Assembly: GCA_900316205.1 (NCBI GenBank)
Contig: ONBX01000003.1
Location: forward strand, 16,009-80,008
Origin: an uncultured Eubacteriales bacterium
Lineage (GTDB): Bacteria > Bacillota > Clostridia > Oscillospirales > Oscillospiraceae
Reading direction: 5' to 3'
DNA: 64,000 nucleotides
The notes beneath the pieces were generated by a model. That model did not search any database. It saw only the letters and a program-made list of their open reading frames with translations, and had not been told where the DNA came from. The translations under genes were made by a program, and so were the position numbers. Shown piece by piece: positions 1 through 64,000 of this stretch; position 1 is the first letter of the stretch; every line of letters starts with the position of its first letter.

Positions 1-422
1 AGGCGATAGTCGCAGCCCAGGGGCTCGTAGCCGAAGCGGGCGAAGTATTTGTTGAGCTTGCGCCGGGTCTCTGTGTCCTCGGGGTCGAAGACGGAGATCT
101 CCGCCAGGATCCCCTGGGTGTCGGCATAGCGCTTGTTCAGCATGCGCATGGCCTGGATGCCCACGCCCTTGCTCCGGTACCAGGGCAGCACGCCGAAGTA
201 TTTGAGTAGCACGTAGCCATAGACATTGCGGCAGAGGACCAGGGCATAGGCCAGCTCCAGCTTGCTGTCCTCGTCATAGACGATGAGCAGCTCCGCATCC
301 CCCCTGGAGATGGCGGTGTGCAGCCCAAGCTTTGGCAGCAGCTCCTTCTCGTCAAAATCCACCTCGAACATGTTGTACCAGCGTTCCAGGTCCCGGTGAC
401 CGCCTTTTCGGATATTCAGCAT
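1..422 (-). CDS. GNAT-like N-acetyltransferase, C-terminus cut by window edge
   Basis: The reading frame starts at an ATG preceded by GGAGG about 7 nt upstream and runs off the left edge, so about 140 residues are seen and the stop is missing. The protein begins MLNIRKGGHRDLERWYNMF. It contains an acidic stretch followed by a beta strand and the segment FGVLPWYRSKGVGIQAMRML, which resembles GNAT motif A (V-x-P-x-x-R-x-x-G-x-G). That motif binds the acetyl-CoA pyrophosphate. The substrate cannot be told. The gene points away from the ABC exporter's 3' end, with a palindromic repeat between them. The family call is fairly safe; the function is unknown. Confidence 0.7.
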   Translation of the reverse strand, partial: MLNIRKGGHRDLERWYNMFEVDFDEKELLPKLGLHTAISRGDAELLIVYDEDSKLELAYALVLCRNVYGYVLLKYFGVLPWYRSKGVGIQAMRMLNKRYADTQGILAEISVFDPEDTETRRKLNKYFARFGYEPLGCDYR

Positions 423-447
423 CTGTTATCCCTCCAGATTCATAGTA

Positions 448-600
448 ATCGATGATCCATTCGCCATCGGCGCCTCCCGGAGAATCTGCGCTCTGATCTC
501 GTCACTTTTTCTTGCAATACACAAAGTATTCCTGCAAAAAAGTGCCTTCATCAGAACACAGATTCTCTCAGGATTCGCTCTTGCCGAATGAATCACCGAT
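448..600. repeat. Long palindromic element, copy 1 (constant core, covarying arms)
   Basis: About 150 nt able to fold into one long hairpin. The inner stem is AATAC-acaaa-GTATT at about 516-530. A core at 499-546 is nearly identical to cores at 45261-45306 and, inverted, 51197-51244. The outer arms pair with each other (GAGAATCTG at 479-487 with CAGATTCTC at 559-567; CATTCG near 459 with CGAATG near 585) but differ from the arms of the other copies. The right arm overlaps the last ten or so codons of the ABC exporter. Confidence 0.8.
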
Positions 601-2325
601 TTCCTGGGCTCTGCACAGCGCGGCGTAGGCGCCGTTTCTGGCCATCAGCTCCTGATGGCTGCCCATTTCGATGATATGTTCTCCCTCCACCACGGCGATA
701 CAGTCGGCATGCCGTACGGTGGAGAGCCGGTGCGCGATGATGATGGTGGTGCGGCCCACGCTCAGCTCGTCCAGGGACTTCTGGATCCGCTGCTCGGTAA
801 CGGTGTCCAGGGCGGAGGTGGCCTCGTCCAGGATCAGCACCTTGGGATTTTTGAGAAAGACCCGGGCGATGGAGAGGCGCTGCTTCTGCCCGCCGGAGAG
901 CATCACGCCCCGCTCGCCGATGTAGCTGTCGTAGCCCTCGGGCATGGCCATGATCTCCTCGTGGATCTCGGCCCGTTTGGCGGCCTCCTCGATCTCGGCA
1001 TCGGTGGCGTCGGGCCGGCCGTAGCGGATATTCTCCCGCACGGTGCCGGCGAACATGAACACATCCTGCTGCAAAATGCCGATGTTCCGGCGCAGGGAGC
1101 GCTGGGTGACCGCGCGCACGTCCTTGCCGTCCACGGTGATGCTGCCCTCGCACACGTCGTAAAAACGGGGGATCAGCTGGCAGAGGGTGGTTTTGCCGCC
1201 GCCGGAGGGGCCGACCACCGCAAAGCACTCTCCCGGGGCGATGTGCAGGTCCACATGGCTCAGCACCGGGACGCCGTTATCATAGTGGAAGCTCACGTCG
1301 TTCACGTCGATCCGGCCCTGGATGGGACCCAGCTCCCCGGCGTCCGGGGCGTCCTGAATTTCCGGCTCCGTGCGCATGATCTCCAGGAAGCGGGAAAAGC
1401 CCGCCGTGCCCTGCATGTACTGCTCGGCGAACATCACGAGCTTCCGCAGGGGAGAGACGAAGGTGGAGACGTAGAGGGTGAAGGTCACCAGATCCACATA
1501 GTCCATCCGCCCTGCCATGATGAGAAGGCCGCCCACGGTGATGACCAGCACCTGCAGCACCCCGGTGGTAAACTCCATCCCGCTCATGTAAAGGCCCATG
1601 GAGCGGTAGTATTCCACCTTGGCGCCCTTGAAGACGGCGTTGGCGGAGTCGAACTTCTCCACCTCCATGTCCTCGTTGGCAAAGGCCTTGGCGGTGCGCA
1701 CGCCGGAGATGCTCGACTCAATGGCGGCGGTGATCTCGGCGGTTTTGCGCTTGACCTCCACATTGGCCGTGCGCATGCGAAAGCGCTGGCTCAGGGTGAA
1801 CCACAGGGTGAGGGGCAGCACGATGGCCAGCACCAGGGCCAACTGCCAGCGCAGGGTGAACATGATGATGAGGGAGCCCAGAATGGTGAGGGAGCAGATG
1901 ATCACATTCTCCGGCCCATGGTGGGCCAGTTCCGTCACCTCGAACAGATCGCTCACCACCCGGCTCAGCAGCACGCCGGTGCGGTTTTTGTCAAAGAAGG
2001 AGCAGGAGAGATCCTGCATGTGGGTGAAAAGGTCCCGGCGCATGTCCGCCTCGGTGAGCACGCCCATCTTGTGGCCCAGCACCGTAATGATGTAATAGAG
2101 CACCGCCTTGAGTACATAGGCCCCGATCATGACGCCCATCACCACAAAGAAAGTGGTAAAGAGCTTTTCCGGGAGATAGCGGTACATGGACTGGCGCGAC
2201 ACATAGGGGAACACCAGGTCGATGACGGCAACGGCCAGGGCGCAGACCATGTCGATGGCAAAGAGCTTTTTGTGGTGGCCGATGTATTGGATGAAGAGCT
2301 TCAAGGGCCTGTCCTGGTAGTTCAT
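568..2325 (-). CDS. ABC transporter, fused permease and ATP-binding protein (MsbA/LmrA-type exporter)
   Basis: 585 residues, the usual length of a half-size ABC exporter. The N-terminal 300 or so residues form an ABC type-1 transmembrane domain with six hydrophobic segments. The nucleotide-binding domain has Walker A GPSGGGKTT (about 376-384), the Q-loop, the signature LSGGQKQR, Walker B VLILDEATSALD and the H-loop AHR. Such proteins act as homodimers or heterodimers in the membrane and export lipids, peptides or drugs; the substrate here is unknown. The start ATG overlaps the rnhA stop by 4 nt, suggesting translational coupling. The last ten or so codons (DSFGKSES at the end) lie inside a palindromic repeat, so the C-terminal tail is probably element-derived. 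Confidence 0.9.
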   Translation of the reverse strand: MNYQDRPLKLFIQYIGHHKKLFAIDMVCALAVAVIDLVFPYVSRQSMYRYLPEKLFTTFFVVMGVMIGAYVLKAVLYYIITVLGHKMGVLTEADMRRDLFTHMQDLSCSFFDKNRTGVLLSRVVSDLFEVTELAHHGPENVIICSLTILGSLIIMFTLRWQLALVLAIVLPLTLWFTLSQRFRMRTANVEVKRKTAEITAAIESSISGVRTAKAFANEDMEVEKFDSANAVFKGAKVEYYRSMGLYMSGMEFTTGVLQVLVITVGGLLIMAGRMDYVDLVTFTLYVSTFVSPLRKLVMFAEQYMQGTAGFSRFLEIMRTEPEIQDAPDAGELGPIQGRIDVNDVSFHYDNGVPVLSHVDLHIAPGECFAVVGPSGGGKTTLCQLIPRFYDVCEGSITVDGKDVRAVTQRSLRRNIGILQQDVFMFAGTVRENIRYGRPDATDAEIEEAAKRAEIHEEIMAMPEGYDSYIGERGVMLSGGQKQRLSIARVFLKNPKVLILDEATSALDTVTEQRIQKSLDELSVGRTTIIIAHRLSTVRHADCIAVVEGEHIIEMGSHQELMARNGAYAALCRAQEIGDSFGKSES

Positions 2326-2759
2326 GCATATTTCTCCCGTTCCGCCACGGCGAGGGCGTCGCAGCGGTTGTTGAATTCATTGTCTGCGTGGCCCTTGACC
2401 CAGTGATAGTGCATCTCGTGCTGCCGCGTCAGATCCAGCAGCATGGTCCAGAGGTCCGGGTTCAGGGCGGGCTTTTTGTCGCTTTTGATCCAGCCCTTTT
2501 TCCGCCAGCCCCAGGCCCAGCCCTTTTCCAGGGCGTCGATCACGTATTTGGAGTCCGACCAGAGCTCCACCACGCAGCTCTCCCGGAGGGCCAGCAGGCC
2601 CTGGATCACGGCGGTGAGCTCCATGCGGTTGTTGGTGGTCATCTCCTCTCCGCCGGAGAGCTCCTTTTCCACCCCGTTGTAGCGCAGGATCGCGCCCCAG
2701 CCCCCGGGCCCGGGATTTCCGCTGCAGGCCCCATCGGTGTATAGTTCGACTGTTTTCAT
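2322..2759 (-). CDS. rnhA: Ribonuclease HI
   Basis: 145 residues from the internal ATG, the normal length of RNase HI, which cleaves RNA in RNA-DNA hybrids. It has LYTDGACSGNPGPGG (first catalytic Asp), the ELTAVIQGL helix with the catalytic Glu, WSDSKYVIDAL (third acidic residue) and VKGHADNEFNNRCDALA with the His loop and last Asp. AAGGAAGG lies 6 nt upstream of this ATG and comes from the edge of an upstream repeat. No in-frame stop exists upstream until well past the DUF559-like ORF, so an extended fusion is also possible. The stop overlaps the ABC exporter start. Confidence 0.95.
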   Translation of the reverse strand: MKTVELYTDGACSGNPGPGGWGAILRYNGVEKELSGGEEMTTNNRMELTAVIQGLLALRESCVVELWSDSKYVIDALEKGWAWGWRKKGWIKSDKKPALNPDLWTMLLDLTRQHEMHYHWVKGHADNEFNNRCDALAVAEREKYA

Positions 2760-3287
2760 ATTATCCTTCCTTATAAGCTCCCCTGCGCAAGGGGTCTTGG
2801 GTCTGGCGCGAAGCGCCTGAGGGGTCGTCCCGTTTGCCCCGTTCCTTACAAGCTCCCCTGCGCAAGGGGTCTTGGGTCTGTCAACCGCCGTCTCACGCAA
2901 GGCGGATGACTGAGGGGTCGTCCCGCCCCCCTCTGTCCTCTGCTTCACGATCCAATCAATATAAGTACATACACCCTCAAAGTTATCCCTAAGCTGATTG
3001 TTGGCGATCCGAAGGACTTCCAGGTCATACCCTTCCAGGTACTGCGTTCTGCAAGCGTCTTTTTCCTGTCCTTCCTCTTCGTAGTGCTGTGAACCGTCCA
3101 GTTCAATGATAAGTTTTGCTTTCGCGCAATAAAAATCTGCGATATATCTCCCCAGCACCTTTTGCCGGTAAAAGCGGACAGGGTAAAGACGAAGAAACTG
3201 ATACCAGAGCTTTCCCTCTTCCTTGGTCATCTCTTTTCGCAGGTTTCTGGCCAAGGGAACAAGCTCCCGATTCCCTTTTCGATCCAT
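2322..3287 (-). CDS. DUF559-like endonuclease-fold ORF running in frame into rnhA
   Basis: From ATG 3287 the frame encodes about 120 residues typical of DUF559 (MDRKGNRELV..., LWYQFLRLYP, RFYRQKVLGRYIADFYC, LIIELDGSQH, LRIANNQL). This is a Vsr/PD-(D/E)XK-like fold often seen as a small stand-alone protein. The acidic residues of DFYC and ELDGSQH fit the predicted active site. No stop follows. The frame reads through two half-copies of the abundant GC-rich repeat, giving TPQSSALRETAVDRPKTPC-type sequence, and enters RNase HI. It would be a 321-residue fusion if no internal start were used. The ATG is preceded only by a weak AGAGAAAG-type Shine-Dalgarno site. Nuclease activity is an inference. 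Confidence 0.65.
   Translation of the reverse strand: MDRKGNRELVPLARNLRKEMTKEEGKLWYQFLRLYPVRFYRQKVLGRYIADFYCAKAKLIIELDGSQHYEEEGQEKDACRTQYLEGYDLEVLRIANNQLRDNFEGVCTYIDWIVKQRTEGGGTTPQSSALRETAVDRPKTPCAGELVRNGANGTTPQALRARPKTPCAGELIRKDNMKTVELYTDGACSGNPGPGGWGAILRYNGVEKELSGGEEMTTNNRMELTAVIQGLLALRESCVVELWSDSKYVIDALEKGWAWGWRKKGWIKSDKKPALNPDLWTMLLDLTRQHEMHYHWVKGHADNEFNNRCDALAVAEREKYA
2766..2935 (-). repeat. Two half-copies of the abundant two-hairpin repeat (family A)
   Basis: Each has an AGCTCCCCT-GCGC-AAGGGG type hairpin, then a variable hairpin (GGCGC-gaa-GCGCC in one; CCGCC...GGCGG in the other), then TGAGGGGTCGT. The distal edge, read on the minus strand as AGCTTATAAGGAAGGA, supplies the rnhA Shine-Dalgarno site. 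Both copies are translated in the DUF559-RNase HI frame. Confidence 0.8.
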
Positions 3288-3298
3288 CTTTCTCTTCC

Positions 3299-3665
3299 CT
3301 ATATGCTCCCCGTGTAAGGGGTCTTGGGTCAGTTCTAGTGCGCACACTGGGACGGAGGGGTTGTTAAGCTTTCTCAAAACGCTCAATCTCGTTTCGGCAG
3401 ACAACCCCTCCGTCACGGCGCTTGCGGGGGACACGCCGTGCCACCTCCCCTTGCTCAGGGGAGGTTTTTTCCCTGTTCCGTTCCTTGCCAGCTCCCCTGC
3501 GTAAGGGGTCTTGGGTCTGCCAGCCGCCGTCTCACGGAAGGCGGCTGACTGAGGGGTCGTCACGTTGTCTCATTTCACGCTATCAGGACTGAATGCACAA
3601 CCCCTCCGACATCCGGCTCGCGGGGGATCGCCGGATGCCACCTCCCCTTGCTCAGGGGAGGTATT
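3299..3665. repeat. Two full-length two-arm family A repeats (about 3299-3472 and 3482-3665)
   Basis: Each has a left arm (CTCCCC...GGGG hairpin, variable hairpin, GAGGGGTTGT), a central spacer of about 40 nt, and a right arm (ACAACCCCTCCG, variable hairpin, CACCTCCCCTTGCTCAGGGG). Variable stems seen here are CAGTG/CACTG, CGGCG/CGCCG, CCGCC/GGCGG and ATCCGGC/GCCGGAT. They fill the gap between the DUF559-like ORF and the next small gene. A third repeat type, AATTCCGAACTCCGAAC, follows at about 3680-3712 and overlaps the 3' end of the next gene. Confidence 0.8.
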
Positions 3666-3708
3666 TTCCATGTCCCGCAATTCCGAACTCCGAACTCCGA
3701 ATTTCCCC

Positions 3709-4080
3709 TCAGATCCCCCGCTCGTAGCGGTCCTTCAGCACCCGGTATTCCGCCCGGTCGATGAGGCCGATCTTCAGCCAGTCCTCCAGCTGGGCGATGC
3801 GCCGGACCTTGTCCCGCTGAAAATGGTCCTCCCCCGTCTGCTCACAGACGATGCAGGCCGCCTCCGGGGCGGAGAAGTCCCGGTGGGCGACGCTGGACAC
3901 GGGCCGCTTCATGGAGGGAGCGGGACGGTGCAGCTCCACCGTGGGGGTCCGCCGCTGGGCGGTGGTCTGGACCCTTGCCGCGGGCTTTCCGGTCTGTTTG
4001 CTCCCATTCCCGCCTTTCACCTTCTTGATGATGGCAGGCAGGACCCAGAACAGCAGGATCAAAACGATAAGTCCTCGCAT
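3709..4080 (-). CDS. Small membrane-anchored protein with SHOCT-like C-terminus
   Basis: 123 residues. One N-terminal transmembrane segment (LIVLILLFWVLPAII) is followed by a basic, Thr/Pro-rich linker. The C-terminus QLEDWLKIGLIDRAEYRVLKDRY has the spacing of a SHOCT helix pair (L..L...GlI...EY...K...). AAAGGAG lies 6 nt before the ATG. The preceding gene on the same strand ends 30 nt upstream and carries a similar C-terminus, so the two form a pair downstream of gyrA. Function unknown; it is probably exposed on the cytoplasmic side. Confidence 0.65.
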   Translation of the reverse strand: MRGLIVLILLFWVLPAIIKKVKGGNGSKQTGKPAARVQTTAQRRTPTVELHRPAPSMKRPVSSVAHRDFSAPEAACIVCEQTGEDHFQRDKVRRIAQLEDWLKIGLIDRAEYRVLKDRYERGI

Positions 4081-4110
4081 AGTATCTCCTTTCCGGCTCC
4101 CAGGAGCCCT

Positions 4111-4701
4111 TCAGTGCTTTTCCTTTATTATTCGTTCTCGCATGGCCTGGGCTTCCTTTTTGTCGATCAGGCCGTTTTGATAATAGCTCTCGATCTGTTC
4201 CAGGCGCTTCCTTGCGTCCGGCGCACCTTTTTCAGCAACAGTCTGTTCCCACTCCTGACGGCGGCGGGATTTCAGGTTGCCATAAATGAGATAGCCGAAA
4301 CACCCCAGTGCTGTCAGTGCCCAGGCTAAAAACACAAGCAGAGTCTCCAGATTTTCCGATCCGTCGGAAAAAATCTTCCACGCCGCAAACCCAAGCAGCA
4401 GCAGGAGGGGAAGAAGCTGCAGCAGAAAGCGAAGCGACCATTTTCTTTTTCCCTGAATCCAATCCCCATTCAATACTATGTCGATCGGATTTTCCAGGCG
4501 GCCCCATTTTTTTCCTTTTGGGGCTATTTTCCCCACGATCCAGAACAGGGGCAGAGCCAAAAGAATATAGAGGCCCCCGGCCATAAGACAAGCCAGAACC
4601 GCATTTCTGTTTCCGAGGACGAGCTCAATTCCCAGAATCGATCCAAGCAGGATGAGAGGAACCAAAAAGGGGAGAGCGCGTTTCCCGTTTCCGTTTTTCA
4701 C
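4111..4701 (-). CDS. Multi-pass membrane protein with SHOCT-like C-terminus
   Basis: 196 residues from a GTG start with GGGGGAG 6 nt upstream. It has about four hydrophobic segments: LPFLVPLILLGSILGIELVL, ILLALPLFWIVGKI, FLLQLLPLLLLLGFAAW and LLVFLAWALTALGCFGYLIY. A basic segment follows, then RLEQIESYYQNGLIDKKEAQ, a SHOCT-type ending like that of the next gene. It begins 25 nt after gyrA stops and is likely in the gyrBA transcript. No enzymatic motif is seen, and the function is unknown. Confidence 0.65.
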   Translation of the reverse strand: MKNGNGKRALPFLVPLILLGSILGIELVLGNRNAVLACLMAGGLYILLALPLFWIVGKIAPKGKKWGRLENPIDIVLNGDWIQGKRKWSLRFLLQLLPLLLLLGFAAWKIFSDGSENLETLLVFLAWALTALGCFGYLIYGNLKSRRRQEWEQTVAEKGAPDARKRLEQIESYYQNGLIDKKEAQAMRERIIKEKH

Positions 4702-4726
4702 GCCGTTCTCCCCCTTTCCGGTTTTC

Positions 4727-7234
<2,508 letters not shown>

Positions 7235-7249
7235 CTTCCAATATTTCCT

Positions 7250-7470
7250 TCCTTATAAGCTCCCCTGCGCAAGGGGAGCTGGCGCGAAGCGCCTGAGGGG
7301 TCGTTCCGCTTGCCCCTTTCCTTGTAAGCTCCCCTGCGTAAGGGGAGCTGTCAGCGAAGCTGACTGAGGGGTCGTCCAGCTTGCCCAAAATCGCTCCGTC
7401 AGGGCTGAATGTACAACCCCTCCTCCCCAGTGTGAGCACTGGGGCACCTCCCCTTGCACAGGGGAGGTCA
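7250..7470. repeat. Half and full family A repeats between gyrB and gyrA
   Basis: A half-copy (7250-7315, variable stem GGCGC/GCGCC) borders the gyrA leader. A full copy (7320-7470) has left variable stem GTCAGC-gaa-GCTGAC and right stem CCCCAGT/ACTGGGG. The inner TGAGGGGTCGT and ACAACCCCTC motifs are complementary. Together they occupy nearly the whole gyrB-gyrA gap. Confidence 0.8.
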
Positions 7471-7477
7471 AGCGGAA

Positions 7478-9409
7478 TCAGATATCCAAATTCACCACAT
7501 ACTTGGCGTTCTGCTCGATCCAGTCCCGGCGTGGCTCCACCTCTTCGCCCATGAGCACGGTGAAGACCTGGTCGGCCAGGATGGCGTCGTTCAGGGTGAT
7601 GCGGCGCAGGGAGCGCTTCTCCGGGTCCATGGTGGTCTCCCACAGCTCGTGGGGGTCCATCTCGCCCAGACCTTTGAAGCGGGAGATGTCGATCTTCACG
7701 TTGGCGTTATCGCCCCGCATCTCGCTGCTGATCTGGTCCCGCTGCTCGTCGGAATAGGCCACCCGCTGCTGCTTGCCCTTTGTCAGCTTATAGAGGGGCG
7801 GCACCGCGGAATAGACATAGCCGTTTTCGATGAGCGGACGCATGTAGCGGAAGAAGAAGGTGAGCAGCAGGGTCCGGATATGGCTGCCGTCCACATCAGC
7901 ATCGGCCATGATGATGATCTTGTGGTAGCGGAGCTTTTCCATATTGAACTCGTCCCCGATGCCGGCGCCAAGGGCCACGATCAGGGGATAGAGCTTGTCG
8001 TTGCCGTAGATCTTGTCAGCCCTTGCCTTCTCCACGTTCAGCATCTTGCCCCACATGGCCAGGATTGCCTGGAAGCGGCTGTCCCGTCCCTGGATGGCGG
8101 AGCCGGCGGCGGAGTCGCCCTCTACGATGTAGATCTCGCAGAGGGAGGGGTCCCGCTCGTTGCAGTCCTGCAGCTTATCGGGCATCTGGCCGCTCTCCAG
8201 CCCGGTTTTGCGGCGGACAGACTCTCTGGCCTTCCGCGCGGCCTCCCGGGCCCGGTTCGCCATCATGGCCTTCTCCAGAATGGCCTTTGCCACCTGGGGG
8301 TGCTCCTCAAAGTAGACGGAGAGCTGCTCGTTCATGATGCTGTCCACCAGGGTGCGGATATAGGCATTGCCCAGCTTCTGCTTGGTCTGGCCTTCGAACT
8401 GGGCCTCGGGCAGCTTCACGGAGATCACCGCGGAGATGCCCTCCCGCACGTCCTCGCCGGAGACCTTGTCGTCTCCCTTGATGATGTTGTTCTTCTGGCC
8501 GTAGGCGTTGATGACGCGGGTCAGGGCCGTCTTGAAGCCGGTCTCGTGCATGCCGCCCTCGGGGGTGTGGATGTCGTTGGCAAAGGAGACCAGAGTCTCG
8601 TTGTAGCCGTCGTTATACTGCAGGGCGATCTCGGCGATGGCGTCTCCCTTGGCCCCGGAGAGGTAGATGACCTCCTCGTGGATGGGGTTCTTGTGTTTGT
8701 TCAGGTAGCGGACGAACTCCCGGATGCCGCCCTCGTAGCACATGGTCTCGCTCTGCTCCCGGCCGGGGCGCTTGTCCTCCAGGGTGATGGTAAGGCCGCC
8801 GTTCAGGAAGGCCTGCTCCCGCATGCGGGTGTGCAGGATCTCATAATCGTATACCGTGTCGTCGAACATCTCCGGATCCGGCTTGAAGCGGACCTCGGTG
8901 CCGGTGCGGTCGGTCTCGCCCACCACGGTGATGGGCTGGGTGATGTCGCCCCGGGAGAACTTCATCTCATGGATCTTGCCGTCCTTGTGGACCCGGACCT
9001 CCAGCCACTCGGAGAGGGCGTTGACCACGCTGGCGCCCACGCCGTGAAGGCCGCCGGAGACCTTGTAGCCTCCTCCGCCGAACTTGCCGCCGGCGTGCAG
9101 CACCGTGAAGACCACCTCCAGGGCGCTCTTGCCGGTCTGCTCCTGGGTGTCCACGGGGATGCCGCGTCCGTTGTCGCTGACGCGGATGATGTCCCCCTCC
9201 TCGATGCTGACCTCGATATGGGTACAGAAGCCCGCCAGGGCCTCGTCGATGGAGTTGTCCACGATCTCATAGACCAGGTGGTGCAGGCCAGAAGAAGAGG
9301 TGGAGCCGATGTACATGCCCGGCCGCTTGCGCACCGCTTCCAGTCCCTCCAGTACCTGGATCTGTGAGGCGTCATATTCCTGGGTTACTTTTTCCGTAAT
9401 GTCTGCCAT
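7478..9409 (-). CDS. gyrB: DNA gyrase subunit B
   Basis: 643 residues, the length of Gram-positive GyrB without the proteobacterial insertion. The GHKL ATPase motifs are [21 protein letters not shown] and [15 protein letters not shown]. The transducer domain follows, then the TOPRIM motifs [11 protein letters not shown] and [21 protein letters not shown], and a C-terminus ending [15 protein letters not shown]. It hydrolyses ATP to drive supercoiling by GyrA. It lies 39 nt downstream of remB in the conserved recF-remB-gyrB order. Confidence 0.97.
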
Positions 9410-9448
9410 AGTTCCTCCGAAAAGCCGGAATCTCCGGCTGCTTATTTC

Positions 9449-9718
9449 TTATTCAACGACCTGGGTCCGCTCCTCCGCCCGTTTCAGGAGGGTGGCGCTG
9501 GCCATCTGGCTCAGATAGACCCGGGTTTCGCCCTGTTGCTGGCATAAGACGAAGGATTTGGGCAGATCCTCCGCCGCGTTGATGACTTTCCCGGACTTGT
9601 CCGCCAGGGAAAGGAATTTTCGTGTGAGATGACTCTGGGAGGTGATATCCAGGTCAAAAATGCCCAGGATCTCATCGTCCCGCACCAGAGTCCCCTTGCC
9701 GAGATGGATAAATTTCAC
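9449..9718 (-). CDS. remB: RemB-like regulator (DUF370 family)
   Basis: 89 residues starting with GTG ([20 protein letters not shown]) and ending ERTQVVE. DUF370 proteins of this type (YaaB/RemB in Bacillus) sit between recF and gyrB and are linked to control of extracellular matrix genes. The GTG start overlaps the recF stop as GTGA, a sign of translational coupling, so the start is well supported. The Bacillus role is established; its role in this organism is inferred from family and position. Confidence 0.88.
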   Translation of the reverse strand: MKFIHLGKGTLVRDDEILGIFDLDITSQSHLTRKFLSLADKSGKVINAAEDLPKSFVLCQQQGETRVYLSQMASATLLKRAEERTQVVE

Positions 9719-10815
9719 CGGATCTTCCCCTTTTCCACCAGCAGCACCTTGCCGCCGGTGCGTTTGGAGATTTCCGCGTCCTCGCAGCAGGTGATGAGGG
9801 TCTGGCCTCCGCCGATGCGGTTCAGGACGAATTCCTGCCGCTTCTGGTCCAGCTCCGAGAGCACATCGTCCAGCAGCAGAATGGGCATGTCCCCGGTCTC
9901 CGCCTGCAGAATCTCCCGCTCGGCCAGCTTCATGGAGAGGGCGGCGGTGCGAGTCTGGCCCTGGGAGGCAAAGCTCCGGGCGGAACGGCCGTTGATCTGA
10001 ATATCCAGATCGTCCTTGTGGGCGCCGGTGAGGCATTGGGCGCTGTCCAGCTCCGCCTGGCGGTGGCGCTCCTGGTGATCGCAGATATCGTAATAGATCT
10101 CCCTTGCCGAGGCAAAGGGGTCTTTCACGCTGCTCACCGTCTGGTAGGCGATGGAAAGCTCCTCCCCCTTGCCGGAAAACTCCCGGTGGATGGGGGGCGC
10201 CGTCTGATTGAGCCGGGCGGTATAGGCCGCCCGGTAGCGGATGAGCTGGGCAGAGGCCCGGGCCATCCCGTCGGAAAACTCGTCCAGCGTCTCCAAAAGG
10301 CTGGGCTTTTCCCGCCAGTCCTTTAAAATGCGGGTCTTGTGCTCGTAGAGCTTGTTGAACTCCGTCAGGATCTCCGCATAGCGGGGCCGGATCTGGGAGA
10401 TGGCGTTATCCAGCAGGCGCCGCCGCACCGCCGCGCCCTCCTTGATAAGGTTCAGATCGTCCGGGCAGAAAAGCACCACGTTCACCGTGTCCGAAAGCTC
10501 GGAGGCGGTCTTTTTCACGCCGTTTACGGTGATGCGCTTGCTCTGCCCTGTCCGCATCCGGATATCCACGGTCTGGTCCCGGTCATGGCTGAACACCTCG
10601 CCCAGGATCTTGCCCTCGCTGTAGCCGAAGCCGATGAGTTCCCGATCAAAGCGGGTGCGGAAGCTCCGTCCGCAGGAGAGCATATACACCGCTTCCAGCA
10701 GATTGGTCTTGCCCTGGGCGTTGGGGCCGCAGATCACGTTGGTGCCAGGGTCAAATTCCGCCGTCTCCCACTCGTAGTTGCGAAAGCCGTTCAGGGCGAT
10801 GCGCCGGACCCTCAT
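9715..10815 (-). CDS. recF: DNA replication and repair protein RecF
   Basis: 366 residues, the normal length. An SMC-like ABC ATPase that loads RecA on gapped DNA. Walker [15 protein letters not shown] is at about 31-44, the signature is near [18 protein letters not shown], and Walker [12 protein letters not shown] is followed by the C-terminal lobe. The ATG overlaps the S4 gene stop by 4 nt, and the stop overlaps remB's GTG. It is therefore part of a tightly coupled dnaN-S4-recF-remB-gyrB run. Confidence 0.96.
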
Positions 10816-11024
10816 TCTGCTGTCACCTGCAGGGAGAAGCGGTCAAAGTCCACGGTGTCGCCGGGGCGGATCTTCTTGCCCCGCATGGTGCACACTTCGC
10901 CGTTTACCTTGACCATCCCCTCGGCGATGGCGATCTTCGCCTCGCCCCCGGTGCCCACCAGCGCCGCATATTTTAATAGTGCGTCAAGTTTAATAAATTC
11001 GGTATTGATCGCAATGGTTTCCAT
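10812..11024 (-). CDS. S4-domain RNA-binding protein (YaaA/RlbA-like)
   Basis: 70 residues. Its core [33 protein letters not shown] is the S4 RNA-binding fold, followed by [14 protein letters not shown]. This small protein is found between dnaN and recF in most Firmicutes, and the Bacillus homologue is implicated in ribosome assembly. AGGAAGG lies 9 nt before the ATG and comes from the edge of the adjacent family A repeat. The stop overlaps the recF start. Confidence 0.9.
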
Positions 11025-11035
11025 ATCAATAATCC

Positions 11036-11362
11036 TTCCTTATAGGCTCCCCTGCGCAAGGGGTCTTGGGTCTGGCGCGAAGCGCCTGAGGGGTCGTCCC
11101 GTTTGCCCCGTTCCTTATAGGCTCCCCTGCGCAAGGGGAGCTGTCAGCCGCCGTCTCACGCAAGGCGGATGACTGAGGGCTTGTAATGTCGTCCCTATTC
11201 CTTATAAGCTCCCCTGAGCAAGGGGAACTGTCCCAGTGCGCACACTGGGACTGAGGGGTTGTTAAGCTTTCTCAAAACACCCTGGCTGGGCAGACAACCC
11301 CTCCGTCATCCGGCTCGCGGGGGATCGCCGGATGCCACCTCCCCTTGCTCAGGGGAGGTTTT
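11036..11362. repeat. Three family A repeats between dnaN and the S4 gene
   Basis: Half-copies at about 11036-11105 (stem GGCGC/GCGCC) and 11112-11185 (stem CCGCC/GGCGG) are followed by a full copy at 11200-11362 (left stem CAGTG/CACTG, right stem CATCCGGC/GCCGGATG). They fill the 346-nt gap. No gene is seen. The first copy's edge gives the S4 gene its Shine-Dalgarno site. Confidence 0.8.
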
Positions 11363-11370
11363 TCACTCAT

Positions 11371-12483
11371 TCAGTCTCCCGCTCTGAGACGGACAGGCAG
11401 GATCATGAAGGTGAACTTGTCGCTGCCGTCGGCGGCACGGATCACGCAGGGAGAGGAGGAGGTGTTCAGGCACAGCTGCAGGCTGTCGGTGTCGGCGGCC
11501 TTCAGCGCGTCCATGAGATAGCGATCGTTGAAGCCGATCTCCAGACCGTTGCCGTTTCCTTCGCAGGTGCAGATATCCTCCGCCTTGCCGAAGGGAGTGA
11601 CACAGTAGCAGTCGATGGTGCCGTCGCCAAAGCCCATGCGCACAGGGCTGCTGTTCTTCTCACTGATGATGAGGGACACGCGGTCGATGACCTGCATGAG
11701 CTCGCTGCGCTCGGCCTGGATCACCGTGCGGAACATCTCGGGGATGGAGCGGCGGTAGTTCAGAAATTCACCTTCCAGCCGGCGGGAGATGATCACCGTG
11801 CCGCCGATGAAGAAGGAGATATGCTTGGCGCCAACGGCGATCTGGGCCGGCTCCTCGGTATCTTCACAGACTCGCACCACATCGGAAAGGGTAGAGCCAG
11901 GCACCACAAAGCTGCAGTTTTCCATTTTGGCATTTTCCAGCTGCTCGCTGCGCTTGGCAAGCCGGTAGCCATCCACGGAGACCAGGGTCAGGGTATCGCC
12001 CTCCACTTCGAAGAGGGTGCCGGTGTAGATGGGACGCACATCGGTGTCCGCCACGGCGAAGATGGTCTGGTTGATCATGCTGCTCAGAATGTTCTGGGGC
12101 AGGGAAATGGTGTTGATGGCGTCCATCACCGGCATCTCCGGGTAATCCTCGGGGCTGATGCCCATGAAGTTGAATTCGCTTTTGCCGCACTTGACCTTCA
12201 CGCTGTTGTTCCGGTCCACGGTGACGGTCACAAAACCGTCGGGCAGACGGCGGATCATCTCGCCGAAGAAGCGGGCGCCCACCACAACGGAGCCGCCTTC
12301 CGCCACATCGGCCTGGATATTGGTATAGATGCCCTCTTTCAGGTCATAACCGGTGATCTTCACATCGGCTCTTGCCTCGATCAGCAGACCTTCCAGAGCG
12401 GGAATGGGGCTTTTGGACGCGGTCGCCCGGGAGGCGATGGCGCAGGCCGCCTGGAGCAGACCTTTTTCGCAGGTGAATTTCAT
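11371..12483 (-). CDS. dnaN: DNA polymerase III beta subunit (sliding clamp)
   Basis: 370 residues, the standard length of the clamp that tethers Pol III to DNA as a ring-shaped dimer. It begins MKFTCEKGLLQAACAIASRATASKSPIPALEGLLIEA and ends FMILPVRLR, matching the conserved C-terminal MPMR-type motif of the peptide-binding groove. GAGGAGGAAG precedes the ATG. It lies downstream of the candidate oriC, but dnaA is separated from it by about 650 nt of DnaA boxes and repeats. Confidence 0.97.
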   Translation of the reverse strand: MKFTCEKGLLQAACAIASRATASKSPIPALEGLLIEARADVKITGYDLKEGIYTNIQADVAEGGSVVVGARFFGEMIRRLPDGFVTVTVDRNNSVKVKCGKSEFNFMGISPEDYPEMPVMDAINTISLPQNILSSMINQTIFAVADTDVRPIYTGTLFEVEGDTLTLVSVDGYRLAKRSEQLENAKMENCSFVVPGSTLSDVVRVCEDTEEPAQIAVGAKHISFFIGGTVIISRRLEGEFLNYRRSIPEMFRTVIQAERSELMQVIDRVSLIISEKNSSPVRMGFGDGTIDCYCVTPFGKAEDICTCEGNGNGLEIGFNDRYLMDALKAADTDSLQLCLNTSSSPCVIRAADGSDKFTFMILPVRLRAGD

Positions 12484-12730
12484 GGAACTTCCTCCTCAAA
12501 ATCAAAAACTCTCTCAGCTATAGGAGTCTTATATATTTTTTATTTATTGTTATTAGGGACGCGTTTTGTGGAAAACCTCATTTTTTTCTGATTTTTCAAG
12601 GCTTTCCGGTTGTGGAAATCTCTTTGGATTGCAAATTCTGTTTCCACAGCGAAAACGTTCAAAAATCTTTCCACATTCTGTGTTTCCACTTTCCACAGAG
12701 ATTTTGTTGAAAACTATTGTTGAATAAAAG
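12484..12730. other. oriC: Candidate chromosomal origin (oriC): AT-rich stretch plus TTTCCACA box cluster
   Basis: Between dnaN and dnaA. An AT-rich run at about 12528-12556 (TATATATTTTTTATTTATTG) could be an unwinding element. Boxes resembling DnaA boxes: complement TTTTCCACA 12567-12575, complement ATTTCCACA 12611-12619, GTTTCCACA 12640-12648, CTTTCCACA 12667-12675, GTTTCCACT 12682-12690 and CTTTCCACA 12689-12697. None is the perfect TTATCCACA, but they share NTTTCCACA with two boxes inverted. Position beside dnaA, box clustering and AT-richness all support oriC. Confidence 0.75.
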
Positions 12731-13135
12731 AGAATAATGCTGTTTGTCCCGACTTTCCCGCGTAGGGTACGATGCCATCATCGTGCCGTCGCTATTCTTA
12801 GGAGCGCTGAAGGACGCATCTCGCGCCTTGTCATCCTGAGGAGGTGCAGCCGACGAAGAATCTCGCCCCCGGCGCAGGGTAGAGGCTGGTCAATGCGCCC
12901 CCCATTCTTTCTTTTCGTCTTGCCGAAAAGAAAGAATGGGCCGCGCCCGGTGGAAGAAAGAAAAGGGCGCTCGTGGTCTACAGCCTTTTGGGCATCGCCG
13001 TCCGCGCGGGATAGCTTACGCTTTAGCGCTGCTGCGAAGCTTGTCGAAACCGCCGTATTCTCACTAAAAGCAGCTATTGTTCTCTCGAGAACAATCTCAC
13101 GCTGCGAACTTCATCATCATTCCGCATTATCCCGC
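12731..13135. repeat. Repeat-filled spacer between oriC boxes and the dnaA 3' end
   Basis: No gene is seen. It holds a GTCATCCTGAGGAGG...GACGAAGAATCTCGC repeat (family B, about 12831-12885). It also holds a perfect 17-bp-arm hairpin at 12901-12940 (CCCATTCTTTCTTTTCG and its complement, loop TCTTGC) and a near-perfect palindrome at 13076-13095 (ATTGTTCTC-TC-GAGAACAAT). The last lies about 40 nt beyond the dnaA stop codon and could be a protein-binding site or processing hairpin. Confidence 0.6.
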
Positions 13136-14455
13136 TCAGAGGCTGCCGGTGTTGGTGGTGATGTTGGAGGTGATATCCCGGATCACGCCGGCCATGGAGG
13201 GATCGGATTTCAAAAGCTCTTCCACCTTGCGGATGGAGGAGAGGACGGTGGCGTGGTTGCGGCCGCCGTGGTGCTCGCCAATGGCGGTGAGGGGAAGATT
13301 GGTCAGGGTGCGCATCAGGTGCATGGACACCTGGCGGGCCATGACGGTATTCTTGGACCGGCTCTGGCCGGTGAGCTCCTCTTCCCGGATGTTGTAGTAC
13401 TTGGCGGTCTCCCGGATGATCTTCTCGGGGGTGGGCACATAGTCCCCGTCCCGGATCACATCCTCGATGGCCTTTTTGGCAATGTCCATGGTGGGGGTGT
13501 CCCCCAGCAGCTCCATATAGGCGGTGAGGCGCTTGATGACGCCTTCCAGCTGTCGGACATTTGCAGTGATTTCCTTGGCAATGAAGCCCACCACCTCATC
13601 GGTGAGGATGAGGCCCAGCTGGGCCGCCTTGTTGCGGGCAATGGCCATCCTGGTCTCCAGATCTGGGGGCTGGATATCCGCCATGAGGCCGCCCTCAAAG
13701 CGGGTGCGCAGCCGCTCGTCCAACAGGCTCATTTCCAGCGGCGGCCGGTCGGAGGTGATGACGATCTGGTGGCCGGCCTCATAAATGTTGTTGAAGGTGT
13801 GGAAAAATTCGTCCTGGGTGGCCCGCTTGCCGGCAATGAACTGGATATCATCTACCAGCAGCAGATCCACGCCCCGGTAGCGGGTGTGGAAGTCATCCAC
13901 CGTGCCCTCCTTGATGGCCTTGACCATCTGGATGGTGAACTCATCGCCCTTCACATAGGCGATCTTCACCCCGGGGGTTTTGGAGCGGATGTACTGGCCG
14001 ATGGCCAGCAGCAGATGGGTCTTGCCCAGGCCGGAGTTGCCGTAGATGAAGAGGGGATTGTAGTTTTTCCCCGGTTTTTCCGCCACGGCCAGAGCCGCCG
14101 CGTGGGCAAACTCATTGGATTTTCCCACGATGAAGCGGTCGAAGGTGTAGCCCTCCATCTCCGGCAGGTCATTGTCCGCACTCTTGGGGGACACGTAGTC
14201 CGCCAGTTCCTCCTCAGTCAGCACAAGCAGATCGAATTTGGAGGAAAAGAGATCGGACAGAATCTCCTTTACGATCTCGCTGTAGCGGTCCTTGATGATG
14301 TCCCGCTTGAAGTCGGACTTGGTGCTGATCACCAGGCGGGAATCTTCGATCTCCACCGGGCGGCAGTCGGCAAACCAGGCTTTGATGGTGGTGGGCGTCA
14401 GCTTCTGGGACAGTTGCTCCAATACCACACCCCAGATATCGTCCAGAGAATTCAT
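13136..14455 (-). CDS. dnaA: Chromosomal replication initiator DnaA
   Basis: 439 residues from the ATG at 14455 (MNSLDDIWGVVLEQLSQKL), preceded by GAGGTGAAAGGC. An in-frame upstream ATG (MSGAFCYN) is disfavoured because it lies over the promoter. Domain I is about 1-80. The AAA+ domain has Walker A GNSGLGKTHLL, Walker B LLLVDDIQFIAGK and sensor TSDRPP. The C-terminal box-binding domain carries GEHHGGRNHATVLSSI, where most DnaA proteins have GGRDHTTV. It binds the adjacent boxes and opens oriC. Confidence 0.96.
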   Translation of the reverse strand: MNSLDDIWGVVLEQLSQKLTPTTIKAWFADCRPVEIEDSRLVISTKSDFKRDIIKDRYSEIVKEILSDLFSSKFDLLVLTEEELADYVSPKSADNDLPEMEGYTFDRFIVGKSNEFAHAAALAVAEKPGKNYNPLFIYGNSGLGKTHLLLAIGQYIRSKTPGVKIAYVKGDEFTIQMVKAIKEGTVDDFHTRYRGVDLLLVDDIQFIAGKRATQDEFFHTFNNIYEAGHQIVITSDRPPLEMSLLDERLRTRFEGGLMADIQPPDLETRMAIARNKAAQLGLILTDEVVGFIAKEITANVRQLEGVIKRLTAYMELLGDTPTMDIAKKAIEDVIRDGDYVPTPEKIIRETAKYYNIREEELTGQSRSKNTVMARQVSMHLMRTLTNLPLTAIGEHHGGRNHATVLSSIRKVEELLKSDPSMAGVIRDITSNITTNTGSL

Positions 14456-14506
14456 GCCTTTCACCTCTTCACAATGTTGAAAAAACACAGACTTTCTAAC
14501 CATATC

Positions 14507-14535
14507 ATTATAGCAGAAAGCGCCACTCAATGCAA
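14507..14535 (-). promoter_or_regulatory. dnaA promoter
   Basis: On the minus strand: TTGCAT (14530-14535), a 17-nt spacer, TATAAT (14507-14512) with an upstream TG-like extension (TGCTATAAT). The start codon is about 50 nt downstream. No consensus DnaA box is obvious in this short leader. Confidence 0.75.
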
Positions 14536-14574
14536 GGGGAAACGCGATGAACTAAATATAAATAAAGTAGGAAG

Positions 14575-14862
14575 AAGAAATTCGGAGTTCAGAATGCGGA
14601 ATTCGGAATTATTTGCCGTAGGGGCGATTCACGAATCGCCCGTCCAAGGCCTTCTCCTGGAGGGGAAGCTGGCATCCGCCGTTTCCCGCAAGGCGGATGA
14701 CGAATGAGTTGTCATCCTGAGGAGGGGAACCCGACGAAGGATCTCAAAAAAAAACGCAAGAGATTCTTCGTCGCTTGCGCTCCTCAGAATGACAAGTTCG
14801 CCTTCCCCAGGTGTTTCCGCGATCTGCAATTCCAAACTTCGAATTCCGCATTCCGAATTATC
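14575..14862. repeat. Repeat block upstream of psuG and dnaA
   Basis: Two copies of an AT-rich repeat (GAATTCGGAATTATT near 14595-14612; CTTCGAATTCCGCATTCC near 14838-14855) bracket a family A fragment and a family B pair (14709-14800: GTCATCCTGAGGAGG, GACGAAGGATCTC, then its inverse). The right-hand AT-rich copy ends exactly against the psuG -35 box. No gene is seen. Confidence 0.65.
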
Positions 14863-14890
14863 TTGACAAGCATCCGATTCACGCTATAAT
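14863..14890 (+). promoter_or_regulatory. psuG promoter
   Basis: TTGACA (14863-14868), 16-nt spacer, TATAAT (14885-14890): both hexamers perfect. The ATG is 34 nt further on, with GGAGG between. Confidence 0.85.
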
Positions 14891-14923
14891 AAAGCTTTAC
14901 AAAAGACTTTTTTGGAGGTTCTT

Positions 14924-15835
14924 ATGAACAAATATCTGGATATAGCCCCCGAGGTTCAGCAGGATCTGGCCGAGGGCAAGCCTGTTGTGGCTCTGGAGAG
15001 CACCATTATCTCCCACGGCATGCCCTATCCCAAAAACGTGGAGACCGCCCTTCTGGTGGAGCAGACCATCCGGGATAACGGCGCCGTGCCCGCCACCATC
15101 GCCATCATCGGCGGACGCCTGAAGGCAGGTCTCAGCCATGAGGAGATCGAACATCTGGGCAAGGCCGGCCGCTCCGTCGCCAAGGCCAGCCGCCGGGATC
15201 TGCCCGCCCTGGTGGCCCGTGGCGTGGACGGGGCCACCACAGTTGCCACCACCATGATCATTGCCCACATGGCCGGTATCAACATCTTTGCCACCGGCGG
15301 CATCGGCGGTGTGCACCGGGGCGCCGAGGTGACCATGGACATCTCCGCCGACCTGGAAGAGCTGGCCCAGACCCCCGTCATGGTGGTCTGCGCCGGGGCC
15401 AAGAGCATCCTGGACCTGGGGCTCACCCTGGAGTATCTGGAGACCAAGGGCGTGCCCGTCATCGGCTACGGCACCGAGGAGCTGCCCGCCTTCTATACCC
15501 GCAAGTCCGGCTTCGGCGTGGACTACCGGGTGGACTCTCCTGAGGAGTTGGCGGCCATCTTCCGCGCCCAGCGAGGCCTGGACTACAAGGGCGGCATGCT
15601 GGTCACCAATCCCATTCCCGAGGAGTATGCCATGGACAAGGCCGTCATCGACGCCGCCATCGAGCAGGCCCTGGCGGAGGCGAAGGAACAGGGCATCCAC
15701 GGCAAGGAGACCACGCCCTTCCTGCTGGCCAAGGTGGTGGAGCTCACCGGCGGCGACAGCCTGGAGAGCAATATCCAGCTGGTGCTGAATAACGCCCGTC
15801 TGGCCGCCCGCACGGCAGCGCAGCTGGCGAAGTAA
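14924..15835 (+). CDS. psuG: Pseudouridine-5'-phosphate glycosidase
   Basis: 303 residues from the ATG at 14924 with GGAGG 5 nt upstream. PsuG reversibly splits pseudouridine 5'-phosphate into uracil and ribose 5-phosphate. Family hallmarks are VVALESTIISHGMPYP, ATIAIIGGRLKAGLS, ATTVATTMIIAHMAGI, FATGGIGGVHRGAE and TPFLLAKVVELTGG. The partner kinase psuK is not adjacent, so pseudouridine must be phosphorylated by a kinase encoded elsewhere. Its own strong promoter and terminator make it a single-gene unit. Confidence 0.95.
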   Translation: MNKYLDIAPEVQQDLAEGKPVVALESTIISHGMPYPKNVETALLVEQTIRDNGAVPATIAIIGGRLKAGLSHEEIEHLGKAGRSVAKASRRDLPALVARGVDGATTVATTMIIAHMAGINIFATGGIGGVHRGAEVTMDISADLEELAQTPVMVVCAGAKSILDLGLTLEYLETKGVPVIGYGTEELPAFYTRKSGFGVDYRVDSPEELAAIFRAQRGLDYKGGMLVTNPIPEEYAMDKAVIDAAIEQALAEAKEQGIHGKETTPFLLAKVVELTGGDSLESNIQLVLNNARLAARTAAQLAK

Positions 15836-15871
15836 AATGTAGGGGCGCCCTACGCCCTTGCGGTCGCCCGC

Positions 15872-15909
15872 AAAAAAGGACGCTGAATTACCAATCAGCG
15901 TCCTTTTTT
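15872..15909 (+). terminator. Rho-independent terminator of psuG
   Basis: AAAAAAGGACGCTGA, an 8-nt loop, TCAGCGTCCTTTTTT: a perfect stem with flanking A and T runs. Confidence 0.9.
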
Positions 15910-15964
15910 ATATCATCCCCGAAGAGAATACTTTATACTAACACCAAATAAAAACCTTTGATTC

Positions 15965-16066
15965 TTTCCGGCCAGAATTGTGCCATACTTCGTTGGCGGC
16001 CTTGACCATATATCTCCATTATGCTCTGCGGCCGCCGCCTCGTCTGGCGCAATTCTGACTCGGAAA
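15965..16066. repeat. Imperfect palindromic element of about 100 nt
   Basis: The left arm (15965-16001, TTTCCGGCCAGAATTG...GGCGGCC) and right arm (16030-16066, GGCCGCC...CAATTCTGACTCGGAAA) are inverted copies with roughly 80% match around a 28-nt loop. Arm sequences do not match the other repeat families here. No coding potential is evident. Confidence 0.7.
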
Positions 16067-16138
16067 TCTTTCTAAAGCTTTTTATCAGGTATTAGTATTC
16101 TCAACTTTTCCCTCTTCCCTTTTCTCTTTTCCCTTATA

Positions 16139-17686
16139 CTACTCCTCCGGTGCGGCGGAGGCAAAGTAAATGATATCGCTGATGGCCTTTTCCTGGCCGA
16201 ACTGCACGGGATTGATGAGCGCATAGTGAAAGGCGGTAGTGGCGGTCTGGCCGCCGTCCAGGGTATAGGCCTTCCAGCAGCCCCGGCGCGCCATGGCATA
16301 GCCCGCGTCCTGAAGATTGGGCAGGTGGTCCAGCTCCCGGCGGGTGGTGTCACAGTTGATGTTCATGGTGAGATAGTGATGCCGCCCCAGCAGGCCCAGG
16401 GCGCTGCGGGCGTAGTACATGTCGATTTCGCCCCAGGGATAATAGTCCGGCGTCACATTCACGCCTTCGTCCACCAGCACCGGCCCAAAGGCCAGGGAAA
16501 AGACCACGTCATTGTCCTGGAGAAACTGTTCGGTCTCCGCCTGACTGATCCCGTCTCCCCGGTAGAGGAAGAGCATGTCCCCGTCGGCGGTGATGAAGCA
16601 GGTGTCTGCGTTATCCGGGCGGAAGCGGAGGATCTGCCGCTGGTAGACGGCCACGCCGCAGTTGCGGTCGTGAAAGTAGAAATCCCCGCCCACTGCCAGC
16701 ACGGCGTTGGTGTCCCGGGCAAAATCACTGGTCCGCTCGAACCAGAAGCTCCAGGGCTCGTCGCTGGAGATTTTGCGCCGCAGCTGGGACCCGTCGGAGA
16801 CAAAGGTCTCCGCAAAGGTGCCCATGCAGTTGTTTTCCGGCTCCTGCCAAAGGATGCACAGGATGCTCTCGTCCAGATAGCAGCGGATCAGGGTGCCGGG
16901 CACAAAGGGCAGCTCCGGGTTCCATACCAGCGTCTCCTCCCCGATGAGGGCCCTGGCCTCCGGCTTTTCCAGCAGGGCCGCGATCTCATAGGGATCCTCG
17001 GTCTCCACAAAGTTCTCTTCCTTCGGCACATGGCCCCAGAGGGCGTCCTCGGGCAGGGTGTAGCGCAGGGGCAGCAGGGGCTGTTCCGCCGTGACGGCGG
17101 CAAAGAGCTCCGCTGCATCCGGCCGGAAGGGATAAAGTTCCTCCGGGTTTTCAAGCTGCCAGGCTTCGCCGTCATAGCGGTAGCGCAGCTCCGGTGTCCG
17201 GGAAGTCAGATAGTTTTCCTTCTCCGCCAGCCGCTCCCGCAGCAGCGCGTCAAAGCAGTCCTGCAGGATCTCCCGTCGATAAGAGCCGTCCTCTTCATAA
17301 ATATCGCTTCTTCGCTCCGCTGCGTCCACCCTGGCCTGCAGCTTTTCCAGCATGGCCTCTCTTGCGCCGCTGCCCGCCAGGGCATCGGCATTCAGCAGGG
17401 TGACATGCACCGGGAGCACAGCCTTCTCTCCATCGGAGGATGCCTCGCCCAGGGCTTCCGCCTGCCAGCAATCGGCATAGGCCAGGTCCAGCAGACGCTG
17501 GTTTTCCTCTCCACTCATGGAAACGGAGGGAGCAGGCGCCTCCAGCGTGGGCGGCGCGGGAGTTGGCGTGGGAAAAAGAACGGTGATGGGGTTTTTCTCT
17601 CCGCCCAGCTGCTGCCAGACCAGGACGCCGAAGATCAGCACCACCAGGATCAGCAGCACCAGAAAAATGCCTTTCAATGCTTTCAT
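16139..17686 (-). CDS. Membrane-anchored phosphodiester glycosidase-like (NAGPA domain) protein
   Basis: 515 residues. An N-terminal transmembrane anchor (GIFLVLLILVVLIFGVLVW) is followed by a Pro/Thr-rich linker (FPTPTPAPPTLEAPAP), a region with no recognised domain (about 60-310), then a C-terminal NAGPA-like domain. That domain shows NAVLAVGGDFYFHDRNCGVAV (about 330-350), LAFGPVLVDEG, RSALGLLGRHHYL and YTLDGGQTATTAF (LDGG at about 476-479), the usual order of conserved motifs. NAGPA-family enzymes split sugar phosphodiesters; in bacteria the substrates are often wall or capsule polymers. The catalytic assignment is by family only. It lies alone between two terminators and is probably extracellular. 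Confidence 0.75.
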   Translation of the reverse strand: MKALKGIFLVLLILVVLIFGVLVWQQLGGEKNPITVLFPTPTPAPPTLEAPAPSVSMSGEENQRLLDLAYADCWQAEALGEASSDGEKAVLPVHVTLLNADALAGSGAREAMLEKLQARVDAAERRSDIYEEDGSYRREILQDCFDALLRERLAEKENYLTSRTPELRYRYDGEAWQLENPEELYPFRPDAAELFAAVTAEQPLLPLRYTLPEDALWGHVPKEENFVETEDPYEIAALLEKPEARALIGEETLVWNPELPFVPGTLIRCYLDESILCILWQEPENNCMGTFAETFVSDGSQLRRKISSDEPWSFWFERTSDFARDTNAVLAVGGDFYFHDRNCGVAVYQRQILRFRPDNADTCFITADGDMLFLYRGDGISQAETEQFLQDNDVVFSLAFGPVLVDEGVNVTPDYYPWGEIDMYYARSALGLLGRHHYLTMNINCDTTRRELDHLPNLQDAGYAMARRGCWKAYTLDGGQTATTAFHYALINPVQFGQEKAISDIIYFASAAPEE

Positions 17687-17701
17687 CTATCTATGTTCTC
17701 C

Positions 17702-17732
17702 GAAAAAACGGGCGCCGCAGCGCCCGTTTTCC
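17702..17732 (-). terminator. Rho-independent terminator of asnS
   Basis: On the minus strand: AAAACGGGCGC-tgcg-GCGCCCGTTTTTTC, a GC stem and T run located after asnS. Confidence 0.85.
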
Positions 17733-17761
17733 ATATATTGATCGAATGAAGATTCATCCAT

Positions 17762-17821
17762 CCCATCCTGCTTCCCCCTCCGGGGGAAGTCCCCAGTGCG
17801 CACACTGGGGGATAGGGGCTC
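17762..17821. repeat. Short CTTCCCCC/GGGGGAAG repeat (family A-prime)
   Basis: CTTCCCCCTCCGGGGGAAG hairpin, then CCCCAGTG-cgca-CACTGGGG, then GATAGGGGCT: the same two-hairpin plan as family A with different constant stems. It ends at the asnS stop. Related copies are near 44677, 47419 and 50985. Confidence 0.7.
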
Positions 17822-19219
<1,398 letters not shown>

Positions 19220-19282
19220 GATAACTATCCTCTCTTTGTTAGCCTGAGTTTCTATTATATCCGAGTATACCCGTTTTTTCAA

Positions 19283-20173
19283 TCAAAAGATCAGCTGGAT
19301 CGGGGCGTTATAATTGCAGAGCTCCACGTCCTGATGCAGGCCGCCGTCCTCCCCGTCCCGGGTCCAGGGCACCGGCTTTTCAAAGTGGAAGCGGGCCTTC
19401 TTCGTGTGCAAAATCAGCACATTTTCATTGTCGAAGCGGCGGGAGAGCACACTGTCCGCCATCTCGCTGAGGGTCACCAGGTTTCCCGGATCCTTCACCA
19501 GCACCAGCTCGGACATGCCGTCTCCCAGACCGACCATATCGTCCGGAAAATGCATGATGCCCGCCACAGAGGTGGAGTTGGACATGCTGCCGTAGAGCAG
19601 ATTTGCCTCCACCACCCCGTCGTCATATTCCACCCGGGTGGGGATGGCCGTCACATTGGGCAGAGACATGGCCCCCTGCAGCACATAGGCCAGCTGGCCC
19701 AGCAGCTTTTTCTGATTCTGGGGTGTGGCGTAGCTCACTTCCGTGAAGGCGCCGAAGGCGGCGATATAGGCAAAGTAGTCCTTCTCCCCAAAGCCGCCCA
19801 CGTCGTAGGGATGAGGCGTACCGGAGAGGATCCGCTCCGCTGCGGCGGGAATGTTGTTTTTGGGAAGCCCCAGGGAGGTGGCCACGTCATTGGTGGTCCC
19901 CAGGGGAATATAGCCCAGAGGGGGAGGGTCCTTCAGCTGCATGAGACCGGACATCACCTCGCTGAGGGTGCCGTCGCCGCCCAGACAGGCGATCAGGTCA
20001 TATTCCGGGCCCAGACCCGCGGCCATCTCCGTGGCGTCGCCCCGCTGTCCGGTGAAGACCACCGTGGTGCGGCAGCCGCCGTCGTCCAGGATCTTCAGCG
20101 CGTCGGCAAAGTCCTTTTTATATGCGCCGCGTCCTGCGGCGGGGTTCACGATCAAAAGCAGTTTGCGGTGCAT
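19283..20173 (-). CDS. Diacylglycerol kinase-type lipid kinase (YegS/DgkB family)
   Basis: 296 residues, a typical length. LLLIVNPAAGRG at the N-terminus and LIACLGGDGTLSEVMSGLM (catalytic GGDGT loop) with GYIPLGTTNDVATSLGLP define the DAGK catalytic fold. The C-terminal beta-sandwich follows. Members phosphorylate diacylglycerol or related lipids at the membrane face. GGAGG lies 7 nt before the ATG. Substrate not resolved. It precedes asnS on the same strand with no terminator seen between them. Confidence 0.9.
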   Translation of the reverse strand: MHRKLLLIVNPAAGRGAYKKDFADALKILDDGGCRTTVVFTGQRGDATEMAAGLGPEYDLIACLGGDGTLSEVMSGLMQLKDPPPLGYIPLGTTNDVATSLGLPKNNIPAAAERILSGTPHPYDVGGFGEKDYFAYIAAFGAFTEVSYATPQNQKKLLGQLAYVLQGAMSLPNVTAIPTRVEYDDGVVEANLLYGSMSNSTSVAGIMHFPDDMVGLGDGMSELVLVKDPGNLVTLSEMADSVLSRRFDNENVLILHTKKARFHFEKPVPWTRDGEDGGLHQDVELCNYNAPIQLIF

Positions 20174-20421
20174 CCTGCGCCCTCCTTTTCAAAAAATACC
20201 ATTTTATTATAGTCTCTTGCACCAGACCCGTCAAGGCCAATCGGCAGATGCACGTTCCGCCCGATGAATTCCGCATTTTTCCGGATATTCTGTTGGGAAA
20301 CACAAAAGGCTATGATACATTATATTATAGGCTATTGTAAGGTTCTTTTATGCAGAAATCGGAAGCATTGCCTTCCGGATCCCGATCCCATCAAACGACA
20401 AAAGCAACAAGGAGGCCGACT

Positions 20422-21029
20422 ATGAAAAACAGTTGGAAAAAGACCCTTTCCCTGCTGCTCTGCCTGGTGCTGCTGGCGGGACTGTTCCCCGCCGCCCTGG
20501 CGGAGGGGAGACATGCACCCTCACATTCTCTGTAGACGGCGGCAATTATCTGGATCCCATCACTGCGGAGAAAAACAGCGAGATCACGCTGCCCAAAGCT
20601 GTCTGGAACGATCATTATTTTCTGGGCTGGTCCCGGGAGTATAACGGCGATGTGGAGTATCAGGCCGGGGATACCCTGGTGCTGACGGAGAATCTGAGAC
20701 TCTATGCCATCTGGCGGGATTTCCAGCCCCTGGGACTCTACGCCTATTGGGAGGACAACGGGAAAACCTCTGGGAACACCACGGTTCCCATGAACGGAAG
20801 CGTCACGCTGACCGTGGTGGCCGGCGTCGATCAGGGTGGGCTTCGGTACGAATGGCGTCGCTTGGACTATCCTTACACGTCATATTCGGACAACGATAGC
20901 AAGACCCTCACGCTTGAAAACGTGAACGAGCGCATGACGATCTGGTGCGATGTTTACGACGACTATGGAAACAACAAGTCTGTACAGTTCGAGCTCTCCC
21001 TTGATACCGGGCTGTGGGCCCGTGCAGCA
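20422..21029 (+). pseudogene. Broken secreted repeat-domain protein (signal peptide, frameshift, truncated)
   Basis: A signal peptide (MKNSWKKTLSLLLCLVLLAG..ALAEG) is followed by a frameshift in a G-rich tract at about 20502-20510. The downstream frame (about 20505-21029) gives GETCTLTFSVDGGNYLDPITAEKN, FLGWSREYNGDVEYQAGDTLVLTENLRLYAIW (Listeria-Bacteroides type beta-grasp repeat), then an Ig-like segment. One extra G would restore the frame, so a sequencing error in that tract is possible. The 3' end is lost at a junction with recombinase sequence, so the gene is truncated in any case. It was probably a cell-surface protein. Confidence 0.75.
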
Positions 21030-21429
21030 GGATCCGGAACGAATTACGCGCTTCAAAGAGCTGGATCGTCTGTTCATCCACCTTTATGAGGACAACGTCT
21101 CCGGAAAGCTGAGTGACGAGAGATTTGCATCCATGAGCCGGAAATACGAGGACGAGCAAGAGACGCTGAAAGAGGAAATGGAGATCCTGCGCGAGGGGAT
21201 CGAACTGCAGGAACAGCAAATGGAGAATCTTGAACTGTTCATCCAGAAGGTCAAAGAGCACACAGAAATGGAAAAGCTTACTTCGTATGCCGCACATGAA
21301 CTAATTCGGGCGATCTACATCGGTGCGCCGGACAAGAGCAGCGGTAAACGACGGCAATCTATTCAGATCTGCTACGATCTGGTGGGTTTTATTCCTTTGG
21401 ATGAACTGATGAAACAGGAAACGGCATGA
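21030..21429 (+). pseudogene. C-terminal remnant of a large serine recombinase
   Basis: About 130 residues, from roughly QQDPERITRFKELDRLFIHLYEDN, continuing VSGKLSDERFASMSRKYEDEQETL, a coiled-coil segment, and ending KRRQSIQICYDLVGFIPLDELMKQ. This matches the C-terminal region (DUF4368-like) of Tn4451/TnpX-type resolvases that move clostridial integrative elements. The catalytic N-terminus and zinc-ribbon region are missing. The sequence joins abruptly to the broken surface-protein gene, so it marks the scar of a lost or rearranged mobile element. Confidence 0.8.
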
Positions 21430-21526
21430 CTCGTAATTCATGCCGTTCCTGTAAAACAAAATAAAACTGTCTTACGACTCCCGCCCGGAAGGGCGGGATG
21501 ATTTGCGTTTTCACAATAAAAATGCC

Positions 21527-21563
21527 AAAGGGACGCGGAAACCAGGTTTCCAACGTCCCTTTT
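21527..21563 (-). terminator. Rho-independent terminator of rpsT
   Basis: On the minus strand: AAAGGGACG(tt)GGAAACC, single-base loop, GGTTTCC(gc)GTCCCTTT, a long stem 19 nt past the rpsT stop codon. Confidence 0.85.
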
Positions 21564-21581
21564 CGCTGCAGAGGATAGAGC

Positions 21582-21845
21582 TTACTCCATCTCGTTGAGC
21601 TTCGTAGCCATAGCGGACTTCTTGTGCGCTGCGTTGTTCTTGTGCAGCAGACCCTTACCGGCTGCGCGGTCAACAGTCTTAACAGCAACTTTATAGGCAC
21701 TGACGGCAGTGTCGCGGTTGCCCTCGGCAACGGCTGCGTCAAACTTTTTGATCATGGTCTTGAGCTCGGTCTTGTCCGCGCGGTTCTTCGCTCTGAGCTG
21801 CTTGGACTTCTCGTCTCTCTTGGCAGAAGACTTGATGTTGGCCAT
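21582..21845 (-). CDS. rpsT: 30S ribosomal protein S20
   Basis: 87 residues, MANIKSSAKRDEKSKQLRAKNRADKTELK..., helix-rich and lysine-rich, ending AAHKKSAMATKLNEME: classic S20, which binds 16S rRNA early in assembly. GGAGGAGGTGG precedes the start. The divergent arrangement with gpr is conserved in Bacillus relatives. It reads against the replication fork if oriC is at 12.6 kb. Confidence 0.97.
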   Translation of the reverse strand: MANIKSSAKRDEKSKQLRAKNRADKTELKTMIKKFDAAVAEGNRDTAVSAYKVAVKTVDRAAGKGLLHKNNAAHKKSAMATKLNEME

Positions 21846-21902
21846 GTTTGATTCGCCACCTCCTCCTACAAAATTGAGTTAATACATAACCCGCGTTTCG
21901 TA

Positions 21903-21931
21903 AGTATAGCAGAGAAAGCCTTGAAAAGCAA
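21903..21931 (-). promoter_or_regulatory. rpsT promoter
   Basis: Minus strand TTGCTT (21926-21931), 17-nt spacer, TATACT (21903-21908) with a TGC extension. The leader is about 55 nt long. Confidence 0.75.
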
Positions 21932-22036
21932 GCATTTTTTTACATTTCTTTTCACTTTTTTTCTCTTGTTGCGCCGTATGAAAAACGGGCATCTTCAACA
22001 CAATATATAGAGAGAAAAAGAGCAGGGAGGAAGAAT

Positions 22037-22885
22037 ATGGTAATAAATGGAAGAACAGATCTGGCAAACGAGGTGCGCCGCCGCCTGTGCGACGGAGCCT
22101 CGGTCACAGAACTCCCGGGCGTACGGGCCCGGGAGGAGCGGATCGAAGATTTTCCCGTGACCACGGTGGAGATCCTGGACGAGCGGGGCATGAGGGCCCT
22201 GGGCAAGCCTCAGGGAACCTATGTCACCATGGAGCTGCCCTCCCGGCTGCAGGACTGTCTCTCCCCCGCGTCAGAAGTGCTGGCACGGCTCATCCGTCGC
22301 TGTGCTGGCACACTGCCGTCCCGGGTCTTGCTTGCTGCCCTGGGCAATCCAAATATCACGCCGGACGCCCTGGGCTCCCTGGCGGCGGGTCAACTGCTGG
22401 TGACGGAGCACCTCAAGCAGACGGACCCAGCCGCTTTCGCCCCTTTTCGCGCGACTCTGCTTTGCCGACCCGGTGTCCTGGGCACCTCTGGAGTGGAGAG
22501 CGCCCGGCAGATCCGGGCCCTATGCCGGGAAACCGGGCCAGGCATGGTCATCGCCATTGACGCTCTCGCGGGAGCGGATCTGCAGCTTCTCTGTCGGTCT
22601 GTGCAGATCTGCAATTCCGGTATCGCTCCCGGCTCCGGCGTGGGCAATTGCCGGGAGGCTCTGAATCGTGAGACCTTGGGAATCCCGGTGTTGGCTATCG
22701 GCGTCCCGACAGTGGTGGACGCCTCCTCTCTGTCTCCGGATCCCTCCCTGGGAGGTATGTTCGTGACGCCCCGCAGCATCGACAGTCAGGTGCGCTCCTG
22801 CGGAAAGCTGATCGCCTGGGGCGTGAATCTGGCTCTGCACGAGGGTTTGACCACGGAGGAAATGAGTCAGCTGCTGGATGGGTAA
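22037..22885 (+). CDS. gpr: Spore germination protease GPR
   Basis: 282 residues, a little shorter than Bacillus GPR. Motifs: NGRTDLANEVRR, TTVEILDERGMRALGKPQGTYVTMELP, LAALGNPNITPDALG, TPGVLGTSGVES-like RPGVLGTSGVES, GPGMVIAIDALAG and GIAPGSGVGN. GPR degrades small acid-soluble spore proteins early in germination. GGAGGAAGAAT lies before the ATG. Upstream, GTATGAAA (21976-21983) and CAATATA (22001-22007) weakly resemble a forespore sigma-G promoter, expected for gpr but not strong here. Confidence 0.93.
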   Translation: MVINGRTDLANEVRRRLCDGASVTELPGVRAREERIEDFPVTTVEILDERGMRALGKPQGTYVTMELPSRLQDCLSPASEVLARLIRRCAGTLPSRVLLAALGNPNITPDALGSLAAGQLLVTEHLKQTDPAAFAPFRATLLCRPGVLGTSGVESARQIRALCRETGPGMVIAIDALAGADLQLLCRSVQICNSGIAPGSGVGNCREALNRETLGIPVLAIGVPTVVDASSLSPDPSLGGMFVTPRSIDSQVRSCGKLIAWGVNLALHEGLTTEEMSQLLDG

Positions 22886-22888
22886 ATT

Positions 22889-22904
22889 GTTTCACGTGAA
22901 ACAC
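22889..22904. promoter_or_regulatory. parS site, perfect consensus
   Basis: TGTTTCACGTGAAACA, an exact match to the 16-bp Bacillus parS palindrome bound by Spo0J/ParB. It begins 4 nt after the gpr stop codon, 1.2 kb upstream of soj. Confidence 0.95.
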
Positions 22905-23935
22905 GTCAGAGGAAAGACGCTCCCCTCCGCTTCCACCAGAGGCTGGATCCTTCGGCTCCGCTTCGCCGCGCTTAGGATGAGAAGGACGGAGCGATCAAAG
23001 GAACGGTCCAACGCAGAGAACGAATCAGAGCTAGGGACGAGCATTGCTCGTCCGCTGTTTTCGGGGACCACAGCTTGGGGCGGCCGACCAATGGTCGGCC
23101 CTACGAGAAGAAGAGATCGGCAAATCGTAGGGGAGACCTGTGGTCGCCTGAAAGATCGGGAAAGCAAAAGAAGGCGGCCAAAGGCCACCCCAACGGCGGG
23201 CGGGCGACGCAAAGGCCTCCCCTGCAAGGGGAGGTGTCGCCGCCGCTTGCGGCGGTGACGGAAGGGTATGTTCCTCCCCCAGCGGGGGAGAATGTCAGCG
23301 CAGCTGACAGGTGAGGGAGAACAATATCAACTTCGCCGATCTCCACTGCTGATTGTGATCCGTCATTCTCCCTCATCACCCTCCAGTGTGCGCACTGGAG
23401 GGAGCTTCCCCCACTGGGGGAAGCACAATGGCAGACCGATGGTCGGCCCTACGAGGTGTAGCGGGATCGTGTGGTCATCCTGAGGAGGGGGACCGAGGAA
23501 GGATCTCGACAGCACAAGTCCGAAATATCGAAGCGGGTAAGAGAAACGAGCCCTGTGCCGGGGGCGAGATCCTTCGACTCCGCTGCGCTGCGTTCAGGAT
23601 GGCACAACGGAGCGATCAGGGGATCGCTCCCTACGCGACATGCCCCGTAGTTTCCGCAAGGCATGAAATACCGGAGACTCAGCACCGCCCGAACGACTTT
23701 TCGTACACCGTAAGGAGGACAGCTGGCGCGAATCGCTTTAGGGATTGTTCCATCCGCTCCATTCCCTATAAGCTCCCCTGCGTAAGGGGTCTTGGGTCTG
23801 TCAGCGAAGCTGACTGAGGGGTCGTTCAGTTCACTCAGAATCCCACTATGTTGGCCGATTGTACAACCCCTTCGTCATCCGGCTCGCGGGAGATCGCCGA
23901 ATGCCACCTCCCCTTGCTCAGGGGAGGTTTTACCT
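22905..23935. repeat. 1 kb repeat block between the two parS sites
   Basis: No gene is seen. It is a mosaic of short palindromic repeats: GATCAAAGG/GGATCGCTCC-type hairpins, GACCAATGGTCGGCCCTACG (about 23083-23103), GACCTGTGGTCGCC, CTTCCCCCACTGGGGGAAG forms (about 23260-23430), family B copies with GATCCTTCG or GAAGGATCTCG (near 22945, 23480-23520 and 23566-23600), and a full family A copy at 23765-23935. Several carry paired variable stems. Confidence 0.65.
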
Positions 23936-24000
23936 CTGTCCCTCAATTCCGAGTTGATTCGTCATTCTGTCCAAACTTGCGCCCTTCTCCGTGAATAAAA

Positions 24001-24016
24001 AGTTTCACGTGAAACA
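24001..24016. promoter_or_regulatory. parS site abutting the soj promoter
   Basis: AGTTTCACGTGAAACA, 15 of 16 positions of the parS consensus. Its last base is directly followed by the -35 box of soj, so ParB bound here would probably exclude RNA polymerase: likely autoregulation. Confidence 0.92.
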
Positions 24017-24045
24017 TTGAAAACCGGGACACATGCTGGTATAAT
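24017..24045 (+). promoter_or_regulatory. soj-spo0J promoter
   Basis: TTGAAA (24017-24022), 17-nt spacer, TATAAT (24040-24045), immediately downstream of parS. The ATG is 28 nt downstream of the -10 box. Confidence 0.85.
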
Positions 24046-24072
24046 ACCTTCATCTGAAACAGGAGAGTCGTC

Positions 24073-24828
24073 ATGGCCAGAATCGTTGCAATCGCAAATC
24101 AGAAGGGCGGAGTGGGCAAAACCACCACCTGCGTGAATCTTACCGCGGCCCTGCACGGTCTGGGCTACCGGGTGCTGATGGTGGACTGCGATCCCCAGGG
24201 CAACGGCAGTTCCGGCATGGGTGTGAAGAAAACCAGCCGCCCCAATACCTACGATCTGCTGATCAATCAGGCCGCGCCGGAGGAATGTGTGGTACATACC
24301 CCCTACGGAGACGTGATCCCCACCGGCAAGGAGCTGGCCGCGGCCTCCGTGGAGCTCATCGGCAAAGAAAACCGGGAATATGTGCTGAAAACCGCCCTGC
24401 AGCAGCTTTACGCGGACTATGATTATATCCTGATCGACTGCCCGCCCTCTCTGGAGCTGCTGACGGTGGACGCCCTGGTGGCGGCGGACAGCGTGTTGAT
24501 CCCCATGCAGTGCGAGTACTACGCCCTGGAGGGCATCGCGGACCTGATGACCAGCATCAAGATGTGCAGCAAGCGCCTGAATCGGCGGCTGAAGGTGGAG
24601 GGCATCGTCCTCACCATGTTCGACGGCCGGGCCAACCTGAGCAATCAGGTGGCCGGGGAACTGCGCCGCCATCTGGGGGACAAGGTCTATCAGACGGTGA
24701 TCCCCCGCAGCGTGCGCCTCTCCGAGGCGCCCAGCCACGGTGTGCCCGGGGTGCTCTATGACAAGGCAAACAAGGGCAGCAAGGCCTATATGGCCCTGGC
24801 GGAGGAATTTTCCGCCCGCTGCAAATGA
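24073..24828 (+). CDS. soj: Chromosome partitioning ATPase Soj/ParA
   Basis: 251 residues. The deviant Walker A is IANQKGGVGKTTTCVNLTAAL (about 6-26); motif A-prime is VDCDPQGNGSSGMG and Walker B is YDYILIDCPPSLELLTVDAL. ParA dimerises on ATP and DNA and is released by ParB; in Bacillus it also controls DnaA and sporulation. It is followed by spo0J after 26 nt. Confidence 0.96.
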   Translation: MARIVAIANQKGGVGKTTTCVNLTAALHGLGYRVLMVDCDPQGNGSSGMGVKKTSRPNTYDLLINQAAPEECVVHTPYGDVIPTGKELAAASVELIGKENREYVLKTALQQLYADYDYILIDCPPSLELLTVDALVAADSVLIPMQCEYYALEGIADLMTSIKMCSKRLNRRLKVEGIVLTMFDGRANLSNQVAGELRRHLGDKVYQTVIPRSVRLSEAPSHGVPGVLYDKANKGSKAYMALAEEFSARCK

Positions 24829-24854
24829 GCTTTGACGCAAAAACAGGAGGAACT

Positions 24855-25727
24855 ATGGCAGCAAAAGAAAAAAAGGGCCTGGGCCTGGGCCTGGACGCCC
24901 TTTTTGCCGCAAACGACCTGGAGGAAGCGGAAGGGGAATTGCTGACCCTGCCCATCGCCAAGGTGGAGCCCAGGGAGGCCCAGCCCCGCAAGAACTTTGA
25001 CGAGGAAGCGCTCCAGGCTTTGGCCGATTCCATCGCCCAATACGGCCTGATCCAGCCCATTGTGGCCCGCAAGCTGGACAGCGGCTATTATCAGATCATC
25101 GCCGGTGAGCGCCGCTGGCGGGCGTCCCGCATGGCGGGCCTCGACGAGGTCCCGGTCCGTGTCATCACGGCGGATGACCGCCGCACCGCGGAGCTGGCCC
25201 TGGTGGAAAATCTCCAGCGGGAGGATCTGAACCCCATTGAGGAGGCCAAGGGCTACAAAACCCTGATGGAGGACTACGGCCTTACCCAGGAGGAGACGGC
25301 CAAAAGCGTGGGCCGCTCCCGCCCTGCCGTGGCCAATTCCCTGCGCCTGCTGAGTCTCAGCCCGAAGGTCATGGACCTGGTGGAGAAGAAAGAGCTCTCC
25401 GCGGGGCACGCCCGGGCCCTACTGCCCCTGAGCAATGAAAAGCTTCAGTGGGACGCAGCCCAGGAGGTACTGAAAAAATCCCTCTCCGTCCGCCGGACCG
25501 AGCAGCTGGCCGCCCGTATGAGCAGGACGCCGGCAACGGACAAGCCGGTGGATCCCCTGGCGGTGAATTACGCCGCCGAGGTCGCCGAGGAGCTCTCCAA
25601 GCTGCTGGGCCGCAAGGTCCGGCTGGTGGAAGGCGCAAAGGGCGGCAAGATCGAACTGGACTATTATGACGCGGACGACCGGGAAAACCTGATCGACGCG
25701 CTGCGTACATGGAAAAAGGAAGGATAA
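24855..25727 (+). CDS. spo0J: Chromosome partitioning protein Spo0J/ParB
   Basis: 290 residues from the ATG at 24855, chosen because AGGAGG lies 6 nt upstream. An earlier in-frame ATG at 24825 overlaps the soj stop. The N-terminal ParA-interaction motif KEKKGLGLGLDALF is followed by the CTPase domain with GERRWRASRMAG and LVENLQREDLNPIEEA. The central helix-turn-helix is LTQEETAKSVGRSRPAVANSLRLL, followed by the C-terminal dimerisation region. It binds the two parS sites upstream and loads condensin. Confidence 0.96.
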   Translation: MAAKEKKGLGLGLDALFAANDLEEAEGELLTLPIAKVEPREAQPRKNFDEEALQALADSIAQYGLIQPIVARKLDSGYYQIIAGERRWRASRMAGLDEVPVRVITADDRRTAELALVENLQREDLNPIEEAKGYKTLMEDYGLTQEETAKSVGRSRPAVANSLRLLSLSPKVMDLVEKKELSAGHARALLPLSNEKLQWDAAQEVLKKSLSVRRTEQLAARMSRTPATDKPVDPLAVNYAAEVAEELSKLLGRKVRLVEGAKGGKIELDYYDADDRENLIDALRTWKKEG

Positions 25728-25730
25728 AGC

Positions 25731-27050
25731 ATGCTGGATATCCGTTTTATTCGTGAAAACCCTGAAATCGTCCGGGAAAACATTCGCAAGAAGTTCCAGG
25801 ACCAGAAGCTCCCCCTGGTGGACGAGGTGCTGGACCTGGATCAGAAGAATCGCGCTGCCATCACCGAGGCCAGTGACCTGCGCGCCCAGCGCAACGCCCT
25901 GAGCAAGGCCAACGGCCCCCTCTTCGGCAAGCTGAAAAAGGCCTCCGAGGAGGAGAAGGCCGCCATCCAGGCCCAGATCGACGCCAACATGGCCCAGGTC
26001 AAGGCCAACGACCTGCGCCTGCAGGAGCTGGAGCAGCTGGAGAAGGAATACGACGCCCAGCTGCACCACGATCTGCTGCAGATCCCCAACATCATCGACC
26101 CCTCCGTGCCCATCGGCCCGGACGACAGCTATAATGTGGAGGTTCAGCGTTTTGGCGAGCCCAAGACCCCGGATTTCCCCATCCCCTACCACACCGAGAT
26201 CATGGAACGCTTCAACGGCGTGGACATGGACGCCGCCGGCCGGGTCTCCGGAAACGGCTTCTACTACCTGATGGGCGATATTGCCCGGCTCCACTCCGCG
26301 GTGCTGGCCTATGCCCGGGATTTCATGATCGACAAGGGCTTTATCTACTGCATCCCGCCCTTCATGATCCATGGCAACGTGGTGGAGGGCGTCATGAGCC
26401 AGACGGACATGGACGCCATGATGTACAAGATCGAAGGGGAGGACCTGTACCTGATCGGTACCAGCGAGCACTCCATGATCGGCAAGTTCATCGATCAGGT
26501 CCTGCCCGAGGACAGCCTGCCCCAGACCCTCACCAGCTATTCTCCCTGCTTCCGCAAGGAGAAGGGCGCCCACGGCATCGAGGAGCGGGGCGTCTACCGC
26601 ATCCACCAGTTTGAAAAGCAGGAGATGATCGTGGTCTGCAAGCCCGAGGACTCCATGGCCTGGTATGAGAAGATGTGGCGCTTCTCCGTGGAACTTTTCC
26701 AGAATATGGAAATCCCGGTGCGCCAGCTGGAGTGCTGCTCCGGTGACCTGGCGGATTTGAAGGTCAAGTCCTGCGACATCGAAGCCTGGTCTCCCCGGCA
26801 GCAGAAGTACTTTGAGGTCTGCTCCTGCTCCAACCTGGGCGACGCTCAGGCGAGACGGCTGAAGATCCGCGTCAAGGGCGGTGACGGCAAGATGTATCTG
26901 CCCCACACCCTCAACAACACTGTGGTGGCCCCTCCCCGGATGCTCATTGCCTTCCTGGAGAACCACCTGCAGGCTGACGGCAGCATCACCATTCCTGCCG
27001 TCCTGACACCGTATATGGGCGGGAAGACGATTCTCGTACCAAATAAATAA
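25731..27050 (+). CDS. serS: Seryl-tRNA synthetase
   Basis: 439 residues. The N-terminal long coiled-coil arm (about 30-105, rich in E/K/A) grips the tRNA-Ser variable arm. The class II core has YLIGTSEHSMIG, SPCFRKEKGAHGIEERGVYRIHQFEKQEM (motif 2) and LNNTVVAPPRMLIAFLENH (motif 3). It starts 3 nt after spo0J with AAGGAAGG upstream, so it likely sits in the soj-spo0J transcript. Confidence 0.96.
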   Translation: MLDIRFIRENPEIVRENIRKKFQDQKLPLVDEVLDLDQKNRAAITEASDLRAQRNALSKANGPLFGKLKKASEEEKAAIQAQIDANMAQVKANDLRLQELEQLEKEYDAQLHHDLLQIPNIIDPSVPIGPDDSYNVEVQRFGEPKTPDFPIPYHTEIMERFNGVDMDAAGRVSGNGFYYLMGDIARLHSAVLAYARDFMIDKGFIYCIPPFMIHGNVVEGVMSQTDMDAMMYKIEGEDLYLIGTSEHSMIGKFIDQVLPEDSLPQTLTSYSPCFRKEKGAHGIEERGVYRIHQFEKQEMIVVCKPEDSMAWYEKMWRFSVELFQNMEIPVRQLECCSGDLADLKVKSCDIEAWSPRQQKYFEVCSCSNLGDAQARRLKIRVKGGDGKMYLPHTLNNTVVAPPRMLIAFLENHLQADGSITIPAVLTPYMGGKTILVPNK

Positions 27051-27068
27051 GAACAGGAGAGGAAACAA

Positions 27069-27509
27069 ATGAAAAAGTTCTTTGAAGAGTTCAAAGCCTT
27101 CATCACCAAGGGCAACGTTCTGGACATGGCCATCGGCGTCATCGTCGGCGGTGCTTTCGGCGCCATCACCAGCTCCCTGGTGGGCAACGTCATCACCCCG
27201 CTGCTGGCCTGGCTGTTCAAGGCTCCCAACACCGACGCGCTGAACATCACCCTGCGTGCTGCCGATGAGGCTGCCGGCACCGAGGCCGTGGTCCTGGGCC
27301 TGGGCACCTTTGTTGGCGCCATCATCAACTTCCTGGTCATCGCGCTGGTGCTCTTCAGCGTCATCAAGGCCTTCAACAAGGCCCGCGAGCTGGCTGAGGC
27401 CAAGCTGAAGAAGCAGCAGGAAGAGGAAGCCGCCGCCCCCGAGGAGCCCGCCGGCCCCACCACCGAGGAGTTGCTGGCCGACATCCTTGCCGAGCTGAAG
27501 AAGAAATAA
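27069..27509 (+). CDS. mscL: Large-conductance mechanosensitive channel MscL
   Basis: 146 residues. The N-terminal helix KFFEEFKAFITKGNVLDMAIGVIVGGAFGAITSSLV is the pore-forming TM1 of MscL. A loop and TM2 (GAIINFLVIALVLFSVIKAFNK) follow, then a charged C-terminal helical bundle (EEAAAPEEPAGPTTEELLADILAEL). It opens under membrane tension to release solutes. It begins 18 nt after serS and is followed by a terminator. Confidence 0.95.
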   Translation: MKKFFEEFKAFITKGNVLDMAIGVIVGGAFGAITSSLVGNVITPLLAWLFKAPNTDALNITLRAADEAAGTEAVVLGLGTFVGAIINFLVIALVLFSVIKAFNKARELAEAKLKKQQEEEAAAPEEPAGPTTEELLADILAELKKK

Positions 27510-27523
27510 GCAATTCCAAACAT

Positions 27524-27563
27524 AAAAAAACCTGAGAACACGGTCTGTGCTCTCAGGTTTTTT
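27524..27563 (+). terminator. Rho-independent terminator of the soj-mscL operon
   Basis: AAAAAACCTGAGA, 14-nt loop, TCTCAGGTTTTTT. Confidence 0.9.
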
Positions 27564-27620
27564 ATGAGTTTTGAGATAGGAGATTTGGGGCATGAGGGGA
27601 TCATGGACGGCAAAAAGAGT

Positions 27621-27696
27621 CGCAGAGGAGGGTCCGGACCCTCCTCTGCGCCATCCCCCAAAAAAACAGACGCGGTATTTCGCGTCTGTTTTTTTG
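27621..27696. terminator. Perfect 30-bp palindrome followed by a bidirectional terminator
   Basis: 27621-27650 is a perfect loop-less palindrome (arm CGCAGAGGAGGGTCC). At about 27657-27696 AAAAACAGACGCG pairs with CGCGTCTGTTTTT with A and T runs on both sides. It lies 20 nt beyond the end of the nucleoside transporter operon, which reads on the minus strand. Confidence 0.85.
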
Positions 27697-27716
27697 ATGA
27701 TATGGATGCCTTCGTC

Positions 27717-28658
27717 TTAACGCATGCCCTTGTCGTAGGGGATGCCTTCGGCCTTGGGCGCCCGGGACTTGCCGGAGGTCAGGGCCAGAACGATCAGGGA
27801 CACGATGTAGGGCATCATGTTGTAGACCGTGCCGGGGATGTTCAGCGCGGAGAGGAAGTCGAAGCCCGCGTACACGTTGGACAGGGCGCGGAACAGACCG
27901 AAGAGCAGCGCCGCCAGGGCGATGCGCAGGGGCTTCCACTGACCAAAGATCATGACTGCCAGAGCCAGGAAGCCGAAGCCGGCCACGCCGTACTCAAACT
28001 GCCACTGGGAAACGCCTGCCAGAATGTAGCAGATGCCTCCCAGGCCGCCCAGCGCGCCGGAGATGAGCACGCCGGCCCAGCGCATCTTGAACACGTTGAT
28101 GCCCACGGAGGCGGCCGCCTGGGGGTGCTCGCCGCAGGCCATGAGCCGCAGACCGAACTTGGTCTTGTACAGGATCACGTAGGCCAGGATCAGCACGATC
28201 ACGGCGACCACCATGAACCAGTTGAACTCGAAGGAGCCGATGGCTTTCACGAAGGCCTTCTTAGGCTCCACATAGATGATGGTGGCGGAGTGGTCGTTGG
28301 GGTTGGCGGCGGTGTTGATGGCCTTGACGAAGACCGTGGCGGCGGCGGTGCCCAGCATGTTCAGGGCGGTGCCGACGATGGTCTGGTCAGCCTTGAAGTT
28401 GATGCTTGCCACAGCCAGCAGCGAAGAGTACACCACGCCGAAAACGATGGCGGCCAGCAGCGTCAGCAGGACGATGACGATGGCGGAGGTGCCGGCGGGG
28501 AGCATGCGCATCATCAGCGCGCCGCCCAGGGCGCCGATGACCATGATGCCCTCCAGGCCCAGGTTGATGACGCCGGAGTGCTCGGAGAAGCAGCCGCCAA
28601 GCGCGACCAACAGCAGCACGGAAGAGAAGATCAGCGTGTATTGGATCAGCAGCAGCAT
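27717..28658 (-). CDS. nupQ: Nucleoside-type ABC transporter permease (NupQ/YufQ-like)
   Basis: 313 residues, about nine hydrophobic segments, in the BPD_transp_2 family. NLGLEGIMVIGALGGALMM is the conserved coupling segment, and KFGLRLMACGEHPQAAASVGINVFKMRW is the EAA-like loop that contacts the ATPase. It ends with a basic tail. The upstream permease stops exactly where this one starts (1-nt overlap). It forms a heterodimeric pore with the preceding gene product. Confidence 0.85.
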   Translation of the reverse strand: MLLLIQYTLIFSSVLLLVALGGCFSEHSGVINLGLEGIMVIGALGGALMMRMLPAGTSAIVIVLLTLLAAIVFGVVYSSLLAVASINFKADQTIVGTALNMLGTAAATVFVKAINTAANPNDHSATIIYVEPKKAFVKAIGSFEFNWFMVVAVIVLILAYVILYKTKFGLRLMACGEHPQAAASVGINVFKMRWAGVLISGALGGLGGICYILAGVSQWQFEYGVAGFGFLALAVMIFGQWKPLRIALAALLFGLFRALSNVYAGFDFLSALNIPGTVYNMMPYIVSLIVLALTSGKSRAPKAEGIPYDKGMR

Positions 28659-29791
28659 TACTTCTCGCCTCCTTTCGCCTCAGCGGCAAGTTTCTTTTCC
28701 TTCTGCGCCTGCTTTTCATCGCTCTTGGCGAGACCCTTGTTGATGGCGGTCTTCAGGAAGAGCACAAAGCCGCAGAGGTAGATGATGATGGAGGAGATCA
28801 GATCCGAGATCTGGGCACAGTAGTGGCTCAGGTCCACATTGGGACCGCCGTCGGTGATGTGCTGGATGAAGAAGGAGGAGAAAATGGTGCCGATGGGGTT
28901 CAGACCGCCCAGGAAGGTGGCGGCGATGCCGTTGAAGCCCATGCCGGGCACGGAGGTCTGAGTGACGGACCACTGCTCGATATCGGTCAGATACAGCATG
29001 GCGCCGCCCAGACCGGCGAGACCGCCCGCGATGACCAGGGTGAGGATGATGTTGCGCTTCTCCGCCATGCCGGCGTACTTGGCGGCGTTGCGGTTGTTGC
29101 CGGTTGCGCGCAGCTCATAGCCGAAGCGGGTGCGGTTCATCACCACATAGACGATGATGGCCATGATGATGGCCAGGGGGATGGCGATGGTGACCTTGTC
29201 ATAGCCCAAAAGCTTGTCCAGTCCGGCGCCGGGCAGGATGGCCTGGGGGGCGCTTTCCTTCAGCTTCAGGGTGTAGTGGCTTGCTTCCTGCTTTTGACTC
29301 ATCAGGATCATGTTGGTGGTATACAGCGCGATCCAGTTGAGCATGATGCCGGAGATGACCTCGTTGACGTTGCAGAAGGACTTCAGCACGCCCACGATGG
29401 CGCCCAGGGCGGCGGCGGCCACGATGGCCAGCAGCACGCAGGGCAGCCAGCCCCAGTGCCAGGCCAGGGCGGCGTAGAGGCTGGCGCAGACGCCGGCAAC
29501 ATACTGACCGGCGGCGCCGATGTTGAACAGACCTACCTTATAGGCAAAGAGCACCGACAGACCGCACATCAGCAGCGGAGCGGTGCGCACCAGGGTGGCG
29601 CCCAGCAGCTTGACGCGGCGGCTGTGGTTCGCGGTTTTCAGGAAGTTTTTCAGGACTGCCAGGATGGCGTCCCAAGCCCCTTCGGGGTTAATGAACAGCA
29701 GCACGATGTAGCCGATCAGCAGACCCAGGATGATGCACAGGAGAGAGGCGATCAGGGACTGGACGGCATCGTTTTTCAAGATTTTTTTCAT
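28658..29791 (-). CDS. nupP: Nucleoside-type ABC transporter permease (NupP/YufP-like)
   Basis: 377 residues with about ten hydrophobic segments. VKLLGATLVRTAPLLMCGLSVLFAYKVGLFNIGAAGQ is typical of YufP permeases, and the loop TRFGYELRATGNNRNAAKYAGM contacts the ATPase. The C-terminal tail (SDEKQAQKEKKLAAEAKGGEK) is unusually charged. It overlaps the ATPase stop by 4 nt and the next permease start by 1 nt, so translation is coupled. Confidence 0.85.
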   Translation of the reverse strand: MKKILKNDAVQSLIASLLCIILGLLIGYIVLLFINPEGAWDAILAVLKNFLKTANHSRRVKLLGATLVRTAPLLMCGLSVLFAYKVGLFNIGAAGQYVAGVCASLYAALAWHWGWLPCVLLAIVAAAALGAIVGVLKSFCNVNEVISGIMLNWIALYTTNMILMSQKQEASHYTLKLKESAPQAILPGAGLDKLLGYDKVTIAIPLAIIMAIIVYVVMNRTRFGYELRATGNNRNAAKYAGMAEKRNIILTLVIAGGLAGLGGAMLYLTDIEQWSVTQTSVPGMGFNGIAATFLGGLNPIGTIFSSFFIQHITDGGPNVDLSHYCAQISDLISSIIIYLCGFVLFLKTAINKGLAKSDEKQAQKEKKLAAEAKGGEK

Positions 29792-31326
29792 GCCTTCACC
29801 TCATCTCTCTTGGCGCCTGCCATGTACAGGCCCAGTTCCTCCTGGGTGGTCTTCTTGGGATCCAGCTCGCCCACGATCTCGCCTTCATACATGACGAGGA
29901 TGCGGTCGGGCACGTCCATGACCTCGTCCAGCTCCAGGGAGACCAGCAGCACCGCCTTGCCGGCGTCCCGCTGGGCCACCAGCTGCTTGTGGACGGATTC
30001 GATGGCGCCAACGTCCAGGCCGCGGGTGGGCTGGACGGCCAGCAGCAGATCAGGGGCCTTGTCGATCTCACGGGCGATAATGGCCTTCTGCTGGTTGCCG
30101 CCGGACATGCTCCGGGCAATGGTGATGGGGCCCTGGCCGGAGCGCACGTCGTATTCCTGGATGAGGCGCTCGGCGTATTCGCGGATGGGCTTGCGCTTCA
30201 GGAAGCCGGCCTTGGTGGTGAATTCCGGCTCAAAGTAGCGCTGGAGGATGATGTTGTATTCCAGAGGATAATCCAGCACCAGACCGTGCTTGTGCCGGTC
30301 CTCAGGAATGTGGCTCAGACCGGAGGTGGAGCGCTTGCGGATGGAGGCCTTGGTGATGTCCTGTCCCTTGAAGAGGATCTTGCCGGACTTCAGAGGCTCC
30401 AGACCGCTGAGGCCGTAGACCAGCTCGGTCTGGCCGTTGCCGTCGATGCCGGCGATGCAGACGATCTCGCCGGCGCGGACCTTGAAGCTCACGTCCTTCA
30501 CGGCGTCCTTTTTGTGGACTTTGGAGGCCACCGTCATGTTTTCCACTTCCAGGATCACGTCGCCCGGGGTGCTGGGCTTCTTCTCCACGTGGAAGTTGAC
30601 GTTGCGGCCCACCATCATGGCGGAAAGCTGCTCCACGGTGGTGTTCTTGGTTTCCACGGTGCCGATGTACTTGCCCTTGCGCAGCACCGTGCAGCGGTCT
30701 GCCACGGCCATGATCTCCGCCAGCTTGTGGGAGATGAAGAGGATGCTCTTGCCCTCGGCCGCCAGATTCTTCATGATCTGCATGAGCTCTTCGATCTCCT
30801 GGGGGGTCAGCACGGCGGTGGGCTCGTCAAAGATCAGGATCTCGTTGTCGCGGTACAGCATCTTCAGGATCTCGGTGCGCTGCTGCATACCCACGGTGAT
30901 GTCCTCGATGATGGCGTCCGGGTCCACATGAAGGCCATACTTTTCGGACAGAGCCATGACCTTTTCTCTTGCTTCCTTCTTCTGCAGGAAGCCGTGCTTG
31001 GTGGGCTCAACGCCCAGGATGATGTTGTCCAGGACGGAGAAGCATTCCACCAGCTTGAAGTGCTGATGCACCATGCCGATGCCAAGGGCATTGGCGTCGT
31101 TGGGGTCTTTGATCTGCACTTCCTTGCCGTCCTTTTTGATGACGCCCTCTTCCGCCTGATACAGACCGAACAGGACGCTCATCAGCGTGGATTTGCCAGC
31201 GCCGTTTTCCCCCAGCAGGGCGTGGATCTCGCCGCGCTTCAACTGCAGGGTGATGTCGTCGTTGGCGATGATGCCTGGGAACCGTTTCGTGATGTGAAGC
31301 ATCTCGATTGCGTATGGACTGTCCAA
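29788..31326 (-). CDS. nupO: Nucleoside-type ABC transporter ATP-binding protein (NupO-like)
   Basis: 512 residues, two ABC cassettes as in the ribose/nucleoside group. The first has Walker A GENGAGKSTLMSVLFG and Walker B ILIFDEPTAVLTPQE. The second has the degenerate P-loop GIDGNGQTELVYGLSG, the signature SGGNQQKAIIAREI and LLLAVQPTRGLDVGA. Start codon is TTG with GGGAGG upstream. It powers nucleoside uptake with the two permeases and the BMP lipoprotein. It has its own promoter just after the lipoprotein gene's hairpin. Confidence 0.9.
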   Translation of the reverse strand: MDSPYAIEMLHITKRFPGIIANDDITLQLKRGEIHALLGENGAGKSTLMSVLFGLYQAEEGVIKKDGKEVQIKDPNDANALGIGMVHQHFKLVECFSVLDNIILGVEPTKHGFLQKKEAREKVMALSEKYGLHVDPDAIIEDITVGMQQRTEILKMLYRDNEILIFDEPTAVLTPQEIEELMQIMKNLAAEGKSILFISHKLAEIMAVADRCTVLRKGKYIGTVETKNTTVEQLSAMMVGRNVNFHVEKKPSTPGDVILEVENMTVASKVHKKDAVKDVSFKVRAGEIVCIAGIDGNGQTELVYGLSGLEPLKSGKILFKGQDITKASIRKRSTSGLSHIPEDRHKHGLVLDYPLEYNIILQRYFEPEFTTKAGFLKRKPIREYAERLIQEYDVRSGQGPITIARSMSGGNQQKAIIAREIDKAPDLLLAVQPTRGLDVGAIESVHKQLVAQRDAGKAVLLVSLELDEVMDVPDRILVMYEGEIVGELDPKKTTQEELGLYMAGAKRDEVKA

Positions 31327-31361
31327 CCGTATCGACCTCCCTTATATAGCTTCATAACGCT

Positions 31362-31391
31362 ATCATACAACAGAAAGGGGTCGTTTGTAAA
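31362..31391 (-). promoter_or_regulatory. Promoter of nupOPQ
   Basis: Minus strand TTTACA (31386-31391), 18-nt spacer, TATGAT (31362-31367). It lies between the lipoprotein terminator and the TTG start. Confidence 0.65.
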
Positions 31392-31405
31392 CAAAAAATG
31401 AAGAA

Positions 31406-31433
31406 AAAGGACAGGCCCGAAAGCCTGTCCTTT
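31406..31433 (-). terminator. Intra-operon terminator/attenuator after the BMP lipoprotein
   Basis: Minus strand AAAGGACAGGC, 6-nt loop, GCCTGTCCTTT followed by T-rich sequence. It should give more lipoprotein than membrane components, a common pattern in ABC importers. Confidence 0.85.
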
Positions 31434-31452
31434 GTGTTTCTTGGGTTTTGAA

Positions 31453-32676
31453 TTACTTCAGGTTGCCCAGATCGTTCACGGTGATGACGGTAGCGAAGCT
31501 GGCAGCGTCAACAGTGATGTCGTTGGAGACAGTGATCTCGCCCTTGAACATGGCGGCGACCAGAGCAGCGTAATCCTCGGCGGTGAAGCCGTCAGCAAAC
31601 TGGGTGCTGGCGGAGGGCAGCTGGACGTAGTTCTCTTCGGGGTTCTCGGAGACCAGGCCCAGGTTCTCGACCTTGCCGCCCTCGAAGGTGCCGGCCTGAA
31701 CAGCAGCCAGCATGGTCTTGACGGTGGGGGCCAGACCCTTCATAGCGGAGGTAACGGTCATGCCTTCACCGTACAGGCCGTCGATGACGGGAGCCTGGTC
31801 GGTGTCGACGCCGATGACCTTGCCGCCGACCTTGGCAGCAGCCTCAGCAGCGGAGGTGAAGATGCCGCCGCCGCAGGCGAAGACGATCTCGGTGCCGCCG
31901 GCGTACCAGGTATCCATAGCGGCGGTGATGTCAGCGTCGCCGTAGAACTGGTTGCCGTAAGCGTAGTTGATGGTGACATCGGTCAGACCCAGCTCGGCAG
32001 CAGCAGCGTCAGCGCCCTGCACGAAGCCGTAGCCGTAGCGGATAACGGCGGGAACAGCCATGCCGCCCAGGAAGCCCAGGTTCTTATAGCCCAGCTTCAC
32101 AGCCGCGAAACCGGCCATGTAGCCGCAGAGCTCTTCCTGGTAGACAGCGGAGTACAGGTTGGCGGGCAGGGGATCCAGACCGGCGGAGCTCAGGTCGAAG
32201 TCGGACACGTCCAGAGCGATGAAGAGAACATCTTCATACTCGGGAGCGGTGGCGGCGATGGCGGGAGCAAAGGCGTAGCCGGGCATCACGACGACGTTGA
32301 AGCCTTCCTCGATGGCGTTCTCGATCATGGTGATACGGTCGTCGTCAGAGTCGGAACCGGGCTTGTAGTACTTGAACTCCAGGCCGTTGGCCTCGCAGTA
32401 CTCTTTGCAGGCCTCGTAAGTGGTCTGGTTGAAGGACTGGTCGGTGATGTCGCCGTAGTCGGTGATCATAGCGACGCGGATGTCAGCAGCCTCAGCGGGC
32501 GCCTCTTCGGCGGGAGCTTCGGCAGCGGGCTCCTCAGCAGCGGGCGCCTCGGCGGCGGGCTCTTCGGCAGCAGGCTCCTCGGCAGCGGGCTTGGTCTCTG
32601 CAGGAGCGGTCTCGCCACAGGCAGCCAGGGCGAAGATCATGCACAGAGCCAGAAGCAGTGCGAGAATCTTTTTCAT
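31453..32676 (-). CDS. BMP-family nucleoside-binding lipoprotein
   Basis: 407 residues from the ATG at 32676 with GGAGG upstream. Lipobox: signal LALLLALCMIFALAAC, lipidated Cys at about 19. A tandem AAEEPAAE-type linker of about 45 residues follows, then the PBP1-like domain (DIRVAMITDYGDITDQSFNQTTYEACKEYCEANG, VVMPGYAFAPAI, KVIGVDTDQAP). BMP/PnrA proteins bind nucleosides for ABC import; the nearby purine phosphorylase and kinases fit. The linker repeats are long for the family and vary in repeat number, suggesting slippage. Confidence 0.9.
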   Translation of the reverse strand: MKKILALLLALCMIFALAACGETAPAETKPAAEEPAAEEPAAEAPAAEEPAAEAPAEEAPAEAADIRVAMITDYGDITDQSFNQTTYEACKEYCEANGLEFKYYKPGSDSDDDRITMIENAIEEGFNVVVMPGYAFAPAIAATAPEYEDVLFIALDVSDFDLSSAGLDPLPANLYSAVYQEELCGYMAGFAAVKLGYKNLGFLGGMAVPAVIRYGYGFVQGADAAAAELGLTDVTINYAYGNQFYGDADITAAMDTWYAGGTEIVFACGGGIFTSAAEAAAKVGGKVIGVDTDQAPVIDGLYGEGMTVTSAMKGLAPTVKTMLAAVQAGTFEGGKVENLGLVSENPEENYVQLPSASTQFADGFTAEDYAALVAAMFKGEITVSNDITVDAASFATVITVNDLGNLK

Positions 32677-32739
32677 TGTTTTTCCTCCATTTAAAATTTT
32701 GGTTGGATGTAACAGTATGAAATCTCCATACCAAATGAC

Positions 32740-32769
32740 ATTATACCATGAGCCGCATGGGTAAAGCAA
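32740..32769 (-). promoter_or_regulatory. Promoter of the BMP lipoprotein gene
   Basis: Minus strand TTGCTT (32764-32769), 18-nt spacer, TATAAT (32740-32745). The leader is about 60 nt. The 250 nt further upstream hold only short repeats, such as GGGAGGGTC/GACCCTCCC near 32992-33010. Confidence 0.65.
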
Positions 32770-33023
32770 GGAAAATATTCAACAAAAAGCTTGCGTTTCC
32801 CCCATTTCTTTTCGACAAGCCGCGGTTTGTCGCCCCGGGGAGCGTCCATGCTATCCACGGCATGCAGGAACAAAAAAGAGGGGCGGATCCGCAGCCGGTA
32901 CGAATTCGCCTCCCGTTCTTTATGCAGTGTTCTTTTCCGGTGGACGGGCATTGCCTGTCCGGGTGGTCCTCCGAGAGGAGGATCATCCGCGGGAGGGTCA
33001 AGACCCTCCCCTACAGCTTCGTT

Positions 33024-33071
33024 TCAGAGTTCCGCCATCTTCACGGCCGTGTCCAGCGCGATCTCCATCTC
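33024..33071 (-). pseudogene. Duplicated 3' end of the purine nucleoside phosphorylase gene
   Basis: 38 of 39 bases at 33031-33069 match 33197-33235 inside the phosphorylase gene. In frame it reads MEIALDTAVKMAEL then stop, against MEIALDTAVKMAELDK in the intact gene. It is a fragment of a second copy whose body is gone. No Shine-Dalgarno site is evident, and only about 20 codons are open. Confidence 0.8.
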
Positions 33072-33144
33072 GTCAGAAAAACGCCATAAGGTCATGGGGC
33101 TTCGCGGACTTGCCCCATCGACCGATGGCGTTCTTCTTCCTCTC

Positions 33145-33177
33145 AAAATCGAACCCGCATCGCTGGGCTTCGATTTT
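33145..33177 (-). terminator. Terminator of the purine nucleoside phosphorylase gene
   Basis: AAAATCGAA-CCC and GGG-c-TTCGATTTT pair with one bulge, 6 nt beyond the stop codon on the minus strand. Confidence 0.7.
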
Positions 33178-33183
33178 GTGTGT

Positions 33184-33927
33184 TTACTTGTCCAGCTCCG
33201 CCATCTTCACCGCCGTGTCCAGCGCGATCTCCATCATCTGCGTAAAGCTGCTCTGGCGCTCCTCGGCGCTCAGGTTGTCCTCGGGGCGGTAGATGTGGTC
33301 GGAAATGGTGCAGATGGCGAGAGCCCGCTTGTGGGCGTAGGCGGCGTTGGCGTAAAGGCCGGCGGCCTCCATCTCCACGGCCATCACGCCCATGCGCTTC
33401 CACTCGTCGTTCTTGCTGTGGCCCTCGGGGGTGTAGAAGGGGTCGGAGGAGAGGATGTTGCCCACGTGAGCTTCGATCCCGTGCTCCCGGGCGGCCTCCA
33501 CGGCCTTGGAGAGCAGGGTGAAGTCCGCAATGGGGGCGTAGGTGGCAAGTTCGCCCAGCCCGAAGCTCTTCACGTAGCTGGAGTTGGTGCAGGCGCCCTG
33601 GGCGATCACGATGTCCCGCAGCTTGATGTCGTCCTGCAGGGCACCGGCAGAGCCGATGCGGATGATGTTGTCCACATCATAGAAGTTGAAAAGCTCCCAG
33701 CTGTAGATGCCGATGGAGGGGATGCCCATGCCGGAGGCCATCACCGTGACGGGCACGCCCTTCCAGGTGCCGGTGTGGCCCTGGACGCCGCGGACGTTGT
33801 TGACCAGCACCGGGTCCGTGAGGAAGGTCTCGGCAATGAACTTGGCCCGCAGGGGATCGCCGGGCATGAGAACGGTCTTGGCGAAGTCTTCTTTCTTGGC
33901 GTTGATATGGGGGGTGGGGATCGGCAT
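33184..33927 (-). CDS. deoD: Purine nucleoside phosphorylase, DeoD type
   Basis: 247 residues from the ATG at 33927 with AAGGAGG upstream. Family features: TPHINAKKEDFAKTVLMPGDPLRAKFIAE, VRGVQGHTGTWKGVPVTVMASGMGIPS, IIRIGSAGAL, GVMAVEMEAAGLYANA (ribose and base contacts) and TISDH with the catalytic Asp. The hexameric type phosphorolyses purine (deoxy)nucleosides to base and (deoxy)ribose 1-phosphate. It stands next to the nucleoside importer and back-to-back with udk, forming a salvage block. Confidence 0.95.
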   Translation of the reverse strand: MPIPTPHINAKKEDFAKTVLMPGDPLRAKFIAETFLTDPVLVNNVRGVQGHTGTWKGVPVTVMASGMGIPSIGIYSWELFNFYDVDNIIRIGSAGALQDDIKLRDIVIAQGACTNSSYVKSFGLGELATYAPIADFTLLSKAVEAAREHGIEAHVGNILSSDPFYTPEGHSKNDEWKRMGVMAVEMEAAGLYANAAYAHKRALAICTISDHIYRPEDNLSAEERQSSFTQMMEIALDTAVKMAELDK

Positions 33928-33976
33928 GATGATTCCTCCTTGTTGTTCGTATTTGCGCGAATTGTTCTTGTCCAAC

Positions 33977-34035
33977 AGTATAGTCAACAAAATATGAAAA
34001 GTCAAATTGAAACGGGGACCGATCTATGATAAGAT
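33977..34035. promoter_or_regulatory. Back-to-back promoters of deoD and udk
   Basis: Minus strand for deoD: TTGACT (34000-34005), 17 nt, TATACT (33977-33982). Plus strand for udk: TTGAAA (34007-34012), 17 nt, TAAGAT (34030-34035). The two -35 boxes are one base apart, so polymerase can occupy only one at a time. Confidence 0.8.
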
Positions 34036-34080
34036 AGGATGAAAGATGGCGGAATACGCCGAAACAGGGGAGGACAAGCT

Positions 34081-34698
34081 ATGCAAGACATCATGGTCAT
34101 CGGCATCGCCGGCGGCACCGGCAGCGGCAAGACCACCATCACCCGCCGGCTCATCCAGTCCTTTGGGGAAGAGGTCTCCGTGGTCCACCACGACAACTAC
34201 TACAAGGCCCACCACGACATGCCCTATGAGGAGCGGGCCAGGCTCAACTACGACCACCCCAACGCCTTCGACACGGACCTGATGCTCCGTCACATCCGCC
34301 AGCTCAAGGCGGGCAAGAGCATCCAGTGCCCCGTCTACGACTATTCCATCCACGACCGGACGGACAAGACCGTTCTCATCCGCCCCACCCGGGTCATCAT
34401 CGTGGAGGGCATCCTGATCTATGAGAGTCTGGAGCTCTGCAGGGAGATGGACATCAAGATCTATGTGGACACCGACGCCGATGTGCGCATCCTGCGCCGC
34501 ATCGTCCGGGACGTGCGGGACCGGGGAAGGAGCCTGGACAGCGTCATCGACCAGTATCTCAGCACCGTCAAGCCCATGCACGAGCAGTTTGTGGAGCCCT
34601 CCAAGCGGCGGGCGGACGTGATCATCCCCCAGGGCGGCCACAATCAGGTGGCCCTGGAAATGGTCATCGAGCGGGTCCGGGCACATTTGAGTAAATAA
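34081..34698 (+). CDS. udk: Uridine kinase-type nucleoside kinase
   Basis: 205 residues from the ATG at 34081 with GGGGAGG upstream. Walker A GIAGGTGSGKTTITRRL; the lid and base region is HHDNYYKAHHDMPYEERARLNYDHPNAFDTDLM; IIVEGILIYESLELCREMDIKIYVDTDADVRILRRI is the kinase core. It phosphorylates uridine and cytidine with ATP or GTP. Divergent from deoD and upstream of tdk: salvage context. A phosphoribulokinase-like role is unlikely. Confidence 0.93.
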   Translation: MQDIMVIGIAGGTGSGKTTITRRLIQSFGEEVSVVHHDNYYKAHHDMPYEERARLNYDHPNAFDTDLMLRHIRQLKAGKSIQCPVYDYSIHDRTDKTVLIRPTRVIIVEGILIYESLELCREMDIKIYVDTDADVRILRRIVRDVRDRGRSLDSVIDQYLSTVKPMHEQFVEPSKRRADVIIPQGGHNQVALEMVIERVRAHLSK

Positions 34699-34761
34699 GT
34701 TTTTAGTTTTGAGTTTTTAGTTTTTAGGTCAACGAGGGAACGGGTGGACAGTCAGCAGCTG

Positions 34762-34945
34762 CCCGACCAACCTCCCCTGTGCAAGGGGCCTTGGGTGTGT
34801 CGTCCGGCGATCTCCCGCGAGCCGGATGACGGAGGGGTTGTCGATCACGACGGAACGGCTGATCGAACGAGCGGGACAACCCCTCAGTCCCAGTGTGCGC
34901 ACTGGGACAGCTCCCCTTGCACAGGGGAGCTAATAAGGAAGGAGA
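34762..34945 (+). repeat. Full-length family A repeat feeding the tdk Shine-Dalgarno site
   Basis: Left arm CTCCCCTGTGCAAGGGG with variable stem ATCCGGC-type (CGTCCGGCGATCTC...GCCGGATGACG); right arm ACAACCCCTCAG, stem CCCAGTG/CACTGGG, then AGCTCCCC...GGGGAGCT. Its right edge (GGGGAGCTAATAAGGAAGG) is continuous with AAGGAG, 7 nt before the tdk ATG. Confidence 0.8.
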
Positions 34946-34950
34946 TTATT

Positions 34951-35538
34951 ATGGCCAAGCTCTATTTCAAATACGGCGCCATGGGTTCATCCAAATCCGC
35001 CCAGGCGCTGATCACCAAATTCAACTATGAGGAGCAGGGCATGTCCGTCTGGCTCATCAAGCCCAGTGTGGACACCCGGGACGGGGCGGACATCATCCGC
35101 AGCCGCATCGGCCTGGAGAGCCATGCCCAGATCATCACCCCGGAGCAGGACATCGTGGCGGCCTACCGGGCGGCGGGAAAGCACAACGTCATCATCGCCG
35201 ACGAGGCCCAGTTCTTTACCCCGGAGCAGATCGACCAGCTGCGCAGCCTGGTGGATGAGGAGGATCTGCCGGTGCTGTGCTTCGGCCTGCGCACCGACTT
35301 TCTGACCCACTTCTTCCCCGGCGCCTGCCGCCTCATGGAGCTGGCCGATTCCATCACCGAGATCAAGACCATCTGCAAATGCGGCCGCAAGGCCACCGTC
35401 AACGCCCGCATCGACGGCAGCGGCCGGATCGTCACCCAGGGCAATCAGGTGATGCTGGGCGGCAACGACAGCTATGTGGCCATGTGCCACAGCTGCTGGA
35501 AAAAACAGATCCGGGAGCAGCAGCATGGAGAGCGTTGA
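34951..35538 (+). CDS. tdk: Thymidine kinase
   Basis: 195 residues, the TK1-like tetrameric family. LYFKYGAMGSSKSAQAL is the P-loop, ITPEQDIVAAYRAAGKHNVIIADEAQFFTPEQI has the Walker B DEAQF, and FGLRTDFLTHFFPGACRLMELADSI is the lasso precursor. The zinc-binding cysteines are in CKCGRKAT and CHSCWKK. It makes dTMP from thymidine. The downstream acyltransferase gene starts inside its 3' end. Confidence 0.95.
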   Translation: MAKLYFKYGAMGSSKSAQALITKFNYEEQGMSVWLIKPSVDTRDGADIIRSRIGLESHAQIITPEQDIVAAYRAAGKHNVIIADEAQFFTPEQIDQLRSLVDEEDLPVLCFGLRTDFLTHFFPGACRLMELADSITEIKTICKCGRKATVNARIDGSGRIVTQGNQVMLGGNDSYVAMCHSCWKKQIREQQHGER

Positions 35539-36148
35539 CCTGGCCTCCTGGCCCCGGCGGGAGATTTTCGAGTTCTTTTCCCCCATCTCCAACCCCTTCT
35601 ATGCGGTGAGCTTTCGCCTGGACGTGACAAAGCTCCGGGCCTTTACCAAGGCGCGGGGCCTCTCCTTTTACCACAGCCTGATCTGGCTCTGCACCCGGGC
35701 CATGGAGCGGGTGGAGGCCTTCTCCTACGCCATCGCGGGGGACAAGGTGGTCAGACTTTCGAGCCGTCGCCCCAGCTTCACCCATCTGCCCAGGGGCGGC
35801 GATCAGTTGCGCATCGTCACCCTGCCCTGTGAGGGGAGCCTGGAGGACTTCTGCGCCGCCGCGAAGGAAAAGGCGGAGAAGCAGGACTTTTTCATCGACC
35901 TTGCCGGCGAGGGGATCGACATGATCTTCTTCTCCTGCCTGCCCTGGCTGGATGTGACCGGCCTCACCAACGAGCGGAACCTGGATCCGGACGACGCCGT
36001 CCCCCGCATCGCCTGGGGCAAGTTTGTTCCGGAAAACGGCCGCTGGACGCTGGGCATGTCCCTGGAGGTCAACCACCGCTTCATTGACGGGCTGCACATC
36101 GGGCAGTTCGTCAAAGAGCTGGAAAAGCTTATGGAAGAGCTGGGATAA
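35525..36148 (+). CDS. Chloramphenicol acetyltransferase-like acyltransferase
   Basis: 207 residues, start ATG inside the tdk 3' end (14-nt overlap). CAT fold: SPISNPFYAVSFRLDVTKL, FYHSLIWLCTRAMERVEAFSYAI, and the active-site motif NHRFIDGLHIGQFVKELEKLM, matching HHxxxDG with Asn in place of the first His and the catalytic His retained. FFSCLPWLDVTGLTNERN fits the loop that positions Thr/Ser. CATs transfer acetyl from acetyl-CoA to chloramphenicol, but many chromosomal homologues have unknown acceptors. Resistance is not implied. Confidence 0.8.
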   Translation: MESVDLASWPRREIFEFFSPISNPFYAVSFRLDVTKLRAFTKARGLSFYHSLIWLCTRAMERVEAFSYAIAGDKVVRLSSRRPSFTHLPRGGDQLRIVTLPCEGSLEDFCAAAKEKAEKQDFFIDLAGEGIDMIFFSCLPWLDVTGLTNERNLDPDDAVPRIAWGKFVPENGRWTLGMSLEVNHRFIDGLHIGQFVKELEKLMEELG

Positions 36149-36589
36149 TGCAGAATGGAACGATCCCGCCTATGCCTTCTCCTTGAGGAGAAGGCGGCTC
36201 CGCCGATCCCCCGCCAGGAGGATGCCGGATGAGGTGTCATCCTGAGCGAGCCCGCAGGGCGAGCCGAAGGATCCCGGCTGCGCCGGACGTTCTGCCCGCC
36301 GCAGGGACGGGCAGTGTGGACACCAGATAAGAAGAGAACATCAGAAGGCGGCCAAAGGCCGCCCCTACGGCGCGGTGGATTACCGTACAACTCGTAGGGG
36401 CGACCTGCGGTCGCCTTTCGCATCGCTCTGAGCGAATCCGAAAAGCCCCCCCTTTGCTAAAGGGGACCGTAGCGCCGAGCATTGCTCGGCGACAAACTGG
36501 GTCAGGGTGAAAGGTCTGCGTCCCCCGTGCAGGGCGCGATCCACAGCTCGTGCCGCCGCCTGCCGCCACGGACGTCCTCGACAGCCCGC
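36149..36589. repeat. Repeat-filled spacer downstream of the CAT-like gene
   Basis: No gene is seen. It includes GTCATCCTGAGCGAG...GCCGAAGGATCCC (family B, 36236-36275) and an inverted pair GGCGGCCAAAGGCCGCCCC (36342-36364) and GTAGGGGCGACCTGCGGTCG (36396-36415), plus family A fragments. The minus-strand terminator follows. Confidence 0.6.
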
Positions 36590-36636
36590 AAAAAATCCCT
36601 GATCGGGTCCAAACCGGACCGGATCAGGGATTTTTT
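36590..36636 (-). terminator. Terminator of the M32 carboxypeptidase gene
   Basis: AAAAAATCCCTGATC and GATCAGGGATTTTTT flank an inner GGTCC/GGACC stem. Perfect arms, usable from both sides, 15 nt past the minus-strand stop. Confidence 0.9.
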
Positions 36637-36651
36637 CTTTCAAAACTGAGC

Positions 36652-38160
36652 TTACTTCAGCTCGTAGAGTTTGGTGAACTTCTCCTCCAGGTAGTCCAAG
36701 TAGTAGTCCACGTTCAGGCTCTCCCCGGTGATGGCGCGGATCCACGCATCCGGCGTGGAGAGGGAGGCGATGGAGAACACATGCTCGATGAGCCAGTCCC
36801 GGATCTTGAGAAGATCCCCGGCGCGGACGGCCTCATCCACGTCGAAATCCTTCTTCATGGTGTTCATGATCTGCGCACCGTAGGCGTTGCCCAGAGCGTA
36901 GGAGGGGAAATAGCCGAAGGAAATGCCGGACCAGTGCACGTCCTGCAGGCAGCCCCGGGTGTCATCGGGCACGTCCACGCCCAGATACTCCTTGTACTTG
37001 GTGTTCCACAGGGCCGGGATCTCGTCCACGGTAATGTCGCCGTTGATAAAGGCCTTCTCCAGCTCGTAGCGGATCAGGATGTGCAGGCAGTAGCTCAGCT
37101 CGTCCGCCTCCGTGCGGATCAGGCTGGGCCGGGCCACATTCACCGCCTCATAGAGCTCCCGATCGCTGATGTCGTCAAACACGCCCTCGCTGAGCTCCCG
37201 GATCTTGGGGGCCACCAGGGAGACGAAGGCTTCGCTGCGGCCGATCAGGTTCTCGTAGAAGCGGGAGATGGTCTCGTGCATGGCGTTGGACATGTTGTTG
37301 GCGCAGTGGTTGTCATGCAGCTCCTGGGGCTCGTTCTGCATGAAAAGCGCGTGGCCGCCCTCGTGGAGGGTGGTGAACACGTTGGAGATGAAGCTGTCCT
37401 CATGATAGTGGGTGGTGACGCGCACGTCGTGATTGCCGAAGTTGGTGGTGAAGGGGTGCTCTGTGGTCATCAGCACCAGGGCGCTTTGCCGCAGGCCCTC
37501 CAGCTCCAGCAGGTATTTGGACATGGCCTCCTGCCGGGGAATGGGAACGGGACGGGACATGAAGTCCTCCCGGATGGGCTTGCCCTCTTCCACGATGCGC
37601 TTGAGCAGCGGCACGATCCGTTCTTTGAGCCGGGCGAAGAAGTCGTCCAGCTGCCGGATGCTGCCGCCCTTTTCGATGTCGTCCAGGCAGGTGTCGTAAT
37701 AGCTTCCTTTTTTCTCGTCCCGCAGGTCGATGCTGATGCGGGTATAGCGGATGAGCGCCTCCAGGGAATCCCGGAACAGGGAGAAGTCGTTGGACTTCTT
37801 CGCGCTGAGCCAGGCGCCGTAGGCCCGGTTGGAGGCCAGGTCCATCTCGTAGGAGAGCTTGGCGTCGATGTTTTTGGACTTGCTCCAGCCTTCATACAGG
37901 TGCTCAATGGCCTTTTTCTGCACGGGCGTCAGGCCCTCGCTGTCCTCATGGAGCTCCCGGACCAGCTTTTCAAAGTTCTTGTCGTGGGTCAGCTTGTGGA
38001 TCTGCTTGCCCAGCGCGGCCATATCCTCGCCGGCCTGGGCAATGCCCTCCTCCGGGGCGCAGCACTCCATGTCGAAGCTGAGCTTGCCGATGGCCCGCCC
38101 GTAGGCCTGGATCTCATCCAGCCGGGCGAAGAGCTTTTTCAGTTTCTGCCGATTGGTCAT
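36652..38160 (-). CDS. M32-family metallocarboxypeptidase
   Basis: 502 residues, the usual M32 length. The zinc site HEGGHALFMQNEP (HExxH type) with the downstream Glu in MSNAMHETISRFYENLIG, IRTEADELSYCLHILIRYELEKAFINGDI, and PDDTRGCLQDVHWSGISFGYFPSYALGN are M32 signatures. It is a soluble all-helical enzyme that removes C-terminal residues from peptides, often thermostable in characterised members. AAGGAGATTATA precedes the ATG and is continuous with a family A repeat edge. Confidence 0.95.
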   Translation of the reverse strand: MTNRQKLKKLFARLDEIQAYGRAIGKLSFDMECCAPEEGIAQAGEDMAALGKQIHKLTHDKNFEKLVRELHEDSEGLTPVQKKAIEHLYEGWSKSKNIDAKLSYEMDLASNRAYGAWLSAKKSNDFSLFRDSLEALIRYTRISIDLRDEKKGSYYDTCLDDIEKGGSIRQLDDFFARLKERIVPLLKRIVEEGKPIREDFMSRPVPIPRQEAMSKYLLELEGLRQSALVLMTTEHPFTTNFGNHDVRVTTHYHEDSFISNVFTTLHEGGHALFMQNEPQELHDNHCANNMSNAMHETISRFYENLIGRSEAFVSLVAPKIRELSEGVFDDISDRELYEAVNVARPSLIRTEADELSYCLHILIRYELEKAFINGDITVDEIPALWNTKYKEYLGVDVPDDTRGCLQDVHWSGISFGYFPSYALGNAYGAQIMNTMKKDFDVDEAVRAGDLLKIRDWLIEHVFSIASLSTPDAWIRAITGESLNVDYYLDYLEEKFTKLYELK

Positions 38161-38167
38161 TATAATC

Positions 38168-38470
38168 TCCTTTCCTTATAAGCTCCCCTGTGTAAGGGGA
38201 GCTGTCCCAGTGCGCACACTGGGACTGAGGGGTTGTCCCGTCGGTCTTCCTTATAGGCTCCCCTGTGCAAGAGGAACAGCGGGCTTCCGTCCACCCGACA
38301 ATGGCCCCCTTGCCTAAAGGGGGCTGTCAGCCGCCAGGCTGACTGGGGGATATTCCTTTCATCTTTGGACCCCTATCATGGGGGAAACGGAGCGATTAGG
38401 GGATCGCTCCCTACGCGGAGGATGGGATGCGGACGGCCAATGGCCATCCCTGCGCGGGGGGGCGAATCCT
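38168..38470. repeat. Family A and related repeats upstream of the M32 gene
   Basis: A half-copy at 38168-38240 (variable stem CAGTG/CACTG) borders the M32 leader. A degenerate copy (38250-38350, TCAGCC-gcca-GGCTGA stem) and short GCGATTAGGGGATCGCTCCC and GGCCAATGGCC hairpins follow. No gene is seen. Confidence 0.7.
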
Positions 38471-39109
38471 TCAATCTCCCGAAAAATGCTGGCACAGATG
38501 CTTCACGCAGCAGGCCCCGCAGTTGGGCTTTCTGGCGTCGCAGACGGCTCTGCCGTGGAGCACCAGGCAGTGGCAGAAGTCCGAAGAGTGCTCCGGCGGC
38601 AGGAGCTTGCGAAGCTCCGCTTCGATCTTCGGGGGATCCTTCAGGTCATCTACCAGACCCATCCGGTTGGAGAGGCGGATGCAGTGGGTGTCTACCACCA
38701 CAGAGCCGGGGACCCGGAACACGTCGCCCAGGATCAGGTTCGCGGTCTTGCGGCCCACGCCGGGCAGCGCCGTCAGCTCCTCCATGGTGGCGGGGACCTT
38801 GCCGCCGTGCTTTTCCAGGATCATCTGGGCGCAGGCCACGATGTCCCGGGCCTTGGCTCGGAAGAAGCCGCAGGAGTGAACGTAGCGCTCCACCTCCTCC
38901 ACATCCGCTTCGGCAAAGCTCTCCAGCGTGGGGAAGCGGGCGAAGAGGGCGGGGGTGATCTGGTTTACCCGCTCGTCGGTGCACTGGGCGGCCAGGCGCA
39001 CGGAAAAGAGCAGCTCATAATCCTTACCGTAGTCCAGCGTGCAGCTGGCTTCCGGGTATTCCTCCAGCAGCAGCCGGACGATCTCATTTACCTGTTCCTG
39101 GGTCCGCAT
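38471..39109 (-). CDS. nth: Endonuclease III
   Basis: 212 residues, start ATG at 39109 preceded by AGAGGG 8 nt away. A second ATG two codons upstream lacks spacing for that site. The helix-hairpin-helix LPGVGRKTANLIL has the catalytic Lys, VVDTHCIRLSNRMG has the catalytic Asp, and the [4Fe-4S] motif C-x6-C-x2-C-x5-C is in CDARKPNCGACCVKHLC. It removes oxidised pyrimidines and cuts AP sites. A terminator from the gene upstream separates the two. Confidence 0.95.
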   Translation of the reverse strand: MRTQEQVNEIVRLLLEEYPEASCTLDYGKDYELLFSVRLAAQCTDERVNQITPALFARFPTLESFAEADVEEVERYVHSCGFFRAKARDIVACAQMILEKHGGKVPATMEELTALPGVGRKTANLILGDVFRVPGSVVVDTHCIRLSNRMGLVDDLKDPPKIEAELRKLLPPEHSSDFCHCLVLHGRAVCDARKPNCGACCVKHLCQHFSGD

Positions 39110-39136
39110 GGCCATCCCTCTTTCTGTCTCGGATAT

Positions 39137-39173
39137 AAAAACGGCAAGCTCATTGTACCTTGAGCTTGCCGTT
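39137..39173 (-). terminator. Terminator between the proline-rich protein and nth
   Basis: AAACGGCAAGCTCA, 8-nt loop, TGAGCTTGCCGTTTTT on the minus strand. It lies in the nth leader, so nth must use a promoter close to or within it. Confidence 0.85.
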
Positions 39174-39196
39174 TCGTCAATTCCAAATCCCTTTTT

Positions 39197-39362
39197 CCTT
39201 GCAGGCTCCCCTGTGAAAGGGGAGCTGTCGCGGCGCGTCTCACGCAAGCGCCGTGACTGAGGGGTTGTCCCGTCCGCCAAAAGAGTGGCAAACAACCCCT
39301 CCGTCAAGCGCCTTACGGGGGACGGCGCTTGACACCTCCCCTTGCTCAGGGGAGGTTGAGAG
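39197..39362. repeat. Full-length family A repeat
   Basis: Left stem GTC(G/A)CGGCGC...GCGCCGTGAC (39227-39257); right stem TCAAGCGCC...GGCGCTTGA (39303-39331). The inner TGAGGGGTTGTCC and ACAACCCCTCC pair. It lies directly after the proline-rich gene's stop codon. Confidence 0.8.
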
Positions 39363-39372
39363 GAATGCCGTC

Positions 39373-40206
39373 TTACCGTCTCAGCGTGACGTTGCTGCCG
39401 CACTCGATGGAATCCAGCTGGACGCCGCTGTAGGTGCCGCCGTACTCCCATTCCACGTTGATCCAGAAGGTCTTGCTCTCGCCCTGGGCCAGATCGATGG
39501 TAAAGGTCTTGCTGGCCAGTTCCGTGCTGTGGAACTCATAGCTGTCGCTCTCGATCTGTCTGGCGTAGACGGAGGCGTACTGGCCGTCCACCAGGAAGTT
39601 CACCGGATTGTAGGCGCCGGTGTACAGCGTCTGGTGCAGGCAGTATACCGTCACGGTGACCTCCACCTGGGTGGGGCTCACGGCTTTGGCGCTCCACTCC
39701 GCCCGGATGTTCAGGCCGGTGGGCGTCTCGGAATCCACGCTGCCGGTGCCCATCTGCACCGGTGTAAAGGCCACCTCCGGCGCCTGGGTGGGCGCGGGCG
39801 CGGGAGCCTCTGTGGGAGCCGGGGCCGGAGCGGGGGCCTGGGTAGGCGCGGGAGCCGGCGCCTGAGTGGGCGCGGGCGTGGGCGCTCTGGTGGGCGCGGG
39901 GGCCTGGGTGGGCGCCGTGTAGGTGCTGCCGCCGCTGCCGTTTCCGCCGGCGGGCGCCGTGGTGGGCAGGGCGTTCACCGACTCATAGGGATTGGCGGTG
40001 GGTACGGTGTCCGCGCCGGTGACCAGGGCGTTGGGGTCCTGCTGGGGCGGCTGATAGCTCTGGGTGGAGATCTCGGTGTTCTGGGCCTGGGCGGCGCGCT
40101 TGTCGTCCACGGTCTTCAGCACCATGATCACGATCACGACCACCAGCAGAAATACAATAATGAACAGAATCGCGGAGATGCGATCCTTTTCGGATCTCGG
40201 ATTCAT
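39373..40206 (-). CDS. Membrane-anchored extracellular protein with Ala-Pro-Thr-Gln repeat stalk
   Basis: 277 residues. An N-terminal transmembrane helix (ISAILFIIVFLLVVVIVIMVL) is followed by a low-complexity stalk (about 85-150) built of APTQAPAP and PAPT units. The C-terminal beta-rich domain (about 155-277) has alternating hydrophobic residues and two Cys (CLHQ, IECGSN). Likely a wall-spanning surface protein with the C-terminal domain outside. No known domain is recognised. The stalk DNA is repetitive and could change length by slippage. The gene sits just after the rplA terminator. Confidence 0.7.
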   Translation of the reverse strand: MNPRSEKDRISAILFIIVFLLVVVIVIMVLKTVDDKRAAQAQNTEISTQSYQPPQQDPNALVTGADTVPTANPYESVNALPTTAPAGGNGSGGSTYTAPTQAPAPTRAPTPAPTQAPAPAPTQAPAPAPAPTEAPAPAPTQAPEVAFTPVQMGTGSVDSETPTGLNIRAEWSAKAVSPTQVEVTVTVYCLHQTLYTGAYNPVNFLVDGQYASVYARQIESDSYEFHSTELASKTFTIDLAQGESKTFWINVEWEYGGTYSGVQLDSIECGSNVTLRR

Positions 40207-40368
40207 AGGGTTTGCTCCTTTCCGAAGGACTGATGGGGAAAAACGCCCTGTTCCGGCGCCTGTTCTCCCATGTTGTGGGGAAAGTATATCATATAAATCT
40301 CAAATTGTCTACAAAAGAGTAACAAATTTAGGGATTGTTAAGATTTCCGGCGCCGCTTTTCGCCTATG

Positions 40369-40398
40369 AAAAACTCCCCGACCGGGTCGGGGAGTTTT
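40369..40398 (-). terminator. Terminator of the rpmG-rplA operon
   Basis: AAAACTCCCCGAC-cgg-GTCGGGGAGTTTT, 20 nt after the rplA stop codon. It cuts the operon off before any rplJ. Confidence 0.9.
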
Positions 40399-40417
40399 CG
40401 TTGCCTTCTGCGCTGAA

Positions 40418-41110
40418 TTACAGCTGCTTCTGGGCGTTGATCTTGACGCCGGGGCCCATGGTGGAGGCGGTGACGCAAGAACGGATATACTGGCCCTTGG
40501 CGGCGGCGGGCTTGGCCTTGTTGATGGCGGTGATGAGAGCCACGTAGTTCTCATACAGCTTCTCGGCGCCGAAGCTGACCTTGCCGATGGGGCAGTGGAT
40601 GATGTTGGTCTTGTCCAGACGGTACTCGACCTTACCGGCTTTGGCTTCCTTCACGGCCTGAGAGACGTTGGGGGTAACGGTACCGGCCTTGGGGGAGGGC
40701 ATCAGGCCCTTGGGTCCCAGGATCTTACCGAGACGGCCCACGGTGCCCATCATCTTGGGATTGGCAATGACGGTGTCGAACTCGAACCAGGCTTCCTTCT
40801 GGATCTTCTCCACGTACTCCATACCGCCGGCATAGTCAGCGCCGGCAGCGAGGGCTTCCTCAACCTGCTCGGGGGGGCAGAACACCAGGACGCGGACGGT
40901 CTTGCCGGTGCCGTTGGGCAGCACGATGGCGCCGCGGACCTGCTGGTCGGCGTGACGGCCGTCAACACCCAGCTTCACGTGGAGCTCCACGGTCTCGTCG
41001 AACTTGGCCTTGCTGGCGTTGATGACCAGCTGCAGAGCTTCCTGAGGATCGTACAGGGCCTGCTTATCAATGAGCTTTGCGCTCTCTTTATAATTTTTAC
41101 CTCTAAACAA
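40418..41110 (-). CDS. rplA: 50S ribosomal protein L1
   Basis: 230 residues from a TTG start with AGGAGG 8 nt upstream. [42 protein letters not shown] is the conserved N-terminal half, and [37 protein letters not shown] is the rRNA-binding half. L1 forms the mobile stalk near the E site and often represses its own operon. The gap of 59 nt after rplK could hold such an operator. rplJ and rplL are not downstream. Confidence 0.97.
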
Positions 41111-41169
41111 TTTCGTTTCCTCCTAAATAGTGGTGTAATGGATGAAAAGATCCTCCCACGTAGGGTGAC

Positions 41170-41595
41170 TTACTCGCCGACGACAACGCCCATGGAGCGG
41201 CAGGTGCCCTTGATCATGCTGATGGCAGACTCGATATCGGTGCAGTTCAGGTCGGGCATCTTCTGCTCGGCGATCTTGCGCACGTCTTCCATGCTGATGG
41301 TGGCAACCTTGTCGCGCTGGGGCACGCCGGAAGCGGTGTCAATGCCGCAGGCCTTCTTGATGAGAAGGGCGGCAGGAGGAGTCTTGCAAACGAAGGTGAA
41401 GCTGCGGTCGGAGTACACGGTGATGACAACGGGGATCATCAGGCCCATGTCGGCCTTGGTGCGCTCGTTGAAATCCTTGGTGAACAGACCGATGTTAACG
41501 CCGTACTGGCCCAGAGCGGGGCCGACGGGGGGCGCCGGAGTCGCTTTGCCGGCAGGAACCTGGAATCTAACGTATCCTACTACTTTCTGTGCCAT
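41170..41595 (-). CDS. rplK: 50S ribosomal protein L11
   Basis: 141 residues, standard. The Pro-rich N-terminal [24 protein letters not shown] is the thiostrepton-sensitive region, and the C-terminal RNA-binding domain has [21 protein letters not shown] precedes the ATG. It lies 18 nt after nusG. Confidence 0.97.
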
Positions 41596-41613
41596 GGTAG
41601 CACCTCTTTCTCA

Positions 41614-42138
41614 TTAATGTTTGATGACTTCGACCTGGTCGAGCTCCAGATCCACCGGAGTCTCGCGGCCGAACATGGAAACGACGACGCGGACCCGGTT
41701 CTTCTCGGGCTCCAGCTCGTCCACCGTGCCGAGGAAGCCGGCCAGAGGTCCGTCAATGACCTTGACCTCGTCGCCCACGGCATAGCCTACCACGATCTCG
41801 CGGCGTTCCACGCCCAGATCGTAAATTTCCTGCTCCGTCAGGGGGATGGCCTTGCCATCGGAACCCACGAAGCCCGTTGCACCGCGTACATTGTGGATCA
41901 GGTGCCAGCTGTCGTCCGTCAGGATCATCTTTACCAGCACGTAACCGGGGAACACCTTGCGCTCCACCGTCTTCTCACCGTTGTCGGTGAATTCGGTGAC
42001 GGTTTCCATGGGAATGTTCACTTCCCGGATCAGATCGGTCATCTTGCGGTTTTCCGCGGCTTTCATCACAGCCGCGGCAACGGCGTTCTCATAACCGGAG
42101 TACGTGTGCACCACGTACCATTTTGCTTCTTCAGCCAT
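41614..42138 (-). CDS. nusG: Transcription termination/antitermination factor NusG
   Basis: 174 residues from the ATG at 42138. The NGN domain is KWYVVHTYSGYENAVAAAV...RKVFPGYVLVKMILTDDSWHLIHNVRGATGFVG. The KOW domain is YAVGDEVKVIDGPLAGFLGTVDELEPEKNRVRVVVSMFGRETPVDLELDQVE. It couples RNA polymerase to Rho or ribosomes. Five nt separate it from secE. Confidence 0.96.
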   Translation of the reverse strand: MAEEAKWYVVHTYSGYENAVAAAVMKAAENRKMTDLIREVNIPMETVTEFTDNGEKTVERKVFPGYVLVKMILTDDSWHLIHNVRGATGFVGSDGKAIPLTEQEIYDLGVERREIVVGYAVGDEVKVIDGPLAGFLGTVDELEPEKNRVRVVVSMFGRETPVDLELDQVEVIKH

Positions 42139-42143
42139 TTCAC

Positions 42144-42416
42144 TCAACCCGCAAACCGGAACAGCAGATTCACCGCGAGGCTCGCGATCATATCCGCGCC
42201 CCACAGCACCAGTGCGGAGACCAGCATGAACACAACGGACACCGCGGTATTCTTGGCGAGGGTCTTCGGGGTGGGCCATACCACCTTTTTCAGCTCGCTC
42301 TTCATCTCGCGGAACCACTTGCCGACTCTCTTAAAGAAGCCGGGCTTGCTGTCTTCCTTCTTCACGGCGGTGACGGCCTTTGCAGGGGCACCCTGCACTT
42401 TCTTTTCTTCAGCCAT
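42144..42416 (-). CDS. secE: Preprotein translocase subunit SecE
   Basis: 90 residues from the ATG at 42416; a GTG two codons earlier is possible. A Lys/Ala-rich N-terminal extension is followed by the amphipathic helix GKWFREMKSELKKVVWPTPKTLAKNTA, the SecE hallmark, and a single transmembrane helix VVFMLVSALVLWGADMIASLAVNLLF. It clamps SecY in the membrane. Standard position between rpmG and nusG. Confidence 0.95.
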   Translation of the reverse strand: MAEEKKVQGAPAKAVTAVKKEDSKPGFFKRVGKWFREMKSELKKVVWPTPKTLAKNTAVSVVFMLVSALVLWGADMIASLAVNLLFRFAG

Positions 42417-42437
42417 TTTCACGCATCCTTTCTGAAG

Positions 42438-42599
42438 TCACTTGGTCTCGACGTGCTTGGTATGCTTCCGGCAGAAGGGGCAGTATTTGCTCCGCTCCAA
42501 ACGGTCGGACGTATTCTTCTTGTTCTTGACCGTGTTGTAGTTTCTCTGCTTGCATTCGTCGCAACGAAGGGTAATCTTTACTCTTGCGCCTGCAGCCAT
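42438..42599 (-). CDS. rpmG: 50S ribosomal protein L33
   Basis: 53 residues, [27 protein letters not shown] and [17 protein letters not shown]. The two CxxC pairs make this the zinc-binding (C+) form. TAGGAGGTGCC precedes the ATG. First gene of the rpmG-secE-nusG-rplK-rplA operon. Confidence 0.95.
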
Positions 42600-42726
42600 T
42601 GTTCGGCACCTCCTATTTTATTTACTCACGTTTCGTGAGCATTGCCTCCCTGTTTGGAACGCCGGGGCCCTCCGCACGCGGAAAAAAGCGCGCAAAAAGA
42701 AACCTCTCGTCCGACAGGTAAAACAG

Positions 42727-42755
42727 AGTATAGCACAGCCAAATCCCCGGGTCAA
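42727..42755 (-). promoter_or_regulatory. Promoter of the rpmG-rplA operon
   Basis: Minus strand TTGACC (42750-42755), 17-nt spacer, TATACT (42727-42732) with TGC extension. The leader of about 120 nt contains CTCACG-aaa-CGTGAG 20 nt before the rpmG start region. Confidence 0.8.
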
Positions 42756-42795
42756 CACTTTTTTGCGGAAAAATCCGGCTTTTTCAATCCTTTTT

Positions 42796-43055
42796 CCTCT
42801 TAGGCTCCCCTGTGCAAGGGGAGCTGTCGCGGCGCGTCTCACGCAAGCGCCGTGACTGAGGGGTTGTCCCGCCCGCCCCGTTCCGCTTAGGCTCCCCTGT
42901 GCAAGGGGAGCTGTCTTGGTGCGTCTCACGCAAGCGCCAAGACTGAGGGGTTGCCCCGCCAGCCCCGTTCCTCTTAGGCTCCCCTGTGCAAGGGGAGCTG
43001 TCTGCCGCCAGGCAGACTGAGGGGCCTTTTTCCGCTTAGGCTCCCCTGCCTGAGA
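42796..43055. repeat. Tandem array of family A half-copies with different variable stems
   Basis: Four units spaced about 85 nt apart, each starting TTAGGCTCCCCTG. Unit 1 stem CGGCGC/GCGCCG, unit 2 stem CTTGG...CCAAG, unit 3 stem GTCTGCC-gcca-GGCAGAC; unit 4 is cut short at 43050. The constant parts are near identical, the variable stems wholly different yet self-paired. It lies upstream of the rpmG promoter. Confidence 0.85.
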
Positions 43056-43084
43056 AAGGAAGAGGGAAGAGTGAAAAGTCAGCG

Positions 43085-43325
43085 CAGGGGGAAACGGCGC
43101 GATGAAGGCATCGCGCCCTGCGCGGGCGTTCCGTTCCCGTCGTAGGGGCCGCCGCCCTCGGCGGCCCGAAGCCTCCCTCCCTGAGGGAGGTGTCATCCGG
43201 CGTGTCACGCCCGCCGGAGGACGGAGGGAGTTTCTTCCCTCCACGCGGGGAGCGATCCCCGAATCAACGGAGGAGCATCCGCGCATCCCTGATTCCGAAT
43301 TCCGAACTTCGAATTCCGCATTCCC
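43085..43325. repeat. Mixed short hairpin repeats before folC
   Basis: GGCGCGATGAAGGCATCGCGCCC, GGGGCCGCCG-ccctcgg-CGGCCC, CCTCCCTCCCTGAGGGAGGTG followed by a CATCCGGCG...CGCCGGAGGACGG stem, and an AT-rich TTCCGAATTCCGAAC-type copy at about 43290-43325 that stops against the folC -35 box. No gene is seen. Confidence 0.6.
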
Positions 43326-43327
43326 GC

Positions 43328-43356
43328 TTGCAGGCCGGGCGGGAACATGCTATGAT
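43328..43356 (+). promoter_or_regulatory. folC promoter
   Basis: TTGCAG (43328-43333), 17-nt spacer, TATGAT (43351-43356), ATG 49 nt on. The AT-rich repeat ends just upstream, as at psuG. Confidence 0.65.
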
Positions 43357-43404
43357 ATATAAGAAGAAGTTTCCGAAGGAAACAGGCAAGGAGACACCAT
43401 TGGC

Positions 43405-44670
43405 ATGAATGTATCCCAGGCACTGGATTATATCAACGGCACCCGCTGGATGGGGTCCCGTCCCGGTCTCAGCCGGGTGCGGGAGCTGCTGGACCGGTTG
43501 GAGCGCCCCCAGGACGCCCTGCGCTTTGTCCACATCGCCGGCACCAACGGCAAGGGCAGCTGCGCGGCCATGCTGGCAAGCATCCTCCGCGCCGCCGGCT
43601 ATCGCACGGGACTTTACACCTCCCCCTATCTTTTCCGCTTCAACGAGCGCATGCAGGTGAACGGGGAGCCCATCTCCGACCAGGACCTGGCCGACGTGGT
43701 CACCGCCATCCGGCCTCACGCCGACGCCATGGAGGATCACCCCACGGAGTTTGAACTGATGACCGCCGCGGCCTTCCTCTGGTTCAAGCAGCAGCGCTGC
43801 GACATCGTGGTGCTGGAGGTAGGGCTTGGCGGCAGGCTGGACGCCACCAACGTCATCGACGCGCCGGAGGCCGCCGTCATCATGAACATCGGCCTGGACC
43901 ACACCGAGATCCTGGGCGATACCCTGGAGAAGATCGCCGCGGAAAAGGCGGGCATCTTCAAGCCCGGCTGCGAGGCCGCGGTCTACGACCAGGGGGAGAG
44001 CGTGATCCGCGTCCTGCAGGAGAAGGCCCGGGAGACCGGGACAAGCCTGCGCCTTGCGGACTTTTCCCAGCTGCAGCCGGAGTTTGACAGCCTGGAGGGG
44101 CAGACCTTCCTCTATCGGGGCGAGCCCTATGCCCTGGCCCTGTTGGGGGACCACCAGCTGCGCAACGCCGCCGTGGTCCTGGAGGCCGTGGAGATCCTCC
44201 GCCGCCGTGGCTGGGTGCTGGACCGCGAGGCCGTGGAGCACGGGCTTTACGCCACCGTCTGGCCCGCCCGCTTTGAGCTTGTCAGCGAGGAGCCGCCCTT
44301 CATCGTGGACGGGGGCCACAATCCCCAGTGCGCTCAGACCGTGCGGGACAACCTCCTCCGCTATTTCCCCTCCCAGCGCCGGGTGCTGCTGGTGGGCGTG
44401 CTTGCGGACAAGGATTATCCCGCCCTCTTTGAGATCCTGAATGAGGCGGCGGACGCCTGGGTCTGCGTCACGCCGGACAGTCCCCGGGCCCTGCCGGCGG
44501 AGAAGCTGGCGGAGCATCTTTCCCGCTTCGGAAAGCCCGTCACCGTCTGCGAGACCATCCCCCTGGGGGTGGACGCCGCCCGGGAACAGGCCGGGGAGGA
44601 CGGCATGGCCTGCTCGGTAGGCTCCCTCTACATGGCCGGCGCTGTCCGCGCCTGCTTTGGACTGATGTGA
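43405..44670 (+). CDS. folC: Folylpolyglutamate synthase/dihydrofolate synthase
   Basis: 421 residues. The P-loop HIAGTNGKGSCAAMLASILRAAG is at about 48-70, followed by GLYTSPYLFRFNERMQVNGEPIS, VLEVGLGGRLDATNVI, NIGLDHTEILGDTLEKIAAEKAGIFK, and the C-terminal Mur-ligase-like domain with FIVDGGHNPQCAQTVRDNLL. It adds glutamates to folates and may also make dihydrofolate. AAGGAG lies 11 nt before the ATG. Confidence 0.95.
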   Translation: MNVSQALDYINGTRWMGSRPGLSRVRELLDRLERPQDALRFVHIAGTNGKGSCAAMLASILRAAGYRTGLYTSPYLFRFNERMQVNGEPISDQDLADVVTAIRPHADAMEDHPTEFELMTAAAFLWFKQQRCDIVVLEVGLGGRLDATNVIDAPEAAVIMNIGLDHTEILGDTLEKIAAEKAGIFKPGCEAAVYDQGESVIRVLQEKARETGTSLRLADFSQLQPEFDSLEGQTFLYRGEPYALALLGDHQLRNAAVVLEAVEILRRRGWVLDREAVEHGLYATVWPARFELVSEEPPFIVDGGHNPQCAQTVRDNLLRYFPSQRRVLLVGVLADKDYPALFEILNEAADAWVCVTPDSPRALPAEKLAEHLSRFGKPVTVCETIPLGVDAAREQAGEDGMACSVGSLYMAGAVRACFGLM

Positions 44671-44674
44671 GTGT

Positions 44675-44790
44675 TTTCCTTGCTTCCCCCTCAGGGGGAA
44701 GTGGCGCGAAGCGCCGATAGGGGCTGTACATTGACGAACACCCCCCTTCCGTCTCGCTTCGCTCGACACCTCCCCCGGAGGGGGAGGCAA
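44675..44790. repeat. Two-arm family A-prime repeat before ruvX
   Basis: CTTCCCCCTCAGGGGGAAG, stem GGCGC-gaa-GCGCC, GATAGGGGCTG, spacer, then inverted CACCCCCCTTCCG, stem TCTCGC-ttc-GCTCGA, CACCTCCCCCGGAGGGGGAGG. Same overall plan as family A. Its right edge is followed at once by AAAGGAG. Confidence 0.75.
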
Positions 44791-44818
44791 GAAAGGAGCG
44801 TGACTGCGTATCCGAATC

Positions 44819-45220
44819 ATGGCCATCGATTATGGCGACCAGCGCATCGGCCTGGCCGTCTCGGACCTGCTTGGCATGATGGCGGGGGAGGCCTGGACCA
44901 TGAACGAGTGGAACATGGAGCGGGCCAGCCTGCGCATCGCCGAGGAGGCGAAAAACCGGGAGGTGGGCACCCTGGTGCTGGGACTTCCCAAGAATATGGA
45001 CGGCACGGAGGGGCCCCGGGCGGAAAAGAGCCGGGCGTTCAAGGAACTGCTGGAAAAGGACACGGGGCTTCCCGTGGTGCTCTGGGACGAGCGCCGCAGC
45101 AGCATCGAGGCCCACGCCATCCTCCACGCCGCCGGCAAAAAAGAACGGCTCCACCGCAAGACCGTGGATGCCGTGGCCGCCTCCCTCATCCTGGAGGGCT
45201 ATCTGGGCAGCCGCGGGTAA
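44819..45220 (+). CDS. ruvX: RuvX/YqgF-family Holliday junction resolvase-like nuclease
   Basis: 133 residues from the ATG. IDYGDQRIGLAVSD (first catalytic Asp), VGTLVLGLPKNMDGTEGPRAE, LWDERRSSIEAH and KTVDAVAASLILEGYL (last Asp) are the YqgF RNase H-like motifs. In bacteria it is linked to 16S rRNA 5' processing and anti-recombination roles. The only good Shine-Dalgarno site (AAAGGAG, 44792-44798) is 20 nt from this ATG but 5 nt from an in-frame CTG at 44804. That CTG would give LRIRIMAIDYG, close to the family's MRILxIDYG, so the true start may be CTG. Confidence 0.88.
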   Translation: MAIDYGDQRIGLAVSDLLGMMAGEAWTMNEWNMERASLRIAEEAKNREVGTLVLGLPKNMDGTEGPRAEKSRAFKELLEKDTGLPVVLWDERRSSIEAHAILHAAGKKERLHRKTVDAVAASLILEGYLGSRG

Positions 45221-45359
45221 AGGAAGCTTCGGCGCATTGCGGATCCTTTGCGCTCTGCCTTCGTCACTTTTTCTTGAAATACACAAAGTATTCCTTCGAA
45301 ACAGTGCCATCGGCAGATCGCAAATGCCCTCGCAATCCGTGCTTGCCCCTTTGCCCGCG
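45210..45359. repeat. Long palindromic element, copy 3
   Basis: Core 45261-45306 (CGTCACTTTTTCTTG, AATAC-acaaa-GTATT, CAGTGCC). Paired arms: TTTGCGCTCTGCC with GGCAGATCGCAAA, ATTGCG with CGCAAT, and CGCGGGTAAAGG with CCTTTGCCCGCG. The left arm contains the last codons and stop of ruvX. Arms share pairing, not sequence, with copies 1 and 2. Confidence 0.8.
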
Positions 45360-45433
45360 CCTACCCTGGGCAGCCGACACTGACAGCGCGCGCAAAACAT
45401 ATTCATATATTTTAATGTAAAGGAGCGATACAC

Positions 45434-46309
45434 ATGTTCAACCTGCTCACCGGCGATGTAGCCGCCACCGCGGCTGCCGCCACCGAGGGCGCGAAGAAGT
45501 CCTTCTTCGAGATCCTGGGCGAATTCAAAATCGGCGAGATCTCCCTCTCCAGCGTTCTCTCCGCCATCCTGACTCTGGTGATCTGCTACATCATCATCAA
45601 GATCATCACCGGCCTGGTCAACAAGGCTCTCAACAAGTCCAAGAAGCTGGACGGTACCCTCCGCGGCTTCGTCACCTCCGCCATCAAGGCGGTGCTCTGG
45701 GTCATCGCCGCCATCATCGTGGCCAACGCCCTGGGCATCAACACCAGCTCCCTGGTGGCTCTGGTCAGCATCGTCGGCCTGGCTCTGTCCCTCTCGGTGC
45801 AGAACATCCTCTCCAACCTGTTCTCCGGCCTGACCCTGCTCATCACCAAGCCCTTTGCCTCCGGCGACTTCGTGGAAGTCGCGGGCAAGACCGGCATCGT
45901 CAAGACCATCGGCCTGTTCTACACCCAGCTGGACACCCTTGACAACATCGCCGTTTCCATCCCCAACAGCGACGTGACCGCCGCCGCCGTCAACAACTAC
46001 AGCCGCGAGGAGCTGCGCCGCGTGGACCGCACCTTCACCACCTCCTATGAGTGCACCACCGACGACGTGAAGGCCGCCATCGCCGACGCCATCGCCAAGG
46101 ACGAGCGGATCCTTGCCGATCCTGCCCCCTTCGTCCGCCTCATCGACTACAAGGGCAGCACTGTGGAGTACGTGGTGCGCGTCTGGTGCAAGAGCGCGGA
46201 TTACTGGGATGTGTACTTCAACCTCAACGAGAACGTCCGCGAGAGCTTTGCCGCCAAGGGCGTCAAGTTCAGCTACGAGCACGTCAACGTCCACATCGTG
46301 GAGAAATGA
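45434..46309 (+). CDS. mscS: Small-conductance mechanosensitive channel (MscS family)
   Basis: 291 residues. Three hydrophobic helices; the pore helix is LVALVSIVGLALSLSVQNILSNLFSGLTLLITKPFASGDFVEV, with the Gly/Ala packing typical of MscS TM3. The beta domain follows (VKTIGLFYTQLDTLDNIAVSIPNSDV) and then the C-terminal alpha/beta domain. It gates under membrane tension, complementing mscL in this window. AAAGGAG upstream of the ATG; its own terminator follows. Confidence 0.94.
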   Translation: MFNLLTGDVAATAAAATEGAKKSFFEILGEFKIGEISLSSVLSAILTLVICYIIIKIITGLVNKALNKSKKLDGTLRGFVTSAIKAVLWVIAAIIVANALGINTSSLVALVSIVGLALSLSVQNILSNLFSGLTLLITKPFASGDFVEVAGKTGIVKTIGLFYTQLDTLDNIAVSIPNSDVTAAAVNNYSREELRRVDRTFTTSYECTTDDVKAAIADAIAKDERILADPAPFVRLIDYKGSTVEYVVRVWCKSADYWDVYFNLNENVRESFAAKGVKFSYEHVNVHIVEK

Positions 46310-46343
46310 CGCGAGTTTTGAGAATCCAGTTTTGAGATTTGAG

Positions 46344-46380
46344 GAACCAGGGGATATGCTTCGGCATATCCCCTGGTTTT
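46344..46380 (+). terminator. Terminator of mscS
   Basis: AACCAGGGGATATGC-ttcg-GCATATCCCCTGGTTTTT, a perfect 15-bp stem with a stable tetraloop. Confidence 0.93.
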
Positions 46381-46496
46381 TCGCAGAGGCCGCAGCTCTC
46401 GACGTCCTGATTTTCTGCTCCTTCCGTCAATTCTACTTCCGGGGGCTGTCCGTTTTTCCGAAAGGAGCGTATGGTATACGCAAAGGAGATGAGTCC

Positions 46497-47387
46497 ATGG
46501 ATCTTGTCAAAATCGGGAAATACCTGGCAGCAAAGAGAAAAGCCCTGGGCCTTACCCAAAGGGAGTTGGCCGAGCAGCTTGGCATGAGCGACAAATCTGT
46601 TTCCAAATGGGAGCGGGGCGTCTGTCTGCCGGATGTGTCCTTATATGAGGAATACTGCGCCGCGCTTGGCATCAGCCTTCACGAATTTCTGGCAGGGGAG
46701 GACCTGGCAAAAGAGGACCTGGCCAAACAGGCGGAGGAGAATCTGCTCCAGGTCGCCGCGGACAGCAAGGCCAGTCAGAAAAGACTAAAGGCGGTGATCC
46801 TGGCTCTTGCCCTCACGGTGCTGCTTGTGACCTTCCTGGGCGTCCTGTTTCTCTTCCGGGGGAAAGGGCAGGTGAATTCTCTTGTCCCCTTGGACCGGAA
46901 CAGCACGGAAATGAAAACCGCGGAGCTGCTCTCTGGCGTGAATGGTGCCTTTCTCTTCCGCTACCGGACGGACGATGCCTTCCGCCGTCTAACTGTGACG
47001 AGCTCAGAATATCGCGCCGGGGAAGAGATCAACAGGGAAAACCACGTGATCTCCTATGAATCCGTCGGCTCCCCCTCCGAGGGCATGATCGCCCTGGTGC
47101 CGGATTTTGAGCGCTTCACGGTAAAGCTGGTGATCGCGGACCAAAACGCCAAGCTCTCCACCGAAGTCCCCATCCTGGACAAGGTGGAGGATCGGACCTA
47201 CTATGGCAGATCCGCGTCCCCGCTCGGGGCAGAGACGGAGATCCGCTTTGACGAGGAGCAGCTGATCCTGGCCCTGCTCTATGACGACGACGTCATGCAC
47301 GTTTTGAATCTGCGGGAATTTGCGGAAGGCAATATCCCCGCGGATAACGACGTCATGTACTTCTTTTCCGTATGTTTTGAGAAATAG
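46497..47387 (+). CDS. XRE-family membrane-anchored transcriptional regulator
   Basis: 296 residues from the ATG at 46497 with AAAGGAG upstream. The N-terminal helix-turn-helix IGKYLAAKRKALGLTQRELAEQLGMSDKSVSKWERG is at about 5-40. A charged linker, one transmembrane helix (AVILALALTVLLVTFLGVLFLF, about 100-121) and an extracytoplasmic beta-rich domain of about 170 residues follow. It probably binds DNA at the membrane and senses something outside. A target is not evident; the sigma/anti-sigma pair downstream may be related but has its own promoter. Confidence 0.8.
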   Translation: MDLVKIGKYLAAKRKALGLTQRELAEQLGMSDKSVSKWERGVCLPDVSLYEEYCAALGISLHEFLAGEDLAKEDLAKQAEENLLQVAADSKASQKRLKAVILALALTVLLVTFLGVLFLFRGKGQVNSLVPLDRNSTEMKTAELLSGVNGAFLFRYRTDDAFRRLTVTSSEYRAGEEINRENHVISYESVGSPSEGMIALVPDFERFTVKLVIADQNAKLSTEVPILDKVEDRTYYGRSASPLGAETEIRFDEEQLILALLYDDDVMHVLNLREFAEGNIPADNDVMYFFSVCFEK

Positions 47388-47418
47388 CCGATGCCCACAA
47401 GGCCGCCCCTTGTACGGC

Positions 47419-47480
47419 GCTTGCTTCCCCCATCGGGGGAAGTCCCCGGTGCGCACACTGGGAGATAGGGGCTTCCACAT
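47419..47480. repeat. Family A-prime repeat
   Basis: CTTCCCCCATCGGGGGAAG, then CCCCGGTG-cgca-CACTGGG, then GATAGGGGCTT. Imperfect second stem. Confidence 0.7.
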
Positions 47481-47528
47481 TGCACAGCCGGGCCTTGTCT
47501 CGCGGGGGGACAAGGCCCCGGCACTTTT

Positions 47529-47557
47529 TTGCAATCTTTTTCGGATCGTGATAGAAT
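47529..47557 (+). promoter_or_regulatory. Promoter of the sigma/anti-sigma pair
   Basis: TTGCAA (47529-47534), 17-nt spacer, TAGAAT (47552-47557). It looks like a housekeeping promoter. No ECF-type AAC motif was recognised, so autoregulation is not obvious. Confidence 0.55.
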
Positions 47558-47652
47558 CTCCTGCGATGATTTTCAAAAAAACCCGATCCTTCCGCAACTT
47601 TCTCTCACAAACCGTTTCTTATAGAGTGAGGCCTCAGAAGGGAGTTGGAAAC

Positions 47653-48210
47653 ATGGATGACACAAAAATCGTGGATCTGTATTGGGCACGCTCCGAGGAT
47701 GCGATCTCGGAGACCGCGGCGAAGTACGGCGGTTACTGCCGTACCATTGCGCTTCATATCCTGGCCGATGCCGGCGAGGCGGAGGAATGTGTCAACGATA
47801 CCTATATGAATGCGTGGAACTCCATGCCGGAGCACAGGCCGAGCCGGCTTGCCCCCTATCTCGGCAAGCTGACGCGCTGGCTGTCCCTGAATCGGCTGCG
47901 GGAAAAGAACAGCCTGAAACGCGGGGGCGGGGAACTGCCCGCGGTGCTGGATGAGCTGGCCGAGACCCTGGATTCCGGCCTGGACGCCCAGCGAGAGCTT
48001 GAGATCAAAGAACTCAAGCTCGCCCTCCGCCGCTTGCTGGACAAGCTGGGCAAAAGCGAGCGGGATGTGTTTCTTGCCCGATACTGGTATGCTGCCTCTC
48101 TCTCCGAGATCGCGGAGAAAAGCGGATTCACGGAAAGCAAGGTCAAGTCCATGCTGCACCGGACAAGAAAGAAGCTGCTCCAGGAGTTGAAGGAGGAAGG
48201 ATTGTGTTAA
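47653..48210 (+). CDS. ECF-type RNA polymerase sigma factor
   Basis: 185 residues. Region 2 spans AISETAAKYGGYCRTIALHILADAGEAEECVNDTYMNAWNSMP, with the DTYMNAW segment typical of sigma-70 region 2. Region 4 spans LDKLGKSERDVFLARYWYAASLSEIAEKSGFTESKVKSMLHRTRKKLLQEL, a helix-turn-helix. It directs polymerase to an unknown regulon. The downstream gene starts 7 nt before its stop and is a likely anti-sigma factor. Confidence 0.9.
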   Translation: MDDTKIVDLYWARSEDAISETAAKYGGYCRTIALHILADAGEAEECVNDTYMNAWNSMPEHRPSRLAPYLGKLTRWLSLNRLREKNSLKRGGGELPAVLDELAETLDSGLDAQRELEIKELKLALRRLLDKLGKSERDVFLARYWYAASLSEIAEKSGFTESKVKSMLHRTRKKLLQELKEEGLC

Positions 48211-49283
48211 ACAGCGAAAAAACCATGTTCGCCCTGAACGACGTAAAGGACGAACACCTGGAAAGCGCCCGCGCCATGCTGGGATATCAGACAGGAAAAA
48301 GAAAGCGCCGGTTCGGAAAAAAGCGGATCATCGCCTTTGCCCTGGCGGCGGCCCTTTTGATGGGACTGGGTGTGACCGCTTACGCCGTTGGTGTTCACGG
48401 CGGCTTTTTCCGCAATGCTTTTGGCACTGGCGTTCCGGGGCGTGAAGGAAAGTCGGTGGATGTCACAGACCCGGAGGGGAATGTTATTACAGTGGAGCAG
48501 TATCCGGCGGAAGAGCGCGCGGACATGGAAGAGGGCCGGGCGGAGGAACTCATCGGCGCTTACGTCTCCGCCATAGGGCAGAGCGTCACGCTGGGGGACT
48601 ATTCCTTTACGGTCCGTGAGGTCGCCGTGGATGAAAACGGAAACGGAGCTGTCACGGTGGATATCGAAAATCCCAAAGGGCACGGCCTGACGCCGGAAGG
48701 GGGCTTTGTCGGGGATGCGGTCCCGGATCCCTGGTTTGGCTATTCCGTCCATGGCAGCAAAGGCACACGGATCTCAAGTCACGACCGCGCCGCCGCAGAG
48801 GGGTATTCCGAGACCCATATCTCTTTCGTTTACAGCATCACGCCCGCTCAGCCGCTGGCGCCGGAGGAGGATATTATCCTCCGCTTTGGCGTGTATTCGA
48901 AAGACAACAGCCAGGAGGAAGCGGAGATCACCATCCCCGCGGCGGAACGCATCCCCACAGTCGGGTATTCGACAGAAGGCCTGACGGCCTGGATTTCCCC
49001 GATCGGCATGCGGCTTTGCTTTGAGGATGCGTATAACGATGGCAAGTATGAGGAATATTTGATCCGGGAGCTTGTCATCGTCTATCAGGACGGCGGAAGC
49101 TATGTGGTGAAAAACGCAGACACGGTGAACTATATGAGCGCGGTGCTGGATCCGGAGGATCGAGGGGTCCAGCAGATCACCTTCAATCGCCTGGTGGATG
49201 TGGATACCATTCAGGAGATCCGCCTTCGCGTCATCCACAACAGCACCCACGGAGAAACAGAAGCAAGCTACACCATATCATAA
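48204..49283 (+). CDS. Putative anti-sigma factor with transmembrane anchor (DUF4179-like)
   Basis: 359 residues from GTG with AGGAGGAAGG upstream, overlapping the sigma gene by 7 nt. The cytoplasmic N-terminus (about 1-40, FALNDVKDEHLESARAMLGY) should bind the sigma factor. One transmembrane helix (IIAFALAAALLMGLGVTAYAV) and a large extracytoplasmic beta-rich domain of about 290 residues follow. This is the layout of clostridial DUF4179-type anti-sigma proteins. The signal sensed is unknown. No zinc motif of the ZAS type (HxxxCxxC) is present. Confidence 0.8.
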   Translation: MLNSEKTMFALNDVKDEHLESARAMLGYQTGKRKRRFGKKRIIAFALAAALLMGLGVTAYAVGVHGGFFRNAFGTGVPGREGKSVDVTDPEGNVITVEQYPAEERADMEEGRAEELIGAYVSAIGQSVTLGDYSFTVREVAVDENGNGAVTVDIENPKGHGLTPEGGFVGDAVPDPWFGYSVHGSKGTRISSHDRAAAEGYSETHISFVYSITPAQPLAPEEDIILRFGVYSKDNSQEEAEITIPAAERIPTVGYSTEGLTAWISPIGMRLCFEDAYNDGKYEEYLIRELVIVYQDGGSYVVKNADTVNYMSAVLDPEDRGVQQITFNRLVDVDTIQEIRLRVIHNSTHGETEASYTIS

Positions 49284-49299
49284 AGGGACGACCTGGGTA

Positions 49300-49510
49300 C
49301 GCAAAACCTCCCCTGCGCAAGGGGAAAAGCGCCAACGTGCTGCCAGTGGCAGGAAAAGGCGACCCGCAATCTCCGCAGCGGTCGAAAACCGGAGGATCAG
49401 CGTAAGCCCGAACGGTTTTTCGGGCACCGCAAGGCGGACAGGTGTCAGCCGCCGATCTTCCACGAGGCGGATGACGGAGGGGGCCGTTCCCACACAGTTC
49501 CCCCTCTCCG
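49300..49510. repeat. Divergent family A-type repeat region
   Basis: CCTCCCCTGCGCAAGGGG at 49307-49324, then a central stretch with CCGAACGGTTTTTCGGGCACCGCAAGGCGG, then CAGCCGCC...GGCGGATGACGGAGGGGG. A related central stretch occurs at about 23686-23725. The remaining bases up to spoIVB hold no clear gene or promoter. Confidence 0.5.
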
Positions 49511-49641
49511 TTTTTCAAGCAAAAATTCCCAAAGCCCGCCGCGCCGCGCTTTTTCGGCACAGCGAAAACCTTCCAACGGAAAAATCCCCGTTCGCGCACA
49601 TACTGGTCTCGTGCCAATTTTGTGCGCGGAGGGGGATTTTT

Positions 49642-50634
49642 ATGAAAAAAAGCATTTTGACGCTCCTGACCGGCCTGCTTCTTTCGGCTGCCCTGCCGGT
49701 GACGGCCTTTGCCCAGGAGCTGATCGTGGGCGGCCAGGCGGTGGGCATCCGGGTGCGCACCGAGGGTGTGCTGGTGTCCGGTACCGCCCCGGTGGAGACC
49801 GCCGGGGGCAGCGCGTCCCCGGCGGAGGAGGCGGGCATTCAGGAAGGGGACCGGATCCTTGGCGTAAACGGCCGGACGCTTCACGGTGCGGCGGAGCTCA
49901 TTGCCGCCGTGGGGGAGCTGGACGGCGATCCGGTGGAGCTGGAGATCTGCCGCGGGGAGCAGCGCCTGCAGCGAGAGGTGCAGCCGGCGCTCTCGGCGGA
50001 GGGACGATGGATGCTGGGCATGTGGCTGCGGGACGCGGTCACCGGCATCGGCACCGTCACCTTCTGTGATCCGGAGACCGGGGTCTACGGCGCCCTGGGC
50101 CACGGGCTCACCGATGAGGAGCTGGGGACCCAGGTCCCCCTGGAGACCGGCACCATCACCGAGGCGGAGATCTGCGGCGTCACCCCCGGCTCCGCCGGCG
50201 CGCCCGGGGCGCTGAACGGGGAATTCGGCAGCGGCCGCATCCTGGGCACCGTGGACTACAGCGGCAGCTGCGGCATCTACGGCACCGCGGAGCGGGCTCT
50301 CGGCAGCTTCACGGCGGAGGTGGGCCATGTGCAGACCGGCCCCGCCAGCATCCTGGCCACGGTGGACGGCCGGGAGGTGCGGGAGTTCGCGGTGCAGATC
50401 ACCCGGGTCTACCGGGACGGAAACGGGGAGCATGTGATGCTCTCGGTGACGGACGGAGAGCTGCTGAACCTCACCGGCGGCATCGTCCAGGGCATGAGCG
50501 GCAGCCCCATCCTCCAGGAGGGAAAGCTGGTGGGCGCGGTGACCCATGTCTTCGTCAGCGACCCCAGCCGGGGCTATGGCCTCAGCATCCAGGACATGCT
50601 GGACGCCGCCGGCATCCGGGAGCAGGCGGCGTGA
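49642..50634 (+). CDS. spoIVB: SpoIVB-type serine peptidase (S55 family)
   Basis: 330 residues, start ATG with GGAGGGGG upstream. A signal/anchor helix (ILTLLTGLLLSAALPVTAFA) is followed by a PDZ domain (about 50-110, AGIQEGDRILGVNGRTLHGAAELI) and the S55 domain. The S55 domain has the catalytic His in YGALGHGLTD and Ser in GIVQGMSGSPILQ; the Asp is likely in VFVSDPSRGYG. SpoIVB is secreted from the forespore and cleaves SpoIVFA to activate sigma-K processing, so it supports an endospore former. Shorter than Bacillus SpoIVB. Confidence 0.9.
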   Translation: MKKSILTLLTGLLLSAALPVTAFAQELIVGGQAVGIRVRTEGVLVSGTAPVETAGGSASPAEEAGIQEGDRILGVNGRTLHGAAELIAAVGELDGDPVELEICRGEQRLQREVQPALSAEGRWMLGMWLRDAVTGIGTVTFCDPETGVYGALGHGLTDEELGTQVPLETGTITEAEICGVTPGSAGAPGALNGEFGSGRILGTVDYSGSCGIYGTAERALGSFTAEVGHVQTGPASILATVDGREVREFAVQITRVYRDGNGEHVMLSVTDGELLNLTGGIVQGMSGSPILQEGKLVGAVTHVFVSDPSRGYGLSIQDMLDAAGIREQAA

Positions 50635-50639
50635 GCGTG

Positions 50640-50900
50640 AAAGAAGAGGGAAGCGTCGGCTCGCAGGGCGTGATCCCCTGATCGCTCCGCTTCCCGGTCC
50701 AGTCATCCTGAGCCTTGGCGAAGGATCTCGCCCCCGGCGCGGGGTCACGTTATCCGGGTGCCGAGATAGATCTCGCCCGGCGCCGTCGGGATCCTTCGTC
50801 GGCGAAGCCTCCTCAGGATGACAGGGTGGGAGGCGCGGCAAGTTGAGCGCCCCTGGCGGAGGGGCACATCACGATGCGCCCGCCAATGACTTCCCCAGCA
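50640..50900. repeat. Family B repeats downstream of spoIVB
   Basis: An inverted pair: GTCATCCTGAGCC...GCGAAGGATCTCGCCCCCGGCGCGGGG (about 50702-50745) and GCCGTCGGGATCCTTCGTC...CCTCAGGATGACAGG (about 50780-50825). The arms are complementary, so the pair could fold back over about 120 nt. No gene is seen. Confidence 0.65.
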
Positions 50901-50910
50901 GAGGAAGCAC

Positions 50911-50959
50911 AAAAAGGTTCGCCGAATTCGTGCATTCTGCGAATTCGACGAACCTTTTT
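50911..50959. terminator. Long hairpin, terminator-like in both directions
   Basis: AAAAAGGTTCG-c-CGAATTCG, loop, CGAATTCG-a-CGAACCTTTTT. A related hairpin is at 62018-62060 (GTTCGGCAAACTCG...CGAATTTGCCGAAC). Confidence 0.75.
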
Positions 50960-51135
50960 CTCGCTTTTGTTCACATGCTGTCGGAGGCCCCCTATCGGCC
51001 TTCGGCCACTTCCCCCGGAGGGGGGAAGCAAGGGCTGCGGGCGCCGGGACGGAAATCGTCCTTCCCTCAGCGAGGTGGCAGCCGCCGTATCACGGGAGGC
51101 GGCTGACGGATGAGGGAGAGGACTGGATCTGTTTT

Positions 51136-51303
51136 CTAAGTAAACGATGATGAAATCGGCAAGAGCGAATCCCGAGAGAATTTGAGTTCTGATGAAGGCA
51201 CTTTTTCGCAGGAATACTTTGTGTATTTCAAGAGAAAGTGACGAAATCAGGGCTCAAATTGTCCGGGAGGCGCCGTAGGCGATTTGATCAGCGCTTACCT
51301 AAG
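51136..51303. repeat. Long palindromic element, copy 2 (inverted)
   Basis: Core 51197-51244 is inverted relative to copies 1 and 3 and nearly identical to them. Paired arms: GAGAATTTGAG with CTCAAATTGTC; GATGAAATCGGC with GCGATTTGATC; CTAAGTAAACG with GCGCTTACCTAAG. About 165 nt in all. It is 120 nt past the stop of the minus-strand binding-like gene. An A-prime repeat (50983-51035) lies to its left. Confidence 0.8.
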
Positions 51304-51421
51304 CTGGAGTTCTCGGAAGGCTTCCCTCATCACCCTCCAGTGTGCTCACTGGAAGGCGCTTCGTGAAGCGCCCCCTGTGGCGGGGAGCTGTCCACCTTGC
51401 GGTACCCAAAACTGCTCCGGC

Positions 51422-52165
51422 TCAGGCCCCAGCACCGGTGAGGTACGCCACATACTGCAGCGCGGCCTCCAGCCGCTCGGTGTTGGCTGCGATGCCCAGA
51501 TACACCGTGTCCGGGAAGCCCGCGTCCCGGAACAGGGGATAATCGGAGAGATCCAGGCCGTTTTCTGCGTCCAGGAACACCTGCTCCAGCTCTTCGGCCT
51601 CGCCCAGCTGGTACTCCAGACTGTTGTCCTGAACGGTCACCCGGTTCACCGTCAGTTGATCCCGGAGGCACTCGTAAAGGGCCGGATCCTCCCGGCTCAG
51701 CACATCCTCCAGGTCCAGCAGGTAGCCGCTTTTGGAGAGCAGATCATAGCCCTCCCGGTTCAGCAGCATCACATCCAGCTTTTTCGTCTCCAGGGCACCC
51801 AGAAATTTCATCCGGGAGGCGTAGGCGTACTGGTGATTCAGCACGTCTGCATCCTCGGAGAGATACAGCGCCTGGTACCAGTAGACCTCCTGCTTTTTCG
51901 GGTTTGCCCCGGCGAAGCGGAGAAAGCCCTCGCTGAGACTCTCTTCCAGATCCTCCCCCACGGAGACGTTCACCGAGGCCAGGTACAGCACCACCTCTTT
52001 TTTCGTGAGCTGCCTCTGCAGCACGGAGCCCAGCACGATCAGCGCCGCCAGGGCCAGAAAGATGGGCCATTTATAATAGGTATAGATGTGATCCAGCTTT
52101 TCCGCCGGGGACATCCTGCGAAAAGCCGCCCTCTGGGCGGCTTTTTCCTTTTCCGGGAGCTTCAC
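51422..52165 (-). CDS. Membrane-anchored protein with binding-protein-like domain
   Basis: 247 residues. The N-terminal cytoplasmic segment is MKLPEKEKAAQRAAFRRMSPAEKLDHIYTYYKW, followed by one transmembrane helix (PIFLALAALIVLGSVL). The extracytoplasmic part has LDVMLLNREGYDLLSKSGYLLDLEDVLSRED, which resembles a segment of extracellular solute-binding proteins of sugar importers. It is too short for a full two-lobe binding protein (over 400 residues). The start overlaps the yesL stop (ATGA). No named family is recognised; a sensor or accessory role in the adjacent sugar locus is an inference. Confidence 0.6.
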   Translation of the reverse strand: MKLPEKEKAAQRAAFRRMSPAEKLDHIYTYYKWPIFLALAALIVLGSVLQRQLTKKEVVLYLASVNVSVGEDLEESLSEGFLRFAGANPKKQEVYWYQALYLSEDADVLNHQYAYASRMKFLGALETKKLDVMLLNREGYDLLSKSGYLLDLEDVLSREDPALYECLRDQLTVNRVTVQDNSLEYQLGEAEELEQVFLDAENGLDLSDYPLFRDAGFPDTVYLGIAANTERLEAALQYVAYLTGAGA

Positions 52166-52857
52166 GGCGTCTCCTCCCCTTTGCTGCCTTCGTCACTTGC
52201 CTCCGGGAGCGCTTCCGGCTCCGACCCGTCCTCCGGCGTGCCGGAGACGGAGATCAGGATGCCGTTGAGAAGCCATGCGCTGATGAGAGCGCAGAGCCCC
52301 TCCCCGAAGACGATCAGCGGCGTGAACCAGGCCACCACCACGAAGAACATGGCAAAGTGCACCGCAAACACCAGGATCGTGGCGAAGAGGAAGTGGGTGC
52401 CGATGAGAAAGGCGTTTTTCAGCATGGCCCGGCTGGTGTTCTCCACGCTGGCCAGCAGCGGGAACACGTGCACCAGCACGATCACCAGCACGATGGCCGC
52501 GGCGATCACCGCCGCCAGAGCCAGAGTCCAGATCACGCCCATGGTCCCTCCGGACGTCAGGCGCAGGTGGTATAGGATGTAGCCGTCCAGCCCCAGGAAG
52601 AGCCCGCAGCCCAGCAGGATCAGCCAGATCTGGGTGGCCTGACGGAAATTCTGCCGGAAGGAGTGGAAGAACTGGGCGGCCACATGGCTGTCCTCATCCC
52701 GCACGATCTTCAGGCAGGCGTAGTAAAGTGCCGTGGTGGCGGCCCCCATGGTCACGATGGGCAGGGAGCAGACAAACCACAGCACATTCAGCATGCAGGC
52801 GTTGCAGAGCTTCAGCAGCAGCTGACTGAACTTGCTTTCATAGGAAAAAAACTTCAT
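52162..52857 (-). CDS. YesL-family membrane protein (DUF624)
   Basis: 231 residues, about five transmembrane segments. MKFFSYESKFSQLLLKLCNACMLNVLWFVCSLPIVTMGAATTALYYACLKI is the DUF624 signature. These proteins accompany oligosaccharide ABC importers of the Lpl/Yes type in Firmicutes; their mechanism is not established. It follows the LacI gene by 13 nt and overlaps the next gene by 4 nt, so all three are likely co-expressed. A Glu/Ser/Pro-rich tail lies after the last helix. Confidence 0.85.
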   Translation of the reverse strand: MKFFSYESKFSQLLLKLCNACMLNVLWFVCSLPIVTMGAATTALYYACLKIVRDEDSHVAAQFFHSFRQNFRQATQIWLILLGCGLFLGLDGYILYHLRLTSGGTMGVIWTLALAAVIAAAIVLVIVLVHVFPLLASVENTSRAMLKNAFLIGTHFLFATILVFAVHFAMFFVVVAWFTPLIVFGEGLCALISAWLLNGILISVSGTPEDGSEPEALPEASDEGSKGEETP

Positions 52858-52870
52858 GACCGGCCTCGTT

Positions 52871-53917
52871 TCAGAAAACGGTGGATTCGCGCAGGATCAG
52901 ATCCGTCTGCGTGTGGACGGTGCGGTAGTCCAGAGAGGGCTCCTTCATCCGGGAGACCAGCAGCTGTACCGCGGAAAAGGCCATCACCTGGGTGTGGATG
53001 TGCACGGTGCTCAGCGCCGGGCGGCTGATGCGGGACTCCGGCGCGTCGTCAAAGCCCAGGATGCGCACGTCCTCCGGCACGTTTTTGCCGATGGAGTACA
53101 GCGCGCGCATCAGATCCCCCGCCACAAAGTCGTTGGCGCAGAGGAACACGTCCGGCAGCTGCTCCAGGTTGGCCAGGGCTTCCACGGTGGGCCCCTCTAT
53201 CCGATTGCAGCGGAAGCAATAGCGCTCATCCACCGGCACGCCCGCCATCAGCATGGCGAAGCGGAAAGCGGCGTGGCGCTCGTAAAAGGACTGGCAGTGG
53301 GTGTAATCACCGATGAAGCCGATGCGCGTTTTTCCCTGGGACAGTATGTCGTTCACAAAACGGAAGATCTCGGTGCTGTTGTCCATGTACAGCTGATCCG
53401 CGGGCAGCGATCTGCCCTGCAGCTTGGCGGGACCATCCACGAACAGAGTGGGGATCCCAAGCTCGCAGACCATCTCGTCATAGTCGTAGTCGAACATCTC
53501 GATGCAGAGGATGGCTTTGACCCGCTCCCGCTGAAAGGTGAGCGGCAGGCTCTTCTCTCTCATGTTCCGCTCCGTGACCCGATGTGTGTTCATGGTGTAG
53601 CCCATCTGGGAGATTTCCCGCTGGAACTTGTCCAACAGGGTGGAGGCAAAGTGAGACTGGGTCAGAAAGGCGGAGGTCAGCAGCGCGATCTCCCCCTGAT
53701 AGCCGGGAGGCATTCTGCCCTGGGCGTCGGCCAGAGCGGAAACGGAGGATAAGGTGCTGAAATAGGAAAACTGCTTGTAGCCCATTTCCACGGCCTTCTG
53801 CAGGATCCTTTCCCGGGTGGCGTCAGCCAAACCATCGGAGTTGTTGATGGCCTTGGAGACCGTGTTTCGGGAGATGCCCAGCTCGTCCGCGATATCCTGA
53901 ATGGTCACTTTTTTCAT
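52871..53917 (-). CDS. LacI-family transcriptional regulator of the sucrose/fructan locus
   Basis: 348 residues from the ATG at 53917. The helix-turn-helix and hinge are VTIQDIADELGISRNTVSKAINNSDGLADATRERILQKAVEMGY, followed by a PBP1-like effector domain with FIGDYTHCQSFYERHAAFRFAMLMAG, VFLCANDFVAGDLMRAL and ILGFDDAPESRISRPALSTVHI. It is divergent from the ABC importer and GH32 genes and most likely represses them until a sugar or sugar phosphate binds. The Shine-Dalgarno site (GTGAAG) is weak. Its promoter gives a very short leader of about 25 nt. Confidence 0.9.
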   Translation of the reverse strand: MKKVTIQDIADELGISRNTVSKAINNSDGLADATRERILQKAVEMGYKQFSYFSTLSSVSALADAQGRMPPGYQGEIALLTSAFLTQSHFASTLLDKFQREISQMGYTMNTHRVTERNMREKSLPLTFQRERVKAILCIEMFDYDYDEMVCELGIPTLFVDGPAKLQGRSLPADQLYMDNSTEIFRFVNDILSQGKTRIGFIGDYTHCQSFYERHAAFRFAMLMAGVPVDERYCFRCNRIEGPTVEALANLEQLPDVFLCANDFVAGDLMRALYSIGKNVPEDVRILGFDDAPESRISRPALSTVHIHTQVMAFSAVQLLVSRMKEPSLDYRTVHTQTDLILRESTVF

Positions 53918-53948
53918 AACTTCACACCCCAAAATCCTGATTGAAGTC

Positions 53949-54124
53949 ATCATACCATAGCCTGTGTGAGGATGTCAAATCCAAGCGCGAAGCCCAGTGC
54001 GCATTTGCAAATCCGGTGAAAGGAGCATGCCCTTGACAAATTTCACAAAATACCCGGGCTCCACTTGTAGATGTTGCGCAATTGTTAATTTTTGATTGAC
54101 ACAAGGTGGGCTGGATGATACTAT
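53949..54124. promoter_or_regulatory. Divergent promoters and candidate LacI operators
   Basis: Minus strand (regulator): TTGACA (53973-53978), 18 nt, TATGAT (53949-53954). Plus strand (transport operon): TTGACA (54096-54101), 17 nt, TACTAT (54119-54124). Between them TTGCGCAA (54074-54081), a palindrome with the central CG of LacI-type operators, and GTGCGCATTTGC near 53997. These are candidate operators; the exact site is an inference. Confidence 0.65.
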
Positions 54125-54216
54125 GAACGTGCAAAACTCCAGCCAGAAGCGTGCAAATGCACAATCCGAAGCGCATAGACACATTCGGATGGAGAATCGA
54201 AAGAAGGAGGAGTTCT

Positions 54217-55161
54217 ATGAAAAAAGCCTTGTCGCCTGACACCGGAAAGAGCGGCGGCGGATCGAAGATGCACAATTTTATTGTGTATGTTCGGCAGCAT
54301 TGGCAGCTGTATGTGCTGTTCATGCTTCCCGCTTTCGCGCTGACGATCATCTTCCGGTACGTTCCGATGGGCGGCGTGCTGATCGCGTTCATGGAGTACA
54401 ACCCCATCCGCGGCCTGCTGGGCAGTGAATGGGTTGGCTTCGACCACTTCAAGCGCTTCCTGTCATCCCCGGACTTCATGCGTTACCTGATGAACACCCT
54501 CAAGCTGAGCGTGTACGGCCTGCTGTGGGGCTTCCCGGCTCCCATCCTGCTGGCCTTCCTGCTCAACCGCATCCTCTCCAAGAGCATCAAGCAGAAGATC
54601 CAGCTGGTGCTGTACATGCCCAACTTCATCTCTGTCATCGTGCTCTGCGGTATCGTGCGCATCCTGCTGGCCCCCACCGGCATGCTCAACCAGCTGCTCG
54701 GTACCTCCACCAACTTCATGACCATGCCCTCCGCGTTCCGCACCATCTACATCGCCTCGGGCATCTGGCAGGGCGCAGGCTGGGCCTCCATCATCTACAC
54801 CGCAGCACTGTCCAATGCCAGCAAGGAGCTGAAGGAAGCGGCTGTCATCGACGGCGCCAACATCATCCAGCAGATCAAGGCTGTGGAATGGCCCGCCATC
54901 AAGGACACCGTCCTCATCCAGTTCATCATGTCTGTCGGCAACATCATGTCCGTCGGTTTTGAAAAGGCCTACGCCCTGCAGACCGACCTGAACCTGAACG
55001 CCTCTGAAATCATCTCCACCTACGTGTACAAGAAGGGCCTTCTGGACGGCGACTACGGCTTCTCCACCGCCGTCGGTCTCTTCAACACCGTCATCAACGT
55101 CATCCTCCTGGTCACCATGAACGCCCTGGTCAAGAAGATGAACGATGGCAAGGGCATTTAA
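54217..55161 (+). CDS. Sugar ABC transporter permease (LplB-type)
   Basis: 314 residues from the ATG at 54217 with AAGGAGG upstream. Six transmembrane segments. The EAA loop SNASKELKEAAVIDGANIIQQIKAVEWPAIK matches the oligosaccharide permease group, and it begins with a typical QLYVLFMLPAFALTIIFRYVPM. It pairs with the next gene. The N-terminal Lys/Gly-rich stretch of about 18 residues is extra. Confidence 0.92.
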   Translation: MKKALSPDTGKSGGGSKMHNFIVYVRQHWQLYVLFMLPAFALTIIFRYVPMGGVLIAFMEYNPIRGLLGSEWVGFDHFKRFLSSPDFMRYLMNTLKLSVYGLLWGFPAPILLAFLLNRILSKSIKQKIQLVLYMPNFISVIVLCGIVRILLAPTGMLNQLLGTSTNFMTMPSAFRTIYIASGIWQGAGWASIIYTAALSNASKELKEAAVIDGANIIQQIKAVEWPAIKDTVLIQFIMSVGNIMSVGFEKAYALQTDLNLNASEIISTYVYKKGLLDGDYGFSTAVGLFNTVINVILLVTMNALVKKMNDGKGI

Positions 55162-55174
55162 GGGGGTGCTGAAC

Positions 55175-56083
55175 ATGACGACTAAAAAGAAGAAAAGCGA
55201 ATTTGCCAAGCTCCCCACCGGCGATAAGGTCCTGATGCTCATCGCCTATATCATTCTGGGCCTGTTCCTCGTCGCCATCATCCTGCCTGTCATTTACATC
55301 ATCCTCGCTTCCTTTGTGGACCCGGTCACGCTGCAGAACAGCGGCCTGTCCTTCGACTTCAGCAAGTGGACCACCACCGCTTATGAGCGCGTGCTGTCCA
55401 ACTCCCAGATCTGGGTCGGCTTCAAAAACGCGCTGATCTACTCCATCCTCTTCACCGTCGTTTCCGTCGTGGTGACTCTTCTGGCTGCCTATCCCATGTC
55501 CCGCGCGGACTTCAAGGGCAAGGGCTTCTTCAACGTGATCTTCGTCATCACCATGTTCTTCGGCGGCGGCCTGATCCCGACCTACTTGCTGATCTCCAAC
55601 CTGGGCATGCTGGATACCATCTGGGCCATCATCATTCCCCCGGCCTTCAGCGTGTGGAACATGATCATTGCCCGCACCTACTACATGGGCATCCCCAGAG
55701 ATCTGCAGGAGGCCGCCGAGATCGACGGCGCCACCGAAATGATCTACTTCTTCAAGATCCTGCTGCCCGTCTGCACGCCTATCATCGCCACCATTTCCAT
55801 GTGGCAGTTCGTGGGCATGTGGAACAGCTACTTTGACGCGATGATCTACCTGAACAGCGCCTCCAAGCAGCCCCTGCAGCTGGTCCTCCGCGCCATCCTG
55901 ATCCAGAGCCAGCCCCAGCCCGGCATGGTGTCCGACATGCAGTCCACCGCTGCCCGCGCCCAGCTGGCAGAGCTTTTGAAGTACGCGACCATCATCATCT
56001 CCTCCCTGCCTCTGATGATCATGTACCCCTTCTTCCAGAAGTACTTTGACAACGGCATTATGGCCGGCGCCGTCAAAGGCTAA
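55175..56083 (+). CDS. Sugar ABC transporter permease (YtcP-type)
   Basis: 302 residues from the ATG at 55175 with GGGGG upstream. Six transmembrane segments. The EAA loop IPRDLQEAAEIDGATEMIYFFKILLPVCTPIIATIS contacts the ATPase. It starts 13 nt after the first permease and ends with the conserved YPFFQKYFDNGIMAGAVKG tail of this group. Confidence 0.92.
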   Translation: MTTKKKKSEFAKLPTGDKVLMLIAYIILGLFLVAIILPVIYIILASFVDPVTLQNSGLSFDFSKWTTTAYERVLSNSQIWVGFKNALIYSILFTVVSVVVTLLAAYPMSRADFKGKGFFNVIFVITMFFGGGLIPTYLLISNLGMLDTIWAIIIPPAFSVWNMIIARTYYMGIPRDLQEAAEIDGATEMIYFFKILLPVCTPIIATISMWQFVGMWNSYFDAMIYLNSASKQPLQLVLRAILIQSQPQPGMVSDMQSTAARAQLAELLKYATIIISSLPLMIMYPFFQKYFDNGIMAGAVKG

Positions 56084-56177
56084 ACCCTTGCGACAGCAGG
56101 CAGCTGCCTGTTAAGCAATACCGGACGATTGGAAAAGAGCTTTTGCAATTGTCAAAAAATGAAAAAGGAGAATGAAA

Positions 56178-57899
56178 ATGAGCAAAATGAGCAAGACCCT
56201 GGCCCTGATCATGGCGATCGTCATGAGCGTGGCTCTGCTGGCCGGCTGCGGCGGCTCCGGCAATGCCGGCGGCGGCGCGGCTTCTGCCCCGGCGGCGGAA
56301 GTGCCCGAGGGCGGCTACACCTTCCCTCTGGCCGAGAAAGCTGAGATCTCCGGCCTGACCAGATTCCCTGCCAACACCGAATCCGAGCCCAACAACCGTA
56401 CCATCTACAAGCGCCTCGAGGAAGAGACCAACGTCCACATCAACTGGAAGGCTATTCAGTCTGACCAGTGGGGCGACAAGATCGCACTGGAGATGGCCAA
56501 CATCAAGACTCTGCCCGAGTTCATTTCCCCTGCCGGTCTTGGCGACGCTGATATCCTGAAGTATGCCAAGCAGGGCGTTATCATCCCCCTGGAGAGCTAC
56601 ATCACCCCCGAGATCATGCCGAACCTGTGCAAGGTCTTTGAGCAGGCTCCCGAATACCTTGACATGTGCAAGGACGAGAACGGCCACATCTGGACCCTGC
56701 CCTGGATCGAGCAGCTGGGTGTTGGCAAGACTGCCATCCAGACCATCGGCAACATGCCCTTCATCAACACCGCATGGCTCGACTTCCTGGGCCTTGAGAT
56801 GCCCAAGACCGTCGACGAGTTCGAGGCTGTTCTGCTCGCTTTCCGCGACAATGCTGACAAGCTGAAGGCTGAATTCGGCATCGATGGCGACATCATCCCC
56901 CTGGCCTGCATCGTCAACGGCGGTAACGAGGACTGCCGTGTGCTGTGCAACGGCTTCGGCGAAGGCTACGGCGATCCTGACGACTGGCGCCACATCGTCA
57001 TCACCGATGACAAGCAGGTCATCTGCGCTGCCACCACCGACGGCTGGCGTGCCGGCGTGGAATGGCTCCACAAGCTCTACACCGAGGGCCTGTTCGACCC
57101 CGATGCCTTCACTCAGGAATGGTCCACCTACGTTGCCAAGGGCAAGTCCGGCCGCTACGGCGTCTGCTTCTCCTGGGACGTTGCCAACATTGTTGGTCTG
57201 ACCATGTCTGACATCCAGAACGGTACCGCCGGCTGGGCTCCCCTGCCCATGCTGAAGGCTGACACCGTGAACCTCACCCCCAACACCGGCTCCCTCACCT
57301 CCGGCTTTGACCGCGGCCGCGGCGCTGTTATCACCGCCAACGCCAAGAACCCCGCCCTCATCTGCGCCTGGCTCGACCTGATGTATCGTCCTCTCCAGTC
57401 TCCTCAGAACAACTGGGGCACCTACGGCGAAGATGACGGCTTCGATATCTTCGTGATGGGCACCAACGACAAGGGCGAGCCCATGCTCCAGCACGCTGAC
57501 CTGGGCGACCACTCCCCCGTTGAGGTCCGCGAGGCCGAGATGGTCGACGGTCCTCTGGCTGTTCTCGACAGCTACTACGGCGTGTACGTCACCTGCCCCG
57601 ACGACGCCCAGTATCGTCTGGACTGGATCAAGGACATCTACACGCCCGACATGCACACCAAGTACGTGTTCCCCAACGCGCTGCTGTCCGCTGACGACAC
57701 CAAGGAGATCTCCAACCTGCTTGCCGATATCGACAAGTGCATCGAGACCTACCGTGCCAACGCCATCATGAACGGCATCACCGACGCCGACTGGAACCAG
57801 TTCCAGGCCGATCTGCAGGCTTACAAGCTGGATCAGCTCCTGGCTATCTTCCAGAAGTACGTTGACGCCGCTTCCGACGCTGCGCTGATCGCCAAATAA
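56178..57899 (+). CDS. Sugar-binding lipoprotein of the ABC importer (LplA-type)
   Basis: 573 residues from the ATG at 56178, chosen because AAGGAG is 7 nt upstream; an in-frame ATG at 56172 is too close. Signal LALIMAIVMSVALLAGC with lipidated Cys and a Gly/Ala/Pro-rich linker, then a family 1 extracellular binding protein (LEEETNVHINWKAIQSDQWGDKIALEMAN, LPEFISPAGLGDADILKYAKQGVIIPLE). It captures sugar outside and delivers it to the two permeases. The GH32 and kinase genes suggest sucrose or short fructans. Its ending favours LplA-type proteins over MsmE. Confidence 0.9.
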   Translation: MSKMSKTLALIMAIVMSVALLAGCGGSGNAGGGAASAPAAEVPEGGYTFPLAEKAEISGLTRFPANTESEPNNRTIYKRLEEETNVHINWKAIQSDQWGDKIALEMANIKTLPEFISPAGLGDADILKYAKQGVIIPLESYITPEIMPNLCKVFEQAPEYLDMCKDENGHIWTLPWIEQLGVGKTAIQTIGNMPFINTAWLDFLGLEMPKTVDEFEAVLLAFRDNADKLKAEFGIDGDIIPLACIVNGGNEDCRVLCNGFGEGYGDPDDWRHIVITDDKQVICAATTDGWRAGVEWLHKLYTEGLFDPDAFTQEWSTYVAKGKSGRYGVCFSWDVANIVGLTMSDIQNGTAGWAPLPMLKADTVNLTPNTGSLTSGFDRGRGAVITANAKNPALICAWLDLMYRPLQSPQNNWGTYGEDDGFDIFVMGTNDKGEPMLQHADLGDHSPVEVREAEMVDGPLAVLDSYYGVYVTCPDDAQYRLDWIKDIYTPDMHTKYVFPNALLSADDTKEISNLLADIDKCIETYRANAIMNGITDADWNQFQADLQAYKLDQLLAIFQKYVDAASDAALIAK

Positions 57900-57909
57900 T
57901 TTGCAATCA

Positions 57910-57981
57910 CCCATTCGCGCCGCTTCGGCGGCGCGAATGGGCAGAGAGAAGGGCTCTCCGACGAGAACCCTTCTCTCTGCC
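57910..57981 (+). terminator. Two adjacent strong hairpins after the binding-protein gene
   Basis: CCCATTCGCGCCGC-ttcg-GCGGCGCGAATGGG (57910-57941), then GGCAGAGAGAAGGG, 14-nt loop, CCCTTCTCTCTGCC (57940-57981). They share two bases. Neither is followed by a good T run, so mRNA stabilisation of the abundant binding-protein message is as likely as termination. Confidence 0.75.
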
Positions 57982-58051
57982 AAAAACAAACCGGCCCAAT
58001 GAAATAGAAAATGCCGCTCCCCGATCTGCGCGAGCGGCAGGAGGAACATAT

Positions 58052-59536
58052 ATGACCAGCAAAATGCTGCAGCGCGCCCGCGATTTTGAAAAGAAATACC
58101 TGCCCTATACCCGGGAGGAGCTTCCCAAGTTCCATGTGACCGGCGGCATCGGCTGGATCAACGATCCCAACGGTTTTGCTCCCTACAAGGGAGAGTACCA
58201 CCTGTTCTTCCAGTACTACCCCTATGACACCAAGTGGGGCCCCATGCACTGGGGGCATGTGAAGACCAAAGACTTCATCCGCTGGGAACGTCTCCCCGCG
58301 GCCCTGGCCCCGGATATGGACTATGACCGGGACGGCTGCTTCTCCGGCGGCGCCATTGAGCTGCCCGACGGGCGGCACCTGCTCATGTACACGGGCGTGC
58401 GCAACATCCGCCGCCGCAACGGCATGATCGAAGCCTTCCAGACCCAGTGCCTCGCCATTGGTGACGGCGTGGATTATGAGAAGGTGGAGGGGAACCCCGT
58501 CATCGACGGCTCCATGCTCCCCGAGGGCGGCAGCACCCAGGACTTCCGGGACCCGAAGATCTGGCGGGAGGGCGACACCTACAATGTCGTTCTCGGCAAC
58601 CGAAGCCCTGACGGCAGCGGCAACATCCTGCTTTATCAGAGCAAGGATGCCCGGAACTGGGAATTTGTCAGCGTGCTCTCTGCCTGCCACAACCAATACG
58701 GCCGCATGTGGGAGTGTCCGGACTTCTTCCATCTGGACGGCAAGGACGTACTGCTGGTTTCCCCCCAGGAGATGACCGCCATCGGCCTGGAGTTCCACCC
58801 CGGCAATGCCAACGTCTGCCTCATCGGCAGCTTTGACCGGCACGCCCATCATTTGAACCGGGAGAACGTGCAGGCCATCGACTACGGTCTGGACTTCTAT
58901 GCGCCCCAGACCCTGTTGACAGAGGACGGCCGGCGGGTTATGATAGGATGGATGCAGAACTGGGAGACCTCCTCCTGCAAGGTGCAGGAGCTGCGCTTCA
59001 TGGGCCAGATGACCCTGCCCCGGGAGCTCTCCGTCCGCAACGGGCGTCTCTTCCAGAACCCGGTGCGGGAGCTGGAGGCCTACCGCGGCGTGATGATCGA
59101 CTATCACAATGTGCTCATCAACGGCGAGACCAGCCTGCGGGGCATCAGCGGCCGCTATGTGGACATGACCGTCACCATCCGCCCCGGCAACGAGAACAGC
59201 ATGTACAAGTGGTTCCGCCTGTACGTGGCCCGGGACGGCGAGCACTTCACCTTTATCCGCTACCGGCCCGAGACCGGCACCATCAAGGTGGACCGGACCC
59301 ACAGCGGCTTCCCCCACGACATCGTGAACGTCCGGGAATTCCCGGTGCGCCTGAAAAACGGCGTGCTGAAGCTGCGGGTCATCATGGACCGCTACAGTCT
59401 GGAGCTCTTTGTCAACGACGGCGAGCAGGCCGCCTCCTTCGTCCTCTATACGCCCCTGGACGCCGCCGCCGTCAGCTTTTCCTCTGACGGAAGCGTTCTG
59501 GTGGACGTGGAAAAATATGAACTGCTGATGGAGTGA
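58052..59536 (+). CDS. GH32 beta-fructofuranosidase (sucrase or fructan hydrolase)
   Basis: 494 residues, no signal peptide, so cytoplasmic. The GH32 catalytic triad motifs are GWINDPNGF (nucleophile Asp), DFRDPKIW (transition-state Asp) and WECPDFF (acid/base Glu), over a five-blade propeller. The C-terminal beta-sandwich ends DGSVLVDVEKYELLME. It splits sucrose, sucrose 6-phosphate or short fructo-oligosaccharides taken up by the ABC importer. A stem GCCGCT/AGCGGC lies just before the AGGAGG site. The following kinase handles the fructose. Confidence 0.93.
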   Translation: MTSKMLQRARDFEKKYLPYTREELPKFHVTGGIGWINDPNGFAPYKGEYHLFFQYYPYDTKWGPMHWGHVKTKDFIRWERLPAALAPDMDYDRDGCFSGGAIELPDGRHLLMYTGVRNIRRRNGMIEAFQTQCLAIGDGVDYEKVEGNPVIDGSMLPEGGSTQDFRDPKIWREGDTYNVVLGNRSPDGSGNILLYQSKDARNWEFVSVLSACHNQYGRMWECPDFFHLDGKDVLLVSPQEMTAIGLEFHPGNANVCLIGSFDRHAHHLNRENVQAIDYGLDFYAPQTLLTEDGRRVMIGWMQNWETSSCKVQELRFMGQMTLPRELSVRNGRLFQNPVRELEAYRGVMIDYHNVLINGETSLRGISGRYVDMTVTIRPGNENSMYKWFRLYVARDGEHFTFIRYRPETGTIKVDRTHSGFPHDIVNVREFPVRLKNGVLKLRVIMDRYSLELFVNDGEQAASFVLYTPLDAAAVSFSSDGSVLVDVEKYELLME

Positions 59537-59541
59537 TTTCC

Positions 59542-60510
59542 ATGAAAAAGCGTTATGATGTGATCGCCCTGGGCGAGCTTCTGGTAGACTTTACGGAAAA
59601 CGGCGTCAGCGGTCAGGGCAACCCCCTTCTGGAGGCCAACCCCGGCGGCGCACCCTGCAATGTGCTGGCCATGCTGCAGAAGCTGGATAAGAACACCGCT
59701 TTTATCGGCAAGGTGGGCAAGGACATGTTCGGCAAGCAGCTGCGTGAAGCGGCGGAGGGAGCCGGCATCTGCATGGACTTCCTGCTGGAGGACGAATACG
59801 TCCACACCACCCTGGCCTTTGTGAAGACCTTCCCCAACGGGGACCGGGACTTCTCCTTCTATCGGGATCCCGGCGCCGATATGATGCTCCGGGCCGACGA
59901 GCTGCCGGTGGACGCCCTGCAGAGCACCCGCATCTTCCACTTCGGCACCCTCTCCATGACCCATCACGAGCCCATGCTGGCTACCCGCAAGGCCCTGAAC
60001 CTGGCCAGGGACGCCGGCGCGCTCATCTCCTTTGACCCCAACCTGCGCCCGCCTCTCTGGCACAGCCTGGAGCAGGCCCGGGAGCAGATCGACTGGGGCC
60101 TGCGCAACTGCGACATCCTCAAGATCGCGGACAACGAGCTGGAATTCATGACCGGCGAGACCGATTTTGACAAGGGCGCCGCCAAGCTCCGTGCCCAGTA
60201 TCCCAACATCCGGCTCCTGAACGTCACCGCCGGTGCGGAGGGCAGCTACTCCTTCTATGAGGACTCCCGGGTTTTTGTCCCGGCCTTCAAGCTGGGCGGC
60301 ACCATCGAGACCACCGGCGCCGGGGACACCTTCTGCGCCAGCGTCCTGAACTTCGTGCTGGAAAACGGTCTGGACCGGCTCAAGGAGCGGCAGCTGCGGG
60401 AGATGCTCCGCTTTGCCAACGCGGCGGCCTATCTGGTCACCACCAAAAAAGGCGCCATCCGGTCCATGCCGGAGAAGGCGGATGTGCTGGAGATCCTGGC
60501 ACAGCATTAA
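59542..60510 (+). CDS. PfkB-family fructokinase
   Basis: 322 residues from the ATG at 59542. A GTG three codons upstream overlaps the GH32 stop. YDVIALGELLVDFTENGVSGQGNPLLEANPGGAPCNVLAML and the C-terminal signature GGTIETTGAGDTFCASVLNFVL (anion hole and catalytic Asp) define the ribokinase-type fold. The context behind GH32 points to fructose to fructose 6-phosphate. Six nt separate the two genes. Confidence 0.92.
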   Translation: MKKRYDVIALGELLVDFTENGVSGQGNPLLEANPGGAPCNVLAMLQKLDKNTAFIGKVGKDMFGKQLREAAEGAGICMDFLLEDEYVHTTLAFVKTFPNGDRDFSFYRDPGADMMLRADELPVDALQSTRIFHFGTLSMTHHEPMLATRKALNLARDAGALISFDPNLRPPLWHSLEQAREQIDWGLRNCDILKIADNELEFMTGETDFDKGAAKLRAQYPNIRLLNVTAGAEGSYSFYEDSRVFVPAFKLGGTIETTGAGDTFCASVLNFVLENGLDRLKERQLREMLRFANAAAYLVTTKKGAIRSMPEKADVLEILAQH

Positions 60511-60722
60511 GAAGCGTTTCCCTGCAGCATTCCCTGATTTGTAATTTCCACGGCCTCTACCACTCCACAAACATGGTAGTCCAGCCGTGAAAAAAAGGAG
60601 GAAAAGTTCAAGCCCGGACTCGGGCTGCGGCAGTGTGGAGACCTGTCGCAACGCGGACTCTTCCATCGCGGAGAGCCGTGAGTGCACATCAAGCGGAGGC
60701 TGTGTGCACAGAGTCGAGAAAC
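60511..60722 (+). other. Structured 212-nt leader before the ABC ATPase gene
   Basis: CACGGC (60552-60557) pairs with GCCGTG (60584-60589), with CTACCA/TGGTAG inside. A run AAAAAAAGGAGG follows (a Shine-Dalgarno-like site with no start codon after it), then AGCCCG-gact-CGGGCT (60611-60626) and GTGCAC (60682-60687) with GTGCAC (60704-60709). The ATPase start itself has only GAG upstream. It does not match any riboswitch I recognise. Confidence 0.5.
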
Positions 60723-61907
60723 ATGGCAGAAGTCAAGCTGGTAAACATCAAGAAGGTCTACCCCTACGTCAGCGGCGAAGAGAAGAAAAAGAACAAGAAG
60801 AAAGCTGCCGACGAACCCGAGAAGAAGAAAGTAAACCTGCAGATCACCGATGAAGGCGTCGTTGCGGTTCAGCAGTTCAGCCTGGACATCAAGGACAAGG
60901 AATTCATCGTGCTGGTCGGCCCCTCCGGCTGCGGCAAGTCCACCACCCTGCGCATGGTCGCCGGTCTCGAGGAGATCAGCGGCGGCGAGCTGATCATTGA
61001 CGGCAAGGTCATGAACGACGTGGCCCCCAAGGATCGCGACATCGCCATGGTTTTCCAGAACTACGCTCTGTACCCCCACATGACCGTGTATGACAACATG
61101 GCCTTCTCCCTGAAGCTGCGCCACACCCCCAAGGACGAGATCGACCGCAAGGTCCGCGAGGCCGCTGAGATCCTGGACATCACCCAGTACCTGCAGCGCA
61201 AGCCCAAGGCTCTGTCCGGCGGCCAGCGCCAGCGTGTCGCCATCGGCCGCGCCATCGTGCGTGCGCCTAAAGTCATGCTGATGGACGAGCCTCTGTCCAA
61301 CCTGGACGCCAAGCTCCGTAACGAGATGCGCGCCGAGATCATCAAGCTCCGTCAGCGCATCGACACCACCTTCATGTACGTCACCCACGACCAGACCGAG
61401 GCCATGACCCTGGGCGACCGCATCGTCATCATGAAGGACGGCTACATCCAGCAGATCGGCACGCCCCAGGAAGTGTTCAATCACCCCGCGAACCTGTTCG
61501 TTGCCGGCTTCATCGGCATGCCCGTCATGAACTTCTTCGACGCCGAGCTCAAGCGCGAGGGCGACAAGTTCTTCGTGGAGATCGGCGGCATCAAGGTCCG
61601 CCTCAGCGAGGACAAGGAAGAGCGCCTGCTGAAGAACAATGTCCAGAGCCAGCCTGTTACCCTGGGCGTGCGCCCCGAGCACACCGACGTGTCCGACACC
61701 GGCATCACCGCCAAGGTCGACGTGGCTGAGATGATGGGCTCCAGCGTGCACCTGCACGTGAATGCCGATGGCCGCGACGTCATCATCATCGTTCCCACCA
61801 TCGACATGAAGGGCAACTACAACATCGGCGACACCGTCCACTTCACCTTCGACGGCAAGGTCGCTCACGTTTTCTCCAAGGAGACCGACAAGAACCTGGA
61901 GTACTGA
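60723..61907 (+). CDS. Sugar importer ABC ATPase (MsmX/UgpC-type) with Lys-rich insert
   Basis: 394 residues. Walker A GPSGCGKST at 66-74, signature LSGGQRQRVAIGRA, Walker B VMLMDEPLSNLDAKLR, and a C-terminal TOBE/OB domain (VTLGVRPEHTDV). It energises the two permeases of this operon and possibly other sugar importers. Residues about 15-47 (EEKKKNKKK, EPEKKK) are an extra Lys/Glu-rich segment between the first two strands, not found in typical MsmX, which has its P-loop near residue 38. The leader upstream is unusual as well. Confidence 0.92.
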   Translation: MAEVKLVNIKKVYPYVSGEEKKKNKKKAADEPEKKKVNLQITDEGVVAVQQFSLDIKDKEFIVLVGPSGCGKSTTLRMVAGLEEISGGELIIDGKVMNDVAPKDRDIAMVFQNYALYPHMTVYDNMAFSLKLRHTPKDEIDRKVREAAEILDITQYLQRKPKALSGGQRQRVAIGRAIVRAPKVMLMDEPLSNLDAKLRNEMRAEIIKLRQRIDTTFMYVTHDQTEAMTLGDRIVIMKDGYIQQIGTPQEVFNHPANLFVAGFIGMPVMNFFDAELKREGDKFFVEIGGIKVRLSEDKEERLLKNNVQSQPVTLGVRPEHTDVSDTGITAKVDVAEMMGSSVHLHVNADGRDVIIIVPTIDMKGNYNIGDTVHFTFDGKVAHVFSKETDKNLEY

Positions 61908-62231
61908 TCCAAAATTCAAGTAAAAAAGGGCCTGTTGCATAATACGCACATCTTCCAGCCACAACTGTAGGGGAGGGGCTCGTCCCCTCCCGGCAGCAAG
62001 AAGCATGGATACAAAATAATGTTCGGCAAACTCGCACATTGTACGAATTTGCCGAACATTTCTTTGCTATACGGGCTTGGTTCCGCCGGGAGGGCACATA
62101 CCCGCAGGGCACGCAGAGGCCCTCCCCTGCGAGATGATCCTGATTGCTGCTGGAAACAAGCTTCTTATCAGGATTCGTATTATCTGATGAAGGAATGAAT
62201 GTAGATAACAGTATCAGCCCTGCCTTTGGAT
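61908..62231. repeat. Intergenic repeats and hairpin after the sugar operon
   Basis: No gene is seen. GGGGAGGGGCTCGTCCCCTCCC at 61970-61991, a hairpin AATGTTCGGCAAA...TTTGCCGAACATT at 62018-62060, and an inverted GGGAGGGC...GCCCTCCC pair around 62087-62120. The ATPase operon may end at the 62018 hairpin, though it has only a short T run. Confidence 0.55.
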
Positions 62232-63740
62232 TCAGCCAAGCTTGACCACAATGAAGTCGTCGATCTTCTGCACCGAGCCGTAGTACGGGTAGGCTGGCAT
62301 GGCCTCATAGCGGGGATCCGCCAGCAGCTTTGCCTTTTCCTCGTCGGAGGCAAAGGGCATGTCGAAGCCCAGATAGCGCTTAATCAGCCGTTCCCGGGTG
62401 TACACGTTCACCAGATCCCCATCAGGGCCGGCCAGGTCGCCGGTGTCCAGTTCTACCGGGATGTACAGCAGATTGCTGCCCTTGCCAAGGACAGCCAGCT
62501 TGCAGCTTTCGTCAAAGCCCTCGGTCTGCTTGACCTGGGTGATGACAGCGCTGTAGCAGGCATAGGCGTTTTCATACTGCAGATAGAGCTTGAGGTAGGT
62601 CTTGTTGGCGAAATAGATGTTGATGATGCAGACGAGCAGCATCCCGCAGAGCACCAGATCGCGCCCCGGTTTTGCGCTGGGTGCCTCCAGGCATTCCGCC
62701 ACCACAGCGACCAGAACATAGACGCAAACGAAGCTGTAGAGCACGACGCTGTGAATGACTTCCACATTGGCCAGCAAAAATACGCAGTTCATACTCAGCG
62801 GCAGCAGGAGCAGGCACAGGAGCAGCAGCCCGGCGCGGGCGGGCTCCCGGCGATGGCGCAGCAGCCAGATGCCAAGCCAGCCTGCTGTGAACAGGCCGAC
62901 CAGAATGTGGATCAGGCGGGACAGCGTCGTCGGCACAAAGGCGAAGTAGCCTCGGGTCACCGCTTTCAGCAGTGCATTATAGGCCAGAGCCACACGAAAG
63001 AGAATGCCGTATTCGGAGAAGCCGTGATAGGCGTATTCCACATCCAGGGCGCGCAGCGAGATGTGGCTGATCACATAGTAGATTAGGAGAGCAGGCAGCA
63101 TCCGTGCCACGGCCCGCAGCCCGAAGAGGAACACCTCCTTCGGCTCCCGTTCGCCGCGCAGCAGCATCTGGATCATCCGGATCAGGTAGTAGCTGGCCGC
63201 AACGGCGACGTAGGCCTGATAGATCCCCAGGCTGATCGTCAGCAGCAGGATCCCCAAGGCCCGGAGCTGCCAGCGGTCGGAGCAGCCCAACAGAACCGAC
63301 AGTACGGCCAGCAGCAGCGAGAAGGCGAAGGGCGCGCTGGTGAACATGTAGCAGTACAGCCCTGTCAGGGAGGGGAAGCAGAGAAAGATAGCCGCCAGTG
63401 CCCCCTGCAGAAAAGGATTGCGGATCTGAAAGAAGCGAATCGTCATGCACACCACCGCCGCGAACATCAGCACGCTGAGGATCCCGTAGATCCAGGGCAT
63501 GGAGGCGTCCGGAAACAGGATGTTCGTATAATCGATGGCCCAGCGGCCATAGGCGGTGCCGCCGCCTTTGGCGTAGAGTGAACCGATATCGTCGGCATTC
63601 AGCAGCTTGTTGGTAAAGGCAAAGCCGTGGGCCAGCAGGCCGGAGATCAGCGCTGACAGCAGCGGCACCCGATAGGCCCGTATGGCCTGCAGCGCGCGCA
63701 GCAGCCCTCGCTCCGTCAAACTCATCTGATCGTGTTCCAT
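62232..63740 (-). CDS. Polytopic GtrII-like membrane protein (putative glucosyltransferase)
   Basis: 502 residues, about eleven transmembrane segments, with a short C-terminal extracytoplasmic tail (about 420-502). NADDIGSLYAKGGGTAYGRWAIDY near the N-terminus has the acidic pair and GRW of Glucos_trans_II proteins, which use lipid-linked glucose to modify surface polysaccharides. The acceptor is unknown. AAAGGAAG lies 6 nt before the ATG. Alone on its strand here, with no polysaccharide cluster beside it. Confidence 0.65.
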   Translation of the reverse strand: MEHDQMSLTERGLLRALQAIRAYRVPLLSALISGLLAHGFAFTNKLLNADDIGSLYAKGGGTAYGRWAIDYTNILFPDASMPWIYGILSVLMFAAVVCMTIRFFQIRNPFLQGALAAIFLCFPSLTGLYCYMFTSAPFAFSLLLAVLSVLLGCSDRWQLRALGILLLTISLGIYQAYVAVAASYYLIRMIQMLLRGEREPKEVFLFGLRAVARMLPALLIYYVISHISLRALDVEYAYHGFSEYGILFRVALAYNALLKAVTRGYFAFVPTTLSRLIHILVGLFTAGWLGIWLLRHRREPARAGLLLLCLLLLPLSMNCVFLLANVEVIHSVVLYSFVCVYVLVAVVAECLEAPSAKPGRDLVLCGMLLVCIINIYFANKTYLKLYLQYENAYACYSAVITQVKQTEGFDESCKLAVLGKGSNLLYIPVELDTGDLAGPDGDLVNVYTRERLIKRYLGFDMPFASDEEKAKLLADPRYEAMPAYPYYGSVQKIDDFIVVKLG

Positions 63741-63859
63741 AGTTTCTTCCTTTAAAAATCGAGGTATCTACACTATATCAAAAAACTTCGAAAATGCAAG
63801 TATTTGCGCGAGATCCGGAGCGGGATCCCCGGGAGCCGGGACGCTGCCGGCACTATGAA

Positions 63860-63958
63860 AAACGCACGCCCGCGAGGGCGTGCGTTTCAAGCTGTCGACA
63901 TAGTGTCGACAGCTTGAAAAGCCAAAATGGAAACTTCCGAAAAAGTTCCCATTTTGGC
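63860..63958. repeat. Three tandem hairpins near the window end
   Basis: AAACGCACGCCC-gcga-GGGCGTGCGTTT (63860-63887), TTCAAGCTGTCGACA-tag-TGTCGACAGCTTGAA (63886-63918, perfect), and GCCAAAATGG(a)AACTT...AAGTT(c)CCATTTTGGC (63921-63958). The first two share two bases. Any gene they serve lies outside the window. Confidence 0.75.
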
Positions 63959-64000
63959 ATAGATTGAACGTGAAGGGGGGGCATCCCTTCGCCCTCCCCC

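What the first reader, a model, noticed from the sequence alone, without database searches (positions are those of the whole stretch)
448..51303. Palindromic element family with a constant core and covarying arms (448-600, 45210-45359, 51136-51303)
Seen directly: three elements of about 150-165 nt share a nearly identical core (CGTCACTTT, AATACACAAAGTATT, AGTGCC). Each core is flanked by long arms that pair within the copy but differ between copies (GAATCTG/CAGATTC; AATTTGAG/CTCAAATT; TTTGCGCTCTGCC/GGCAGATCGCAAA). Paired changes in both arms imply selection on a hairpin, or a mechanism that builds palindromes around a mobile core. I recognise no named RNA or MITE with this core. It could be a structured RNA, a terminator-targeting mobile hairpin, or a nucleoid or replication signal.
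Basis: partly seen in the sequence, partly recalled or inferred. Interest (0 to 1): 0.78.

Follow-up and report, generated by a model that had tools for sequence, protein, structure and literature searches.

The report
Mobile hairpins folded as one strand
The three repeats, and a fourth nearby, are copies of a small jumping DNA element whose sequence changes freely but whose one-strand hairpin shape is kept, which suggests that the shape itself, as RNA or single-stranded DNA, is what evolution preserves.

Summary
Three ~160-nt elements share a core and have arms that pair within a copy but differ between copies; a covariance model finds a fourth (15936-16097). The genome has 24 exact and 5 one-mismatch cores. 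The model matches 153 of 300 family genomes and 93 of 295 order genomes.

They are mobile: 129 of 300 full-length copies have identical 4-nt flanks (17.8 expected), consensus YTAR, the IS5 target. Two IS5-family elements in congeners have closely similar ends and TTAA duplications. None was found for the window's own end type. The body is not IS remnant.

The unusual part is the body. 49 of 50 pairs show two-sided changes (shuffled 39.5; covariation 0.67 v 0.19). One strand is favoured: 312 G-U v 48 A-C cells, and it folds better in 94 of 94 core-found non-redundant copies. The inner ~105 nt recur with other outer stems in other families. No Rfam match.

Best reading: a MITE carrying a selected single-strand fold, probably RNA; folded ssDNA stays open. 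A comparable published motif, MRSC-65-2, has a repeat not found here.

The parts
51140..51298 (+). Element 3, intact 159-nt copy; + is the strand that folds best. Terminal inverted repeat (P1) GTAAACG...CGCTTAC
   Evidence: 51139-51299, 175.5 bits; MFE -77.7 on this strand, -57.2 on the complement
51136..51139 (.). Left target-site duplication CTAA of element 3
   Evidence: read; rule established
51299..51302 (.). Right target-site duplication CTAA of element 3
   Evidence: read; rule established
444..604 (-). Element 1, full-length copy, no clean duplication seen; overlaps the 3' end of the minus-strand ORF 568-2325, whose stop lies inside it
   Evidence: 166.4 bits; MFE -88.3 / -61.4
45206..45365 (-). 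Element 2, diverged copy; flanked by an 11-nt direct repeat CTGGGCAGCCG
   Evidence: 139.4 bits; MFE -79.0 / -66.4
15936..16097 (-).
   Evidence: 71.4 bits, E 3e-17; sequence; not in the folding tables (too many gaps against the model)
516..530 (-). Conserved apical hairpin core of element 1 (AATAC-UUUGU-GUAUU on the folded strand)
45278..45292 (-). Conserved apical hairpin core of element 2
51213..51227 (+). Conserved apical hairpin core of element 3

Best explanation
These are non-autonomous transposable elements (MITEs) moved in trans by IS5-family transposases: the outer helix P1 is the terminal inverted repeat and insertion duplicates a 4-nt YTAR target (shown for the family; the transposase for the window's own end type was not found). 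The rest of the element is not IS remnant but a structured single strand: a ~160-nt rod of helices P1-P5 with conserved asymmetric internal loops and a nearly fixed apical hairpin, kept by compensatory change (shown), with one strand, the same in the copies examined, doing the folding (shown). I infer that the selected form is RNA made when the element is read through, and that its fold is needed by the lineages that keep spreading rather than by each landed copy. The ~105-nt inner core is the conserved module; its outer stems and ends differ between lineages, so that it may ride different transposases (difference shown, exchange inferred). What the RNA binds or does is not known.
For: Mobility: identical 4-nt flanks in 129 of 300 full-length copies (shuffled partners mean 17.8, maximum 28 in 500), consensus YTAR; 9 copies identical over the model, and nine G058 loci with the same 168.9-bit score. 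Partner: IS in G059 (L206) and G015 (L209) with PF05598+PF01609 transposases, ends like the MITE ends (best ends 1 and 0 mismatches of 18, other ends 4 and 3) and TTAA duplications; NCBIfam IS5_4 at 327 and 295 bits, and 311 for L210, against a cut-off of 140. IS5 duplicates YTAR (PMC10359306, passages read). Structure: 49 of 50 pairs with two-sided changes (shuffled mean 39.5), 93.3% of cells paired (65.7), covariation 0.674 (0.189 +- 0.006; at most 0.160 when slid); 42 of 50 pairs on the sequence-only alignment A2. Strand: G-U 312 v A-C 48, A-G 150 v C-U 16, n = 94 rows. Named strand more stable in 94 of 94 non-redundant core-found copies, median -21.6 kcal/mol, and in 93 of 94 for the inner part alone. 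Core in five other families of the order: G-U 41 v A-C 4 in 15 rows, 18 v 1 in the 6 rows below 85% identity.
Against: No transcript was seen (no RNA-seq available). No clear promoter: sigma-70-like sites upstream of the folded strand v the mirrored side of 297 copies are 4 v 2, 10 v 8, 29 v 15 and 80 v 69 at <=1, 2, 3 and 4 mismatches (the 29 v 15 has p 0.049 uncorrected); inside the element the folded strand has fewer than the other (11 v 21 of 302 at <=3). No T-tract after the 3' end. No orientation bias against naive ORFs: upstream ORF co-directed in 36 of 79, p 0.50. P1 shows the same strand asymmetry as P2-P4, so the strand folds end to end, which suits a transposition intermediate as well as RNA; the nearly fixed P5 goes the other way (G-U 1, A-C 4). 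On A1, folded as the opposite strand, the bias points the same way only after one wobble-dominated column is left out (80 v 28; with it 80 v 73; columns 24 v 6, p 0.0014). R1 was built from core-found copies and fitted alignments lean to it. Selection on lineages rather than copies is only suggested.
Confidence: 0.55

Rival explanations
1. The selected single strand is DNA, not RNA: one strand of the whole element folds during transposition, replication or transfer and is recognised by a protein, as integron attC sites are recombined as a folded single strand (attC recalled).
For: The asymmetric fold runs from end to end of the transposon (P1 G-U 113 v A-C 18). No clear promoter and no ORF-orientation bias. 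The named strand also wins with DNA parameters, in 122 of 122 non-redundant copies. Lineage-level rather than copy-level constraint is hinted at. The authors of the MRSC-65-2 motif raise a DNA form for their motif (PMC11109978, passages read).
Against: IS5-type DDE transposases are not known to use folded single strands (recalled). The core recurs in elements with other outer stems. The G-U/G-A-rich conserved loops look like RNA motifs (impression, not tested).
Confidence: 0.27
2. An ordinary MITE: the hairpin is symmetric because both ends must fit the transposase and because hairpin-templated repair (quasi-palindrome correction) keeps arms alike; there is no selected structure.
For: IS5-type ends and duplications. 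Palindromic correction is known in general (recalled).
Against: Does not predict 312 v 48 G-U/A-C or 150 v 16 A-G/C-U, or conserved unpaired loops (17 of 61 unpaired positions at least 85% conserved), or 93 of 94 for the inner part that is not TIR.
Confidence: 0.08
3. A host-beneficial regulatory RNA or 3'-UTR stabiliser dispersed by transposition, like ERIC or Correia repeats acting on mRNA stability.
For: Of 107 copies placed, 79 lie between naive ORFs, at median distances of 82 and 40 nt, and 28 inside long ORFs. Published MITEs act on transcripts (PMC10969869, passages read).
Against: No orientation bias, and private changes closer to neutral than the deep pattern.
Confidence: 0.1

Closest known systems
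MRSC-65-2 motif (mobile/repeat sequence candidate, PMC11109978; passages read; figure and supplement not seen)
   Same: Single long stem with strong covariation, often dozens of copies per genome, in some instances near a transposase gene; the paper's class is defined partly by inconsistent orientation to genes.
   Different: Its conserved repeat UYCCGG is absent from the named strand of 94 of 109 non-redundant copies here and occurs once in 15; on the complement once in 25 and twice in 1. Here partner IS family, target duplication, strand and a nearly fixed apical core are identified. Other motifs of that paper's supplement could not be checked.
IS5-type MITEs
   Same: IS5-family-like ends, YTAR 4-nt duplication, too short for a transposase.
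   Different: Conservation is highest in the centre, the body is a strand-specific covarying structure, and ends vary more than the core.
BOX, ERIC and Correia repeats
   Same: Small mobile repeats whose transcripts fold stably (PMC10969869 and PMC3049150, passages read).
   Different: Other hosts (recalled). The held text of the BOX paper has no 'compensat-' or 'covari-'. No sequence comparison was run against them.
Integron attC sites (recalled)
   Same: Sequence-variable palindromes whose single folded strand is the functional form.
   Different: Here inverted-repeat ends plus target duplication; integrase and cassette arrays were not looked for.

Membership tests
IS5-mobilised MITE | Terminal inverted repeats shared with an autonomous IS5-family element in related genomes | tested here: met
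   L206 and L209; L210 has such ends too, but its left flank is missing. Met for the GGCAACACCGC and GGAAACGCTGA end types; no IS was found for the window's GTAAACG type.
IS5-mobilised MITE | 4-nt YTAR target-site duplication | tested here: met
   129 of 300, null 17.8; YTAR for IS5 in PMC10359306.
IS5-mobilised MITE | No transposase gene inside | tested here: met
   The full-length set is defined on a 161-position model, too short for a transposase.
IS5-mobilised MITE | Body is an internal-deletion remnant of the IS (not required of all MITEs) | tested here: not met
   R1 finds nothing in 46 of the 60 transposase loci held (best 14.1 bits, E 0.29).
Known Rfam RNA | Match above a gathering score over the element | tested here: not met
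   Window and 20 loci with diverged copies (whose 3 matches do not lie on the elements). Below threshold, element 3 gave mir-8517 at E 0.024.
MRSC-65-2 | Repeated conserved UYCCGG in a long covarying stem | tested here: not met
   None in 94 and one in 15 of 109 non-redundant elements, named strand; the motif's figure was not seen.
Integron attC | Adjacent integrase and cassette array; R/L core sites | not tested
   Not looked for.
REP/RAYT or IS200/IS605 palindromic elements | No target duplication (recalled) | tested here: not met
   4-nt duplications and inverted-repeat ends are present. A Y1 transposase was not searched for.
Intrinsic terminator repeat | Hairpin followed by a T-tract | tested here: not met
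   Mean 3.09 T in 12 nt after the 3' duplication v 3.19 on the other side, 297 copies.

The most novel reading that the evidence does not exclude
A mobile structured nucleic acid module: a ~105-nt folded strand that is needed for its own spread and that captures the ends of different transposons, so that a DDE-transposase element's success depends on one strand folding, as RNA or ssDNA. This would be a selfish structured RNA (or ssDNA) that uses transposon ends as interchangeable vehicles.
Probability: 0.22. Interest if true: 0.88.

Novelty: new variant of a known kind. Interest (0 to 1): 0.66.

Why it matters
Small palindromic repeats are common in bacteria and are often treated as DNA debris with incidental RNA folding (my view of the field). 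Here the wobble asymmetry shows that one particular strand is under structural constraint over deep time and in elements with different outer stems, and two of the main end types have a named transposase family. That makes an old question testable: is the fold of such repeats a by-product of inverted ends, or a working RNA or ssDNA? The strand-asymmetry test is general and could be applied to other palindromic repeat families.

Tried and rejected
Autonomous partner in the own genome: one DDE_Tnp_1 gene; its locus L197 has no end of these types within 5 mismatches and only short chance matches to the elements. Convergent end pairs more than 1 kb apart in fetched loci: the 1,439-nt pair in L135 proved to be two separate MITEs when read; the pairs in L077, L100 and the other two in L135 were not read. 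End search in G045, G054 and G058 (list cut): no autonomous element seen by eye in the listed part.

Hammerhead-like letters CUGAUGA...GAAA on the folded strand: rejected, because part of those letters pair and covary.

Viral contigs: three pattern scans, none found. Plasmids and phages, with element 3 as query: no match.

Copy-level v lineage-level selection: a first count looked decisive (private G-U 10, A-C 8; shared 22, 1), but it counted cells. Recounted as events it weakened (private 16:7, shared 5:1). With 302 copies, private is 18:13, 27:16 and 39:22 and shared 6:1, 9:1 and 18:5 at 95, 93 and 90% clusters; private differs from the deep ratio (p < 1e-4) but not from shared (p 0.23, 0.14, 0.30); pair-breaking v pair-keeping changes differ between private and shared only at 90% (p 0.029; 0.43 and 0.47 otherwise).

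Strand bias in other families: one search mixed weak adjacent second matches and one own-family, contig-end copy (L538) into its 14 rows (38 v 2); one search recounts without them (41 v 4 in 15 rows; 25 v 2 in 9; 18 v 1 in 6).

Empty sites: at element 2 the three relatives aligned (G036, G004, G006) lack the element, but the intergenic DNA is too diverged to show a precise empty site, and the left arm coincides with the host gene's end. At element 3 no orthologous empty site was seen in the listed matches. Paralogous empty target hairpins: exact CCTTCCCCTTGAGGGGAAGG in 2 of 522 loci, which overlap.

Phylum-level matches (L515, L516, L517, L520; 40-59 bits) may be distant relatives or other palindromes; I do not count them as members.

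Paper searches: open-access library only; in what I saw (listings and passages) none names this element. Passages only were read of PMC10969869, PMC3049150, PMC11109978, PMC2864571, PMC10359306 and PMC8632094.
Full report
OBSERVATION. A covariance model made from 47 copies under 90% alike (R1) finds them at 51139-51299 +, 444-604 - and 45206-45365 -, and a fourth at 15936-16097 - with a changed apical loop.

HOW MANY AND WHERE. The own genome has 24 exact and 5 one-mismatch cores. Exact cores occur in 37 of 61 genus genomes, up to 54 per genome. With R1, 153 of 300 family genomes (72 of 106 genera) match at E <= 0.001, and 93 of 295 order genomes (by my count of its table 76 of these lie outside the own family). 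5 of 299 phylum genomes match at 1e-5, three of them outside the class and weak. These counts include the own genome. At most 9 candidates per genome were scored, so copy numbers from R1 are lower bounds. The early collections were made by the core and are biased to it; R1 was built from them and is less so. The end-based search shows a core variant, CATAC/GTATG (L202), and a copy in L135 has GGTAC/GTACA: the apical stem itself changes.

MOBILITY. Among 302 full-length copies (300 with usable flanks), 129 have identical 4-nt flanks against 17.8 expected from shuffled partners (maximum 28 in 500), mostly TTAA, TTAG and CTAA. Nine copies are identical over the model. Some own-genome copies carry other palindromic inserts, and two sites hold only a 27-nt pair of ends.

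PARTNER. The genus has IS with PF01609 and PF05598 transposases. Two have ends like the MITEs' and TTAA on both sides: L206 (GGCAACACCGC type, 1135 bp) and L209 (GGAAACGCTGA type, 1223 bp). A third, L210 in G039, a genome with 26 exact cores, starts at the first base of its locus, so its left flank is missing. All three proteins score as NCBIfam IS5_4. G059, the genome of L206, has no exact core and G015, that of L209, has one, so IS and many MITEs do not always share a genome. YTAR is the reported IS5 duplication. The own genome has no PF05598 hit, and no IS with GTAAACG ends was found. R1 finds no body in 46 of 60 held transposase loci.

STRUCTURE. On the sequence-only alignment A2, RNAalifold gives 50 pairs, 42 with two-sided compensated changes; the reverse orientation A1 gives 42 pairs, 37 compensated, at -20 instead of -53 kcal/mol. 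On 101 R1-fitted rows (A3; fitted alignments lean to the model, and three rows are reverse-strand duplicates), 49 of 50 pairs have two-sided changes (shuffled 39.5), 93.3% of cells pair (65.7), and covariation is 0.674 against 0.189 +- 0.006 shuffled and at most 0.160 slid. Internal loops are conserved and asymmetric: GAGAGC on the 5' side, GAAGGC opposite GACGAA, GCAGG opposite UCAAG, loop UUUGU.

STRAND. If only dsDNA symmetry mattered, G-U and A-C mispairs would be equal. On the named strand there are 312 G-U and 48 A-C cells, 150 A-G and 16 C-U, in 94 rows (7 of 101 dropped: three reverse-strand duplicates, four truncated or odd rows); at 85% non-redundancy (76 rows) 252 v 34, and 37 v 2 columns. 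P1, P2, P3 and P4 agree; P5 hardly varies and goes the other way (1 v 4). On A1, with a structure predicted for the wrong strand, the bias points the same way once one wobble-dominated column is left out (80 v 28; 80 v 73 with it; columns 24 v 6, p 0.0014). With the strand named by the core alone, it folds better than its complement in 47 of 47 (A2) and 94 of 94 non-redundant copies out of 227 (median -21.6 kcal/mol), and the inner part alone in 93 of 94; random stretches of the same loci differ by a median of 6.4, 95th percentile 17.1, either way. DNA parameters give the same sign in 122 of 122.

THE CORE TRAVELS. In other families of the order R1 often matches only positions 32-138. I fetched 20 stretches, most of this kind, and folded 16. 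Leaving out the own family's G140, the inner-only ones have other outer stems; GCAGTG...CACTGC-like ends are seen on both sides in L527, L528, L529 and L531 and on the right only in L530. L533, L534, L535, L526 and L540 have a second, weaker match (28-43 bits) in opposite orientation side by side. In 15 rows from five other families the inner helices have 41 G-U and 4 A-C, and 18 v 1 in the 6 rows under 85% alike. So the strand-specific fold does not depend on the IS5-type ends.

HOW IT MOST LIKELY WORKS. Shown: an IS5-type MITE family, a covarying body, and one constrained strand. Inferred: the constrained form is RNA. Against RNA stand the lack of a clear promoter or T-tract (one of four promoter thresholds has a two-fold excess, 29 v 15, p 0.049 uncorrected), no orientation bias to naive ORFs in 79 copies (28 more lay in long ORFs and were set aside; copies without an ORF on both sides were skipped), and the end-to-end extent of the fold. 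These fit folded ssDNA equally well, and I give that 0.27. Newly arisen changes look closer to neutral (G-U:A-C 18:13 at 95% clusters, 39:22 at 90%) than the deep pattern (p < 1e-4), as if only spreading lineages are filtered, but the contrast with shared changes is not significant, and an earlier cell-based count overstated it.

COMPARISON. The nearest published thing I saw is the MRSC-65-2 motif, a long covarying stem often in dozens of copies per genome, for which the authors also mention a possible DNA form (PMC11109978, passages; figure and supplement not seen). Its UYCCGG repeat is not a feature here. BOX, ERIC and Correia repeats are functionally comparable (PMC10969869, PMC3049150, passages). 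No Rfam family reaches its gathering score on the elements tested. The kind is therefore known; the identified strand, partner family and travelling core make it a new variant.

Noticed in passing
window 60546-60728 +: malK-I RNA (RF03069, 128.4 bits), a named cis-regulatory RNA.
   Followed up: no
window 2767-3686, 7236-7477, 11029-11383, 34797-34946, 38172-38338, 42760-43012: Another family of G+C-rich hairpin repeats (GCTCCCCTGCGCAAGGGGAGC and relatives) in clusters of copies.
   Followed up: no
L199 about 655-865, L204 about 505-572, L205 about 395-520: Runs of several short palindromes inserted in or next to the loop of three own-genome copies of this element, sharing sequence with each other; perhaps a second kind of mobile palindrome array.
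   Followed up: no
L200 486-512 and L201 393-419: 27-nt palindromes made only of the two terminal repeats, with no body; perhaps collapse of the hairpin.
   Followed up: no
L533, L534, L535, L526, L540: Two core-like modules in opposite orientation side by side, one of them a weak match; an inverted dimer.
   Followed up: partly
L515, L516, L517, L520: Palindromic elements in distant families of the phylum with CAAGG...CAACGC around an apical stem; weak R1 matches.
   Followed up: partly
window 45203-45213 and 45366-45376: 11-nt direct repeat around element 2; the left arm coincides with the end of the upstream gene, and three aligned relatives lack the element.
   Followed up: partly
L145 1131-1212 - and L139 2102-2186 -: S10-Clostridia leader matches (RF03136, 41.8 and 38.9 bits, gathering 35.1) near, not on, the elements.
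   Followed up: no
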